From Medicago truncatula (lineage: Eukaryota; Streptophyta; Magnoliopsida; Fabales; Fabaceae), in NCBI RefSeq assembly GCF_003473485.1, contig NC_053048.1, positions 29,074,755 to 29,138,754 of the forward strand: a DNA stretch of 64,000 bases, written 5' to 3'. The notes beneath the pieces were generated by a model that was given only the letters and a program-made list of their open reading frames with translations, did not search any database and had not been told where the DNA came from. The translations under genes and the position numbers were made by a program. Shown in pieces: positions 1-64,000 of this stretch. Numbering within the stretch: position 1 is the stretch's first letter; each line of letters begins with the position of its first letter.

Positions 1-2896
1 TGTCAGCCAAAATCGGCCACCAATTTTGGTTCAAAATTTTAGTGTTTTGATTCGACAAAAATCGGGCCCCGATTTTGGAAATTCGGTCCCCGATTTTGTC
101 AGCCCAACTTAACAAATAAAAACTGTTTTGTTTAACCATTTTCCGTTTTGAACTGGGTTTTGGTGTAAACACAAAAGTTGTAGGTATATGTCTTAGCTTT
201 CCAATGGCTTTGGTCTCACCTCAAGAAGACATCCAAAACGTTAGTTAAGATCGAAATACTACACAGGGGTCAGCACGGTCAAGCGATCTGCCTAGGTTCA
301 GGGAAGCCAATCTTTCCACGCTTCTCTGTACATAATTGGATTTAGGTTTATTCATGAAAGATGTAGATAAAGGTGTTAGATTTAATTTACCATTGGATGG
401 AATCCATTAGTCCCTCTAGAACTTGAGTTATGATTTAAACACCGCACCTGGATCATGATACGTTGTTAATGAAATTTCAGTACAATCCTTTTAGTGGAAT
501 CTTCAACATCTATAAAAATAGTAGTGATTTTAAGAAAGCCATTAGTGTGTAAAGTAAATGTAATGACCTCTAAATTACATATATAGATGAGGGAGTGTGT
601 TCGAGCATAAGTAGAAGTGCTTACATCAAGATAATAACAAGCTTAAATATGAACCGAAGATAATTGCCTATGAGAAATTAATAATTTCAAGATAACTTGG
701 AAATAGGAAGTGAAAGATAATATGGATGACGCTACGAGGAATATTAGTAGAGAGGTAAACACTTAAATTAGAATGGAGAATAGGGTATATTATTAGAATG
801 AAAGAGGTAGTAATGGAGAGAACGAATGATGAGAGTAGATTCCAAATTTAGTAATGAATAACAAAGGAATGTGATGTGTACATATGTTCGTGTAAGATGT
901 TGTTTACTGATGAGAGGTTACTGTCGTATATATGATGAAGATATATGTTGAGATGACAATTTTTGAATGAAGATGATGAATGATGTAATAAATGATGTTT
1001 GTGAATGACGAGTAATACCGATGTCATATCTTGTTTAGGGTGACAAATAAATGATTAAGTGGGTTATGTTGCGAGTAGGAGTTAAAACATTGGACAATGT
1101 CAGTGGTGAAAATAATAGAGAGAAAAGATATCTAGTTAACTAAGGTTTACAAGATGAGACTTCAATAGAGCAAATAGTGTGGGTACGTGGTGAGTCTAAA
1201 AACACATGATTTAGTGAAAGGGGTATAAGACGATCATAAAAGTGGATATGAAGTAGGTGCTTTTCTGAGTAATTGATGAGGTTATACATAATCTCCTTAA
1301 GCCAATAATGAGTTTAGCAATACCATTAAGTGAAAGAGTAAAAGAGTCAAGGTAGTTAAAGAACTTAAGATGAATGTTAGATAGTAATGTATAAGGTGTA
1401 TAAATGAATAGAGAATATAGAGGTCTAATTTAGATGATTGTAAACGATTAGAGGGTCGTTAAGACGAAATGTAAGGGAAGATAAGGAGTTGTATATTAAG
1501 TAATTAAAGATAATAGGAGTGATGATAACGATGAGTAAAACAGGGATCGATTAGAAGAGAGCAAGATGAATAGGAAAGAGGATAAGAGGTAATAGTTATA
1601 ATGGTTAACGATAATAATAAAGACTAGTATCGAGAGAATGAAACCTTGAATTATAATGTAGTCTTAGTGAGGAAAGTTGCTAAAGTCAAATTAATGATAA
1701 GGTGGTGATATAAGCGGATGATAGAGAGTATTGATGAGGAGTCCTATAACTATGACAGAGAGTGATGACGATTAATATTATATATATGTAAAGAAATTAC
1801 TACGATGGGAAATGATGAGGTTATATTATAATAATGAAGAGAATGACGATGTATATATTGTTGTGATGATGAGAGTGTCGATGGTTAACTTATGACGATG
1901 ATGAGAGTGACGATATTTATCTATGATGATGATGAGAGTGGTGATGATGTTTTGTGTGCTTGCATTAGAGTCGTGCATTTTATGGGAAATCTTGCATTAA
2001 TATGTGAATTATGTGATGAGTGTATACTTGTAATACTTGTTGATTTTAATTTTATGCGTCCATGTAGAGTCTAGAGCATGATGTCTTGCATTGTTATGTA
2101 GTGAAAGTCCAGTAACATACCTCTGGCAAATTATGCAGTGAAAGTCTAGTAATATACCTATGGCAAAATATGCAGTGAAAGTCCAGTAGCATAACTCTGT
2201 CAAAATGACAAGTAGGTGTGTGGTACCACATTCATATAGGTAGATAAGAGAGTCCATATGCATATATATGATGATGTTTTGTGCTTGGTGGTTGTAAGTG
2301 TGAAAATGATATGCTTTAGTGATTTGTGAAAAGAAGAGATTATGCATAATAACTATTGAGAGTGAAGAAGATATAGTGGAGATTATATTATTTTGATATT
2401 TATTTAGTATATGTGTTTTTCCCTATTATTATGTTATGGCAGGATTTCTCACCCCTTATTTTGTTGTGTTGTTTTATGTATGATGGTTGTACCTTGAGTA
2501 CAGATACTCAGGTTGACAAGGAGTAGCTATGGGACGTTTTAGAAGGTGGAGATGAGGGGATGCCCTCCGTTTAGTTCTGTTATTTAGTAATTGAATAAGC
2601 ATGTAGTCTCCACGAGCTCTGATATCGTAACATTAGGGTTGGGGTGACGATTTAATTTTTAATTGCAGTTTGAGTTGAATCTTGGAAACTTTGTTATCTT
2701 CCTATTTATGATTATTGAATGACAAGTATGAATTTATTAATGTGATCAGTGAATAATTTTCTTATTCTCCAGTGAATTTATTTTAAAAGAAAACATTCTA
2801 TTGTTATTCTGTGATATAGTGCCGAGTTTTGTAACATCCTTACTATTAAATATATTCTTATTATTTAATAATTATCGTTGGGAAATAGGGTGTTAC
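1..2896. repeat. LTR-retrotransposon remnant
   Basis: No credible coding sequence is seen. The block ends with a 68-bp segment (2829-2896) that begins TGTAACATCC and finishes GGGTGTTACA, the TG...CA palindromic form of plant Ty3-type LTR termini. A GATGA-rich low-complexity stretch lies at about 1740-1960. Small ORFs here have the composition of the low-complexity DNA. The left boundary is outside the window, so this is read as a decayed long LTR or a non-coding (LARD-like) element. The family is not identified. Confidence 0.45.
2101..2211. repeat. 37-bp tandem repeat, 3 copies
   Basis: Three units start at 2101, 2138 and 2175, each beginning GTGAAAGTCCAGTA or a near variant, with an exact 37-bp period and a few substitutions. 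The array lies inside the retrotransposon remnant and has no open frame of note. Confidence 0.85.
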
Positions 2897-3291
2897 ACAA
2901 GTAGTATGAATCAAATGATATAATTGGAAAAAGATAATTACAATTGCATAGAAAAATGAAAAGGGTCATCCATATTGGAACAATTTTTTTACAAATAGCT
3001 CAATCGTTGTGAGATGAAGGTAGGAGTTCAGTAAACAAGGATGATATTTGAAGACCCAAGTTTTCCAACAATCATATAACATTTTTTTTTCTTTTTATCT
3101 CTATTCTTATCATCACTAACTTATCACATCTACACATCATTTTATTATTTTTATTCCTTTCAAGATTTTACAGTTTTGAAAAAAATCCTTTTTAAAAATG
3201 TGTAGTTAAAAACAAATAAAAATAGAATTTGTAAAAAAAATCATACAAGGTGTTTCTTTGGGAAAGATTGACATATGCATGTCAACTTTAC

Positions 3292-4022
3292 TAAAGAGAA
3301 ATGATAACTAAACACAAAATATTTGACACAAATACGACACCATGGGTAGTTTGGATATTTCCACCATTAAGCAGGGGTAGTTTTGTCAAATCCCCATAGA
3401 CCCATCTTCTTCATACTCCCATCTTCCCTGCATTCTCTCAGTTCCTCACGACAGCACCATTCTCCTAACCACCGCCGTCCTCGCCCACTGTCCTCACCGT
3501 CGTCGGCCTTCATCAGTGGCAACCAACACCGTCCTCACCATCAAGCCGTTCAAATCTGAACGCGGCGACGACAAATCTTCTTCTCTCTCTCGTCGTCGGA
3601 GTTCCGTTCAGATCACCACTACATCAGACATCAAATCTGTTTTGTTGAAGACGGTGACGACCGTGTTCGCCGTTGATTGTGAGAAACCTCGAGGGAGAGA
3701 GAGAGCAGTGAGAACTCGAGGGACAAAACAAACACATATAGCACATGAGAAAGGTGGAGGTTGCGGCGGCGTTCAAAGGAAGATTACCAGATAGCAAGCT
3801 ATGAGAGACACTCGGAATGCAAGAAAGAGAAATGCAGCAGGGGCTGTTCAAAAAAATGCAGTTAAAAAAAAATGCAGCAAGGAGAGAGAAAGAGGGTTGC
3901 GGACAAGAGAAGAGGGAAGAGAATTGAAAAAATAATAATAAAATATAAGGTATAAGTGAACAGTTGTATATGGTGTTGTATTTGTGTCTAAAGTTTTGTG
4001 TTTGTTTATCATTACTCTTACT
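3292..4022. mobile_element. TIR element (MULE-like MITE) with GC-rich core
   Basis: Imperfect terminal inverted repeats of about 50 bp are visible: the left arm at 3292-3342 (AATGATAACTAAACACAAAA) is matched in reverse complement by 3972-4022. The core at 3410-3840 is clearly GC-richer than its surroundings and holds a 92-codon plus-strand ORF (3516-3794) and an overlapping minus-strand ORF, neither recognised. No clean 9-bp target duplication was found. The length and long TIRs suggest a non-autonomous MULE; the GC-rich core could be a captured host fragment. Confidence 0.55.
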
Positions 4023-4084
4023 AAACAAATATTGTAGCTCAAGTATAGATCAAGGTGTCAACTTTACTGGTTTAACTGAAAGAG

Positions 4085-4983
4085 ACTCAAAAATATTAAG
4101 CAACTGATTGCATGTATCCTTCATCGAACCATCAACTTTAATATCATTGTTAGGTTATGGAGGAGTCTAGAGGATCATCCATATTGGACAAAAAATAACC
4201 ACAAAAATAAAAGAAATACCACATCTTACTCAAAAATCGTAATATCACATATAAACAAAAAATTGTAAGAGATTAGGTTTGTAAATTTTCTTACTTATAT
4301 ATTGTTCAACATTCACTTTTTCATTTAATATGAAACTTATACCTCACAATATACAACAATTTCAGATTCCACAAGTAGGCGAGTTTTTTTTTATACACCT
4401 CTTACGAACAATAGTCGGTCACCTTTTAGTAATGTCACTCAACCATGAAGGTTGTTCTTGCAACCGACAGGACCGTTAATAAATTATTCTCTAATAACTT
4501 GTATGTAGGAGAAACTCTTGTGTGGTCACAAAATTTTGTTGTACTCAGAAAAATGAAAGGTATAATTAATAAATAAAACATACAATATACAAGTTATTGG
4601 AGAATAATATATTAAGGGTCTTGTCTGTGGCAAGAACAACCTTTATGGTTGAGTAACATTACCAAAAGGTAACCGAATCTTGTTCGCAAGAGGTGTATAA
4701 AAAAAAAAAAAAAAAACTCACTTACTTGTGGAAGCTAAAATTGTTATATAGTGTGAGTTATAAGATTAACATTAAATGGAAAAATGAATGTTGAACAATA
4801 TATATGTAAGAGTATTTATAAACCTACTCTCTTACGATTTTTGGTTAAGATGTGCTATCTCTTTTATTTGTGTGGTTGTTTTTTATCCAATAGATCCTCT
4901 AGACTCCTCCATGACCCAACAATGATATCAGAGTTGATAGTTCGACAGAGGATACGTTCAATGGACTCCTTAATATTTTGATC
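4085..4983. repeat. ~900-bp inverted repeat (foldback)
   Basis: The left arm (about 4085-4506) is matched by the right arm (about 4581-4983) in reverse complement with only scattered substitutions. The spacer is about 75 bp. Shared landmarks include GGAGTCTAGAGGATC (left) against GATCCTCTAGACTCC (right), a run of T/A near 4385/4700, and AACAACCTT blocks. The right arm runs CCAACAATGATATCAGAG, which resembles an LTR end followed by an initiator-Met-tRNA primer site. Two TRIM/Copia-type LTRs in opposite orientation are therefore a possible origin (inference). Confidence 0.85.
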
Positions 4984-5152
4984 ATTTGACACATATTAAA
5001 AAAATGTATAAGTGAAAGAAAGAGGAAAATCGTTTTAAGTGTTTTTGTTAAGTATTGATACATTCACCATCATAAAAGAGGAAATAGGAGATATTGAATT
5101 AGGAGTGATGAAGTTAATATTAATTAGAGGTATAATTGAAAAAAGATAATTA

Positions 5153-5308
5153 ATACTACTCCATCCGTTCCTTATTATAAGAAATTTTTGATTTTTTAGA
5201 TTCATTGAGTAATTAATGTATCTTGTTGTAAATATAGACTAGATACATCACTTACACAATGAACCTAAAAAGTCAATTGTTTCTTATAATAAGGACCGGA
5301 GTGAGTAT
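5153..5308. mobile_element. Stowaway-like MITE
   Basis: Inverted termini: TACTACTCCATCCGTTCC plus TTATTATAAGAA on the left, and the reverse complement of TACTCACTCCGGTCC plus TTATTATAAGAA on the right. It is about 155 bp, with TA at both borders, as expected for Tc1/mariner-derived MITEs. Confidence 0.8.
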
Positions 5309-5539
5309 ATTACATCGAAAAGAAAAATGAATCATTTATTTGAGGACAATCTTTTTTTCTTTTTACAAATTACTTAATTATTTTAATACAGTTGGAGTAA
5401 TTTTTTCAAATAATATAACAATGAAACTCACATTAAATAAACTAAGTTCCAATATATCAAATATTCATACAATTCCTATCTAAGTCGTGATTATGGGATT
5501 AAAACTTAAAATATCTGTATGAATCATATAAGCAAATAT

Positions 5540-5652
5540 TCTCATTTTAGATTTATTAATAACTGATGTATGTGGATTATATTATAGTCTAGAAACATTA
5601 ATTATTCAGTGAATCTGAAAATAGAATATTTGTGTGACCGGATGGAGTATCG
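5540..5652. mobile_element. Truncated Stowaway-like MITE
   Basis: The right end (GACCGGATGGAGTA) and the internal inverted segment (AAATATTCTCATTTTAGATT / AATCTGAAAATAGAATATTT) match the element at 5153-5308. The left outer terminus is missing. Confidence 0.55.
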
Positions 5653-6518
5653 TTTCAAGAGAATGCTAACGAGTTCTCTCGAGGCACTTTTTAAGAATCA
5701 TAAAAGGATAAAAAAAATTATGTATGTGTAGTCAATGCATTGAAAATTGTAATAGTTGACATTTTGAAGAAATAATTTTTAAATTTGGGATCCTTAAAGA
5801 CTGCCCCGGGACTCTCATGAGCAAGTAAACCAAACATGATGCGAACCCTGAATTGGTAATCTGTACCGGTTCATATTACTTTTGTGAATTAGTTCGCACA
5901 AATTCCCCCTATAATTCCTTGAAATTGGTGAACAAAATATGTGAAGATTGAAGAAAGAGGAAAATGAGGTTGAGTATGACTTAAAAGAGAAAGAAAAACC
6001 TCTGGTGATGCAAATAAATTTTGTATAAAATATTTTTGAAGCTTAGAGAAGAAGAATGTCTTTTGCAAAATAACACCAATAAAAAAGTGAAAGAAAATTG
6101 AATATGAAAAAAAGTTTTGTTAAGTGAGCACTAGTTTATTGCAGCTGATTATTATAATCCTTCTACTTTTTGGAACTAATTAATTTAACTAAATAAATAT
6201 TAAGATATTTTGAGTACCTGAGCAGAGTTGGAAAGACTCGCAATGAAAAAAATAAAATATTTTTCTTAAAAATTTATGGATAGTTTAGGCTAAGTCATAC
6301 TTAATTTATAACTCAACTAAAACTAAAGTAAAATTTATTAAGGCAAGTTAGAATATGATTAATAAATGGTTTAATCTATTGTATCTTATTGGTGCATCAA
6401 CCGAAAAATTTAAGCATGATAGGGTAGATTTAAAAGATCCGGCTCTTGGTATAAACTATTTTGTCTGCAGTATACCATCACGGGTATTTTTATATGAACA
6501 ATCCCTAAAATTGTAATG

Positions 6519-7046
6519 TACTCCCTCCGTTCCTGAATAAGTGACCTATTTGTAAAATAAAATTGTTTCAAAATACTTGATCTTCTCAAATTTTAAAGCA
6601 AAATTTGACAATTTGACTCCTTATAATTGCTAGTATGGTCTCCATGTAAAAAAAGTGTGTCAGCTCCATTGAGTATCAAACATGCTTACTACTTCACGTA
6701 AAGCAATCAGAACTTTGGCTAAAGATTTAGATTGGTGCATTGAAAGGTTGGTTTACACTACAACTAAGCCAATCAGAATTTGATTTATTGCTACAAGTTT
6801 CATGGCATATGCATATTGATATCTGACAGCTACGTAGCTTTGGCATGTAGAGCAAAGTTTATTCATTGGTTGCAGTAAAAGTTTGTAGTGGAACAATTAA
6901 AGTAATTATTATTTAAAAGTGAAGGTTTAAAAATAATAATAAAGGCAATTCAATAAAAATATCACTCTCTTTCTTTCATCTTTACACTTTTCTTAATCTG
7001 TGTGAAATGATCAAGTAGGTCACTTATTCAGGGACGATGGAAGTAT
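6519..7046. mobile_element. MITE, ~528 bp
   Basis: The left end CTCCCTCCGTTCCTGAATAA plus GTGACCTA is matched in reverse complement by TAGGTCAC plus TTATTCAGGGACGATGGAAG on the right. TA dinucleotides flank it. The interior is non-coding. About 800 bp on its left (5700-6500) holds nothing recognisable. Confidence 0.8.
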
Positions 7047-7926
7047 AAAGTATAAACTACTTCACTTGACTTGTGATGGTTGACCCATGATGATGGTTAG
7101 TGACATGTTATAATATCCATCTTAGACCATTCTAGTGCTTGTCTTTTTCATCAGTAAAATACAAGAGAATCAGATTGTCTTCTTCTAGAGAATCCCAAAT
7201 TTAAGTTAAAATTCATAGTTTTTAATGTTTGTGTATGGGGCTTTGATACACCACTGAACTCATGGTTATCTTCATTTGTCAATATTTGTTGTTATTGCTC
7301 TTTTTGTCCTTTTTCTTTTTGATACAAATATAGCGAAAGGAAGGATACAAATTTGGCTTGTGATTAGAGATCCAATAGTTGAACTAGTTTGAGCTAAAGC
7401 CTAAAAGTTCTAGTTTTATTGTAGGTAAAAGGATAAGTTTATAAGATTAAAATGAATTTTCAAAAAAAGAGAAAACATTTAAAAATATATTTCAACCTAA
7501 ATACAATATGAATAACTAAATACTGGAACCTCCATAAAACTCTACCCACTAATAAATTTACAACAACTTGATTGAATGAAAATAATCAGTAATAACATAG
7601 ATCTTTTCAATTTGACATAATAAATGGAGTATGTTTGTGCTTTTCTTTTGAACATACATTTTGCAACATCAATTGTTATGAACAACTTTTGGGGTTGTTC
7701 ATTAATAGAGGAGAATTACTTTAAAAGGATTAAAAAGCTATAACTACACTATTCTAACATAACAAAATTCTCCATTCATTCATTTGATTTGATAATCATT
7801 ACACCAATCACTTATTTATAACCTTGATATTCACCTATGACTCATCACAATGAATCTCTCTAGATCCTTCTAAAAACATGACTCATCCTCTAATATAACG
7901 GGCTATTATATTCTAATGGACCTATC

Positions 7927-7985
7927 TTAATTCATTACATTCCACTGTTCTTGCAGAAACACCTTGTCCTCAAGGTGGTAATTAA
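7927..7985 (-). pseudogene. Ty3 polyprotein C-terminal scrap
   Basis: On the minus strand this reads HLEDKVFLQEQWNVMN then a stop, the tail commonly found after the chromodomain or integrase region of plant Ty3 (Tekay/Reina-like) polyproteins. Nothing else of the element is legible. Sequence further left (7700-7920) may be its LTR. Family resemblance is from memory of that motif only. Confidence 0.45.
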
Positions 7986-8445
7986 AAAGCTCACATTATA
8001 GTCATTCTTCCTAACTTCAATTCCACTCTATTTAGACTTTAATGTTTAGCACATTTGACCCATGACATCAATACTAAATATATAGATGTGAGGTGTTAGA
8101 TGAATCTATGTTTGAAAATAGAGTAAATGGTCACTTTAGTCCTGATTTTGCACCTCTATGTCATAAAGGTCCATAACTTAAGATTAAATATAAAGTAGTC
8201 CCTGAATGTGCACTTCTGTTATCAGTCTAGTCTATGTCGTTAAAAACTTCTGTTAACTGATGAGTTGACAAATGTTTTTTGCTGACAAGGCGCATGATGT
8301 GTCACAAGGACTAAAGTGAAAGTAGAAAATGATCACTTTGGTATCTAAACCAAAAATCAATGAATCTCAAATGCCTAAATTTTGAATTTAATCCCGAAAT
8401 CCTTAAAACTGGTATTTACATAAATTTATAAGGTAAAAGTGGAAG

Positions 8446-8632
8446 AAATAACAATAAGCTATAAGTTATAAGCTCAAACGCTGCTTGAAATAATGTCTGA
8501 AAAATAAGTTATGAGCTCCTGAAATAAACTATAATCTCGTTGTAAAAAGACCGTTACTAAACGAGGCTTTTTTTGTTAGACGAACTTATAAGCTATAAGT
8601 TAGCTTCTTGGTCTTGCCAAACAGAGCCAAAA
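8446..8632. mobile_element. Right half of hAT-like MITE
   Basis: Contains the series AGCTATAAGTTATAAGCTC ... GCCAAACAGAGCC that also forms the right half of the larger element at 27995-29427. The left terminus is absent. The interval 8640-9690 has no further feature apart from the micro-insertion at 9134. Confidence 0.6.
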
Positions 8633-9133
8633 CATATAAGCTTATTTATAAGCTATAAACTAAAAAATATGCCACCAAATAGACCTAATGCAATGGCTCA
8701 CTAAGCCGAATTGAAGTTCTTTCGTTTGAAAACCCATTTCTTTTGTTCCCTAAACCGTAATTAATGCAAAAGCAATGCTATATAATGTGAAAGAAAATAT
8801 AGCGAAAGCATCCTGAATCAAAACCAATCAATCACAGTTTGCTGTTTGACAGAATACAAGGAGGTGTTTGCAGAAAAAATGGAAGTAAAAAAATAAACCT
8901 CCAACTAAAACTAGCCAACTAATGTAGCTATACATTCTCGGGAGAAATAGTATTTCCCTTGATGCAAAGTGATCTAAATTCCTAATCAAGCTCTCGTCCA
9001 TATGTTAATCGGGAAAGAAAAAGGGGTGTTACTACCTTTTTATGCATTTGCTATGGCAAAATAGCTTATTAATTAAACGGATACATCTTGTAAACAACTC
9101 CTATCTTTTTCCAAGAATCCAAACACTAATCTC

Positions 9134-9182
9134 AAGTATAGACATTTAATCTTTCAAAAAAAAAAAAGTATAGACATTTAAT
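9134..9182 (+). mobile_element. Micro-retroposon (a)
   Basis: A 17-nt direct repeat (AAGTATAGACATTTAAT) occurs at 9134-9150 and 9166-9182. Between them is only CTTTC followed by A10 (9151-9165). The long target duplication plus poly-A tail is the signature of target-primed reverse transcription with almost complete 5' truncation. Confidence 0.7.
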
Positions 9183-9713
9183 AGCTAATCGATGATTTTA
9201 CTTGTACAAAAAGAAAAAATCATTTTTATCAGTAAAGTCAATTTGTAATTGTTGGAAATAATCATTTTTATCAGTATAGTGGTAGAGTTGTTAGTAGCAT
9301 TGGACAAGAGGACACATATTGTAAATTAGCTCATTCTAGGAGGAAAGAATATGAAATGGTAATGCCTACAATATTATTGACATGGCATCTCAAAGGCTTG
9401 AATACAATTGCACCCATATAAGCCTATTTATAAGTGCCTGAAGATGTTTCTAGAATTAGAATAATCTAGGTCTTTGTTTGCCTTTTCTACATTAGAATAT
9501 TGTAGATGTTTTTAGGCTACAATTTAATCTAGATATTAATAGAACAATCTAGAAACATGTGGCAACTTTAAGCTATTATAGTTTTTTCTAATAGACATTA
9601 TCATTATTTTAACTAGAATATTCTAGAAATATGTATCAATTTCAACAGTAATCTCAAAAGTCATAGGTTAATATAAAATTCCAAACATCGTTTGCTAGTT
9701 GCTATTTGCTTCC

Positions 9714-10380
9714 ATGGCTTCTACCCAAACAGAGGAGGCGTATGTGCCATTCAAGCTTGTGGTGAATGAAGAGAGTAACAAAGTCATGTATGCTGAAGCA
9801 GAAAAAAACTTTGTTGATGTTCTATTTAGCTTCTTAACATTTCCATTAGGAACCATTGCTAGACTTGTTCAGAAGGAATCTAGCATGGGTCCAGTTAACG
9901 TTGGATGTCTAAACACATTCTATCATAGTGTTGCTGATCTTGGTGATGAGTGTATGTTGAGTGAGACAACCAAACAAATGTTGCTGCAACCTATTAACTT
10001 CGCAGAAGATTATTGCAACACTCTTAAACTTAACATCGATGACACTCAACCAACAAAGTTCCTCGTGTGTACCAACTTTAATGGCTGCTACTATCGCGAT
10101 ATGACCACATCGACATATAAAGATAAATATAAATGTCGATGTGGTCATTCTTTTACAGTTCAAATTTTCCTTAAACATATCCGCCAAGGATTTGTTACTG
10201 GTGTAACTACTTTTGTCATAACTGATGATCTCACTATCAAGCCAAATTGTATTGCCTATACAAGCTTTAGTTTGTTCAACGAGTTTGGCATAAAAAAACC
10301 CTAGTTCGGTAAAAGAAGTGGTTCTGAATGTCACTAAAGAAAAGATTTTGTATTTGAACATCACTATTGTCTATAACAGT
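9714..10380 (+). pseudogene. DUF674 family gene A, broken after exon 1
   Basis: The frame from ATG 9714 (MASTQTEEAYVPFKLV...) is clearly homologous to exon 1 of the two complete DUF674 genes downstream. It shares NKVMYAEA..NFVDVLFSFLTFPLGTIA, the CNTLKLNIDDTQPTKF block, the CRCG cysteines and FVITDDLTIKPNCI. An A7 run at 10292-10298 (six A in copies B and C) shifts the frame and gives TAG at 10302-10304. Beyond it the original frame still reads SSVKEVVLNVTKEK. The exon 1 donor GT is changed to AT (AAAGAAAAG|ATTTTG) and no exon 2 follows; an unrelated OTU fragment does. It is therefore a truncated pseudogene. DUF674 proteins are plant-specific and of unknown biochemical role. Confidence 0.88.
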
Positions 10381-10383
10381 TAG

Positions 10384-11052
10384 AGGAATGATATTTGAAC
10401 AACCATTTTTTGATAACTTTTGCGACAATTTTCTTTGCCAGAGACTACCTTACCTCAATGTGTACGCCGCCAAAAAAAAAGTTCATCGCTAAAGGGGCTC
10501 CAAAGAAAAATAAACATTTCATTCAATCGACGAAGAGATCGCCTTCGCTCTAGGAGATTGTTGATTCTCAAGAACAACAGACACAGACTTCACAAACAAA
10601 TTCAACAGGGGCAAGTAAAAAAAGTGCACGGTCAATTCCCAAAAATCATAACACAAATCCCAAAAATCCTAAGTCAATTCTGGATGCATGACTTTATTGA
10701 AAAGGTGGTGGAAGTTGCTGGTGATGGTCGTTGTGGGTTCCGTGCAGTTGCAGGTCTACGTAACTTGAGTCTTGACGATCACCAAATGATCTGTTACCAG
10801 CTGCACAAAGAGATAATAAGTGAAGGAAATACTCGTTATCAGCGGATGATTAATGATGATAGGCGATATAAAGAGGTCTTGGGTGCTCTAACCTTTTATG
10901 GTATTGGTCATGTACCACCGGATAAATTGATGACCATGTCGTATATGAGTTTTCTCAATGCTCAGAAATACAACCACGCAGTTGTTCTACTGTCCACTCA
11001 GAAAGTGGAATCTGAAACATTTTTTGCTTATAATTTGGGACAAAGAAAATGA
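10384..11052 (+). pseudogene. OTU-like cysteine protease fragment
   Basis: An open frame at 10420-11052 (210 codons) carries IEKVVEVAGDGRCGFRAVAG, the D-G-x-C nucleophile motif of OTU proteases. It is followed by a helical stretch with WLL/QMICYQLHKEI-type spacing and KLMTMSYMSFLNAQKYNHAVVLLS, which resembles plant OTU proteins often found with MULE/FAR1-type elements. The basic N-terminal part is not conserved. The C-terminal part with the catalytic His is missing: after ETFF the frame enters a MITE (11024-11087), which supplies AYNLGQRK and the stop. The leader at 10384-10440 is a TIR of the MITE family at 25767-25951. This is probably a dead transposon-borne fragment; expression is unknown. 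Confidence 0.7.
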
Positions 11053-11087
11053 GTTTTTTATGCTTATAATTTGGGATGGAGGGAGTA
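11024..11087. mobile_element. Truncated Stowaway-like MITE
   Basis: The right terminus GCTTATAATTTGGGATGG plus AGGGAGTA and the internal copy GCTTATAATTTGGGACAAAG match the complete element at 18945-19291. Only about 64 bp remain. It provides the last codons of the upstream OTU frame. The adjacent 11088-11110 is a CA/TA simple repeat. Confidence 0.75.
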
Positions 11088-11312
11088 TATATACACACAC
11101 GCACACACATAATTATTTATTAGTGCAATTTTATCATAATTGTCTTTTACTTGATTTTTTATCTTCAAAAAAGTATGAATTCACGAAAACATGCAAAAAC
11201 TGTCCAATATTGTCTATATTGTGACATTTCGGATAATACAATCCGGACATGTTCGGATTACGTTCTTCGAAAGACATTTTCGAGAAAAAAAGATAGGGCG
11301 TGTGATTATACT

Positions 11313-11593
11313 TACTCCGTCCCAAATTGTATGTCACTTTAGAAAAAATATTTGTCCTAAATTGTATGTCACTTTAGAATATCAATGAAACATTAATGTT
11401 ACTTTTTCTATTATATCCTTAACTATTTATTACTCTTTTCTTTTTCAATTCTTTCATTTATCTTTCCCATATCATTTAATAAGGATAATTTTGTAAAACA
11501 ATTCATAATATCTCTTTCCCACACAATATTAATTACATTTCTTAATATGTGTGAAATGTCCAAAACATCATACAATTTGGGATGGAGTGAGTA
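11313..11593. mobile_element. Stowaway-like MITE
   Basis: Left TACTCCGTCCCAAATTGTAT and right ATACAATTTGGGATGGAGTG plus AGTA are inverted copies. A second internal copy of CCTAAATTGTATGTCACTTT lies 40 bp in. It is about 280 bp and AT-rich. The 400 bp that follow, up to the DUF674-B promoter, show nothing coding. Confidence 0.8.
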
Positions 11594-11989
11594 TTTAGAG
11601 TAGGAAAATTAATAGTCTAATTTGAATATTTTATATATTTGCATTTAATTAAATCAGTCTAAGAAACTGCTGCTGCACTTAGGAATCATCAGAAACCCTT
11701 CGGTACCGTAAGCCGTAATAACCACACTTCTGCTGTTGTGGTTATCCAAATCATTAATCAAACTCTCGATCATGCAAAAGTCCTATCTTAAGTTTCCAAG
11801 AATTGAAATAATAATTTCAAGAATTACAATTAATAAAAAATACTGGCCCTTAAGTAAAAGCAGCGAGAATATGAATGTTCCCTTATATACCCATTATATA
11901 TATGAATGTTCAAATCGTTCTAACAAAGTTACCTTCAAGTTCAACATAAGACTTTAAACTCCTCAATTGATAGTTCTTATCAATTTACC

Positions 11990-13687
11990 ATGGCAACAAC
12001 TACTCAAGTAGAGGAGCATGTGTCCTTGAAACTTCTGTTAAATGAAAAGGGTAACAAAGTCCTATTTGCAGAAGCAGGGAAGGATTTTGTAGACATTCTC
12101 TGTAGCTTCCTCACAATACCTTTAGGAACCATTGCCAAACTTGTAGAGAAGGAATCTAGCATAGGGCAAGTTACAGTTGGTTGTCTAAACTCTCTCTATG
12201 GAAGTGTTGCAAATCTGGATGAAGGTTGTTTCTCAACTAAGACAACCAAACAAATGTTGCTGCAGCCAATAAACTCAGCTGAAGATTATTGCAACACTCT
12301 TAAACTCAACATTGATGACACTCAACCAACAAAGTACTTCGCATGTACCAACTATAACGCGTGCTACTATCGCGATATGAGTATGACCTCATCAACATTT
12401 TTTTTTTTTTGGTACAAGACCTCATCAACATTTAAAGATAATCTTAAGTGTCGTTGTGGGAATTATTTTACCCGTCCAGTTTTACTTAAACATCTCCCCC
12501 AAGGATTTGTTAATGGTGTAGCTACATTTGTCATAACTGATGATCTCACTATCAAGCCAAACTGTATTGACTATACAAGCTTTAGCCTGTTCAAGGAATT
12601 TGGCGTAAAAAACCCTAGTTCGGTAAAAGAAGTGGTTCTGAATGTCACCAAAGAAAAGGTTTTGTATTTGAATATTGCGTTTGTTTATAAGTTATAACTT
12701 CTCTCTTCAATTTTTGATCGATTATAATTACTATTTGTTATAGGTACTTGATCTGCTTAAGTGTTCTTTGCTTTCCAAGTCAACTTTGACAGATTTGTTC
12801 CTAGAGAAGAAACCATCCCTTGAGAGATCAAGGTTTATATTGGGTGATGTTGAAATTAGTGACAATATCCAAATCAATCTAAAGCTAGTTATAAGAAAAT
12901 CAGATAACAAGGTATTGTATGCTCAAGGACAGCAAGATTTTGCAAACTTACTTTTAAGTTTTCTTACATTTCCTTTGGGTGGAATTGTTCGAATATTTGG
13001 AGAGAATTGTTCCTTTGGAAGCATGAATGGATTATACAAGAGTATAGTTGATTTGGATGAAAACCAATATTTGACATCAATGGAAGCTAAGAACAGGCTT
13101 GTTGATCCTTGCATTGCCCCACAGTTGAAGTTAAGCAAGCAGATTTTACCAATTCTTGATCCTGGTGTTCTTGAATACTATGGTTATTTTGAAGGCGTTG
13201 TTACCAGTAATAATATTATCCAGGTTCAAATTTTCAAACCTGGTGTAGATAAGAGCTATGCTGGAAATTTTAAGAAACTGAATTCATCGAATGTCATGAA
13301 TCCTGTTGACGGTTATGTTAAGGGTCCAGCTATGTATTTCGCTACAGATGATCTGGTTGTAGCACCCTTAACTCCAATCTCAGCTTTGGGTTTACTTAAC
13401 CGTTTGAATACTCCTCTTAATGAATTGAAGGAAAAAGTTATCACAATTGGCATCAAGGAGGTAAAGCATAGTAAAATTTATATTAGATTTTAAATCTTCA
13501 GTTTATTTAAATATTCTAAGTTTGGGGCGTGCCAATTTTGGTGCGTTAGTTTGAAAAATAAAATGCTTATGTTTACCTTATTTACTTGCTGCAGTGTCTT
13601 AGCATATTGAAGGCTTCTTTGACATCAACATCTGCCCTAACAAATGGTTTGGCTCACATGTTAACTGAAGTTAAGGAGGAGAAATGA
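11990..13687 (+). CDS. DUF674 family protein B (3 exons, 492 aa)
   Basis: Proposed exons are 11990-12658, 12744-13460 and 13595-13687, all in phase 0, with GT...AG introns of 85 and 134 bp. The joined frame is open for 492 codons, a usual size for DUF674. The protein is two diverged halves. Exon 1 has LKLLLNEKGNKVLFAEA..DFVDILCSFLTIPLG and exon 2 repeats the pattern as LKLVIRKSDNKVLYAQG..DFANLLLSFLTFPLG. Each half is followed by a G..N.LY.S...LDE motif and ends with a TDDL segment. Exon 1 also has paired cysteines (CRCG). The start is set by homology with copies A and C (all begin M-A-[ST/AT]-T). An 11-codon insertion in exon 1 (phenylalanine run) comes from a micro-retroposon. The function of the family is not established. 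It is an intact gene by sequence. Confidence 0.9.
12385..12433 (-). mobile_element. Micro-retroposon (b) inside DUF674-B exon 1
   Basis: The 16-nt repeat GACCTCATCAACATTT occurs at 12385-12400 and 12418-12433. Between them lies T10 then GGTACAA (12401-12417), i.e. on the minus strand TTGTACC plus poly-A. Copies A and C have no such insertion at the same place. Repeat plus insert is 33 nt, so the reading frame is kept and 11 residues are added. Confidence 0.75.
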
Positions 13688-14260
13688 AAAGAGTTTACAC
13701 TTTGTTGTGTGTTTCAAATCAAGTTTCTTGGAGGAAAGTTAGCAATGGACAAGGAGACAATAATGCTAGGTTTACTGTTTTGAAGTTGTTATTTCTATTC
13801 TATTGTTTTATTTAGTTTTGAATTTTTAATAGTATCATTTGATTTCCCTGCAAGCCATATTTGCATCTTTCAAGTTTCTGCTCGTGTTTCTGTCGAATTG
13901 GATATTTGGTTATATTATATCTTCATTGCATTTATGTTTTTGTGTGTGTGCGCGCCTAAACCTTGTAACCATGAAACACTGTCACTCATCAAGGGTTCAA
14001 CCAGTTATGAACTATTCCACTTTGACTTGTGATGGTTGAAATTAATACATGTTAAAATATCGTTTTAAGTTAAAAATTATCATTTTTTAAGTTTTTATTG
14101 GAGCTTATGATGAACACGAATTCACTACAGTCGCTATGACCACATCAAGAACCAATTAGTCAAGACCAGAGGGTAAGATATCTTAAGCAAATATTGTGTT
14201 TGCTTAAAAAATATGTTTAATCCGTAGATTGACATCAGCTGGTAAATATTTAACAAATTC

Positions 14261-14541
14261 ATACTCCATCCATTTTAAAATGAGTCGTTTTTAGCCGATT
14301 GGACATCGATTAAGGAATGAAATGAAATAATCGTTAAACATAACACATTTACTAAACTGCCTTTACTTTATAAAAATAAGACAAACTTAAAGTTGCATTG
14401 AAAATTGTGTGAGAGAAAAGTTGGAGAGGGTAAAGTTGGAAGAAAAAAAAATTAAAGTTGTATTGGAAATGTAAAGTGACATTCATTTTGGGACAATTTT
14501 TTTTAGTTAAAATGATACTCATTTTGAAACGGGGGGAGTAT
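14261..14541. mobile_element. Stowaway-like MITE
   Basis: Left ACTCCATCCATTTTAAAATG plus AGTC and right ACTCATTTTGAAACGGGGGG plus AGTA are inverted repeats. It is about 280 bp. 13690-14260 is the 3' flank of DUF674-B and holds nothing else recognised. 14542-14867 contains TATATAAACACGG at about 14750, possibly an old LTR promoter. Confidence 0.75.
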
Positions 14542-14867
14542 TTGTTTTGGACTAGGCCTTGGCCCACGATGCCGACTGAATGCATGGCGGTTAGATAATC
14601 CATCATCACCAGTTGAGTCAAGACGAAAGACTTCATGTGTGTCTTACCGCACATGGTGGGACTCAATCCACTAGGATAGTCAATGTGATCTCTGTTGAAG
14701 TCATGCTTTTCTGTCGGATTTCACGGATCAGTTATTGCTTGGTTCCCCTATATAAACACGGCTTCACGCCACAATGAAGAACATACACAATTTTCACCAC
14801 TTTTTCACTGACTCTCGAATTGAGTTTACTTTAAAATTGACCGAAGAATTTGCTCCACCGTTTATTC

Positions 14868-16105
14868 CCAGGTAAGAGCGGCATGGTTCAGTAAACCATA
14901 AAAACCAAACCGAACCGAACCAAATTGTTGAGATGGTTCGGAAAAACTAAATCGAACCGTTTAAGGTTTGAAAGTAATTAAACTGAACCAAAGTTATTGT
15001 TCGGTTAACCATTTTCTTATCTTTGAACCAATCCGAACCAAAACCAATATTTGAATCGAAATGTATTGAATAAGCTGTTTTGAATAAGTTGATTTTTAAA
15101 ATAAGCTGTTTTGAATAAGCCATTTTTTAAAAAGTTGTTTTGAATAAACTGTTTTTAAAATAAGTTGTTTTACATAAAATAAGTTGTTTGGAATAAGTTG
15201 TTTTTGAAAATAAGTTGTGTTGAATAAGTTGTTTTGCATAAAATAAGTTGTTTTGTATAAGCTGTTTTTAAAATAAGTTGTTTTTTAAAATGAGTTGTTT
15301 TGCATAAAATAAGTTGTTTTGAATAAGTTATTTTGCATAATATAAGTTGTTTAGAATAAGCTGTTTTTAAAATAATATGCTTAGCATAAAATAAGTTGTT
15401 TTGAATAAGTTATTTTTAAAGAGAGATCATAATAAGTTGTTTTTTCATAAAAAGATAGATAAGGTTAATGGTTCAGGTCGGTTCGGTTAATTGTTGTTAT
15501 TAACAGTTCAGTTCAGTTAGTGAATTGTTATCAAAATAATGGTTCGGATCAAAATTTATGAAATCGTTCGATTAATTTTGATACGGTTCAGTTAACCGGT
15601 TCGGATTGACTTTTAGAGTGATGGGGCAGCTTTGGCTACCCCAAATTTTTTTATTTCTATTGAATGACTAAGTATATTATTATAGTTAGATACCCGAATA
15701 ATATAATTTTTAGTTATTTGAAATAAGTTTACTTGTAAAAAAATTAGCATAAATAAAAAAGTTAAAAAATTATTACTTGATTAATAAACTTATTTATTTT
15801 ATTTGACATTTCGGTCTCTATAACAACTATAGAGAAAATATTTTTAACAATAAAAATTATCAATAGTCAAATAAAATGGACGATAGTTTCATGTAAATAG
15901 CTTATTTGTTTATGTTGAAAAAGAAATTGTTAGTCTATTTTACAATTATTCAATTATAAATATATTTGACTGCTTATAGCTTAATTTTTTAAAGATTAAA
16001 CATATTAATCCCTTAAATTTAATATATAAAATTTTAATTTTAATTTACCTCAAAAAATTCTTTGCATTTGTCCCCCTCGTGAAAATTAGTATAGCTTCGC
16101 CACTG
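14868..16105. mobile_element. Inserted element with AAGTTGTTTT minisatellite
   Basis: The block is flanked by the 11-nt direct repeat CCGTTTATTCC (14857-14867 and 16106-16116), which dates it as one insertion. It begins CAGGTAAGAGCGG and ends TTCGCCACTG. The outer parts carry repeated ACCGAACCGAACC/GGTTCGGTT motifs in both orientations, and the middle is a degenerate minisatellite. No ORF is present. The CAG...CTG ends and subterminal repeats fit a non-autonomous hAT-like element. The right third (15618-16105) may be a second element. Confidence 0.6.
15060..15440. repeat. Degenerate AATAAGTTGTTTT minisatellite
   Basis: About fifteen imperfect units of the type GAATAAGTTGTTTT, often alternating with GCATAAAATAAGTTGTTTT, give a mixed period of roughly 18-33 bp. 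It lies inside the inserted element at 14868-16105. Confidence 0.8.
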
Positions 16106-16477
16106 CCGTTTATTCCTTTTCCAGTGGAGGTATTTTTAAAGTTGGAATTTAATCTTGTGCTATATGCAACTCCAGCTGGTGAGAAACAACTTTGTGGTGC
16201 CGTTTAGCATGGACTCATAGATGTATTGGTCCATACTGGATCAAGATTTTTGACCATTAACTTGAACAAACTTATAGATCCTATCTTGTATTTGTTGTAT
16301 TATATCTCTCCACCCATCATTTTTTTATTCTTTCTCTTTATTCTCTTCCTCTCTCCAATAGAGAAGTGTCGAAAACTGTTTCCTCCTCCTAGCTCTCTCT
16401 CCTTACCTAACTGCATAAACGCATAAACATGAGTTAACTAAACTTGCAGATTTGAGCTCATGTGTTCCTAATTAATA

Positions 16478-17548
16478 GGCTAAAGTGCATTTTTCCCCCT
16501 CCCTTAATTTTCAAAAACTTGTAATTTTGGCCTCCTAAGTACAAAAACTACAATTTTGGCCCCCTAAGATTTAGCCCCTTTGCATCTTTGGTCCTTTTGG
16601 TCAATTTTGACTTATTCAACGCCTACGTGGCCTGCCACGTGTGTAATTAATTAATTAAAAAAAACAATTTTTAAATTAAAAAATCAGAAGAAAAAAAATA
16701 AAATAAAAACTGAAGGGACGTGATTCATCCAAAACATGATAACCACCTTGTAGACATACCCTCATTGCTTGCAAACTTGATTTCTTTCTTCTTGTCTCCT
16801 TCCATAACAACAACATGTTTTTCAATCATCTGTAAGGGAATTACACATTTCCCTAGCAGTTCCTCTTTGTTCGGCACAACCCTATCTTCCACACTTCAAA
16901 TTAGCGGCTCTTCAAATGGTTCTGCAGCCACAAACATCAAATCCTCATTCCACATCGGATTGATACTCCTGCTCCGAGAGATTCTATTCCTCAAGGTCTT
17001 CTCTAGTTGTGGATTGTAATGATTAATGATAAAAAAAATTTGATTTATGTTCATTGTGGTTATTTTTTAATTTTTGGGTTTCATTAATGGGGTAGTTTAT
17101 GGGTTTAAATGTAAATAATGAACTTTTGTAAATGATGAATTTTTGGATTTAAATTTGTGTTAATGTTGGATGATGATGATGAAACTATTTTGGGTTTAAT
17201 TTTTGAGTGTTGTTATTTCTGAATGAGTGTTGGGTGAAAAAGATGAAGGTGTTGTACTGGGTTCATCAAGATCACGTCTCTTCCTTTTCTTTTTCAATTT
17301 TATGAATTTTTTTATTTTTTTAATTTCATTTATTTAATTTAAAAATATTATATGATTTTTTTAATTTTTTTAAATTAACTAATTACACACGTGGCCTACC
17401 ACATAAGCGTTGAATAAGTCAAAATTGACCAAAAGGACCAAAGATACAAAGAGGCTGAATCTTAGGGGGCTAAAATTGTAGTTTTTGTAATTAGGGGGCC
17501 AAAATTGCAAGTTTTTGAAAGTTATGGAGGGAAAAGTGCACTTTAGCC
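16478..17548. mobile_element. Pack-MULE with 9-bp TSD
   Basis: A perfect 9-bp target duplication TAATTAATA (16469-16477 and 17549-17557) brackets termini GGCTAAAGTGC...GCACTTTAGCC. The TIRs extend about 170 bp each, including ACACGTGGC and GACCAAAAGGACCAAAGAT-type blocks. These are diagnostic of Mutator-like elements. No transposase is present. The interior holds a host-gene fragment (16718-17020, minus strand), which makes it a Pack-MULE. Confidence 0.88.
16718..17020 (-). pseudogene. Captured MCTP/FTIP-type C2 gene fragment
   Basis: On the minus strand the frame reads SINPMWNEDLMFVAAEPFEE then PLI, a stop, SVEDRVVPNKEELLGK, and in a shifted frame MRVCLQGGYHVLDES. These are hallmark segments of a C2 domain and the following linker in plant multiple-C2-domain and transmembrane proteins (MCTP/FT-interacting protein family). 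A TGA replaces the usual Leu codon after PLI, and a frameshift separates the last segment, so it cannot make a normal product. It lies wholly inside the MULE, consistent with transduplication of exon sequence. Confidence 0.82.
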
Positions 17549-18602
17549 TAATTAATAATTGATGTGTTCTTTAAGTTTATATCATCATCAGATTAAAATA
17601 AATGCTTCATATTCTTTCTAATTAATTTTATCCAAATTTATCTTTCGTGCGTTTTTCCCAATTTCATTCATCTTCATTGATATGTTCTTCCTAAAAATCC
17701 AGAGCTGAAATCAATCACAGATCTATTTTTCGACGAATCTAAAAAATGAGTTTAATCTTTTGATACATCCTCAGGATCCGTAGCAAATTTCCACCCTCTA
17801 CCTTACAAACACCAAACCCTACCATTCCTCTTAATCAAGAACACAACTTATCTATTGAAACTGTCTTAACAAACCCAATATTGTCTTGTTGAGTTGATTT
17901 ATTTATGTCTTTTTGAATGGTTTTCTTGTTCAATTGATGTTTGTGGTATGTATTTATAAAAAATAATTGATGTTTACAAAAAAATTGTCTGCATGAATTG
18001 ATTGTTTGCGTTTCTTAGCCTTTTTTAAGTTATAAAATAAAAATCTGGATTTGAAATTTGTGTATTTTTTGTTTTGAAGAAGATGATATAATGATGGGGG
18101 ATAGTGTGTAGGATAATGCATACAATATATCGTTGCTTTTTCTACTTTTTAGGATAGTGTGTAGATGATGTAGGGTATTATTGTGAGGCTAAATCAATCC
18201 AAGGGTATAAAAAGTTGGTCCATTATGGACCAATTTTTTTTAGTGGTTCATTATACGGCACCCAACTTTGTTATAGTTCCCTTGAGTCCCTTACTATATT
18301 GCTAACAACAGATATTTCAAGAACTATGACTAATAAAAACAGTAGATATCTTACTAAAGAAATCTGTCAGTTCTTGTCAAAAATAAAAAAAAACTCTATC
18401 AAGAGTTATGATTTATAAAAAAATATATCAAATTAAATTAAACAGCATTGTTATTTATCTAAAGATATTTTATTAAGAATTGATCAAGAAAAGATCTCAG
18501 CCAATTAAATTTGTTATTTGTCGGAAATCAAAGGAGATAATAGTGTGTAATTAAGGAAAGGTGTTAGCTAATACACCGTCTTGAAATTTTCTTGATAAAG
18601 TT

Positions 18603-18875
18603 TGGTGTGTTTCGTTTGCAAAACAATAAGTATTGGACAGAACAGTACAAGACATAACAACACAACACAACACAAGGCAGAACAACACATGACAAATTAT
18701 TAGAGCATTAAATAATTTTTTTGTTTTATACGATTTTTGGGGGACGAAATATCATTTTGGTATTTTAGACAACTTGTACGTATAACAAAAAGTTATGTTG
18801 TGGTTTGGTGAAGGACAAAAATATCAGTTATTGTCGCGTCCCTTGCCTTCACTTTTTAGCAAATCAAACGCACAT
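18603..18875. mobile_element. hAT-like MITE
   Basis: Left GTGTGTTTCGTTTGCAAAAC and right TTTTAGCAAATCAAACGCAC are imperfect inverted repeats about 270 bp apart. The interior contains an AACACAACACAACAC run. No coding capacity. Confidence 0.5.
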
Positions 18876-18944
18876 GATCATTTCCCACTTTTAAAATCTC
18901 TCCCTCGTCCACTCTCCCTTTACTTTTCCGCTAGTTGAAGGAAG

Positions 18945-19291
18945 TACTCCCTCCGTCCCGAAATATAAGCAAAAAAAACTCATTTTCTTTGTTCTAAAAT
19001 ATAAGCAAAAAGGACAAACTTTTATTCTATTTAATCTTATTTTTAAAAAAATATCATCTTTTCCAATAATTTTTTTTGCTTATTCTCATGAAATTAAATG
19101 CAAATTACATTTAATTTTCTCTCTCTTCCATTTTTTCCATAACCAATATCCAATGAAAATTGTTTTTACATCTTCCCATGAAACTTATTTCAAAGAAAAC
19201 ACAAAAATCTATGCTACAAACTTTTATGCTTTAGTTTTCTTAATAAGTGTGATTTTTATTTTTTTACTTATAATTTGGGACGGAGGGAGTA
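18945..19291. mobile_element. Stowaway-like MITE, full length
   Basis: Left ACTCCCTCCGTCCCGAAATA plus TAAGC and right GCTTATAATTTGGGACGGAG-type ends (here CTTATAATTTGGGACGGAGG) are inverted. It is about 347 bp. It is the full-length relative of the truncated copy at 11024-11087. Confidence 0.8.
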
Positions 19292-19523
19292 GATCCTAAA
19301 AAGTTTCACTTTACTACAACATCAACCACACTTTTTTTTTTGAGGCAACAAAAATTTATTGTATAATATGAAATTGAAAACATGATTAAAAGACGCAGAT
19401 ATGGCTAACAGGGTAGGGAAAACAAACGATGCCATTCAAAATTCAAAACTTAACAAACTTCGGATCTCAAAACAAATTGCTGTAGAATTGAAATAACACA
19501 CAACAAAGTGTAAACTGATCTTT

Positions 19524-21140
19524 TCATTTCTCCTCCTTAACTTCAGTTCACATGTGAGCCAAACCATTTGTTAGAGCAGAAGTTGAAGTCAAAGCAGCCT
19601 TCAATATGCTAAGACACTGCACAAGACAATAAGGTAAACATAAGCAATAAGATATGAATAATGTGAAAATTAAAAATTTAATATAAATTATATACTATGG
19701 TTTACCTCCTTGGTGCCAATGGTGACAACTTTTTCCTTCAAATCATTAAGAGGAGTTTTCAGTCGGTTAAGTAAACCCAAAGCTGAAATTGGAGTCAATG
19801 GTGCTACATTAACCAAATCATCTGTAGCAAAATACATAGCTGGACCCTTGACATAATCCTCACCAGGATTCACCCCATAACGTAAATTCAGTTCCGTAAT
19901 ACTTCCAGCACAAATGGTCTTATCTACATCAGTTTTGAAAATTTGAACATGAATAATACTATTACTTTCAACATAACCATAATATTTATGAACACCAGGT
20001 TTAAGAATTGGTAATATCGACTTGCTTAACTTCAACTGTGGGGAAATGCAAGGATCAACAAGCCTGTTCTTAGCTTCCATTGATGTCAAATATTGGTTTT
20101 CATCCAAATCAACTATACTCTTGTATAATCCATTCATGCTTCCAAAGGAACAATTCTCTCCAAATATTCGAACAATTCCACCCAAAGGAAATGTAAGAAA
20201 ACTTAAAAGTAAGTTTGCAAAATCTTGCTGTCCTTGAGCATACAGTACCTTGTTATCTGATTTTCTTATAACTAGCTTTAGATTGATTTGGATATTGTCG
20301 CTAATTTCAACATCACACAAAATAAACCTTGATCTCTCAAGGGATGGTTTCTTCTCTAGGAACAAATCTGTCAAAGTTGACTTGGAAAGCAAAGAACACT
20401 TAAGCAGATCAAGTACCTATAAAAAATAGTAATTGTAATCGATCAAAAATTGAAGAGAGAAGTTATAACTTATAAACAAACGCAATATTCAAATACAAAA
20501 CCTTTTCTTTGGTGAAATTCAGAACCACTTCTTTTACCGAACTAGGGTTTTTTATGCCAAATTCCTCGAACAGACTAAAGCTTGTATAGTCAATACAGTT
20601 TGGCTTGATAGTGAGATCATCAGTTATGACAAAAGTAGCTACATCATTAACAAATCCTTGGGGGAGACGTGTAAGGATAATTGGATGGGTAAAAGAATTC
20701 CCACAGTGACATTTATGTTTATCTTTATACGTTGAGTTGGTAATATTACGATATAAGCAGCCAATAGAGTAGGTGGCACATGTGAAGTACTTTGTTGGTT
20801 GAGTGTCGTCAATGTTGATTTTAAGAGTGTTACAATAATCTTCCGCTGAGTTGATTGGTTGTAGAAGCATTTGTTTGATTGTCTCGTTAGAGACACAACC
20901 TTCATCCAGATCTGCCACACTTTTATACAGCGAGTTTAGACAACCGACTGTAACTTGCCCTATGCTAGATTCCTTCTCTACCAATCTCGCAATGGTTCCT
21001 AAAGGCATTGTTAAGAAGCTACAGAGAATATCCACAAAGTCCTTCCCTGCTTCTGCAAACAAGACTTTGTTACCATTTTCGTTCAAAAGAAGTTTCAAGG
21101 ACACATGCTCCTCTGCTTGAGTAGAAGTAGTAGCAGCCAT
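19524..21140 (-). CDS. DUF674 family protein C (3 exons, 480 aa)
   Basis: Exons in coding order are 21140-20502, 20416-19706 and 19616-19524, all phase 0, with GT...AG introns of 85 and 89 bp at the same places as in copy B. The joined frame is open for 480 codons plus TGA. It starts MAATTSTQAEEHVSLKLLLN; the frame is open further upstream, but this ATG aligns with A and B. Domain plan is as in B: two diverged repeats with NKVL[FY]A and SFLT[MF]PLG motifs. The first ~125 residues encoded by exon 2 differ from B at only about two positions, then the middle diverges strongly before near-identity returns at YVKGPAMYFATDDL. That mosaic suggests gene conversion. It is an intact gene by sequence; the molecular function of the family is unknown. 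Confidence 0.9.
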
Positions 21141-21423
21141 GTTAAACTGATAAGAACTAGCAAGTAGCAATTGTGAAGTTTGAAATTGTGTTGAGCATAA
21201 TTTTGTTACACATTTTGAGTCACATATATATTTAAGGGTACATAGTGTGATTGCAAAATCGTTCAGGGTCTTGATAACGAGTGTATTAAAGACATTTATT
21301 AAAGAAATCAAATGTACACCTTTTACATTTGAAAAAGTTGAATACACAATTTTCCAATGTAAAATTTCTATATTTATATCTTTAAGCGATCTTTTAAGGA
21401 CACTTTTAACATTTCTCAATACG

Positions 21424-21475
21424 TCTAACAAAGTTACCCTCAACACAAAATTTCAAACTTCTCAGTTGCTTTTTT
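21424..21475 (+). pseudogene. Leader remnant of a divergent DUF674 copy
   Basis: On the plus strand TAACAAAGTTACCCTCAACA and AATTTCAAACTTCTCAGTTG resemble the 5' leader of DUF674-C on the minus strand (TAACAAAATTATGCTCAACA, AATTTCAAACTTCACAATTG) and that of DUF674-B at 11922-11970. No coding sequence follows on the plus strand. It looks like the stub of a head-to-head neighbour that lost its body. 21470-21620 holds two copies of a ~38-bp TTTTTTGGTGGTGAGTG segment, and 21620-21897 shows nothing. Confidence 0.45.
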
Positions 21476-21897
21476 GGTGGTGAGTGTTTTGCTTTTATCA
21501 GGAAAAAGCAAGTGAAATGATACATTTTTCTTTTGTACCTAAAACGTTTTGAATTCATTGAATTTTTTCTCTGTTTCAACTTTTTTGGTGGTGAGTGCTT
21601 TGCTTTTAACAGGAAAAAGCAGAGTGCTTTGCATCTTTTTTTTCTACTTTAATTAAAACTCTTCCACTCGTTACTTTTGTAATGAGTGTGACCTTACAAG
21701 AAAACAATCACTACAATCAAATTGTCCAAAAATTTCTTCTTCTTTTTTTCGAATACAAAACTTCTATGAAACATATTACTAATAAAAACAAATAAACAAA
21801 GAATGTGGACAAAACTAAATCCAAAAAACAGAATCAAATCCAATTCTAGCTAATCCAAAAATGGATATAGAAATGTAATATAATGATCTAAATCTTT

Positions 21898-24624
21898 TCA
21901 GCATTTGGGAAGATCAGAAGGTGGAGGTGGCAGCTTCTGATTGCGCCGTTTTCCATCCTGGACAATCCACGCCATTTTCAATCCCCAACTTGTATGCACT
22001 TCAAGATGGCAATGCATGAACCAAACACCTGCTCATGATATATGATCAACATAACATTAATTTCAAAAACATTAATGTTGTGCATATCAATAGCTAGATA
22101 TATCTAATTTGATGTAACCAAGTAGTTGGACATTGTTAATGAATTACGCGAACTAAGTTCAATCTCTGAATGAAACAATTTTTAACCAGACTTTACTTAT
22201 CTACTGATTACCTGGCTCCGTGTCCTCTAGGCCGGATGGTTACGAACAAAAAAATATATAATATTATGTCAAACATATTTATTGATTAAAAAATAATGGA
22301 ATTTAGTATTTAAAATGTTTCCCACCTGGATTATCTGCAAGGAATCTCAAAGCAACCCATCCACCAGCTGGAACACCAGCAGTATTCCTTTCGACAGGAT
22401 CTACCAAATTGAACTTAGCAGGGTCCTTTTTAGGGTCAAAGTTTCCATTCCCTTGACCAACAATGAAGAAGTTAAAACCATGAAGATGCAATGGATGACT
22501 CTCAGCTCCAAGAATACTTGTATCCTGCAATACCAACTCCACTTTGGTATTGTATGGCAAAACTGCAACCTTGGTTCCACTCTTTACCATGATGTTCTTT
22601 GGTGGTGTTCCAGTGTAGTTGAATTTAACAGGTGGATTAGAAGGAAAATCAGTAGTGAAAACTCCTTTTGATTTGTTGAAGAAATGAGCTTGAAGTAAAG
22701 CAGTGTTTGGCATCACAAATGAAACATTGTTAATAGCTGCTGCTACTCTTGTGTTATTAGGTCCTTGACATGCTTGGTTTTTTGAACATTGACTAATACC
22801 TAAACCAACTGTGAAGAAAAAGTGTTTGTCAACAGTTTTTGGAACTTTTGCTGGGAATTTCTTGCTGTTCAAGCTACGAAGTTTCGTGTTGAAGTTCATC
22901 GCGAAGATAGTGTCGTTGAATTTAGGAAGTGTTGGTCTAAAAAGTTTAACAGTTTTGTTTTTTGACTTAGTGTTTGAAAGTGAATGTTTCTTGTACTCCA
23001 AGAAACCAATTGCTGTAGTGTTGTCAAAAGATGCAGGACCTGTAGCATAAGGTCTTGAAGCTATGACAAATTTGGCATTTGGGGTTTTGGATTTGGTTTT
23101 GAGAAGGACATTGGTGGTTTGGCCTGGTGTGATAAGAACAATGTTTGTTCTGAAGGGCTTTACATAAACAGCATCAGCATCAACAACAAGGAGGGTGTGA
23201 TTAGCAATGCTAAAGAACATCTCATCATTGAGTGCAGCATTGATTATTCTTAGTAGATATGTTTTTCCTGGCAGAACCTTGAGCTTAAAGGTATCTGCAC
23301 AAATAGAATAATTTAACAACTTGATTGAATGAAAATAATCACTAATATGGTTTTGAATGGACTATGTTTGTGCTTTTCTTTCGAATGTTCAACACTGACA
23401 TAGATATATGGACACCAGACACAACACTGACACATCGACACCATAATTAATTGATAAAACAAAATAATTGAATGTAATCAAATGTGTTGGTGTCGTGTCG
23501 GTGTTGGAGACTGGGACCTGTCGGATACTGGACACACTTTTAATCTGATTTTTCGGTACTACTTACCTTTAGCTGAACAGTTGTGGAGAGGACCTGGAAG
23601 ACCATTGATGGTGTGAGCATCTGAGGTATTAGGTGCTAACCCTGTTTGTGTTGCTTGATTTATAACTGCTTCTGTGTCTGCTTTCCACCACTCCCCTATC
23701 ATGTTATCAAAGTTAATATACTAATTTAGGAAATAAAAAATGTACACTTATAATATGTAGAGTTAATATTAAAATGTGTGACATATTTTGAGTGGTCTTA
23801 ACTTACCTAATACAATTGGGATTTGTTTGAAAGGATGAGGGAATGGGTAAGGCACATGCTTTTTGGGAAGAATGACAATAGGGCCATGAAGAGTAGATCT
23901 AAGCCATGAAATGTGTGCATGATACCACAATGTTCCCCTTTGTCCTATGATTGTGAATTTGTGCACATAACTTTGTCCTGGCTTAATTGGACATTGTGTT
24001 ATATATGCCGGTCCATCTGCCCAAGCACTTCGTACTTGGCGAATTCCGTGCCTGAAAAAATTAATCAAAATTTAGGTATATACTGACAGTGTAAAAACAT
24101 TTTAAATACATCTTGATATATATGATTGAATGCTCGTGTAAAATAGTAATTAAACTTATAAAATTGTAGGAATAAATAGTGTAATACCAATGAATGGAAA
24201 CATTGTATTGAACGTGGTTAACCACTTTCACGACGACTCTGTCGCCTTCTCTTGCTATGATTCTAGGACCCGGAAATTGTCCATTGACGGTTACAATGCT
24301 CTTTGTTTGGCAAAGTCTTGTGACATTTTGCAATTTGATCTACAAAAAGGAAAATGGAAAAAGATAACATTAAGTAAGTGTAAATTGATATCAAAATTAT
24401 TGAATTGAATGCATTTTTTTGTCACAAAAAATGAAATAAATCATGGTAATGAAATGCAATACACATACATCAAACTTGTAATGCCTTGTTGTGCTAACAT
24501 GTTTTGCATGACTTGTTGTTCTAACATGTCTTGCATGTGCTAACTCTGGCAATACCCACAAAGCACATAACACAATCAACATTGCTCTCATGAAGCTTGA
24601 CATTTTGATATAAGCAAAACCCAT
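21898..24624 (-). CDS. Laccase, LAC17-like (6 exons, 593 aa)
   Basis: Exons in coding order: 24624-24469 (156 bp), 24339-24188 (152), 24051-23807 (245), 23695-23567 (129), 23294-22326 (969) and 22028-21898 (131). All have GT...AG borders and sum to 594 codons including TGA. Sizes 152/245/129 are the usual plant laccase exons. Copper ligand motifs are present: HWHGIRQ (split by intron 2), [21 protein letters not shown] and [18 protein letters not shown] (split by the last intron). An N-terminal hydrophobic segment ([18 protein letters not shown]) predicts secretion; many N-glycosylation sites occur. Phrases such as [30 protein letters not shown] and [14 protein letters not shown] put it near LAC17, a cell-wall oxidase of monolignols. 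An alternative start is ATG 24603-24601. A miR397-type site lies in exon 5. Confidence 0.94.
23225..23245 (-). promoter_or_regulatory. miR397-type target site in laccase mRNA
   Basis: The plus strand here reads TCATTGAGTGCAGC then ATTGATT, i.e. the miR397 sequence with a G-to-A change at position 15 (a G:U pair in the duplex) and a mismatch at position 21. It overlaps the codons for NAALNDE of the sense strand, the known conserved location in plant laccases. Cleavage is inferred, not shown. Confidence 0.8.
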
Positions 24625-24717
24625 TTCCTCTTCCAATTGTTTTCTTTGAAGCTCTTTAACTAGAAATTGAGGTTGATGTTTTTTGATTTGGATGGAGAAA
24701 ACAACAAAATGATGTAG

Positions 24718-24726
24718 CTTATATAG
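24718..24726 (-). promoter_or_regulatory. TATA box of the laccase gene
   Basis: CTATATAAG on the minus strand, about 95 bp upstream of the first ATG, with AT-rich flanks. Spacing is typical for a plant core promoter with a leader of about 60 nt. Confidence 0.55.
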
Positions 24727-24734
24727 TAAAGATT

Positions 24735-24806
24735 GAATTAGTGTAATTAGATAATTAGGTGATTAAAAATGAATTAGTGTGATTAGATAATTAGGTGATT
24801 GAAAAT
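24735..24806. repeat. 36-bp tandem duplication in laccase promoter
   Basis: Two 36-bp units (24735-24770, 24771-24806) begin GAATTAGTGT and differ at about two positions. They sit immediately upstream of the TATA box. 24810-25267 shows nothing else recognisable. Confidence 0.8.
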
Positions 24807-25284
24807 GAGATATTACAAACTTGGTATAACTTGCACAACAATGTTCCAAGCTTTTATCCATGCCACTTGCTTAAGAGCAATAGAGTATTTTTCAAGCTAG
24901 ATTTTTCATATTTTGTAACATCCTCTAACGATCTAACATCATTTTCTAATATGTCACTTTGTAAGACAAGTTAATTAGTTACATCACTAGATCTGATAAA
25001 CCTCTCTAGTATAATCATCTAAACATATGAATTAACTCATTATAATAGAATTTACTATGTCAATTAGTGACAATTAATGGTACGTGTCATAGAGATTGGA
25101 CAGTGAAAAATCTAGGTAACTTTAGATATCTAATGAGATAATTATTATGTGACATTGGAACAAATTAGTTAATGTTATTATTAGTAATAGATCATGGGTC
25201 AATTTGGTCAAATCATATTAATATTATCCAAGAATACTTTGCATAGTTTGAGTGAGAAAATGAAAATAAATAAATAAATGTTGA

Positions 25285-25495
25285 AACCCATTTGGGGTTG
25301 GTCTAGTGGTTGACTTGAGATCTTAGAGTTTGCTCTTTCAAAGGTCTCAGGTTCGATTCCCTCTGGTGCTAATTTCGGTGGGTTAAGTTCAGAGCTTGCT
25401 CTGGCTTTAAACGGGGCCTCCGCAAGTGGGCGGTGGGATTGATCTCCTCGAATTAGTCGATTCTTGGATCGGATACCGAGTTTAAAAAAATAAAA
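25285..25495 (+). mobile_element. tRNA-derived SINE
   Basis: A box-like GGTTGGTCTAGTGGTTGA and B box GGTTCGATTCCC are in the right order about 50 bp apart, followed by a non-tRNA body and an A-rich tail at 25482-25498. A 17-nt target duplication AAATAAATAAATGTTGA is at 25268-25284 and 25496-25512. The small minus-strand ORF crossing it is a by-product. Same family as 30312-30506. Confidence 0.88.
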
Positions 25496-25766
25496 AAATA
25501 AATAAATGTTGATAAATGAAAGGGACTGGTGATCACAAGCTGGGTTAGATGGACTTGGTTGCAAGGTAAACTTCACACATCTACCGTTAATACTTGCTAT
25601 TTAAGGAAGAAAAGGAAAGTTGCAATGTTCACAACCATATTGTTTAGTTAGCAATGTCGGTTGTTAATTTGATGATAGTGTACTATAAACAAAGTCTAAC
25701 AGCTTTTGATGTTATTCTTGTTGAAAATGACATTTCCTCGGGAGAATTTAAAATATATTTTTTAAG

Positions 25767-25951
25767 GACATTGTTATTTGAACAACCATTTTGTAGGACA
25801 ACTTGTGGGACAATCAAAATATAGAAAGAAATGTTAGTCTTGGCACAAAAACCAAAGCTATAGTGAAAAAAAATGAGAATATAATGTAAGTATGAAAGAG
25901 AAATTTGTCACAAAAGTTGTCATAAAATAGATGTTCAAATATCATTTCTCA
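25767..25951. mobile_element. MITE with ~45-bp TIRs
   Basis: Left GTTATTTGAACAACCATTTT plus GTAGGACAACTTGTGGGACAA matches, inverted, TTGTCACAAAAGTTGTCATA ... TGTTCAAATATCATTTC on the right. About 185 bp. A lone arm of the same family fronts the OTU fragment at 10384. Confidence 0.7.
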
Positions 25952-26361
25952 TTTTCTAATCCTAGGAGATAATTATATTATTTTAAATTGTGAAACGTTG
26001 ATCAAGTTTGCCACTTTAGTTAAATATGTTATTAAATGTATCTGTAACATTACTAAATTGATGTTATTATAATCACATAAAATACAACCATATAGACAAA
26101 TTTGATTAATATTTTACAATGTTAAGATTATTTTAGAACTTAATTTAAAGGGGTTTTAAAATATTGGTAATATAAGCAATTAGATTGATACAAACCTCCA
26201 ATTTTAAATAAAAAAGTTAAGAATTTACAGTACCTTTTTCTTGAGTTTCTTTCTCTCTCTTCTCTCTCATATGGCACAATCCATTGACCATATTTTGGAT
26301 CTACTTTTAAATTTTTGTAGTGATATTTTATTGGTAGGAAACAAATTTAGTATGTAATGTT

Positions 26362-26772
26362 GGGAGCTTCTACGGTACACCTCACAAATTGAGGTGTACC
26401 GATACTTGCTTCATAAATTTATAAATTAATTATCATTTTATGAAATAAGTTGTTATTTGTCATTATTTATATTTTAGAAAACACCATCTCATGAGAAAAA
26501 AAACATTATTTCATTGTTTATATGAATTATATTAAATTTTTAACATTTTCTCATAAAAAAATAATAAATATTCTTCATTATGAGCAATAAAAATTCAAAA
26601 AAAGTAAATTTTATTTCATCGACGCTTTTGGTAAATAAGATATAATTATTATAATTGTCAATGATAGAAAAATAATTATTTTTTCTTCAAAAAACAATCA
26701 ATTCAATTATTAATTTAATATTTAGTGTACCGATACACTCAAAATGTTGGATGTATCGTAGAATTTGCTTTT
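26362..26772. mobile_element. TIR element, ~410 bp
   Basis: Left GCTTCTACGGTACACCTC...GTGTACCGATAC and right GTGTACCGATACACTC...GTATCGTAGAATTTGC are imperfect inverted repeats. The interior is AT-rich and non-coding. 26780-27990 holds no supported feature; a GC-richer patch at 27100-27180 was not identified. Confidence 0.6.
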
Positions 26773-28189
26773 AAGGTTTACATTTTACAACACTCAAACT
26801 GCACTAGAAATATATGGAATTTAATAGTTTAAAAAAGAGGTAGGACATCTATGGTGTACATATATCAACACTAAAAGAATTAATAAAGGAACTTGCTTTT
26901 TCAAAATAGTTGTTGTTGTAACTATTATTCCAAGAGTCCACTTACTATAATTTGGGTAAGATGAAAATAGAAAAAAATGTGTTCGATTTAGTTGAAAGAA
27001 AAACCCTCTCATGAGGGCACCATATCTTTCAAGTAGGGTCTTTTTAAAAACTTTGTGTAACCTTCTGTGTTCTGCTTTCTACACTCTGGTTTATGTGTTC
27101 TGCTCATTGTGCCTCCTCCACACCACCCCACCGGCCACCAACATCGCTTTTGGCTGCGTCTACCACTGCAAAAAATCCGTTAGATAACGGCGTTTTACTG
27201 TGGAGGTTTTAATAAAAAAAAACCAAGAATAATCTAAAACAAACATCAAAGACTTCGGGTAGTATAAAATTTTGTTTAATTTGCTGAGGTTAAAGAAAAC
27301 TTTGTTTAATTTACTAAGGTTAAAGAAAACCCCTCTAAATGAAATAAATACTTAAAACTAGTATGTTATTTTCAATGAAAAAATGGTTGCTAAAAGATGC
27401 ACCCTTTTTTCATAACTCAACGTTTTTCTTTTTGCATAAATAGAAAAAACAAAAGTGAACACCACAATGATTATCATCGATAGGGTACATATAATTGCTG
27501 GGATTTTACCCCAATTATTGAATGTAATTGTCATCACACTATTTAACTCTTCCTATTCCTGTATGATAGCACATAACTCATTTTCATGAATTCTGGATTT
27601 TCAATTGTTGAATTCTGGAAGAAGAAAGAATCATCATATTCACGAATTCTGGATTTTCAGTTTCCGCGTTAAGTGCCGAGGTTTTTCTCGGTAGTTAACT
27701 GCAGTTGGTTTTGAACTTCCTCGACAGTTAACTACAGAGAGGTATTTTCGTATTTTATATGTGTTTATCAGCCAAACAACACGTGTATACATCAATTTTC
27801 TAGTCCTTTAAGTTTTCTTTGTTTTATATTGATTTTTTATGTTTCAAATATTTACAATATTACCCTTTTCATGTAACACCCTTACAATAATGTTGATGTG
27901 GCAGTCGAAATCAACAAATACGCCGACATAGCAGTCCGAATCAACAAATTATATGATTTTTTAATTAAAAAAATCGAGAAAAATCCATCTTCATGATATT
28001 CATTGGCTCTATTTGGTAAAAATAGCGGATAGATTATAAGTTAGCTTATAACTGATATTTGATTACTGATAGCTTATAGTAGATAGCTGATAGCTGATGA
28101 CTTATAGCTAATAAGTTAATTAAAGTCTTTGGTAAAATTAATGGTTCAAATTGCTGATAAATGTAAAATGACAAAAAAAGACATTCTTA

Positions 28190-28192
<3 letters not shown>

Positions 28193-28238
<46 letters not shown>
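28193..28238. repeat. (TA)23 microsatellite
   Basis: Uninterrupted TA dinucleotides for about 46 bp inside the hAT-like element. Confidence 0.95.
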
Positions 28239-28241
<3 letters not shown>

Positions 28242-28720
28242 ATTTAAAATTATTAGTTTAATAAATATTTTATATATTATTAAATTAATGTTTTGCTAAA
28301 ATTCTATTTTTAAATTTATTCCATTTCGATTTTTAGACTTTATGAAAATTAAAGTATGAATGATTTTATTTCAGTTTTATACTTCAGAAAAATTAAACAT
28401 AACATTGCACTAAAAATATTTTGAACATAACAAAACTCAACGTAACACCTCCTCAACAATAAAAATAAACTCTCAATAAAAAAAAAAAATGTAACAACAC
28501 TTTTTCTATTTTCTTGACAGGATGTTATTTTCTATTTATTATTATTTAAGTGTCTCTATTTTATAAAATGAATAGACAGTACCAAAATGTATTATTATAT
28601 ATGTATATGGGATATTTTGTCAAAAAAAATCCATATGAAATATTACTTCAAAAATCTATATGGAATATTATATACCATCTACATGTATATCAACGATGGA
28701 CGATTTTTCTAAAAAAACCA

Positions 28721-28768
28721 AATAATGGATGATTATCTTTAAAAAAAAAAAAAACAATAGATGATTAT
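28721..28768 (+). mobile_element. Micro-retroposon (f)
   Basis: AATAATGGATGATTAT (28721-28736) and AACAATAGATGATTAT (28753-28768) flank CTTT plus an A12 run. Two mismatches in the 16-nt repeat suggest an older event. The insert is almost the same as at 9151 (CTTTC plus A10). Confidence 0.55.
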
Positions 28769-28884
28769 AAAAAAAAAAAAAAAAAAAAACTAAATAGTTT
28801 TCGTAACAAAAAAGGACAATTCTACTTGGTAATACCTGAAAAAATATCCCAAAAATAATGCTTTTATTATTTTAATAATAAGAC

Positions 28885-29215
28885 CAAATACCTCCCCGAA
28901 TCCTTTATGTTTCATGTTTGTTTCAGATACATCCTTTAAGTTAAGTTTCTAAGGTTTCAGATAGGTCCTTTAAGTTTCGAGTTTGTTTCATATAAGTCCT
29001 TTCTATCAACCTCTGTTAAGCCAAAGTTGATTTGATAGAAATGACATATCTGAAACAAACTCGAAACTTAAAGGACCTATCTAAAACCTTAAAAACTTAA
29101 AGGACTTATCCGAAACAAACTCAAAACTTAAATGACATATCTGAAACCTTAGAAACTTAAAGGACCTGTCTGAAACAAACGTGAAACTTAAAAAGGGGTA
29201 GTGCAGGATTTTACA
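28885..29215. repeat. Foldback of GTTTGTTTCAGATA motifs
   Basis: Direct and inverted copies of TTTAAGTTTC, GTTTGTTTCAGATA and CCTTAGAAACTTAAAGGA alternate. The left half is the reverse complement of the right half around about 29015. It probably derives from two elements with long TIRs. Confidence 0.6.
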
Positions 29216-29784
29216 TAAAACAATAAGGGTAAAAATAGAAGAAAATATGATAAGCTATAAGCTCAAATGCTACTTAGAATAGCGTTTAAAAAATAGCTTA
29301 TAAACTCGTGAAATAAGCTATAAGCTCGTGGTGAAAAACCGTTACCAAACAGAATTTATTTTGTCAGACAAACTTATAAGTTATCCGCTATAAACTATAA
29401 GTTAGTTTTTTGGCCTTGCCAAACAGAGCCTAAATTAATTATAACATTACCACCAACAAGGCATGGTGATTACTTGGGTCAAAGACAAGGAAGAATTGGT
29501 TACCATCTTAGTTAGGCCAAAACTTAGAAAATAGGGATCCAAATGGAAGCACCAATAGAATTAAGCAACCATCTAAAATCTTTAATTAAAAAAAATGAAT
29601 CTATCATCTCAATATCATCACATGCATAATGCATTAGTTAACACACACCGGCCACACACTTTATTGGTAAATTAACATCAGAATTGAGAACAATTGACTG
29701 CACTTTTGTTGAGACCTTGAAAATTGACACTACAGTCATTAAGAGCTAGGATATGAGATCAGCTTCACCACTTCACTTGTGTTC

Positions 29785-29792
29785 TATATAAA
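29785..29792 (+). promoter_or_regulatory. TATA box of the small hydrophilic gene
   Basis: TATATAAA-type element (CTATATAAAG) about 80 bp before the ATG at 29871, in a promoter with no ORF. Confidence 0.6.
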
Positions 29793-29870
29793 GACACAAC
29801 TAGCTGCTCGGTTTCTTATTCATACCCTCCCTTGAAACACAAACCTTGTTTTCTTTGATCATTTTGAACT

Positions 29871-30068
29871 ATGGACAACAAAGGAAATGACAATAATGGT
29901 GCTGCTGCAAACAATGCCAAGGACAACGTTGGCAGTACCACTAAAGGTGATACGATGAAAGCTCCTGGTGAAGATGGATCCAACATTTCAAGGGAGCAAT
30001 TTGAGAAAAATCCACAAGGCTATTTTGCTGATTTGCATGCTGCTCAAAAGGATAACAAGAAGAATTAG
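29871..30068 (+). CDS. Small hydrophilic LEA-like protein, 65 aa
   Basis: A single uninterrupted exon from ATG 29871 to TAG, with a TATA box 80 bp upstream and AATAAATAAG polyadenylation-type sequence at about 30151. The product is very hydrophilic: Asn/Lys/Asp/Gly-rich N-terminal half with no Cys or Trp, then GDTMKAPGEDGSNISREQFE and NPQGYFADLHAAQKDNKKN. That composition and size resemble LEA/seed-maturation or stress-responsive proteins, but I do not recognise a named family with certainty. No signal peptide or membrane segment. A copy of its UTRs without the coding part lies at 37890-38180. It is probably a real expressed gene; function not assigned. Confidence 0.8.
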   Translation: MDNKGNDNNGAAANNAKDNVGSTTKGDTMKAPGEDGSNISREQFEKNPQGYFADLHAAQKDNKKN

Positions 30069-30311
30069 CTAACTAGTTAATTTCTTTTTCCAATAATGTT
30101 TCTTGCTATGGTATTATATGTTCTGTAGAATATATTTTGTCATGTGCTAAGGAATAAATAAGAATTACATTTTAAGTTTGTTTCCTAAGGTAATTGTACT
30201 GCTGATCTATGATAAAGCATTTTTCTTTGTTGGTCCCTCTTCTATACTTGTTCTGTCTCAAACTATTAATTTTTATGTTGAATTGATACTTTGCAAGAGT
30301 AATATGATAAC

Positions 30312-30506
30312 TTTTATCTTTTTTTTTATAAAAAAACTTGGTATCTGATCAAAGAATCGATTAATCCGAGGGGACTAATCACACCGGCCACTTGCGAGGG
30401 CTCCGTTTAAAGTCAGAGCAAGCTCTGTATGGACTTAGCCTACCGAAATTGACATCAGAGGAAATCGAACATAAGACCTCTAGTGGAGTAAACTTCAAGA
30501 TCCCAA
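30312..30506 (-). mobile_element. tRNA-derived SINE, 5'-truncated
   Basis: The reverse complement aligns along most of its length with the SINE at 25285-25495: poly-A tail (here T-rich at 30319-30336), CGAGGGGACTAATC, CACTTGCG..GGCTCCGTTTAAAG, CAGAGCAAGCTCTG and a degenerate B box (AAATCGAACATAAG). The A-box end is missing. Confidence 0.75.
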
Positions 30507-30538
30507 TTTCAAAAACATGAATACTATCCAATTTTAAG

Positions 30539-30580
30539 CTGTTACTTTTGATTTTTTTTTGACAAACCTGTTACTTTTGA
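30539..30580 (-). mobile_element. Micro-retroposon (c)
   Basis: A perfect 13-nt repeat CTGTTACTTTTGA (30539-30551, 30568-30580) flanks T9 then GACAAAC (30552-30567). On the minus strand this is GTTTGTC plus poly-A. Confidence 0.7.
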
Positions 30581-30861
30581 ATTAGATTCCTAGGTGGTGG
30601 TCAATAGTGTATATGCATATTGTGGTTCCAAATATTACAATGTAATTTTATTGAAGGTCAATAAAATGACAATGCCACTTTGATGTTGTCAAACTTAGTC
30701 CAAATATTTACTGACATCATGTTTTGTTTTTCTTGTCTACTTATACATAGCTGATATTTATAAATATCAGCATAGGGAAGGGGCAAAAATGCTTTGAGAC
30801 TTCTCAGAAATTTGAAATCAAATACATTGATATGTTTTCTATTGATTAAGTTTGATTCATT

Positions 30862-31672
30862 TAGGATGTGTTTGGTTTAGAAAAGAAGTTGTGAAGAGAG
30901 AAATATATAAGAGAGAAAAAGATGAGAAATAGAGTAGATTTGATGTATTGTTTGGTAGAAGAGAGATATAAAAGAAATAGAGAAGAAAGAAGTGTTGATT
31001 ATTTTTAGAAGTACCAAAATACCCCTAACTAATAAACCTTCAATAAAAATTAATTTATTAAATAACTTAATCCAATTTTTAATTTAAATTGTTGATGACA
31101 ATGATGCTGATTTTTTTGACAAATGATGAAGATTATTATTAAAAATTAATCATTTCATTAATTTGTAACGTCATCCAAATAAATTATAACTCTTTTTTTT
31201 TTATTCTTATTGGAAATCATCCGTTCAATAAAAGCAAAAAGGAAAAGAGTGAAGAAATAAATAAATAAATTTAAAAAACAGCTTAATTATCTACATCCCG
31301 CTTCTCCTACATATATGCAGCTTAATTTCATGTGCGAAATTTTCTATTTTGCTTCAGCTTGTCTCCTACAACAACTTCCCTTTGTTTTATCCTTTATATT
31401 GGATAATCATTGGTGCAATTTCTGAAAAATAAATCATAAATGAAATATGAATACAAGGGTAAAAATGGAACACCAAAATTAAGGCACCTCTCTCTCTCTC
31501 TCCTGTTTCTTCGATGTGAAGAGGAGAAAACAAAAAGCACTGGGTCTCACAAATTTTTAGTCTCTCTTCTATCTTTTTTTGCATTCCAAATAAGAGAAAT
31601 TTACCATCTCTTCTCTATTTCTCTCTTCTCTGTCTCTCTCTTCCTTATCTCTCTTCGACCAAACAGAATGTT
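30862..31672. mobile_element. hAT-like MITE, ~810 bp
   Basis: Left TGTGTTTGGTTTAGAAAAGA and right TCTTCGACCAAACAGAATG are inverted, continuing as GAGAGAAATA/TATTTCTCTC purine/pyrimidine-rich arms. Two overlapping small ORFs (31387-31682) sit in CT-rich DNA and look spurious. Confidence 0.55.
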
Positions 31673-32181
31673 AAATAAGTAGAATTAGGGTCCGTTTGTT
31701 ACGGATTAAAATAAAAGTGATTTTGACATAAAATAATTTAGAGATTATGTTTTAGAGATTCTTTAAAAAACGAATCTATTTTATGTTTTTTTTTTTTTAA
31801 AGTGATTTTTAGTTTGTTTGGATACAACTTTCTAAAAGTGATTTTTTATTATAAAATTACCATAAAGGACACAAATTTCTTTCAAATATAACATGTTTGT
31901 CCAAAAAAAAATTACTTTTTTATGTATGAAAACAAGTATGTTAATTAAAAATGCATTTACGTTGTTAAAAAAACATACTATCTACATATTTGTCACATTC
32001 AAAAAATTTACACAAGATATTACATAAAATTATCAACATGAATTCAAATAAAATGAGTAACATAACATATTCCATGAAGAACAATTAACATATCATATTT
32101 AAAAAAATATTAAAGCATAATTATAGTATCTATACTCGGTTTCATTCATTGTCCATCGAAAATAAATATATAAACATAAAA

Positions 32182-33513
32182 CTAGTGTTGTCCTCTTCTA
32201 GGAAATTGATCTCTAATAGCATTTCTCATTTCTTCAATGTGTTTGATATCTTCTTGTGTTGGATCTTGCCATTCATTATGTTCAGGCACACTCTTATCAT
32301 CTTCATCACTGACATTTTGCTCATTGTCTTGTAACTCATTAATATTCTCTAAATTCTCAAGAATCGATATATCACTCGAGTCTTTTCTTCTAATAAAATT
32401 GTGAATTGCGAAACATGCCCATATAATTGAAATTTGAGTTTGAGGTTTAAAATTGGTCATATTTTGCAATATTCTCCATCTTGCTTTGCAAACACCAAAT
32501 GTTCTTTCAATAACACTTCTCAAACTAGAATAACGATAATTAAATATTTCATTTCTTTATCTGAAACTCGGAGCAAGTCGAAAATGTGGAAGATGATACC
32601 TCGTATTCCTATATGGTCCCATGAAACCTTTGAATGATGGATATCTTGAGTCGACAAGGTAATATTTGCCTGTGCATAAGTAGGAGATGTGAAATACAAT
32701 ATTATTAAACATAAACATATAAAAAAAATAGTTGAAGTTACATGCAACTAACCTTCAGGCGAATAAGGGAATTTTAACCTCGGTGTACGAAGAGTTTCCA
32801 TAAAAATCTTAGCATCATGAACAGATCCTTCCCAACCACTTAATGCAAATGTAAAACACATTAAAATCACACACAACCATGACATTGGTGCTAGTATATC
32901 CTTTCCTATTGAAATAAGGTATTTGTTTATCGGCTGGGACATGTATAGCGATATGGGTGTCATCTATTGCCCCTATACAATCTTTAAAGTAAGGCCAATA
33001 TCGATCATCTTCTTTAATGTAATTAGAGGCAACATAGTGCATCTAGTCAGAAGGTCTGATAATGTGATTCCCCAACTTGTAAACGGCTATTAAAACTCTA
33101 TGGAAATGATTATGAATAGTTTGACCTGAATGTTGGAAGCCTCCTTGGACGTTTCTATATGTGGCTCCATGACCTATCATATACAAGAATTAAGCAACAC
33201 TTTCTTCAACTCCGATGTTTTTAGTTGGTGTCAAACCGTATTTATTGGTTAGTTCCCATACCAATTGCTGGAAGACATGTTTCCTCATTCGGAGTTGCTC
33301 AAACAATGTGTTGTCATTTCCATTTATCAGTTCTCTATACCACATGTGACCTGTGAGAATTGATGTAGTTTTCTTTTCTTACACAACATATTTCAACACA
33401 TGATATGTGACTAAATAGGCTGCCAAAACTGTTGCAATATGATAGCTACTATTATGTTCATAATCAATTTCCATTTCTAAATTACTATCACTCTCATCCG
33501 AGCTTTGGGACAT
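32182..33513 (-). pseudogene. Harbinger DDE transposase (HARBI1-like), broken
   Basis: The minus-strand frame starts MSQSSDESDSNLEMEIDYEH and shows the nuclease core: [10 protein letters not shown] (first Asp), [20 protein letters not shown] (second Asp) and [20 protein letters not shown] (Glu), then an acidic tail ending PRRGQH. The catalytic residues are still legible. The frame is interrupted by stops after VLKYVV, after GVEESVA and after IRPSD, a 2-nt loss near 32895 (after VVCDFN) and a further break at about 32560. It cannot encode a full transposase. It would cut and rejoin element ends with the Myb-like partner. Confidence 0.87.
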
Positions 33514-33731
33514 CCTGTGCCACAACATTTAAACTAAATTAATACATAAAAGAGAGAAAATATATAAAATATTTGATTTAAATATTGTTAAATAATACGT
33601 ATCCAAATAACTATTAAAGTAGCCAATATCAAGTAAGAAAAACTATCATAGTACTCTAACATAATTTTTATTAACTTTCATTGTATCAAATAAAATAATA
33701 ACTAATTATCATTGCTCAAATAAATATTCAA

Positions 33732-34767
33732 TCATTGATGATGCTCCTCGGAAAGAGTGCCTAGCCAATCAAAAGCCATGTTAGGATCTTTCTTCAAGAG
33801 GTGAAAAAATGTTGTTCTGTTATCTTTATTGGCATGGAGTTTCATAGCAGAAAAGTATAAATGTGATCCTTGTACTAAGGAAGGAATCTCATCCAACATT
33901 GTCAGACACTTATCATAACTATAATGATCCTCAAATATTGGTGATTTATGATTCATCCCATCAACAATACGATCAAGAGATCGTTGAAGTTTTTCTGCTG
34001 TTCCCATCTTTCCTTTTCCGATATTTTTCCTCTTTTTCAAACCAATATTTGAAGGAGTTGGTGTTGCATTTACTTCAACATTATTACCAACTTCAAAGCT
34101 ATCATCTTCTCCTTCATTATCAATATTCATATTATTTTCATGACCTTCAAAAGCAACCCTTTCTTCTTCACCTAGCACTTCAAAAGCCGGTGGATCTTGA
34201 TACGGCTTTAAAATAGAAAATCCAGTAACTACCTGACCCTTGAAACATTTATCCAACAAATCAAGAAATTTAGGTCCCCCAATCTTCCATTTCAAAACAT
34301 CAGGATCCTCCCAGATATCAAATAAAAAATAAATAAATATGTAAACAAATCATTACAAGAAAGATAGATATAAGGGAAAAAATTAATAATTACAAAGTTA
34401 CAAAGTCAAACAGAAACACACCTTACTCTTAGCAGTCCACCTGTCATCATTAACTTTGACGGTATTCTTATCATGATCCCACCCAAGTCCGGTGTCTTTT
34501 TCAACTAATTTTGCAAATGATGCAAATTCCCTTTTTAAGGCATCCAATCTATTTTTCAGTTGAAAGCGGTTATAAGCATAGGTTGTCCTCTCTTGAAACT
34601 TAGTTTGAATGTTCTTCCATCCATCTTTCTTAAAATGTGAAGTTGGCCTATTACCGGTATCAACTTCTTCAACACAAATTTTCAAAAATATCTGTTTTGT
34701 GATTGTCCCATTTTGCGGCAATTTTTTCATCTCCATCAGACCCTTTCAAATCTTTTTTGGGTGCCAT
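33732..34767 (-). pseudogene. Harbinger ORF1 Myb/SANT-like protein, broken
   Basis: Two coding blocks, 34767-about 34422 and about 34305-33732, are separated by an apparent intron. The first has NRPTSHFKKDGWKNIQTKF and a Trp-rich SANT-like helix set ending DDRWTAKSK. The second starts DPDVLKWKIGGP and ends FDWLGTLSEEHHQ. The translation from ATG 34767 (MAPKKDLKGSDGDEK) meets a TGA after FENLC-type sequence because of a small indel near 34688. Such proteins bind the element ends and assist the nuclease. Confidence 0.75.
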
Positions 34768-35908
34768 TCTAGTTCTAATACATTCAATGAAGATCAAATA
34801 TCTATAATAAAAAGTGTTGAAAACTATTTAACTAAAATCTCTTGGACATATATGTGTCATTCTAGTTCTAATACATACATACTATTAAAATTCAAAAAAT
34901 CTAAACTTAAAACACGAGCAAGATGATTAGTTGAAAAAGATGGATTGTTCTTCCATATCATGTGATACTATATATATGATATTTAGCTACTACATATTAA
35001 TAATAGCATTTGTTCATAATTTAACCTGAATCAATACCTAACTAAAGTGATCTAAGAATAGGGATCAAACAATGCTATATATGTAAACAAATTATGAATA
35101 GTTAAGCATGCCATAAAACTATTGATTTACCAAATTATTACTCCACATATATTTTGCACAAGAAACACAAGAATGATAAATTTATCACTAGCATTTGTTC
35201 ATAATTTAATTTGCTTATGCACTCATATTGCCGAATACAAAGTATCATATTATTTTTTTATAAAAAAATTAACAAATATTCATCGGTTTAGCATTTGACA
35301 CAATACTGCAAGAGTAGGAGACAAGCAGTTGGTGAAATAGCACAATACAAAAGCGTTCGTCAATTTCTTGCCATTGGTTTATATATATATATATATAAGC
35401 CCCACACCATGGCAGGACAGGGCACCCAAACAATTACCCTCATCAACAGCACCGCAAAATAGAAGCAATAGTGATATATACAAACAGAAAAAACATCCAA
35501 TATAGACAAAACAACACAAAATATATGATAATGGAAAGAGAAACATGAAAAAAAAAATATACAGGTTCAATTATGAATGAATCAAAAAGATAATAAAATT
35601 GCTAACCTTCACAACTTAGATGATCTGCAGCAAAAATTAAAAGAGGGAACTCACTTGTTTAAAGAATAGAGAGAAGAATAACGAATAGGCTGTGAAAAAA
35701 ATGAAGACTAGTCTTTGTGTATATATAGCAAAACAAGGATATGATTGGAATTTTAGTTTGTTTTAAACATATCTTTTTTTGTTAAAATCTCGTAACAAAT
35801 TTCTCTCTCCTCTAAAAAAAAGTTGCTCATAACAGCTTCTCATTTGAATCTGTTTTTAGATTATTTTTAGATTTTGATTGTTTTGAAAATCTGTAACAAA
35901 CAGATATA

Positions 35909-36882
35909 GCCCTCGTTTGGATAAACAACTTATATAGATGCTTATAGTATTAGGGCTTATAATATTAGAGCTTACATCATAAGCTCTACTTGATAAGCTA
36001 TTTATGTTTGGATATGTACACTAAAAAGTACTTACATAAATTGAAGTGTTTGGATGTGACATTACATAAGCAATTATCGAAATTTTAAATATTTTTAATT
36101 TAATAAAAAAATCAAAGAATCGAACCTCAATTATCAAGATATTTTTTGATAAAATTAATCAAGATGTAAAAAAACAATATTATAATATATTAATTATAAT
36201 TATATATATATAGTATAATCAATTTTCGTCCTTAAAAAAAATATCAATATTCATATAAGACAAAATTAACATTCGATGTGTAAATAAATAGTCTAAACAT
36301 CACTATACAGAAGTATAATAATATATGATAAGCTTTCTTTAAAAAAAAAAGTATAATAATATAAATATAAACTTGAGAAATTATGATTGTAAACTTACCG
36401 TATATATAGATATTAATGTACAGTTTGTTACCAAAAAAAGACAAGTTAAGTTTGTTTTTTTTATTCAGTTTCATTTTGTTACGTAATAAAAAAATAATAA
36501 AAATTATCCTTAGAAAAAAATTTAGTTACGTGTGTTACTTTAGTAAGATAAGTATATAGCAATTTTGTTACTCATGCACAACCAAAGATAACTAACATTA
36601 TAATTAAAATATATGTTTTTTTTTTCTAAAAACAAAAAAATAAAATAAAAATATATGTTTTGAAAAAGTGGATCCAGAGAAAATCGAATGAGGTTACATA
36701 AATTCATAAGCTCCTTGTTAAGCCGGAGGGTAAGTTGAAAATTTAGGCTTATTAAAATATGGCATAAGCAGCTTATGAAATTATGATAAACTATTTTTAT
36801 TTATTTACCCAAACACCTTTAAAAAGGCTTATGGGAGTAGATAAGCCCACATAAGCTCAAAATAAGCCAATTCAAACGGGGC
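35909..36882. mobile_element. Nested hAT-like MITE
   Basis: Left GCCCTCGTTTGGATAAACAA and right CAATTCAAACGGGGCC are inverted termini. Inner copies of AAGCTTATTT/CTTATGGGAGTAGATAAGCC-type motifs occur. It separates the Harbinger right end from its body. No ORF of interest. Confidence 0.65.
36311..36363 (+). mobile_element. Micro-retroposon (d)
   Basis: The 15-nt repeat AAGTATAATAATATA (36311-36325, 36349-36363) flanks TGATAAGCTTTCTTT plus A8 (36326-36348). It lies inside the nested MITE, so it is younger than that element. Confidence 0.65.
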
Positions 36883-37226
36883 CATAATATTAAAAAAAGT
36901 GATTATTTTGTTCAAAAAAGTGATTTTATTATTATTTTTTTTTATAAAAAAAAAGTTGTAACAGACGGGCCCTTAAGAACAAGAATATGAACATAATTAT
37001 TGCAAATTCCAGCAAATATTTAGGTACATACACCATAATTTGTATGCAAGTTAATTTGACAAGAGCGTCATTTTTTTTGCATTGAATATCATGTCATATT
37101 TCAATGTAACGAAAAGGCGTAATGTTTGAAAAAGATAAACACATATTGGTTTTTTTTAAGTCCAATCACAATACGGGAGTTAGAATATACACACACAAAA
37201 AGTGGCTATACAATGACTCATTCGCA

Positions 37227-37868
37227 ATCCAAGTGACTTTCTTAAAGCATCGTAGCGGACTCTTCAAGAAAGTCAATGAGCTTTGCACCCTTTGTGGTGT
37301 AGATGTTGCTCTCGTTGTATTCTCACCTAGTAAAAAGGTATTTTCTTTCGGTCATCCAAATGTTGATATGGTCATAGATCGCTATCTCTCTGGGGTCCCA
37401 TCGCAAAACAACAACACCATAGAATTTATTGAGGCTCATCGTAGCACCAAAGTGTGTGAGCTCAATGCTATGTTGATTCAAATCAACAACACACTAGACG
37501 AGGAGAAAAAGTGTGGTGATGAGTTGAGTCTTTCATGCAAGGCGTTGAAGGCTCAATTTTGGTGGGCTTATCCGATTGATGGAATGAATAAGGCTCAGCT
37601 TGAATTATTCAAGAAGATGTTGGTGGAGCTTAAGAAACTTGTTAATCAACATGTTGATAGGAGTGCAATTCAGGGTGCTACTGCTCACACTTTTCCATTT
37701 TCTGTTGGTAAAGATTTATCCTCTAACATCCCTCTCCATTATCAGCCAAATCCTCAACAAATTGAGATGTTTTCGCCACAAAATTTTCATAACCCTATGT
37801 TGCAACCTCATTTAATTGGTTTCAACAATATGGGAAGAGGAAGATATGGACCCCCCGGATTTTATTGA
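37227..37868 (+). pseudogene. Type I (M-alpha) MADS-box gene lacking its N-terminus
   Basis: From codon QVTFLKHRSGLFKKVNELCT the frame is a type I MADS domain ([32 protein letters not shown]) followed by a weak coiled region (LNAMLIQINNTLDEEKKC) and a Pro/Asn-rich tail to TGA 37868, close to AGL61/62-type proteins. The preceding ORF (ATG 37122) encodes unrelated residues (MFEKDKHILVFFKSN). The basic N-terminal strand of the MADS domain (the G-R-x-x-I-E-M-K part) is missing, so DNA binding should fail. Its 5' flank shares CACACAAAAA.TG.CTATACAA with the second fragment at 38904. Confidence 0.82.
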
Positions 37869-37889
37869 AGTTCTAGAGTCATTAAGTTC

Positions 37890-38180
37890 ATATTCGCCAC
37901 TTTACTTGTGTTGTATGAAAATCCATAACCAATTCAATTTCCCATCTACGCCCTCTCTTGAAACTAAAACTTTTATTTACGAGTCTAATCATATCTCTGT
38001 TATCATTTTGAACTATATAGATGACAGAGTAAAGGGTAATTATAAGTTTGTTGCCTAAAGTATACACACCGTTGATATATAATAAAACACTTTTCTTTGT
38101 TGAATCCTCTTCTATACTTGTTTTGTCTAGTAAACCGGTAATTTTTATGCAAATTTGATACTCTGTATGCTTAATGACAA
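37890..38180 (+). pseudogene. Flank-only copy of the 29.9-kb small gene
   Basis: In order and orientation this segment keeps the promoter/leader and 3' end of the 65-aa gene: CACTTTACTTGTGTT, CCCTCTCTTGAAAC, TATCATTTTGAACTAT, then directly ATTATAAGTTTGTTGCCTAA, ACTTTTCTTTGTTG, CCTCTTCTATACTTGTT and TAATTTTTATG. The equivalents are at 29775-30275. The ATG and about 280 bp including all codons are absent. The small ORFs here are not homologous to the parent protein. Confidence 0.75.
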
Positions 38181-38530
38181 TTTCATCTCTCATTTTTTCA
38201 TTTGTCTCTCCTCAATCACAAAAATAGAAAACGAGACAAAATTTCATTGTAAAAACCAAACAGAACAAACCGATCAACCAATATGTCGGTAAGCCCTATA
38301 TTAATTAATTTTAAACAATATGAATTCATCCGTCCTAATCTATTCTCATATTATCCTAAATAATGAACTTTTTAAAGTATCCATTAGAGAACTCAACATA
38401 TGAGCAAAGAATTCAACATATGAATACAAAGTTAATTGAAGTTGATAAAGACTAACCAACGGTCAAAGAATTAAACAACATATTGCAAATTTCTAGAAAT
38501 ATCCAGGTACACCTAGCTAGCATATCCAAT

Positions 38531-38580
38531 AGTTTGCTGAATAATTCTCTCAAAAAAAAAAAAAAAAAGTATGCTGAATA
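38531..38580 (+). mobile_element. Micro-retroposon (e)
   Basis: AGTTTGCTGAATA (38531-38543) and AGTATGCTGAATA (38568-38580), one mismatch in 13 nt, flank ATTCTCTC plus A16. Confidence 0.6.
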
Positions 38581-38903
38581 AGGTAAGATATACAATTTTG
38601 CAAAGCGCAATTTTTTACATTGAATTTCCTGCCATAAAAGGCATGCAAAAGAGATTTGATAAGAATATCCTAATCTAGTAAATTATCAATATGAAACGTA
38701 TGAAAAAGATAGCCACGATTGGTATTCAAAGAAAAATCATAATACAATACTTAAAACACATACACACAAAAATTGACTATACAAAATCACCCCTTCACAC
38801 CCAATTTCAATGTGTCATTTTGTACTCTAAAATATCAAACACACAATCACCCACCCTTTTCTTTTCTTTTCTTTTCTTTGTTCTCTCTGTTTGTGCGTCA
38901 GTC

Positions 38904-39089
38904 ATGTCGAACGGAAAGAAAGGCTGAGGTCGCCAAATGATCGAGATGAAAAAGATGAGCAACGAGAGCAACCTGCAAGTAACTTTCTTAAAGCGTCGTA
39001 GCGGACTCTTCAAAAAATCCGATGAACTTTACACCCTTTGTGGTGCAGATGTTGCTCTCGTTGTATTCTCATCATTAAACTCATTATAG
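38904..39089 (+). pseudogene. MADS-box N-terminal fragment
   Basis: ATG 38904 reads MSNGKKG, a TGA, then [20 protein letters not shown] and [29 protein letters not shown] before TAG 39087-39089. It has the basic N-terminal strand that the copy at 37227 lacks but stops where that copy continues. The nucleotide sequence over the shared MADS part is very close to that copy. One internal stop, probably from an Arg CGA codon, plus the missing C-terminal part make it a pseudogene. Confidence 0.85.
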
Positions 39090-39835
39090 ATTACAACTAT
39101 AGATGCATTTTTAATCACAAAAACTATCCATAAAATCACCCTACCAATATGACAACATCACTATAGTTACTGAATAAACCTCGTAAATTGTTCAATCAAT
39201 CGAGTTGTAATTTTTTATGAATTTATTTTGTCAAAGTAATTTCGGGGAGATCTTGAATGTTAAAAGTATTGTGTATGTTCTAGTCTAGGCCATCAAGATA
39301 ATTGTTTTTAGTCATTTTAAAAGGGACAAATAAAAAGTATTGTACATAAGAGAAATGTTATATGTCACCAAAGCTTCCATGTATGAAAATATATAACAAC
39401 CTTTTTTTGACAGTAAAAAATATAAGAAACTTAAAAATGATTATCTATATTTATGTATATACATGAATAAGTGTTTATCAACTGAGAATGAGCAAAGAAG
39501 TAATTGTATCCTAGCCTACCACCACCTACATATTTGTACTTTTCGTGCAAATAATTTGGTATGAACAAGTACATTTTCAAAAAATAAAAGAAAATATACA
39601 ATTTGCAATTTCCTTTATTTTTATACTGAAATATTGCAATTTCAAATGTAGTAACAAAATAATAGAGTGTATGAACCAAGAGACTGATTGTTGATTTTAA
39701 GTTCCTGACAGCCTTGTCCAAAGTTGATTTCTACCAAGAGGCCCCTCATTAAAATCGCACGAAGGGAATGGACCACAACTTCAGAAATTTGAATAAGCTT
39801 TAATTGGACCATACCTCAATAAAATCATTGTTGTT

Positions 39836-39973
39836 TAGTAGGTCCTTCAAAATTGCTTTCGTTTAAAAAAAAAATCATTGAGAATTATGATTTCATCATG
39901 CTTTACGCACAAAACAACGATAAAAAATTACAACCTGATCGATTGAGCAATTTGAAGGATCTATTAAGTAACC
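39836..39973. mobile_element. Small MITE, ~138 bp
   Basis: Left TTTAGTAGGTCCTTCAAAAT plus TGCTT and right AGCAATTTGAAGGATCTATT plus AAG are inverted repeats. It lies just downstream of the aspartic protease stop codon and may form part of its 3' region. Confidence 0.55.
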
Positions 39974-39997
39974 GTCCAATATAACATGTGGGTCTAA

Positions 39998-41308
39998 CTA
40001 CACAAAACCCAATACTTTTTGACCCACCATATCACATCGTACGTGAGCCAAACCAACCCTAGATTTTACAAGATCAAATTCCATCCACATATTCTGTTGT
40101 TGGTGATGCCCAATGATAAATGACTCTACACCTAGTAGATCCGAGTTTCCAAATGTGAAACAATAAACTGAATCATTCCCTACAACCCGACCTGGAACCT
40201 GATATAAAAGTTGTTCGCCCGAAACCCTCATCTCGACTCCATCAAATACTAAACTAACACTTGGCAACTCGGGTAATTTTGATTGGTTCAATGGAACCCG
40301 ATAACAAAGATCCATTGCTACTTGAAATGCAAAATTCGGATCATCCAATACCTGTAAAGTACTATTTGTTTGATTAAGAAACTCTTCTCTCAACACACTA
40401 TAAACCGGCCCAAGTAAGAATGTAAACTGAGTACCCAAATCAAACATAGTTTGACCCGCTCCAGTATGATCTGGAGCGAGCATATCACTAGACAAATTAA
40501 GTAACTTCTCTGAAACCCTAATTCCCATTAACCGAACTGTGTACGCGGCCCGATCAAAATAGGGCAAAGGAGTGGATATTTGAACCAAAGGAGTATAATT
40601 CAACGACCCGACCCATGAGAAATTGGATTCCCCAAGAAGCAAAATACCCGAGAAATCCGAACCCGATATACAATATGAGAATTTGGGTATCTTAAGCTGA
40701 GAAACAAAAGAGAGAGACCCGAGATTCATACCCATTAACCCGGTTGTGTTAAAATCTCCATCAGAGTTTGTGCTAATGCTTGAGTCCATACACCCAAATA
40801 CAATTCCCGGGTTATCGGATGCTCCAAACCCGAATGAATCAGAAGCAAGGTTCCCTTCAGAGGAAGAAAAATCTGCGTATGAAAGAGTTGCATGGCAATG
40901 ATTGTTGGAGTCGCATGAAGCAGGTATGGGAAAATCTCGGGTTTGGGTAGTGCATGTAGATGAAGAACAAGAAATAGGTTTGTATGAAGAAGAAAAATTC
41001 GGGTTAAAAACCGGGTCAGGCATGACCCGGTTTGTTGAGTTGTTGCAATGAAGCCATGAAAGTTCACTTCCTGTGTCAATGACTAATGACACGTTTTGTG
41101 GGGGGGTGCCAATAGTAATTGAAACAGTGAGACTAACATTGTGATGAAACCTAAGCTTGTTTGGTGGTCTTGGAAGATACCCAGATGAGATAACTTGTGA
41201 TTTGAGTGGTAAAGTTAAGATCTTTGTTTGTGTTGTGAGTGGTAAAGTTTGTAGAATGAGAAAAATGATAATTTTGAGAAATGAGTTTGTGAGAATGGTG
41301 CATCTCAT
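39998..41308 (-). CDS. PCS1: PCS1-like aspartic protease (436 aa)
   Basis: An intronless frame from ATG 41308 to TAG. An N-terminal hydrophobic stretch (FLKIIIFLILQTLPL) predicts secretion. The A1 pepsin fold is clear: first active site VIDTGSELSWLHC (Asp78), cysteine-rich insert CSSSTCT..CDSNNHC, flap-region LSYADFSSSEG, then TVRLMGIRVSEKLL, FTFLLGPVYSVL and the C-terminal FIIGHHQQQNMWMEFDL. The ending and the FTFGNSDLLG segment match Arabidopsis PCS1 (promotion of cell survival), an ER/secreted protease that limits cell death in reproduction. The second active site is FDLGTQ (Asp290-Leu291) where the family has D-[ST]-G-T, a Ser-to-Leu change. The frame is otherwise intact. 41309-43610 is AT-rich with nothing recognised. 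Confidence 0.92.
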   Translation of the reverse strand: MRCTILTNSFLKIIIFLILQTLPLTTQTKILTLPLKSQVISSGYLPRPPNKLRFHHNVSLTVSITIGTPPQNVSLVIDTGSELSWLHCNNSTNRVMPDPVFNPNFSSSYKPISCSSSTCTTQTRDFPIPASCDSNNHCHATLSYADFSSSEGNLASDSFGFGASDNPGIVFGCMDSSISTNSDGDFNTTGLMGMNLGSLSFVSQLKIPKFSYCISGSDFSGILLLGESNFSWVGSLNYTPLVQISTPLPYFDRAAYTVRLMGIRVSEKLLNLSSDMLAPDHTGAGQTMFDLGTQFTFLLGPVYSVLREEFLNQTNSTLQVLDDPNFAFQVAMDLCYRVPLNQSKLPELPSVSLVFDGVEMRVSGEQLLYQVPGRVVGNDSVYCFTFGNSDLLGVESFIIGHHQQQNMWMEFDLVKSRVGLAHVRCDMVGQKVLGFV

Positions 41309-44051
41309 TATGGCTTTTCACCTTTTAGAATGATGCAAATTGGTGCAAATGTGTGATAATGTCTTGGTTTTTGGTTTTGAGATGAGTTAAATGATTGGTA
41401 GATTTTGAGTAAATTTTAGGGACAAAGTAAAGTATACGATGTTGTTAACTTATAGGTAAGTAAGAATCTCAATGGTTTGTTTTACTACACAAGAAAAAGA
41501 TCTAAGAAATAGGTACAAGACTTTGGTTGTACCATTATATCATATGGTACCTAATTAACATACTTATGTTTCTTGTTAGGTATGTGTAAGTATATAATAG
41601 TACTAGTATGTTAGATTTTATTTTATTTTGCTGACATTTATGTTTCATGATGTGATTCTGAGGTTGCTTTGTTTATACTAATAATTTGGTGATGCTAACA
41701 TGGTTTAAATTGTATACATGTTATGCTGTCTGTGTAAAGAAAGACAGAGTCTCTTAAGTATTAGCATTGGAAGGCTATGCATGAAGCTTATTTAGAAATC
41801 TAACATGCTCAATACTTTCATATTAACAAAAGAAAAACATCTCAATAAATATTAACAATATTATATGTTTTCAATGTAACATTACTTATTTTAGTTCTAT
41901 TGTAAAAATTATTATTTATTTTAATTTTATTTCTACCTCCAAATTAACATTATGTATACTGGTATGAAGTTTTCACTCTTTTTTTTTTCCTACAACTTTT
42001 TTATTTTGTGTAAAATAATAAATTAAAGTTACACACAATATGGGACCAAAGAAGTACTTCAAGTAGATGAGATCAATCAAGACCCTATAGTTTTATTATC
42101 TTCTAGCTTTAGCCCCACCTTATGGGAGTTGAAGTGTTGAACTGTTAAATAATTTTTGAAATCCAAAAAGTAAGTTCGTTTCTGAATTATTGATATATGT
42201 GTGAGTAAATTATCACACATTAGATGAAAAAATAAATGTTATACATTTTATCAATGAGATAATCCATAAACCTAATATCATAAGATTTTTTTTGTTAAAG
42301 TATGGTGGTCTCTCTCACTTGCTTAATTGTTTAAACCTCGATGTAATGATCCATGAGACTCCCTCATAATCCAATGGGTCATTAAGGTTGAAGAGTTAAT
42401 ATACAACCAAATCACAAGAGTTTCTTAAATTGAAGGTAAATTCTTAAATGACATTAGAGATCTTGTAAAGCTCCATTTTGATTATTCTATAAAGGAATAA
42501 TAGCAAATTAAGAATATATGATGATGGCACACACTTGGTGAAATTATACTAAAGAACGTAATGCCTTGCTTGATCAGGAAATTGATTTTTAATAAAATGA
42601 TTCTGTTTATGTGTGTCTCTTAAATAAGAAAAGCATACCCCTCTAGGATGTGCTTTAGTTTGAACACGTAGATGTTTACTATTTCATATATGGACAAGTT
42701 TTTTCCGACCAAATTATGTGGATGGACAAGTTACTTTATATCACTGTCACTTATATTAAATATCACTCTTTATTGTTTGATAAAAAAAAACTTTTTTTCC
42801 TTCTAATACCTTAGATTCGACTTTTATAAAGTGAACAGTTTACTTTGGAGCATATAATAAATAACATTAATTATTGAAAAAAATAAATTATTGGTGTTTT
42901 ATGTAAATGAATAAAACATCATGGATACATTTTTTTTCTTTGAAAAACCAAAAGGAACAAAATTTTATTCAATAAATAATATATGTAGAATGTGTGCGTA
43001 GAATACAAGGATCTTTAAAAAAAAAACAATACTAGCAATTAAGATAAGAATCAACACTGAAAAACCAAGCAAAACAAAAGAAAGGTCGATAAAATATTAC
43101 TCACATTAGAACTGAAATGGACGTCGAGGAAAGAACACCAAAATAATGTAGACTATGTCGGAAGACGGTCATATTCGAAGAAACTATCCTTTTATAAAAA
43201 AATCAGTTGTATTTTATTCAGAATTATCGTTTTTATAATTATTGTTAACTTTTGACTCATATTTCTAGTGTTTGTTTTATTTATGTTAATTAAAAATATT
43301 AAAACTTATGAGGAAAAATAAATGTCAATTGGTTCGTTGAAAATAATATGTAATCCAACATTCAAATAATAAATAGATAAAATTACATTAAATTTGATTA
43401 GACAAACAAACATAATATAAGCAAATGATCAATACTTTGTAAAAATCTACTATCATGTAATGTACAATTAAAGTGGATCTAAATCAAACTATTGTTCTGC
43501 AAACATGTCTTGTAGATCCATGTCAGTCCCGAGTAGTTTATATTGATGATGGACATCAAAATTTTATCAGATGCCAATGAGACATGGGAATATGAGTCAC
43601 TTTAATAGTGGATTCGTTGGACCATTTACAATGGTCACAAATATTCAACAAACCTTAACATCCATTTTTTTAATTCCTAACACGCCACATCATTTTCTCT
43701 CTTTTAATTCAACATCCATTTAATTTTTACCTCTTCAATGGTTTTTTTATTCAACACTCTACTCCACCACCTTTTATTTCTTATTCTTATTTAATTTTAT
43801 ATTTTTGTTTTTATAATTACATAAAATTACAATTATCGATTATAATTAAATTAAAATGAAGAAACACTTAACAATTTTTTTTTTTTTTTTGTAAAAACAA
43901 AATTTATTTAAATAATTTATTTTTATTTTCTTAACTTAAATAAAATGCAATACAACAAACTAAGTACGGGTCACACAAATAGCTTAAAATGCAAGACAAC
44001 AAACAAGCACACAACACACAAGTAATTTATTTAGTACGATAGAAATCATAT

Positions 44052-45331
44052 TCAATCACGAAACATTTCAAACTTTGTCCATATGTGCTTCACTAGATTT
44101 GCTTGCAATTCGCGATGAACATTTGGATCACGTAACTCGGATCTGGCACGCACATGATTTGCAAAAGTGGGTAACACCTCGGTCGAGTATGGTTGCGGTG
44201 TACTAGATCCACTTCCCTCAGATTGCTCAAAATCGGTCCAACATTGAGCATATGTATCTTATTCATCCTCAACAATCATATTATGTAATATGATGCATGG
44301 CCTCATGATGATACCCAAATCGGCTATGTCCCACAAGCAAGCTGGTTCATAGATGATTTTAAATCGAGCTTAAAGCACTCCAAAAGCACGTTTGATGTCC
44401 TTCCGACATGCCTCCTGATGTTTTGCAAATAACTTATCGGGTTCACTTTGAGGAAGTCTAATTGATTTGACGAAAGTTGGATAAGAAGGGTAGATACCAT
44501 CAGCTAGATAGTATGCCATATTATAGGGATGTTGATTCACAAAGAAATTCACCCGTGGAGCCTTTCCCTGTTCCACATCATCAAACACCGGTGACCGGTC
44601 TAGAACATTGATATCGTTCAACGTTCCTGGACATCCAAAAAAGGCATGCCAGATCCATAGATCATGAGATGCAACTGCTTCAAGAATAACTGTGGTGGTT
44701 CCCTTATCCCCCTGGTGAATTGACCTTCCCATGCTTTAGGACAATTTTTCCACTCCCAGTGCATGCAGTCAATACTCCCGATCATCCCTGGGAACCCCCG
44801 CATTTCACTAACATGTAGTATTCTTTGAAGGTCATCTTGATTTGGTGCTCTCAGGTACACTTGCTCATACAATCGTATGATTCCTTTACAAAATCTACGT
44901 AAGCACTCCAATGATGTAGTACCTCCTATTTTGATGTATTCATCGACCGCATCTGCTGCCACACCATATGCTAACATTCGCATTGTTGTGGTACATTTTG
45001 CTAACGGTGATATACCTTCTTTGTTGGCGGCATCAACTCGCTGGGTGAAGTAGTTATCAGTAATTGAAAGGTCTCCAACGATTCGAAGGTAAACATGCTT
45101 TTGCATCCGGTACCGACGACGAAACATTGGATCGTCATATGTAGGCTCGTTGGCAAAGTAGTCGTCAATGAGTCTTTGGTTTGTCGCTGCATGATCTCTA
45201 TTTAAATATTTTCTACTACGAGATCCACTACCTTCCTCTAATTTTTTTCGACGCTGAATAAATCGGTTGACGATATAAGTGTCTTCAATATCACGTTTTT
45301 GTTTGTAGTCTTCGATATCAAAAGGATCCAT
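44052..45331 (-). pseudogene. Harbinger-like transposase with four lesions
   Basis: Starts MDPFDIEDYKQKRDIEDTYI. It contains the helical N-terminal region (FRRRYRMQKHVYLRIVGDL), GMIGSIDCMHWEWKNCPKAW (first Asp), AYYLADGIYPSYPTFVKSI (second Asp) and the third-acid region KDIKRAFGVL. Lesions: a C5/G5 run at about 44709-44713 adds one base after GQFTRG and shifts the frame; TAA replaces Gln directly after RAFGVL; another TAA follows MIVEDE; and the usual catalytic Glu (V-E-R-A-F) is Lys (IKRAF). Translation beyond the stops still reads ARFKIIYEPACLWDIADLGI and a conserved tail to TGA 44052. It is non-functional. Confidence 0.88.
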
Positions 45332-45344
45332 TGATAGTCTTTGG

Positions 45345-45468
45345 TGATATTGGAAGTAGATAGGAATGAGATTTGTGATATTGGAAATAGATAGGAATGA
45401 GATTTGTGATATTGGAAGTAGATATGAATGAGATTTGTGATATTGGAAGTAGATATGAATCCCTATAT
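45345..45468. repeat. 31-bp tandem repeat, 4 copies
   Basis: Units begin GATATTGGAAGTAGATA and end GAGATTTGT, starting at 45345 and 45376 and repeated to about 45468, immediately upstream of the transposase start. They create a spurious N-terminal ORF extension. Confidence 0.85.
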
Positions 45469-45536
45469 ATAAGTACATTGTGTGGTGGACACTGAAGGAT
45501 TCGAAATAAGTTATTGTATTGTATTAAAGCAAACAT

Positions 45537-45995
45537 TGATAATTATTAAAGTAAACAGTGGGGACTAGACAACACTGATAATTATTAAAGCAAACAGGGA
45601 GGACTAGACAACAACACTGATAATTATTAAAGCAAACAGTGGGGACTAGACAACACTGACAAATATTAAAGCAAATAGTCGGGACTAGACAACACTGATA
45701 ATTATTAAAGCAAACAGTCAGGACTAGACAACACTGATAATTATTAAAGCAAACAGTCGTGAGTAGACAACACTGATAATTATTAAAGCAAACAGTTGGG
45801 ATAATTATTAAAGTCACAGATGGTATCATTTTATTAAACAATAGGCACATATTCCAACAAATGGAGGAACACCTTTAAATAGTGTTTGAAATAAAAGTCA
45901 GGGATAATTGGTAAAGCAAACACTAGGGACTAGACAACACTGACAAATATTAAAGCAAACACTCGGGACTAGACAACACTGATAATTTTGACTGA
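45537..45995. repeat. 39-bp minisatellite in Harbinger-like element 2
   Basis: Units of TGATAATTATTAAAGCAAAC + AGTCGGGACTAGACAACAC start at 45537 and 45576 and continue with period 39 (one unit 42) to about 45800, then resume at 45900-45985 after a 100-bp gap. About eight copies. The minus-strand Cys/Asn-rich ORF across it is an artefact of the repeat. Confidence 0.9.
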
Positions 45996-46019
45996 ATACA
46001 AACAAATATTTGATTAAAA

Positions 46020-47165
46020 TTAATTTTCAAACAGCTCACGCTCCAACAGCCCCAACAGCTCTTTCTTCCGGTCATCGAGATGCTCTTCGAAACTTAACTT
46101 TAGATACATTTTCATTTTCTTAACTTCAGTCTTTTCTTGTAGCAACTTGTTTTTCTGTTGTTTCACCAAGGTTAACTCTTTCAATTGTTCAATCTCTTGC
46201 TCCTTTAATTCTTTGAATTGAACCCACTCCTTTTCCACCTTCTCCAATGTCTCGTCTTTGCTTTTCTTTTTACCTTTTTTTTTAGATGCTTCCCTACCCA
46301 TTGGACGAGCACTAGATCCTACAGAGTCCTCGTAAGATCTCTTAGATCCAATACTTCCTGAGTCAACATTTCCTCCCATTTGACTACCATACCGTGGTTG
46401 ATCTCGGAGAGCGCACCATTCTTCCTTTAAAGTAAATTGAACATTCTTCCCACATGCATATAATTCCTGGGTTTTTGTCAAAACATCATCTTCCGACCAA
46501 CCGCTTCCTTGCATACGCTTAACGCCATCATAAGCACCAACCCATTTATTTATTAATTTGCTCATATAATTAAAACGGTTTCGGCATGCAACTACATCGC
46601 GCGGAGAATCGAATGAGCAATGCTCATTAGAATACTCAACAATTTTACCCCAATAAGCTTCACTTGTCTGGTTTCTCCCGACAACACTGCATGTTCCATA
46701 TTTTATCCACCCACTAATTAACACCAAATTTTGTTCAGTGTTCCATGATGGTTGGTGGTTTTTCTTGCTCTTAGGAGTTGTATCCTCTGGAGTTGAAGCG
46801 ACTTCATTATCTCTTGTCATTCTACCACGATTTATTTGTGATGAAAATTCAAGATATTCACCAACACTCTGAAAATTTTCATTCACCATTAGCATATAAC
46901 CATTAAATAGGGGTGTTTGAGATGGATATCCCATCATAGATCTAAAATATGGATTAAAGTTGTTTGGAACAGAGGATGGATGATTGAAATTTGAAGCAAA
47001 ACCAAAATTAGACATGTTTTGAGGATGTTGGTAGGGGAATTGATTTGGGTTTTGAGGATGTTGGTTGGGAAATTGATTTGGGTGTTGATAATTGTTGAAA
47101 TTTTGGTAGCTAAAAGGGTAATCAGAAGAATTTTGGATGTTGAATTGATTGTTAGTGGGATCCAT
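46020..47165 (-). CDS. Harbinger ORF1, Myb/SANT-like DNA-binding protein (381 aa)
   Basis: An uninterrupted frame from ATG 47165 to TAA. N-terminal 80 residues are Asn/Gln/Pro-rich with imperfect repeats (QFPNQHPQNP, QFPYQHPQNM). Residues about 135-235 form the trihelix/SANT-like domain: SWNTEQNLVLISGWIKYG, EAYWGKIVEYSNEHC and RDVVACRNRFNYMSKLINKW. A basic patch (ASKKKGKKKSKDE) and a long Lys/Glu coiled coil follow to the end. This layout is typical of the second protein of plant PIF/Harbinger elements, which binds element ends and recruits the nuclease. It is intact although its partner transposase is dead, so it could act in trans only if expressed. Confidence 0.85.
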   Translation of the reverse strand: MDPTNNQFNIQNSSDYPFSYQNFNNYQHPNQFPNQHPQNPNQFPYQHPQNMSNFGFASNFNHPSSVPNNFNPYFRSMMGYPSQTPLFNGYMLMVNENFQSVGEYLEFSSQINRGRMTRDNEVASTPEDTTPKSKKNHQPSWNTEQNLVLISGWIKYGTCSVVGRNQTSEAYWGKIVEYSNEHCSFDSPRDVVACRNRFNYMSKLINKWVGAYDGVKRMQGSGWSEDDVLTKTQELYACGKNVQFTLKEEWCALRDQPRYGSQMGGNVDSGSIGSKRSYEDSVGSSARPMGREASKKKGKKKSKDETLEKVEKEWVQFKELKEQEIEQLKELTLVKQQKNKLLQEKTEVKKMKMYLKLSFEEHLDDRKKELLGLLERELFEN

Positions 47166-47717
47166 TTCACTAAATAAATACTAAAACTTCAAAAGAAAAG
47201 CTAATACAAAGCTAATAATAAGATTAAGAGAGTGAAAAACTTGATTTTTTTTCTGTGTCCAAATCAAATGATCCAAGTCTCTATTATTAAGAAGAAATAA
47301 AAAATAAAAAATAAAATTATTTGCAATGAAATAATTGAGTCCAAATTATTAAGAAGATAAAAATCCAAGCATCAATCAAAACATGCCAAGTGTCACAACA
47401 TTATCCATTTCTCTCTTCTCTCTCCGTGGCCGAACTCACCCACGCGCCCTGTCCGCGCGTGTAACGCACGCGCCTGTTTTGACAAATCCGAGCGCGCCAA
47501 ACGTCTCTGTGGGCCAAACTTTCAACATGTTGAATTTGTTCAACACCTATCTCCTTCAACTCAGTTTTTTCCCAATTCAACACCCCCTATAATGGTTCAA
47601 CATGTTGAATTGCAAATTCAACATCCCATTGCACTTGGTCTTAGATATACCAAAAACGTGATTGAGATGATTCTTCAACGCCAATAATATCATTATTGGA
47701 CTTAATAACATTTCGAA

Positions 47718-47854
47718 TAGGCTATCCCGTGAGCATAGTTCAGTTGACAGGGATAATGCATTGTTATATGTAGGGGCCGGGGTTCGAACCCCAAACACCC
47801 CACTTATTTACCTTATAAAGTGAATTTTAGCCACTACACTACCTGCTAAAAAAA
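47718..47854 (+). mobile_element. tRNA-derived SINE (second family)
   Basis: A-box-like GAGCATAGTTCAGTTGACAGG and a strong B box GGGTTCGAACCCC, about 40 bp apart, followed by a short body and A9. AACATTTCGAA (47707-47717) and AACATTTCAAA (47855-47865) are the probable target duplication. It differs in sequence from the SINEs at 25.3 and 30.3 kb. It is not a functional tRNA gene: no acceptor-stem pairing was seen. Confidence 0.75.
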
Positions 47855-48230
47855 AACATTTCAAACGGGCTTATCCAGTGATCGAATTGAACAATAAATT
47901 CCAATGAAGGAGAAGAAGAATACATGATGAAGAAGATGATAGGAGAGAATTGTATAGGTGAGTAAGAATGATTGTCGTTTGTGATGAAAGGAGAAGTTAT
48001 ATTTATAATAATAAAAATAAGATATTTTAATACATTTTGCGACAACAAAATGTCTCGCAATTCCATTTGATGTGAGACAAAACAATAAAAATAAAATAGA
48101 AAAACATGTCACATCACGCAAGTTACAAAAAAGAAAAAATGATAAAAATAAATAAATAAATAACACGCCATTTGGTTTTACGTGACACCCCGTTAAATAA
48201 CAATAGAAAAAAATAAATTCATGTAAAACT

Positions 48231-48347
48231 ATGGGGGGTCGGCTTGCGCTTCTGAAATATGCCTTGTCCTCCATCCTGATATACTTTCTTTCCTTCTTCA
48301 AGACTCCGTTGGATATTATTTCTATCCTTGAATCTATCTTTAATAGG
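48231..48347 (+). pseudogene. LINE reverse transcriptase scrap
   Basis: The frame reads GGRLALLKYALSSILIYFLS then FFKTPLDIISILESIFN, the familiar segment downstream of the RT core of plant L1-type LINEs. It ends abruptly where the next repeat begins. No other LINE domain is adjacent. Confidence 0.75.
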
Positions 48348-49016
48348 GAAAAATATGCTTTTCATCCCTGTAATTATAGGCCGTTTGATTTTTCATCCTT
48401 GAACTTACTAATCCTTCCATTTTGCCCCTGTAATTACTAATCATTTGAAAGTTCGTCCCTCTTCCCGGATAATCACTGCCACGTCATCAAATTAGCAAAA
48501 TGGCATGGGAATTGACAAAAATACCCCTGGCTTATTTTTAAAATTTTGAAAATTGTTTTTATAAATTAAAAAATCTGAAAATAATTTTAAAAAATAAAAA
48601 AAATTCTAAAAATATTTTGAAAATAACTTTTTCGAAAAAAAATGAAATAATTTTTCACATAATTTTAAAAAATATATAATCAGATTTTTTCGAAATTAAT
48701 ATTCTGATTTTTAAAAAAAATCAGATTTTTTAATAATTTTCGAAATTATATATTCTGATTTTAAAAAATATATATAATTTTCCATTTTTTTTTCATATTT
48801 CAAAAAATATATTTTTTAAAATTATATAATCGTAAATTTTTTCGAAATTATTATTATGATTTTTAAAAAAATCAGATTTTTTAATATTTTCGAAATTATA
48901 TATTCAGATTTTAAAAAATTATATAATTTTATATTTTTTTCAAAAAATTATATATATATATTTTTTTTAAAATTATTTTCAGATTTTTAAATTTTTAAAA
49001 ATAAGCCAGGGGTGGG
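48348..49016. mobile_element. AT-rich foldback, MULE-like left end
   Basis: The left end ATATGCTTTTCATCCCTG ... CCACGTCATCA resembles long MULE-type TIRs. The interior is an extreme AT palindrome: CCCCTGGCTTATTTTTAAAA (48526) is matched in reverse complement by TTTTTAAAAATAAGCCAGGGG (48995-49010). The outer right TIR is missing. Confidence 0.55.
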
Positions 49017-49027
49017 GGGGTTGGTTG

Positions 49028-52000
49028 TAGGGGTGTTCGCATCCAATCCAATCCAATGCAAACCGCAGCAACCGAACCGAAAAACCGAAAACCGAAAAAA
49101 AAACGCAATTTTAAATGGATTGGATTGGTTTTCGGTTCACATGGTATAAACCGATCCAATCCAATCCAAACCGAACTTATACTTGTATATATGAATTTCT
49201 TGTAAATGTAATCCTTAATTACTATTATTCTGTAACGTTTCTATTCTCTATGACTTTCTCTTTGTATTGACTTTTTTCAAATTTTTAACAAATATTATTA
49301 ATTGTATTAATTCTCTTCCTTGATTAAGGAGTATACATTCAATGATCACTTCTACCAAAACAAAAATCACTCAAACGACAATCAGCCATTTATGCTATAT
49401 ATTTGCCTAGGCTCTTGTTTCTGTATACTCATTCACCTTTGGCCTTTCATTTGCTGAAGCACTTCATCCCCTCCCTCTCTCAGCCACAGTTTCGTTCCCT
49501 TATAGTATTTGGAAAAGCAAGGTGAACATCAACTCTTTTGCATTTCTTTCTCTTAAAATTCTTCTATTATATGTATTCAAATAAATGGGTTTATATCTTT
49601 TGTGACTTACTCTTAGTGTTTCTTAATTTCTTATTCCTTTTTGTGATTTACTATTTGATTTTTATGCAGAGATATTGTATTTACATTTGGTTCTTTTAAG
49701 TGTTCTCATAGCATTTCTACTAAAAATGGCTGAGGTAAGTTTAAAAGTTATTTTGAAGGAATTTAATTTGATATCATCGTTGGATAGAATTCTAACTTGC
49801 TTGTTTTATCTATACAGGAACAAAACACCCAAAATGTGGAGAGAGTAATTGAAAATGCTGAATTGCCTTCACCTAACCCAATGAGCAACAAACTACTTCA
49901 AAAAAGACAAAGGTTCCCAAAAAAGACAAGAAGAGGAAGAGTGGTGAACCAACTGCTGAAGAAGAAGAAGGAGAAGAAACAGAAGAAGATGGAGGTAAGA
50001 GAAAATCCACTAAACCTAGATCTTGGACTTGGGATCATTTCACTAAATATAATTGTCCTAAGTCAAGAAAACGTAGGGCTAGATGTAAATGGTGTGAGGC
50101 AACTTATGCATGTGATACACATAGGAATGGTACATCTAATTTAAAGAATCATTTGTTGACTCAATGCAAAAAGTTTCCAAGAGAAACTACTAATGATGCA
50201 CAAACAATTCTTAGCCTCTTGCAACTAAAAAAGGAAGATGGGAAAGGGGTTGGTAATACATTGGTTGGTGTTTCATTTGATGTTGAAGCATGTAGAGAAG
50301 CTCTTTCTAGGATGATTATTATAGATGAGTTGCCTTTCAAGTTTGTTGAGGGAGAGGGATTTCGGTATTTCATGAGTGTTGTGCAACCTAGATTTACAAT
50401 TCCAGGAAGGATCACTGTGGCTAGGGATTGTTGGAATCTTTATGTGAATGAAAAGAATAAGCTAAAAAGTTTACTCAGTCATCCAAATCAGAGTGTTTGC
50501 TTAACTACTGATTGCTGGAGTTCTATTCAAAATTTGAATTATTTGTTTCTTACTGCACATTTCATCGATAATGATTGGAAATTGAACAAAAGGATACTAA
50601 ACTTTTGTTTGATCAAAAATCATAAAGGTGAAACTATTGGGAGAAAAATTGAGAAGTGCCTTTTGGGTTGGGGAATCTCTAAAGTTTTCAGTCTTACAGT
50701 TGATAATGCAAGTGGCAATGATGTTGCGGTTTCATACTTGAAAGGTAGAATGGAGGACTGGAATGCTCATCCGATGAAAGGTGAATATTTACATGTTCGT
50801 TGTTGTGCTCATATTTTAAATCTTGTAGTTAATGATGGATTGAATTCAAAGGATCTTCATGCTTCAATCAATAAGATTAGAAATGCTGTTAGATTTGTGC
50901 GTGCTTCCCCTGGTCGCTTGGAAAGGTTCAAGAATGTCATAAAGGAGTGTAGGATACAAGATAATAGCACAGTGCAATTAGATGTGTCTACAAGATGGAA
51001 TTCTACTTATCTTATGCTTGTAAGTGCTTTGAAGTTTCAAAAGGCATTTAAAAGGTTAGGAGAGCGAGATACTGAGTTTGCATTGATGTCAGGTGGTATT
51101 CCAAAAACTGAGGATTGGGATAATGCACGAGTGTTTGTGGAGTTTCTGAAAATATTTTATGATGTGACTTTGAAGGTGTCTGGTTCTTTGTTTGTGACTT
51201 CTTCTCAATACTTTCATGAATATTGCTTGATATCTAATACTTTAAAAAAATGGTCAAATAGTTCAGATCCTTTGCTTGAGACCATGGCTGAAAAAATGAA
51301 AGCTAAGCATGATAAGTATTGGGGGAACATTAAAAATACGAACATGATGATTTTTATTGCTGTGGTTCTTGATCCTCGATACAAGCTTCGATTTGTTGCT
51401 TGGAGTCTTCAAAAGCTTTATGATAAGGAAGATGCTGATTTATTAAGTGGAAAAGTGAAGGAGACTTTTGAAAAAATGTTTATTGCCTATAGAAGTTTTA
51501 ATGGAAATGGTGAATCTCAACCTACCAATATTGAGATTGAGACTTCTGAAACTGAAGTAGCTAATGAATCCTCATTTGCTTCTGAGTTTGATAAGGATGT
51601 GAGTATGAATGAGATTATGACCAAAAATGAGGTGGAAGAGTATCTCTTGGAACCTTTGGAGAAGAGAACTGGAACTTTTGATATCTTGAATTGGTGGAAG
51701 GTGAATTCTAGTAAATATCCTATACTTGGACTGATTGCCAAAGATGTACTAGCTATGCCAGTGTCCACAGTTGCTTCAGAATCTGCATTTAGCACCGGGG
51801 GTAGAATTCTTAATAATTATAGGAGTTCTCTTACTCCAAAAACAGTTGAGGCTTTAATTTGTGCACAAGATTGGTTTCGATCCTCTCCATTAGCAACTGA
51901 CATTGAAGAACTTGTGGCAGAATTTGAAAAGATTGAGCTAGGTACTTTACTTTATTAGTGTAATTATTTATGTTAAGTCTGATTTTATCCCTTATTTACA

Positions 52001-52243
52001 ATTTTCTTTTTGACTATTTAGAACTATTGCCAACTACACAACGCACTGAAGACGACTCTGGTGCTGAGTCAGATTGATTTGGCATAACTTGTTGCTACTG
52101 TTTTGGTAAGTTATATGTTGTTTTCTTATATTATTGAGCTATATTCATTTTAATATGTTTAAGTGTTTAACTAGAGTTGGTTTGGCTTCTTGTTAAATAT
52201 GCCATGCTGCTTATATCCTACAGTTTTTCTATGTTTTATGTAT
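49028..52243 (+). mobile_element. hAT element, 3' end displaced
   Basis: Starts with TAGGGGTGTTCGC, a hAT-type terminus, followed by subterminal ATCCAATCCAATCC and ACCGAACCGAAAA repeats in both orientations, then the transposase gene. No inverted terminus is found before the Ogre LTR at 52244, so the right end probably lies beyond the retrotransposon, outside the window. Confidence 0.75.
49726..52077 (+). pseudogene. hAT transposase (RICESLEEPER-like), one frameshift
   Basis: Exons 49726-49734 (MAE), 49818-51941 and 52022-52077, with GT...AG introns. BED zinc finger: SWTWDHFTKYNC, RARCKWCEATYACDTHRNGT and SNLKNHLLTQC. The hAT core follows: LTTDCWSSIQNLNYLFLTAH, LTVDNASGNDVAV, RCCAHILNLVVNDGL, STRWNSTYLML and VVLDPRYKL. 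The C-terminal dimerisation block reads FDILNWWKVNSSKYPILGLI then VASESAFSTGGRILNNYR, and the tail ends ESD. Only one defect is seen: the frame from the start (PSPNPMSNK) and the frame of the BED finger (NEQQTTSKK) differ by one missing base near 49878-49882. The large frame (50153-51958) is otherwise open. Domesticated relatives exist, but the TIR nearby marks this as transposon DNA. Confidence 0.88.
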
Positions 52244-55200
52244 TGTTATACCCTGTTTTTGGACCTAAAAATACTGGGCCCAATTTCATTTCAAACTTTG
52301 TCAATTATCAAATTTCAACTGCACAGTTCAAATTGTCTCTGCCTCGCAGTATTTTCAATCACAATTTCACCTATGTTTTTCTTGCATAAAACCTTTTGAA
52401 GTGTCTTTACTTGTCTTATAAGTCATTCAAAAGTGTCTCTGAATCATTGCATTGCTTTTTCTACAGTTTATTTCAAAATTTGCAAAAAGTCATACAGAAG
52501 GGTATTTTGGTCATTTCCTGCAGTGGGACCCATTTTCATCCTTGTGACTGTCTCTGAGTCTTTTCAAATTGTTTTTTTTTCATTTCATCAGTAAATTTTG
52601 TTAATTTCGTTTCAAACTTGCGTCTGAGTCAGTGTCGAGTCAATTTGAATCTGTTTAGGTCAATTTTAGCCCTAGGGGCATTTTGGTCATTTCACACGAA
52701 ATTTTGGCATGGGGAGGTTACTTTGAAGTACCTCATTTAGGCCATTGGTTCGTTTTAGTCCGTTTTGTCAATTTTATTTTTGTTTCGCTTTACGTTTGGT
52801 CAAATTACGTTTTTTATTCAATTTTATTTTTAATTGCATTTTGGTCCCTCAATTGAGGTCCCAAAATTGCATTTCAGTCCCTTTTTCTTTCCAATTTGCA
52901 TTTCAGTCCTTTTTTTATTACAGTTCAGTCCTTAAGTTTTTGTTTTTGCAGAAAAGTCCCAAATTCATTTCAAGTCCAAGCCGTGCCATTTTCATACAAA
53001 TCCAGGTGTCACCTTTTCATTGGATTTCAAGTACACATGTCAGATTATAAATAGTGCACAGTGCCACTCAAAGCCATTAATCACACGCCAACTCATAAAC
53101 ACAATTCCAACTTTCTCTCTCTCAGCAATTGAATCAAAACAGAAATTTCTCAGATTCATCAAGAACACCAAGAACAAAAACCCTAACCGTTTTTTTCAGA
53201 ATCACCAGAATCACTGAATCATCAACAAATTCATCAAATTCTCTGCAATTCTCAGAGATTCAATACTGAATCTTCATCATTGAATCACCTCCTTCACAAT
53301 ACAAGTGCGAGTCCATTACTGTTAGCAACGGACTCAAGCACGATCACGAAGAAGACAGTGAGAAGAAGAGGGAAAGAAAACGAAGAATCTGGACCGGTGG
53401 AGAAAAGGAAGAATCACTGATTTATTTTCAGTTTCAAAGCCGGAAATCAACACAGAAAGCACAGAATCTCCATCAAAAATTTCAGGTAAAAACTCAGAAC
53501 CTCTTTACAAAATAAAATCATAGTTTAAACCTGCAAAATCACGCAAGCAGCAAACTTAACAATTTTCCAGAATCACAAAAAGAACCAGAACCAGAACCGT
53601 AACCGTAACCGTAACCATAAACGCGTGAATCTCGTTTTTCTCTTTTCAAAAAGCATCAACGCAAGCGAATCGTTACAGATCAAGAAGGATAGAAGAGGAT
53701 TTGATCCAAGAAAGTTTCAAAGAAAAAAAGATTCTCAAAACCGTGACACAAAAACATAGATCTACAACGATTCAGACCTTGCATGCGAAATCTAATGCCA
53801 TATTCTTGTTTAGAACGAAAAAGGATGTCTTAATCTGTAAAAAATTTTGAAAACGGTGGAGTTTCTCGCCTCCGGTGCGGCGGCGCCGCCCTGTTGGGCC
53901 GGCAAGCCACCACACCGGAGCGGTGAAGCTCACCGGAGAAGACAACCGGAGAGAGGAGAGAGGTGAGAGCTTCTCTCACTAGGTTTAGGGTTAGAGAGAG
54001 AGAGGAGAAGGAAAAATGGACTGGACCGGTCCTGTAATCCTTTTATAAGCAGCTGAACCGGACCGGTCCAGCTCTGTTTCGTTCCCTTCAATCTAGACCG
54101 TTGGATCTAGGGTTCCATCTCCTGGATCAATCCAACGGTCCCTGCGCTTTCCTGTGTTTTGACTTTGGGCTTTGGGTCTGGGCCTAAGATTCCATACGTT
54201 TTTTTGCTCCTTTGTGCTATTTACACCTTTTTTCTGTGCTATTGAAACCTGTGCCTTGACCAAAATTTTGATAAAAATTCCTAGATTTTTTAAGTATACG
54301 TTGTGTTGATTTCTTATGGTTCCTATGACATTTTTGCATGTTGAGCTTGATAAAAGTATTGCATGATTAATTCATGGCATTTTAATTCCTTTTGGATCAT
54401 TTGCCATGAGTTTTTTCATTGTATTTTTATCCTTAATGTGTTAATATGTGATAATAATCTTTTGGTATGTTGATGTGAGATGTTTATGCCTCTAATCACA
54501 TGTTGATCTTGCTGTTTTGAATTGTTTTTTTTTATCTTGACTTTGTTATACATCGTGCTTGCTAAATTCTCATGTTGCATACTCATTTGGCACATTTTGC
54601 ATCTTTCCAATTATATTTTTTCCTTGTTGCACTAACATTTTGTTCCCCATGTGATTTCACTCCTAGCATTTCTCTCCACTCTCTACTTTCTTTAAGCCTA
54701 GCATTTATTTTTTGCAAATTTTGATTCATTTAGTGATGTAATTTGTTATCATTGGTTTGTAGCTTGGCAAAGAGGCCATAGAATGTATTTAGGCAATTTT
54801 TGTAATATGGACTATGGACACTATGACGCACCGACACGCACACACTCACCTTAGATGTATGCATAGGATTGTATGGTTAATTAAGCGTTTAGGTTTTAAA
54901 CACTTAGAGAAAATCCATCTTTTTTTTCAAAAAAAAAACAATTGAATTTCACTTCAAAAATTTTCATAATAAATATGAAGTCAACACTTCATTTTTTTCC
55001 TTTTCTTTTTCTTAAGAAAAATTCAATTCATCTTAATCATTTAGACTTTTTTTTTTTAATCACTAATCAAACCTCACTTTTTGCTAAATCTAATGCCCTT
55101 GAGGCCTCTCATCTCTATTCTTCAAAATCTCTTTTCAAACCTAAAATCAACCAATAAAAACAAAAACCATCTTTGAGCAAGAACTACGCCGGTTTTGATC

Positions 55201-55535
55201 CCGTAAAACGGTACGTAGGCAATGAGTCAAAACTCATCCAAGCCGAAATAAAAATCAAATTCTACCTCTTCTCACCTCCATTCTTAACTAATCACACCTT
55301 CTTTTTTACAAATAAGCAATAAAATTAAAGCGTAGAAATAAACTTAGGAAAGCGGTTCTTATGGAATACCATAATCGCTCCGGGTGCCTAACACCTTCCC
55401 GTAGCGAAAACGACCCCCGAATCCGGAAACTCAAGGGTTTTTCTTCTTTTACCCTTCCCAAGAAAAAAGAGGGATATCAACGGTCAAAAGGTTCAAGTCC
55501 AATTAATGGCTTGGCACCCAAAAACCATGATAACA
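52244..55535 (+). repeat. 5' LTR of the Ogre-like element
   Basis: Begins TGTTATACCCTG and ends CATGATAACA, so TGTTAT...ATAACA form the terminal palindrome. It is 3,292 bp. TTTTATAAGCAG at about 54040 could be the promoter TATA. Repeated ACCGTAACCGTAACC occurs near 53600. Small ORFs within it are not coding. The partner LTR is out of view, so length is judged from termini and PBS only. Confidence 0.8.
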
Positions 55536-55539
55536 GAAA

Positions 55540-55557
55540 TGGCGACTTCACTGGGGA
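55540..55557 (+). other. Primer binding site
   Basis: TGGCGACTTCACTGGGGA, four bases after the LTR end; TGG pairs with the universal CCA tail of a tRNA. Ogre elements are known for a TGGCGACT-type site. The tRNA species is not decided here. Confidence 0.75.
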
Positions 55558-56245
55558 CTCTTTTTAGCGGGTCGCGCCTAGTTTTCCTTAGTTTATATTT
55601 ACGCTTTATTTTATCGCTTACATATGTGAATATTTGTTTACTTTCATTCAACGTGTGGGGTGAGAATATCAAAAGTCCTAACCCGGGCTGAGTGAACTTA
55701 TGTTTAGGTAGAGATATAATCGACAATTCGATCCGGGGGTTGCCTCGTGTATTGGATTATGCGATCAATCTCACATAGCTGAGGCATTTTGAAGGTGATA
55801 TTGTCGGCGTGTGTTGTCATGCTTAGGCACTTCACTTTCAATTGTTCGACGAAGCTATGAACCGTAGTTACCAAACCCATCCTAGCCTTTTTAGGACGTA
55901 GTGCGGTGGCTAAATTGAGTGTTGTCTCAAACTTTAGTCGTCACGCGATACTACACTCAAACTAGACCTTCTCACAAATAATCATGGAACGGGTGTCGTC
56001 CTGTACTACCATGATATATGTGAGAGAGGTTGCAGTTTGGGAACTGTGTTAGAACCTTGGTTACTACTATCCAAAGCCTTAGTTCACCGGACGCCGTGTC
56101 CATCCGTGGCCCCGTTACTTTGAAACTCAACCCACATTGTAACTAAACAACACAATCATGCATACATGCATTCATACATAAACATTTTTCATGCATTCAT
56201 CGAAGGGTTTAAACAAATGAGAATTTTTTGTAAATAATCACAGGT

Positions 56246-57676
56246 ATGAAGAAGACTAAGTGCTACAAGTTCAAGGAAGTGGATTTGGTTAGTTTGAGAG
56301 AGTTGGCACTCAAGGTCAAGAGTCAAACAGGGTTCCGACTCCGATATGGGGGATTGCTTACTTTGCTCCGAACCGATGTGGAAGAGAAGCTAGTGCACAC
56401 TCTAGTGCAGTTTTATGATCCGAGCTTCCGTTGCTTCACTTTCCCGGACTTCCAGTTGGTTCCTACTCTCGAGGCCTACTCCAATCTAGTGGGTCTGCCT
56501 ATAGCCGAGAAGACGCCTTTCACCGGTCCCGGGACTTCTCTTACTCCTCTGGTTATTGCTAAGGATCTCTACCTCAAGACTTCCGACGTCTCCAACCATC
56601 TTATTACCAAATCTCACATCCGGGGGTTCACTTCGAAGTATCTTCTTGATCAGGCTAATCTCGGCACTACTCGTCAGGATACACTCGAGGCTATTCTTGC
56701 TTTACTTATCTACGGGCTCATTCTCTTCCCGAACCTCGACGACTTCGTGGACATGAATGCTATCGAGATCTTTCATTCCAAGAACCCGGTTCCTACTTTG
56801 CTAGCGGATACTTACCACGCCATCCATGACAGGACTCTCAAGGGCCGTGGGTATATTCTTTGCTGCATATCTCTCTTGTATAGGTGGTTTATTTCGCACC
56901 TTCCGAGTTCCTTCCATGATAACTCGGAAAATTGGTCCTACTCTCAGCGGATTATGGCTCTCACTCCTGATGAGGTTGTCTGGCTCACTCCGGCCGCTCA
57001 GGTGAAGGAAATCATTATGGGTTGTGGAGACTTTCTCAATGTACCTCTTCTTGGTACCCGTGGAGGAATCAACTACAACCCCGAGCTTGCTATGAGACAG
57101 TTTGGTTTCCCTATGAAGTCGAAGCCCATCAATCTCGCTACATCTCCAGAGTTCTTCTTCTACGCGAATGCTCCTACCGGACAAAGGAAAGCTTTCATGG
57201 ATGCTTGGTCCAAGGTTCGAAGGAAGAGTGTGAAGCATCTAGGTGCGAGATCCGGTGTCGCTCATGAGGCCTATACTCAGTGGGTGATAGATCGAGCTGA
57301 GGAGATTGGTATGCCTTATCCAGCTATGAGATACGTGTCTTCATCCACTCCATCTATGCCTCTACCTCTACTCCCCGCGACTCAGGATATGTATCAGGAA
57401 CATCTAGCTATGGAGAGTCGTGAGAAGCAAGTGTGGAAAGCTCGGTACAATCAAGCCGAGAATCTAATCATGACTTTGGATGGTAGAGATGAGCAGAAGA
57501 CTCATGAGAATCTAATGTTGAAGAAAGAACTAGCTAAGGCCCGGAGGGAATTGGAAGAGAAAGACGAGCTGCTTATGAGGGATTCCAAGAGAGCTCGAGG
57601 ACGACGAGACTTCTTTGATAGATACTGTGATTCAGATTCCGAGTCCGATGATCCTCCGACTACTTCCTATGCTTGA
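56246..57676 (+). CDS. Ogre ORF1 protein (476 aa)
   Basis: An open frame from ATG 56246 to TGA, lying between the PBS and gag, where Ogre elements carry an additional ORF. Recognisable text: VHTLVQFYDPSFRCFTFPDF, LVPTLEAYSNLVGLPIAEKT, LEAILALLIYGLILFPNLDD, LLADTYHAIHDRTLKGRGYI and VWLTPAAQVKEIIMGCGDFL. This resembles the plant mobile domain / aminotransferase-like region seen in these ORFs. The last ~70 residues form a charged coiled coil (RRELEEKDELLMRDSKRARG) and an acidic tail. The role in the element's life cycle is unknown. It is intact. A CAG directly before GTATG suggests a leader intron acceptor (inference). Confidence 0.82.
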   Translation: MKKTKCYKFKEVDLVSLRELALKVKSQTGFRLRYGGLLTLLRTDVEEKLVHTLVQFYDPSFRCFTFPDFQLVPTLEAYSNLVGLPIAEKTPFTGPGTSLTPLVIAKDLYLKTSDVSNHLITKSHIRGFTSKYLLDQANLGTTRQDTLEAILALLIYGLILFPNLDDFVDMNAIEIFHSKNPVPTLLADTYHAIHDRTLKGRGYILCCISLLYRWFISHLPSSFHDNSENWSYSQRIMALTPDEVVWLTPAAQVKEIIMGCGDFLNVPLLGTRGGINYNPELAMRQFGFPMKSKPINLATSPEFFFYANAPTGQRKAFMDAWSKVRRKSVKHLGARSGVAHEAYTQWVIDRAEEIGMPYPAMRYVSSSTPSMPLPLLPATQDMYQEHLAMESREKQVWKARYNQAENLIMTLDGRDEQKTHENLMLKKELAKARRELEEKDELLMRDSKRARGRRDFFDRYCDSDSESDDPPTTSYA

Positions 57677-57896
57677 GGGCTTCATGTGTTTTGTTGAAAT
57701 TTCAAAGTCTTCCTGTTAAAAATACTATGTAGTTTTGATTATTTGCAAAGATTTCTAATTTGTTTAAAATTCCTTCGATGAAAAAATAAGTCTTTTGCAT
57801 TTGCATTTGCATATCATGCATCATATGCATCATGCATTGGTCACAAAGGCTTCCAAGTGCTCACTATCTCCTGGTTTCTCTGCCTCAGTGTGAAAA

Positions 57897-60800
57897 GTGG
57901 CTCGTGCTCAGAGGATTTACGAACCTGATAGAACCGATCGAACCAGAGAATACAGAAGAAAGAAAAGGGCTATGGAAGAAGAGAACGCTCAGCTTCGCAC
58001 CGAATTAGCCACTCTAAGGGAGGAATTGGCTAAAGCTAATGACGTCATGACTGCTCTGCTAGCTGCTCAAGAGCAATCAGCTACAGCTATCCCTACAACC
58101 ACAGCTGCACCGGTGACTACAAGCGTGCTCCCAACCACTTCTGCGGACACTCGCTTTGCTATGCCAGTGGGGTTTCCGTATGGGCTTCCACCGTTCTTCA
58201 CTCCCAGTACTGCAGCGGGCACTTCGAGCACCGCTAACAATGTTCTGATCCCTGCAACAAATGCTGCCTCCATCAATGCTACTTTGCCACAAACAACAGC
58301 GGCTGTCACTGAGCCTCTTGTGCATACCCTGCCCCAAGGTGTTAACATCAACACACAGCACGGAAGTACCCCCGTAACCAAGACCATGGAAGAGATGATG
58401 GAGGAACTTGCTAAAGAACTCCGTCATGAGATCAAGGCCAATCGGGGGAATGCGGACTCTTTCAAAACTCAAGACCTTTGCTTAGTGTCAAAAGTGGATG
58501 TTCCTAAAAAGTTCAAAATTCCGGATTTCGACCGGTACAACGGGCTAACTTGCCCTCAAAACCACATCATCAAATACGTCCGAAAGATGGGCAATTACAA
58601 AGACAATGATTCCCTTATGATCCACTGTTTTCAGGATAGTTTGATGGAGGATGCTGCTGAGTGGTATACTAGTTTGAGCAAGAATGACATCCATACCTTT
58701 GATGAATTAGCCGCTGCTTTCAAGAGCCACTACGGGTTTAACACTCGTTTAAAGCCGAATAGGGAGTTCCTCAGGTCCCTATCTCAGAAAAAGGAGGAAA
58801 GTTTCCGTGAATATGCGCAAAGGTGGAGAGGGGCAGCTGCCCGTATCACTCCTGCTTTAGATGAAGAAGAAATGACCCAGACGTTCTTAAAGACGTTGAA
58901 GAAAGATTACGTTGAGAGGATGATCATCGCTGCCCCGAACAACTTTTCGGAGATGGTCACTATGGGAACCCGTCTTGAGGAAGCAGTCAGGGATGGAATC
59001 ATTGTGTTTGAGAAAGCTGAATCTTCTACGAGTGCATCGAAGAGGTATGGTAATGGACACCACAAGAAGAAAGAAACGGAAGTGGGGATGGTGTCAGCTG
59101 GAGCCGGTCAATCAATGGCTACTGTTGCTCCTATCAATGCAGCTCAAATGCCTCCGTCATACCCATACATGCCGTACTCTCAGCATCCGTTCTTCCCACC
59201 GTTTTACCATCAGTACCCCCTGCCGCCGGGTCAACCTCAAGTGCCCGTCAATGCAATTGCCCAACAGATGAAACAACAGTTGCCGGTTCAACAACAACAA
59301 CAACAACAACAGCAGCAGCAATATACCAGACCAACTTTTCCTCCTATACCAATGTTGTATGCAGAACTTCTTCCAACTCTACTCCAGAGAGGGCATTGTA
59401 CAACTAGACAGGGCAAGCCACCACCTGATCCGTTGCCTCCAAGGTTCAGGTCTGATCTCAAATGTGACTTTCATCAAGGTGCCTTAGGTCATGATGTCGA
59501 GGGGTGTTATGCTTTGAAGTATATTGTGAAGAAGCTCATTGATCAAGGGAAGCTGACTTTTGAGAATAATGTCCCACATGTCCTCGACAATCCGCTACCA
59601 AATCATGCCGCTGTGAATATGATCGAAGTATGTGAGGAAACTCCTAGACTTGATGTCCGCAATGTCGCAACTCCTCTGGTGCCTCTGCACATCAAGCTGT
59701 GCAAAGCTTCTCTGTTCAGCCATGAGCATGCCAAGTGTCTAGGATGCCTCCGTGATCCTTTGGGTTGCCATGCTGTTCAAGACGACATCCAAAGCTTGAT
59801 GGATGATAATCTTCTGACTGTCAGTGATGTTTGCGTGGTCGTGCCAGTTTTTCACGATCCGCCTGTCAAGAGTGTACCTTTGAAGAAGAATGCTGAGCCT
59901 TTGGTGATAAGGTTGCCAGGACCAATTCCTTATGTTTCGGACAAGGCAGTGCCATACAAGTACAATGCTACTATGATAGAAAATGGAGTAGAGGTGCCTC
60001 TAGCCTCCTTTGCCACAGTAAGCAATATTGCCGAAGGGACTTCTGCAGCACTAAGAAGCGGGAAGGTTCGTCCGCCATTATTTCAGAAGAAGGTAGCTAC
60101 GCCAATCACTCCACAAGTTGAAGAAGCAACTCCAACCGTCGTTTCACCCATTGCTACAGATATGAATCAGCCAGGCAAGTCTATAGAGGATTCGAATTTA
60201 GATGAGATTCTGAGAATAATAAAGAGGAGCGACTACAAGATCGTTGATCAATTGCTGCAGACTCCTTCGAAGATATCTGTATTGTCATTGCTCTTGAGCT
60301 CCGAGGCTCACAGGAATACCTTGTTGAAAGTGCTGGAGCAGGCTTATGTTGACCACGAAGTTACGGTAGATCGTTTCGGTGGCATAGTGGGAAATATTAC
60401 TGCTTGTAACAACCTCTGGTTCAGTGAAGAAGAGTTGCCGGAAGCGGGAAAGAGTCACAATCTGGCTTTGCACATCTCGGTAAATTGTAAATCAGACATG
60501 ATATCAAATGTGTTGGTGGATACCGGTTCCTCCCTCAATGTAATGCCCAAGACAACTCTAGATCAGTTGAGCTACCGTGGGACCCCGTTGAGGAGAAGTA
60601 CTTTCTTGGTCAAAGCTTTTGATGGATCTCGAAAGAATGTGCTGGGAGAGATAGATTTGCCAATAACCATTGGCCCTGAGAATTTCTTGGTTACTTTCCA
60701 AGTGATGGACATTAATGCATCCTACAGTTGCCTGCTGGGAAGACCGTGGATACACGATGCAGGTGCGGTTACTTCCACCTTACATCAGAAGTTGAAATTT

Positions 60801-61231
60801 GTGAAGAATGGAAAACTCGTTACAATCCATGGTGAAGAAGCATACTTAGTCAGCCAATTGTCTTCTTTTTCTTGTATTGAAGCAGGGTCTGCTGAAGGGA
60901 CTGCTTTCCAAGGTTTGACCATTGAAGGTGCAGAGTCTAAGGAAGCTGGGGCTGCTATGGCTTCATTGAAGGATGCTCAGAGAGCCATTCAAGAAGGTCA
61001 GACTGCCGGCTGGGGCAAGGTGATACAGCTCTGTGAGAACAAGCGTAAAGAAGGTCTCGGGTTCTCCCCGTCATCAAGGGTTTCCTCGGGAGTCTTCCAC
61101 AGTGCAGGGTTTGTTAATGCTATCTCTAAAGAAGCCACTGGATCTGGTCTCAGGCCTGTATTTGTTACGCCAGGAGGCATTGCGAGAGATTGGGATGCCA
61201 TTGACATTCCTTCAATCATGCATGTTTCTGA
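57897..61231 (+). CDS. Ogre gag-protease (first exon of gag-pol)
   Basis: The frame opens after TGA 57891-57893. The first codon that aligns is GTG 57897 (VARAQRIYEP); the first ATG is 57972. Order: coiled-coil-like head (RRKKRAMEEENAQLRTEL), Ala/Thr-rich linker, gag core (KFKIPDFDRYNGLTCPQNHI ... FREYAQRWRGAAARITPALD), Gln run, an atypical knuckle CDFHQGALGHDVEGC, a linker, then the aspartic protease with VLVDTGSSLNVMP (Asp codon at 60519) and CLLGRPWIHDAGAV. It ends SIMHVSE and, if unspliced, TAA 61233-61235. Splicing at 61232 continues in frame into RT. Intact. Confidence 0.9.
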
Positions 61232-61512
61232 GTAATGTGTCTTGTTGCTTTAATGCTTTGTTTTCAAAATAACAATCCTCTCGCTCTGCCCAAAGCGAGA
61301 GTGATATTTTCTGTAAGGGCATGTTTGTTTCGGCATTGCCGTTGATTAATAAAACTTTGTCGTTTCTCCCACGACTACTCTTTTAGTGCTTTTTCCCTTG
61401 GAAACAATGGTAATGCCAGAAAAAACCAAAACGTCTGTATTTTCTTATTAATTTCAAAAATCTGCATGAAAAAAAAAAACTCTTTCTAAAATCATCCAAT
61501 CATTATATGCAG
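61232..61512 (+). other. Spliceable intron between protease and RT
   Basis: GTAATGTG donor at 61232 and a ATTATATGCAG acceptor ending 61512 (281 bp, T-rich). The unspliced frame stops at 61235; joining 61231 to 61513 rebuilds codon GAG and continues HVSE-LNHNKPVEHSN without a stop. Ogre elements are known for an intron at this place that sets the balance of gag-pro and pol. Confidence 0.88.
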
Positions 61513-64000
61513 GTTGAACCATAATAAACCCGTTGAACACAGTAATCCTACGGTTCCTCCAAGTTTTGATTTCCCTGTGTATGAAGCCGAAGATGAGGAA
61601 GGTGATGACATACCGTATGAGATTACTCGGTTACTTGAGCAAGAAAAGAAAGCCATTCAGCCTCACCAGGAAGAGATTGAGCTTATTAACATAGGTACCG
61701 AGGAAAATAAGCAAGAAATCAAGATTGGTGCTACTCTAGAGGAAGGGGTTAAGCAGAAGATTATCCAACTCCTCCGGGAATATCCGGATATTTTTGCATG
61801 GTCCTATGAAGATATGCCAGGTCTAGACCCTATGATCGTGGAGCATCGGATCCCTACCAAGCCTGAATGCCCTCCCGTCAGGCAGAAATTGAGAAGGACT
61901 CATCCCGATATGGCTCTCAAGATTAAGAGCGAGGTTCAAAAACAGATTGATGCGGGTTTCCTAATGACAGTTGAGTATCCTGAATGGGTTGCCAATATTG
62001 TGCCTGTGCCAAAGAAGGATGGTAAAGTCCGGATGTGTGTTGACTTCAGAGACCTGAACAAAGCCAGTCCAAAAGACAACTTTCCATTACCTCATATTGA
62101 TGTGCTTGTTGATAATACTGCTCAATCTAAGGTGTTCTCCTTCATGGACGGTTTTTCTGGTTATAATCAGATCAAAATGTCTCCTGAAGATAGAGAAAAG
62201 ACATCTTTTATCACTCCATGGGGGACCTTCTGCTACAAAGTGATGCCATTCGGCCTAATCAATGCTGGTGCTACCTATCAAAGGGGAATGACCACTCTGT
62301 TTCATGACATGATTCACAAAGAAGTTGAGGTATATGTGGATGACATGATTGTGAAGTCAGCAGATGAGGAGCAGCATGTTGAATATTTAACAAAGATGTT
62401 TGAAAGGTTAAGAAAATACAAGCTGCGATTGAATCCCAACAAATGTACATTCGGCGTCAGATCCGGCAAGTTATTAGGCTTCGTTGTCAGCCAAAAGGGC
62501 ATTGAAGTCGATCCTGATAAAGTCCGGGCCATCCGAGAAATGCCAGCTCCACAGACAGAGAAGCAAGTCAGAGGTTTCTTGGGACGTTTGAATTACATCT
62601 CCCGATTCATATCTCATATGACTGCAACCTGCGGGCCGATCTTCAAGCTACTTAGAAAGAACCAGCCTGTTGTATGGAATGATGAATGCCAAGAAGCTTT
62701 TGATAGCATCAAGAATTACCTGCTGGAACCACCTATCCTTGTCCCACCCGTGGAAGGAAGGCCGTTGATCATGTATTTGGCAGTATTTGATGAATCCATG
62801 GGATGCGTGCTTGGTCAACAGGATGAAACTGGAAAGAAAGAGCATGCTATCTACTATCTAAGCAAGAAGTTCACCGACTGCGAAACTCGGTATACAATGC
62901 TTGAGAAGACTTGTTGTGCTTTGGCCTGGGCCGCTAAGCGCCTGCGTCATTATTTGGTGAATCACACAACTTGGTTGATATCCAGAATGGATCCGATAAA
63001 GTATATCTTCGAGAAAGCTGCCGTCACTGGAAAGATTGCACGCTGGCAGATGCTTTTGTCTGAATATGATATTGTGTTCAAAACTCAAAAGGCAATCAAA
63101 GGTAGCATTCTTGCCGATCATCTTGCCTACCAACCTCTTGATGATTATCAACCAATTGAATTCGATTTCCCCGATGAAGAGATCATGTATTTGAAATCCA
63201 AAGACTGCGACGAACCGTTGATTAATGAAGGTCCAGATCCCAATAGCAAGTGGGGTTTAGTCTTTGATGGTGCTGTCAATGCTTATGGTAAAGGAATCGG
63301 GGCAGTCATTGTATCCCCGCAGGGGCATCACATTCCTTTTACCGCCAGAATTCTGTTCGAATGTACCAACAATATGGCTGAGTATGAAGCATGTATCTTT
63401 GGGATCGAGGAAGCAATTGACATGAGAATCAAACACCTCGACATCTATGGAGATTCTGCGCTCGTCATCAATCAGATAAAGGGTGAATGGGAGACACACC
63501 ATGCTAAGTTGATTCCTTATCGTGATTATGCGAGACGTTTGCTGACATATTTTACAAAGGTTGAGCTGCACCATATTCCTCGTGATGAGAACCAAATGGC
63601 TGATGCTCTTGCTACTCTATCCTCCATGTTTCGAGTAAACCAGTGGAATGATGTGCCATTAATCAAAGTGCAACGCCTCGAAAGACCTTCACATGTGTTT
63701 GCTATTGGGGACGTGATCGATCAGGCTGGTGAAATTGTGGTTGACTATAGACCCTGGTACTATGACATCAAGCAGTTCTTGCTGAGCCGTGAGTATCCGC
63801 CAGGTGCTTCCAAACAAGACAAGAAGACCTTGAGAAGATTGGCCGGTAGATTCCTGTTAGATGGAGATATTCTGTACAAGAGGAACTATGACATGGTATT
63901 GTTAAGATGTGTTGATGAACATGAAGCAGAGCAGTTAATGCATGATGTACATGACGGTACCTTCGGGACCCATGCTACAGGGCATACTATGTCAAGAAAG
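61513..64000 (+). CDS. Ogre RT-RNaseH-aRNaseH-integrase (partial, runs off end)
   Basis: Second exon of gag-pol, open from the splice acceptor to the last base. RT: WVANIVPVPKKDGKVRMCVD, FMDGFSGYNQIKM, PFGLINAGATYQRGM and the catalytic VYVDDMIVKS (Asp-Asp at 62339-62344), then LGRLNYISRFISHM. RNase H: MYLAVFDESMGCVLGQ and LEKTCCALAWAAKRLRHYLV. A second, archaeal-type RNase H follows (WGLVFDGAVNAYGKGIGAVI, NNMAEYEACIFGIEEAI, HIPRDENQMADALATL), a hallmark of the Tat lineage. The last visible part (LLDGDILYKRNYDMVLLRCV ... HDVHDGTFGTHATGH) is the zinc-binding head of the integrase. No stop or frameshift was seen, so this copy may be young. Confidence 0.92.

Follow-up and report, generated by a model that had tools for sequence, protein, structure and literature searches.

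Poly(A)-tailed micro-insertions with target duplications in a legume genome, and their probable origin in LINE retroposition truncated nearly to the tail

Tailed micro-insertions in the window

The window, meaning the whole 64,000-nucleotide stretch that was analysed (G000:C7:29074755-29138754), has an A+T content of 66% and belongs to a genome of 429,922,655 bases. It contains a DUF674 open reading frame (11990-12697), two DUF674 paralogs (9960..10180 on the plus strand and 20600..20840 on the minus strand), and matches to two Rfam miRNA families of Medicago type, which suggest Medicago truncatula as the source. A search of a plasmid collection with the window returned no match, and Pfam identified no LINE-type protein in a non-exhaustive search of 20 window ORFs.

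Five sites in the window consist of a short direct repeat flanking a few unique bases and an A run. On the plus strand, the micro-retroposon at 9134..9182 has a 17-nt target duplication (9134-9150 and 9166-9182) around CTTTC and A10; the one at 36311..36363 has an AT-rich 15-nt duplication (36311-36325 and 36349-36363) around TGATAAGCTTTCTTT and A8; and the one at 38531..38581 has a 14-nt duplication (38531-38544 and 38568-38581) around TTCTCTC and A16, an end that recurs elsewhere in the genome. On the minus strand, 12385..12433 has a 16-nt duplication (12385-12400 and 12418-12433) around TTGTACC and A10, and 30539..30580 has a 13-nt duplication (30539-30551 and 30568-30580) around GTTTGTC and A9. 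The duplications are exact at 9134, 12385, 30539 and 36311 and carry one mismatch at 38531. The unique bases number 5-7 at four sites and 15 at 36311, and the A tail abuts one copy of the duplication. The duplication length, 13-17 nt at all five sites, is as expected (~10-20 nt) for LINE target-primed reverse transcription, and leading As in the five targets gave a P of 0.027. For comparison, a body-bearing element at 25268..25512 (plus strand), with a 211-nt insert and a 17-nt target duplication, is likely a tRNA-type SINE, based on tRNA-like boxes judged by eye.

The original prediction listed six micro-retroposons in which 13-17-nt repeats flank 5-15 unique bases plus an A run. This architecture is seen at the five sites above, including 38531 with its mismatch; the sixth, 28721, is withdrawn, since its apparent duplication, read by eye, belongs to a series of ~30-nt units that have diverged and that each carry a terminal A run (28695..28786, plus strand). 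Site 28721 is also absent from the detector output. The unique parts are short (5-15 nt), and they belong to several different ends, which corrects the partial likeness that had been proposed. Three further candidates (36602, 48678 and 14387) were left out of the count as AT-rich, tandem or repeat-rich sequence.

To obtain a chance expectation, A/T runs of 8+ were held fixed and the remainder of the window was shuffled locally, with 300 shuffles per setting. The detector found seven structures with the A run on the tail side, two of which (36602 and 48678) are doubtful and not counted, versus a shuffle mean of 0.03 with 3-mers (maximum 1) or 0.07 with 6-mers (maximum 2). Shuffled sequence had been named in advance as the check on the density of these structures, and it does not reach the density in the window. 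Two mirror-image structures were detected, one at 48699 within a tandem array and one at 18961 in a stretch repeated at 11021.

The insert at 12385 is located in the DUF674 open reading frame. Based on in-window alignment, both DUF674 paralogs have a single copy of the target, with no second copy, no T run and no GGTACAA. The insertion accounts for a gain of 33 bp, in frame, that adds 11 residues to an open coding frame, and it is an example of how such an insert can sit within coding sequence. A further 6 bp, immediately upstream of the insert, are missing from both paralogs; we treat this difference as a separate indel. The paralog alignment at 9134 is too diverged to be read as empty or filled, and usable paralogs of 30539, 36311 and 38531 were not found within the window; an empty site was thus observed for one of the five sites.

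These alignments bear on the idea that the sites are older, ordinary tandem duplications whose spacers grew a poly-A microsatellite by slippage. Such an origin fits 28721 and the mirror-image hit at 48699 in its tandem array. Related sites would be expected to keep the repeated unit, however, and at 12385 the paralogs are one-copy and have neither the T run nor GGTACAA; in addition, the spacers carry recurring ends, one of which is the end of a LINE (see below). We consider slippage a very improbable account of the five sites.

Polarity, frequency and length in a genome sample

We extended the scan to a 314-kb sample consisting of the window, 20 stretches of 10 kb taken at even steps through the first 41 Mb of C1, and five stretches along C4. 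The sample contains 367 A/T runs of 8+. In 31 structures the A run lies beside the downstream copy of the duplication, versus six mirror images, and shuffles of the sample gave tail-side means of 0.15 and 0.25 (40 shuffles per setting). The same bias appears in each part of the sample (tail-side versus mirror: window, 7 v 2; C1, 20 v 3; C4, 4 v 1). The net number, 25 structures in 314 kb, corresponds to about 80 per Mb and agrees with the earlier proposal that the process is frequent; extrapolated from this partial sample, the genome-wide total would be some 34,000. Tails of such structures make up 13 of the 53 A/T runs of 12+, so that if the pattern is genome-wide, a quarter of such runs would have a retroposon origin.

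Short-spaced direct repeats are not in themselves rare in this DNA. The window contains 46 pairs, compared with 1.1-1.25 expected from Markov sequence; only four of the pairs include an A/T run of 8+. Because such repeats are generally far above chance, the repeats alone are no evidence of retroposition, and the evidential weight is carried by the A tail, the side on which the tail lies and the recurring unique bases. The 42 pairs without A runs favor an alternative in which staggered double-strand breaks were joined around a captured filler patch, some patches happening to hold an A run; patch-mediated repair is also named in the literature. A patch, however, gives no reason for the A end to lie beside the downstream copy in 31 structures against six, and we regard break repair as improbable for the tailed sites.

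Removing four tandem or AT-rich rows from the 31 tail-side structures leaves 27 listed cases. Among these, the median length is 6 nt for the body (4-9 nt in 22 of 27), 10 for the tail and 16 for the duplication; every one of the 27 bodies has C or T as its last base, A not being allowed there by definition. In keeping with a LINE nick at a pyrimidine/A-rich site, the target starts with A and is preceded by a pyrimidine in 17 of 24 cases versus a background of 14.8%, after removal of named doubtful rows and with an upward bias from the detector's choice of duplication start.

A strict scan (duplication score 12+, inserts to 1600 nt) gave 26 tail-side matches, with inserts of 7-27 nt in 21 and of 45-601 nt in five; long LINE copies are missing from this comparison because the search stopped at 1600-nt inserts. 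About three of the shortest inserts resemble tandem or simple-sequence DNA; the 45-nt insert is a tandemly duplicated micro-insert. The same scan gave five mirror matches, two of them with short inserts and three with inserts near 700 nt.

Recurring ends and a LINE source

Several of the unique ends recur across the genome. The end at 12385, as TTGTACC-A8, has 1007 genome matches versus 34 for its reversed control. The corresponding counts are 648 versus 44 for TCCTT-A14, 34 versus 2 for TCTTCTCTC-A8 and 97 versus 1 for TTTTGTACC-A12. We checked 20 places with TTGTACC-A8, taking every fifth of 100 listed matches; all 20 lie on C1. Ten are micro-inserts (body <=16 nt, duplication score 10+), and the remainder comprise one 31-nt body, one doubtful 347-nt body, two weak duplications and six places without a duplication. 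For TCTTCTCTC-A8, 12 of the 20 places checked (of 34) are micro-inserts by the same definition, two more look like micro-inserts by eye (L039 and L053), two are doubtful and four have no structure; because the places were chosen by pattern, an apparent body may be shortened by bases common to the target and the end. That the same LINE end occurs about a thousand times, with the structure at half of 20 sampled places, further argues against captured repair patches.

The TTGTACC end can be followed to a LINE. TTGTACC-A8 lies on the same strand as a zf-RVT match at C1:7870268-7870525, 844 nt downstream of it. In the intervening DNA the reading frame stays open across an RVT_3 (RNase H-like) domain (E 4.1e-29). 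A stop follows, and after it a short 3' UTR containing GGGC-TTCG-GCCC, TCTCTTGTACC and A14; the GGGC/GCCC hairpin is located 11 nt before the tail. This LINE is known here from its zf-RVT match, RVT_3 domain and 3' end. At C8:49227656-49227913 there is a second zf-RVT match, with GGGCTTTGCCCTCTTTTGTACC as a variant of the end and 842 nt to TTGTACC, a spacing like that on C1. The TTGTACC end lies downstream of two of 150 scored zf-RVT places (from 6220 candidates), based on a by-eye comparison of lists with ends examined at these two. Judged from these sequences, TTGTACC-A(n) forms the 3' terminus of a LINE that has an RNase H domain at the end of its ORF, and this element is most likely the template of the insert at 12385. 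A non-exhaustive look for LINE motifs found none in 67 ORFs of 130+ aa in the 250-kb sample.

When the inserted bases at the five sites were compared with LINE and SINE 3' ends, a LINE match was established for 12385, and a LINE or SINE source of the other four ends is putative. The few SINEs inspected by eye have different ends and were set aside as a source. Nine pairs of places share longer bodies upstream of A runs, and two of these cases concern recurring ends. One pair (L016 and L017) has 148 nt in common, and the L016 copy terminates in TTTTTGTC-A10, a possible source of GTTTGTC at 30539. In the other case, CTTGT-A10 in L019 has 57-62 nt in common with two other places.

The copies of the TTGTACC end also form a truncation profile. 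Among the 1007 matches to TTGTACC-A8, 124 have four more template bases and 78 extend into the hairpin arm, against 1 and 0, respectively, for the reversed patterns. Because the counts use exact matches, mutation contributes to the fall from 1007 to 124. Most copies therefore lack the next four template bases, and most copies with those four continue into the hairpin. The GGGC/GCCC hairpin had no matches within 14 nt of TCCTT-A8 and none within 20 nt of CTTCTCTC-A6, so the TCCTT and CTTCTCTC families are not explained by a hairpin block in the form tested. With the hairpin found only at TTGTACC, a single GGGC/GCCC-hairpin LINE family does not account for all of the ends. A looser hairpin-plus-A10 pattern had 69 forward and 309 reverse matches versus controls of 46 and 14; we draw nothing from these counts, because one place was counted several times.

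Truncated retroposition and known systems

In our interpretation, each of the five sites arose by LINE target-primed reverse transcription that ceased almost immediately, and we place the probability of this reading at about 0.88. The original prediction had attributed the sites to LINE machinery truncated nearly to the tail, and that attribution is upheld by the 31 v 6 polarity, the target motif, the empty paralogs and the LINE end at 12385. A LINE endonuclease would nick the target, and the cut target end would anneal to the poly(A) tail of an RNA. The reverse transcriptase would then copy the tail and a further 5-7 bases, or 15 in the case of 36311, before synthesis stopped and completion of the second strand left the 13-17-nt target duplication. 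The stop would fall within about 10 nt of the tail. In the TTGTACC LINE, the 3' hairpin is located just beyond the stopping point, from which it is a fair inference that the hairpin acts as a roadblock in this family. In the TCCTT and CTTCTCTC families, other structures, general early stopping or ordinary poly(A) RNA templates may be responsible.

The last of these possibilities can be generalized: LINE machinery may have acted mostly in trans on cell mRNAs or decay stubs, and not on hairpin-stopped LINE RNA. The ends are varied, the final C or T of all 27 bodies (given the exclusion of A) fits such templates, and the hairpin is absent from two recurring families, TCCTT and CTTCTCTC. One review also reports a proposal that plant L1-clade LINEs copy poly(A) RNAs in trans (PMC3747384). 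With only 5-15 nt, the bodies at the five sites are too short to be matched to a host mRNA, as a processed pseudogene would require. The commonest end examined, TTGTACC, is nevertheless a LINE end, and recurrence of exact ends is unexpected from thousands of different mRNAs; we consider a predominance of mRNA templates somewhat unlikely. Returning to early-stopped copying of LINE RNA, we offer more tentatively, at slightly less than even odds, the broader proposal that most recognisable poly(A) retroposition in this legume is abortive, quitting <=10 nt from the tail and stopped by a hairpin in at least one family.

If this broader proposal is true, bodiless insertions would number in the tens of thousands, and abortive retroposition would also be the origin of a sizeable share of the long A runs. 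If the pattern holds genome-wide, methods that depend on an element body would badly undercount LINE activity. The truncation profile also makes it testable whether a 3' hairpin limits the extent of LINE reverse transcription.

We found no plant report of tail-only insertions in the literature searched, which was thin on subscription journals. Patch-mediated duplications with filler, for which the original paper reportedly concerned rice, resemble the present sites in having short duplications around unrelated bases. An A tail, a fixed tail side and a recurring LINE end would not be expected among them.

A closer likeness is seen in L1 insertions of human tumours, which share a minimal body, a poly(A) and a target duplication with the present sites. 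The inserts described there can be as small as 1 bp plus poly(A) and are accompanied by a target duplication, and in one tested tumour set two of six inserts were "essentially only polyA" (PMC4498532). The tumour insertions are somatic, whereas those described here are in a plant reference genome; moreover, bodiless insertions outnumber body-bearing ones here (21 of 26 at <=27 nt in the strict set, with inserts to 1600 nt). According to one review, plant L1-clade LINEs and their SINEs are poly(A)-tailed, and in one maize/sorghum lineage the 3' end is conserved and includes a putative hairpin (PMC3747384). The likeness to the present insertions thus lies in the poly(A) tail and, in that one grass lineage, in the 3' hairpin; however, the families described in the review have bodies, whereas the insertions reported here have only a few bases in front of the tail, and the hairpin of the TTGTACC LINE is GGGC/GCCC.

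Short-spaced direct repeats and the DUF674 duplication

Across the whole window, 46 short-spaced direct repeats of at least 12 nt were found, against 1.1-1.25 expected. An A/T run of 8+ is absent from 42 of these 46 repeats; the 42 may represent traces of filler repair or diverged tandem copies. A DUF674 region forms an inverted duplication (11884-13713 and 19495-21244, 84% identity), and an additional copy of the duplicated region lies at 9718-10376.

Sequence upstream of A runs and the micro-insert at 30539

Two A runs located elsewhere in the genome have 148 nt of upstream sequence in common; one occurs on the minus strand of stretch L016, close to position 9467 in reverse-complement numbering, and the other in stretch L017, close to position 3975. 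In L016 the copy terminates with TTTTTGTC-A10, and the shared sequence may be the element from which the GTTTGTC end of the micro-insert at 30539 derives. Immediately adjoining this micro-insert is a diverged relative (77.5%) of the likely tRNA-type SINE at 25268, positioned at 30309-30506 on the minus strand. In a third stretch, L031, a micro-insert with the end AGTACC-A (2832-2912) and its target look to have undergone a subsequent tandem duplication as one unit.

Transposon ORFs and the MIR2680 match

The window contains a hAT transposase ORF (49877-51955) and a Plant_tran transposase ORF with a neighboring ORF (44373-47165), the latter without a Pfam match. Pieces of a Ty3-type LTR element span 56246-64000; these comprise a gag/protease ORF and, at the window end, an RT/RNase H ORF, and a DUF7745 ORF adjoins them. 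Rfam identified a full-length MIR2680 match (200 bits) at 61666-61833 on the minus strand. Because this match falls within the reverse-transcriptase ORF of the Ty3-type element (61490-64000), the MIR2680 miRNA family may be element-derived.
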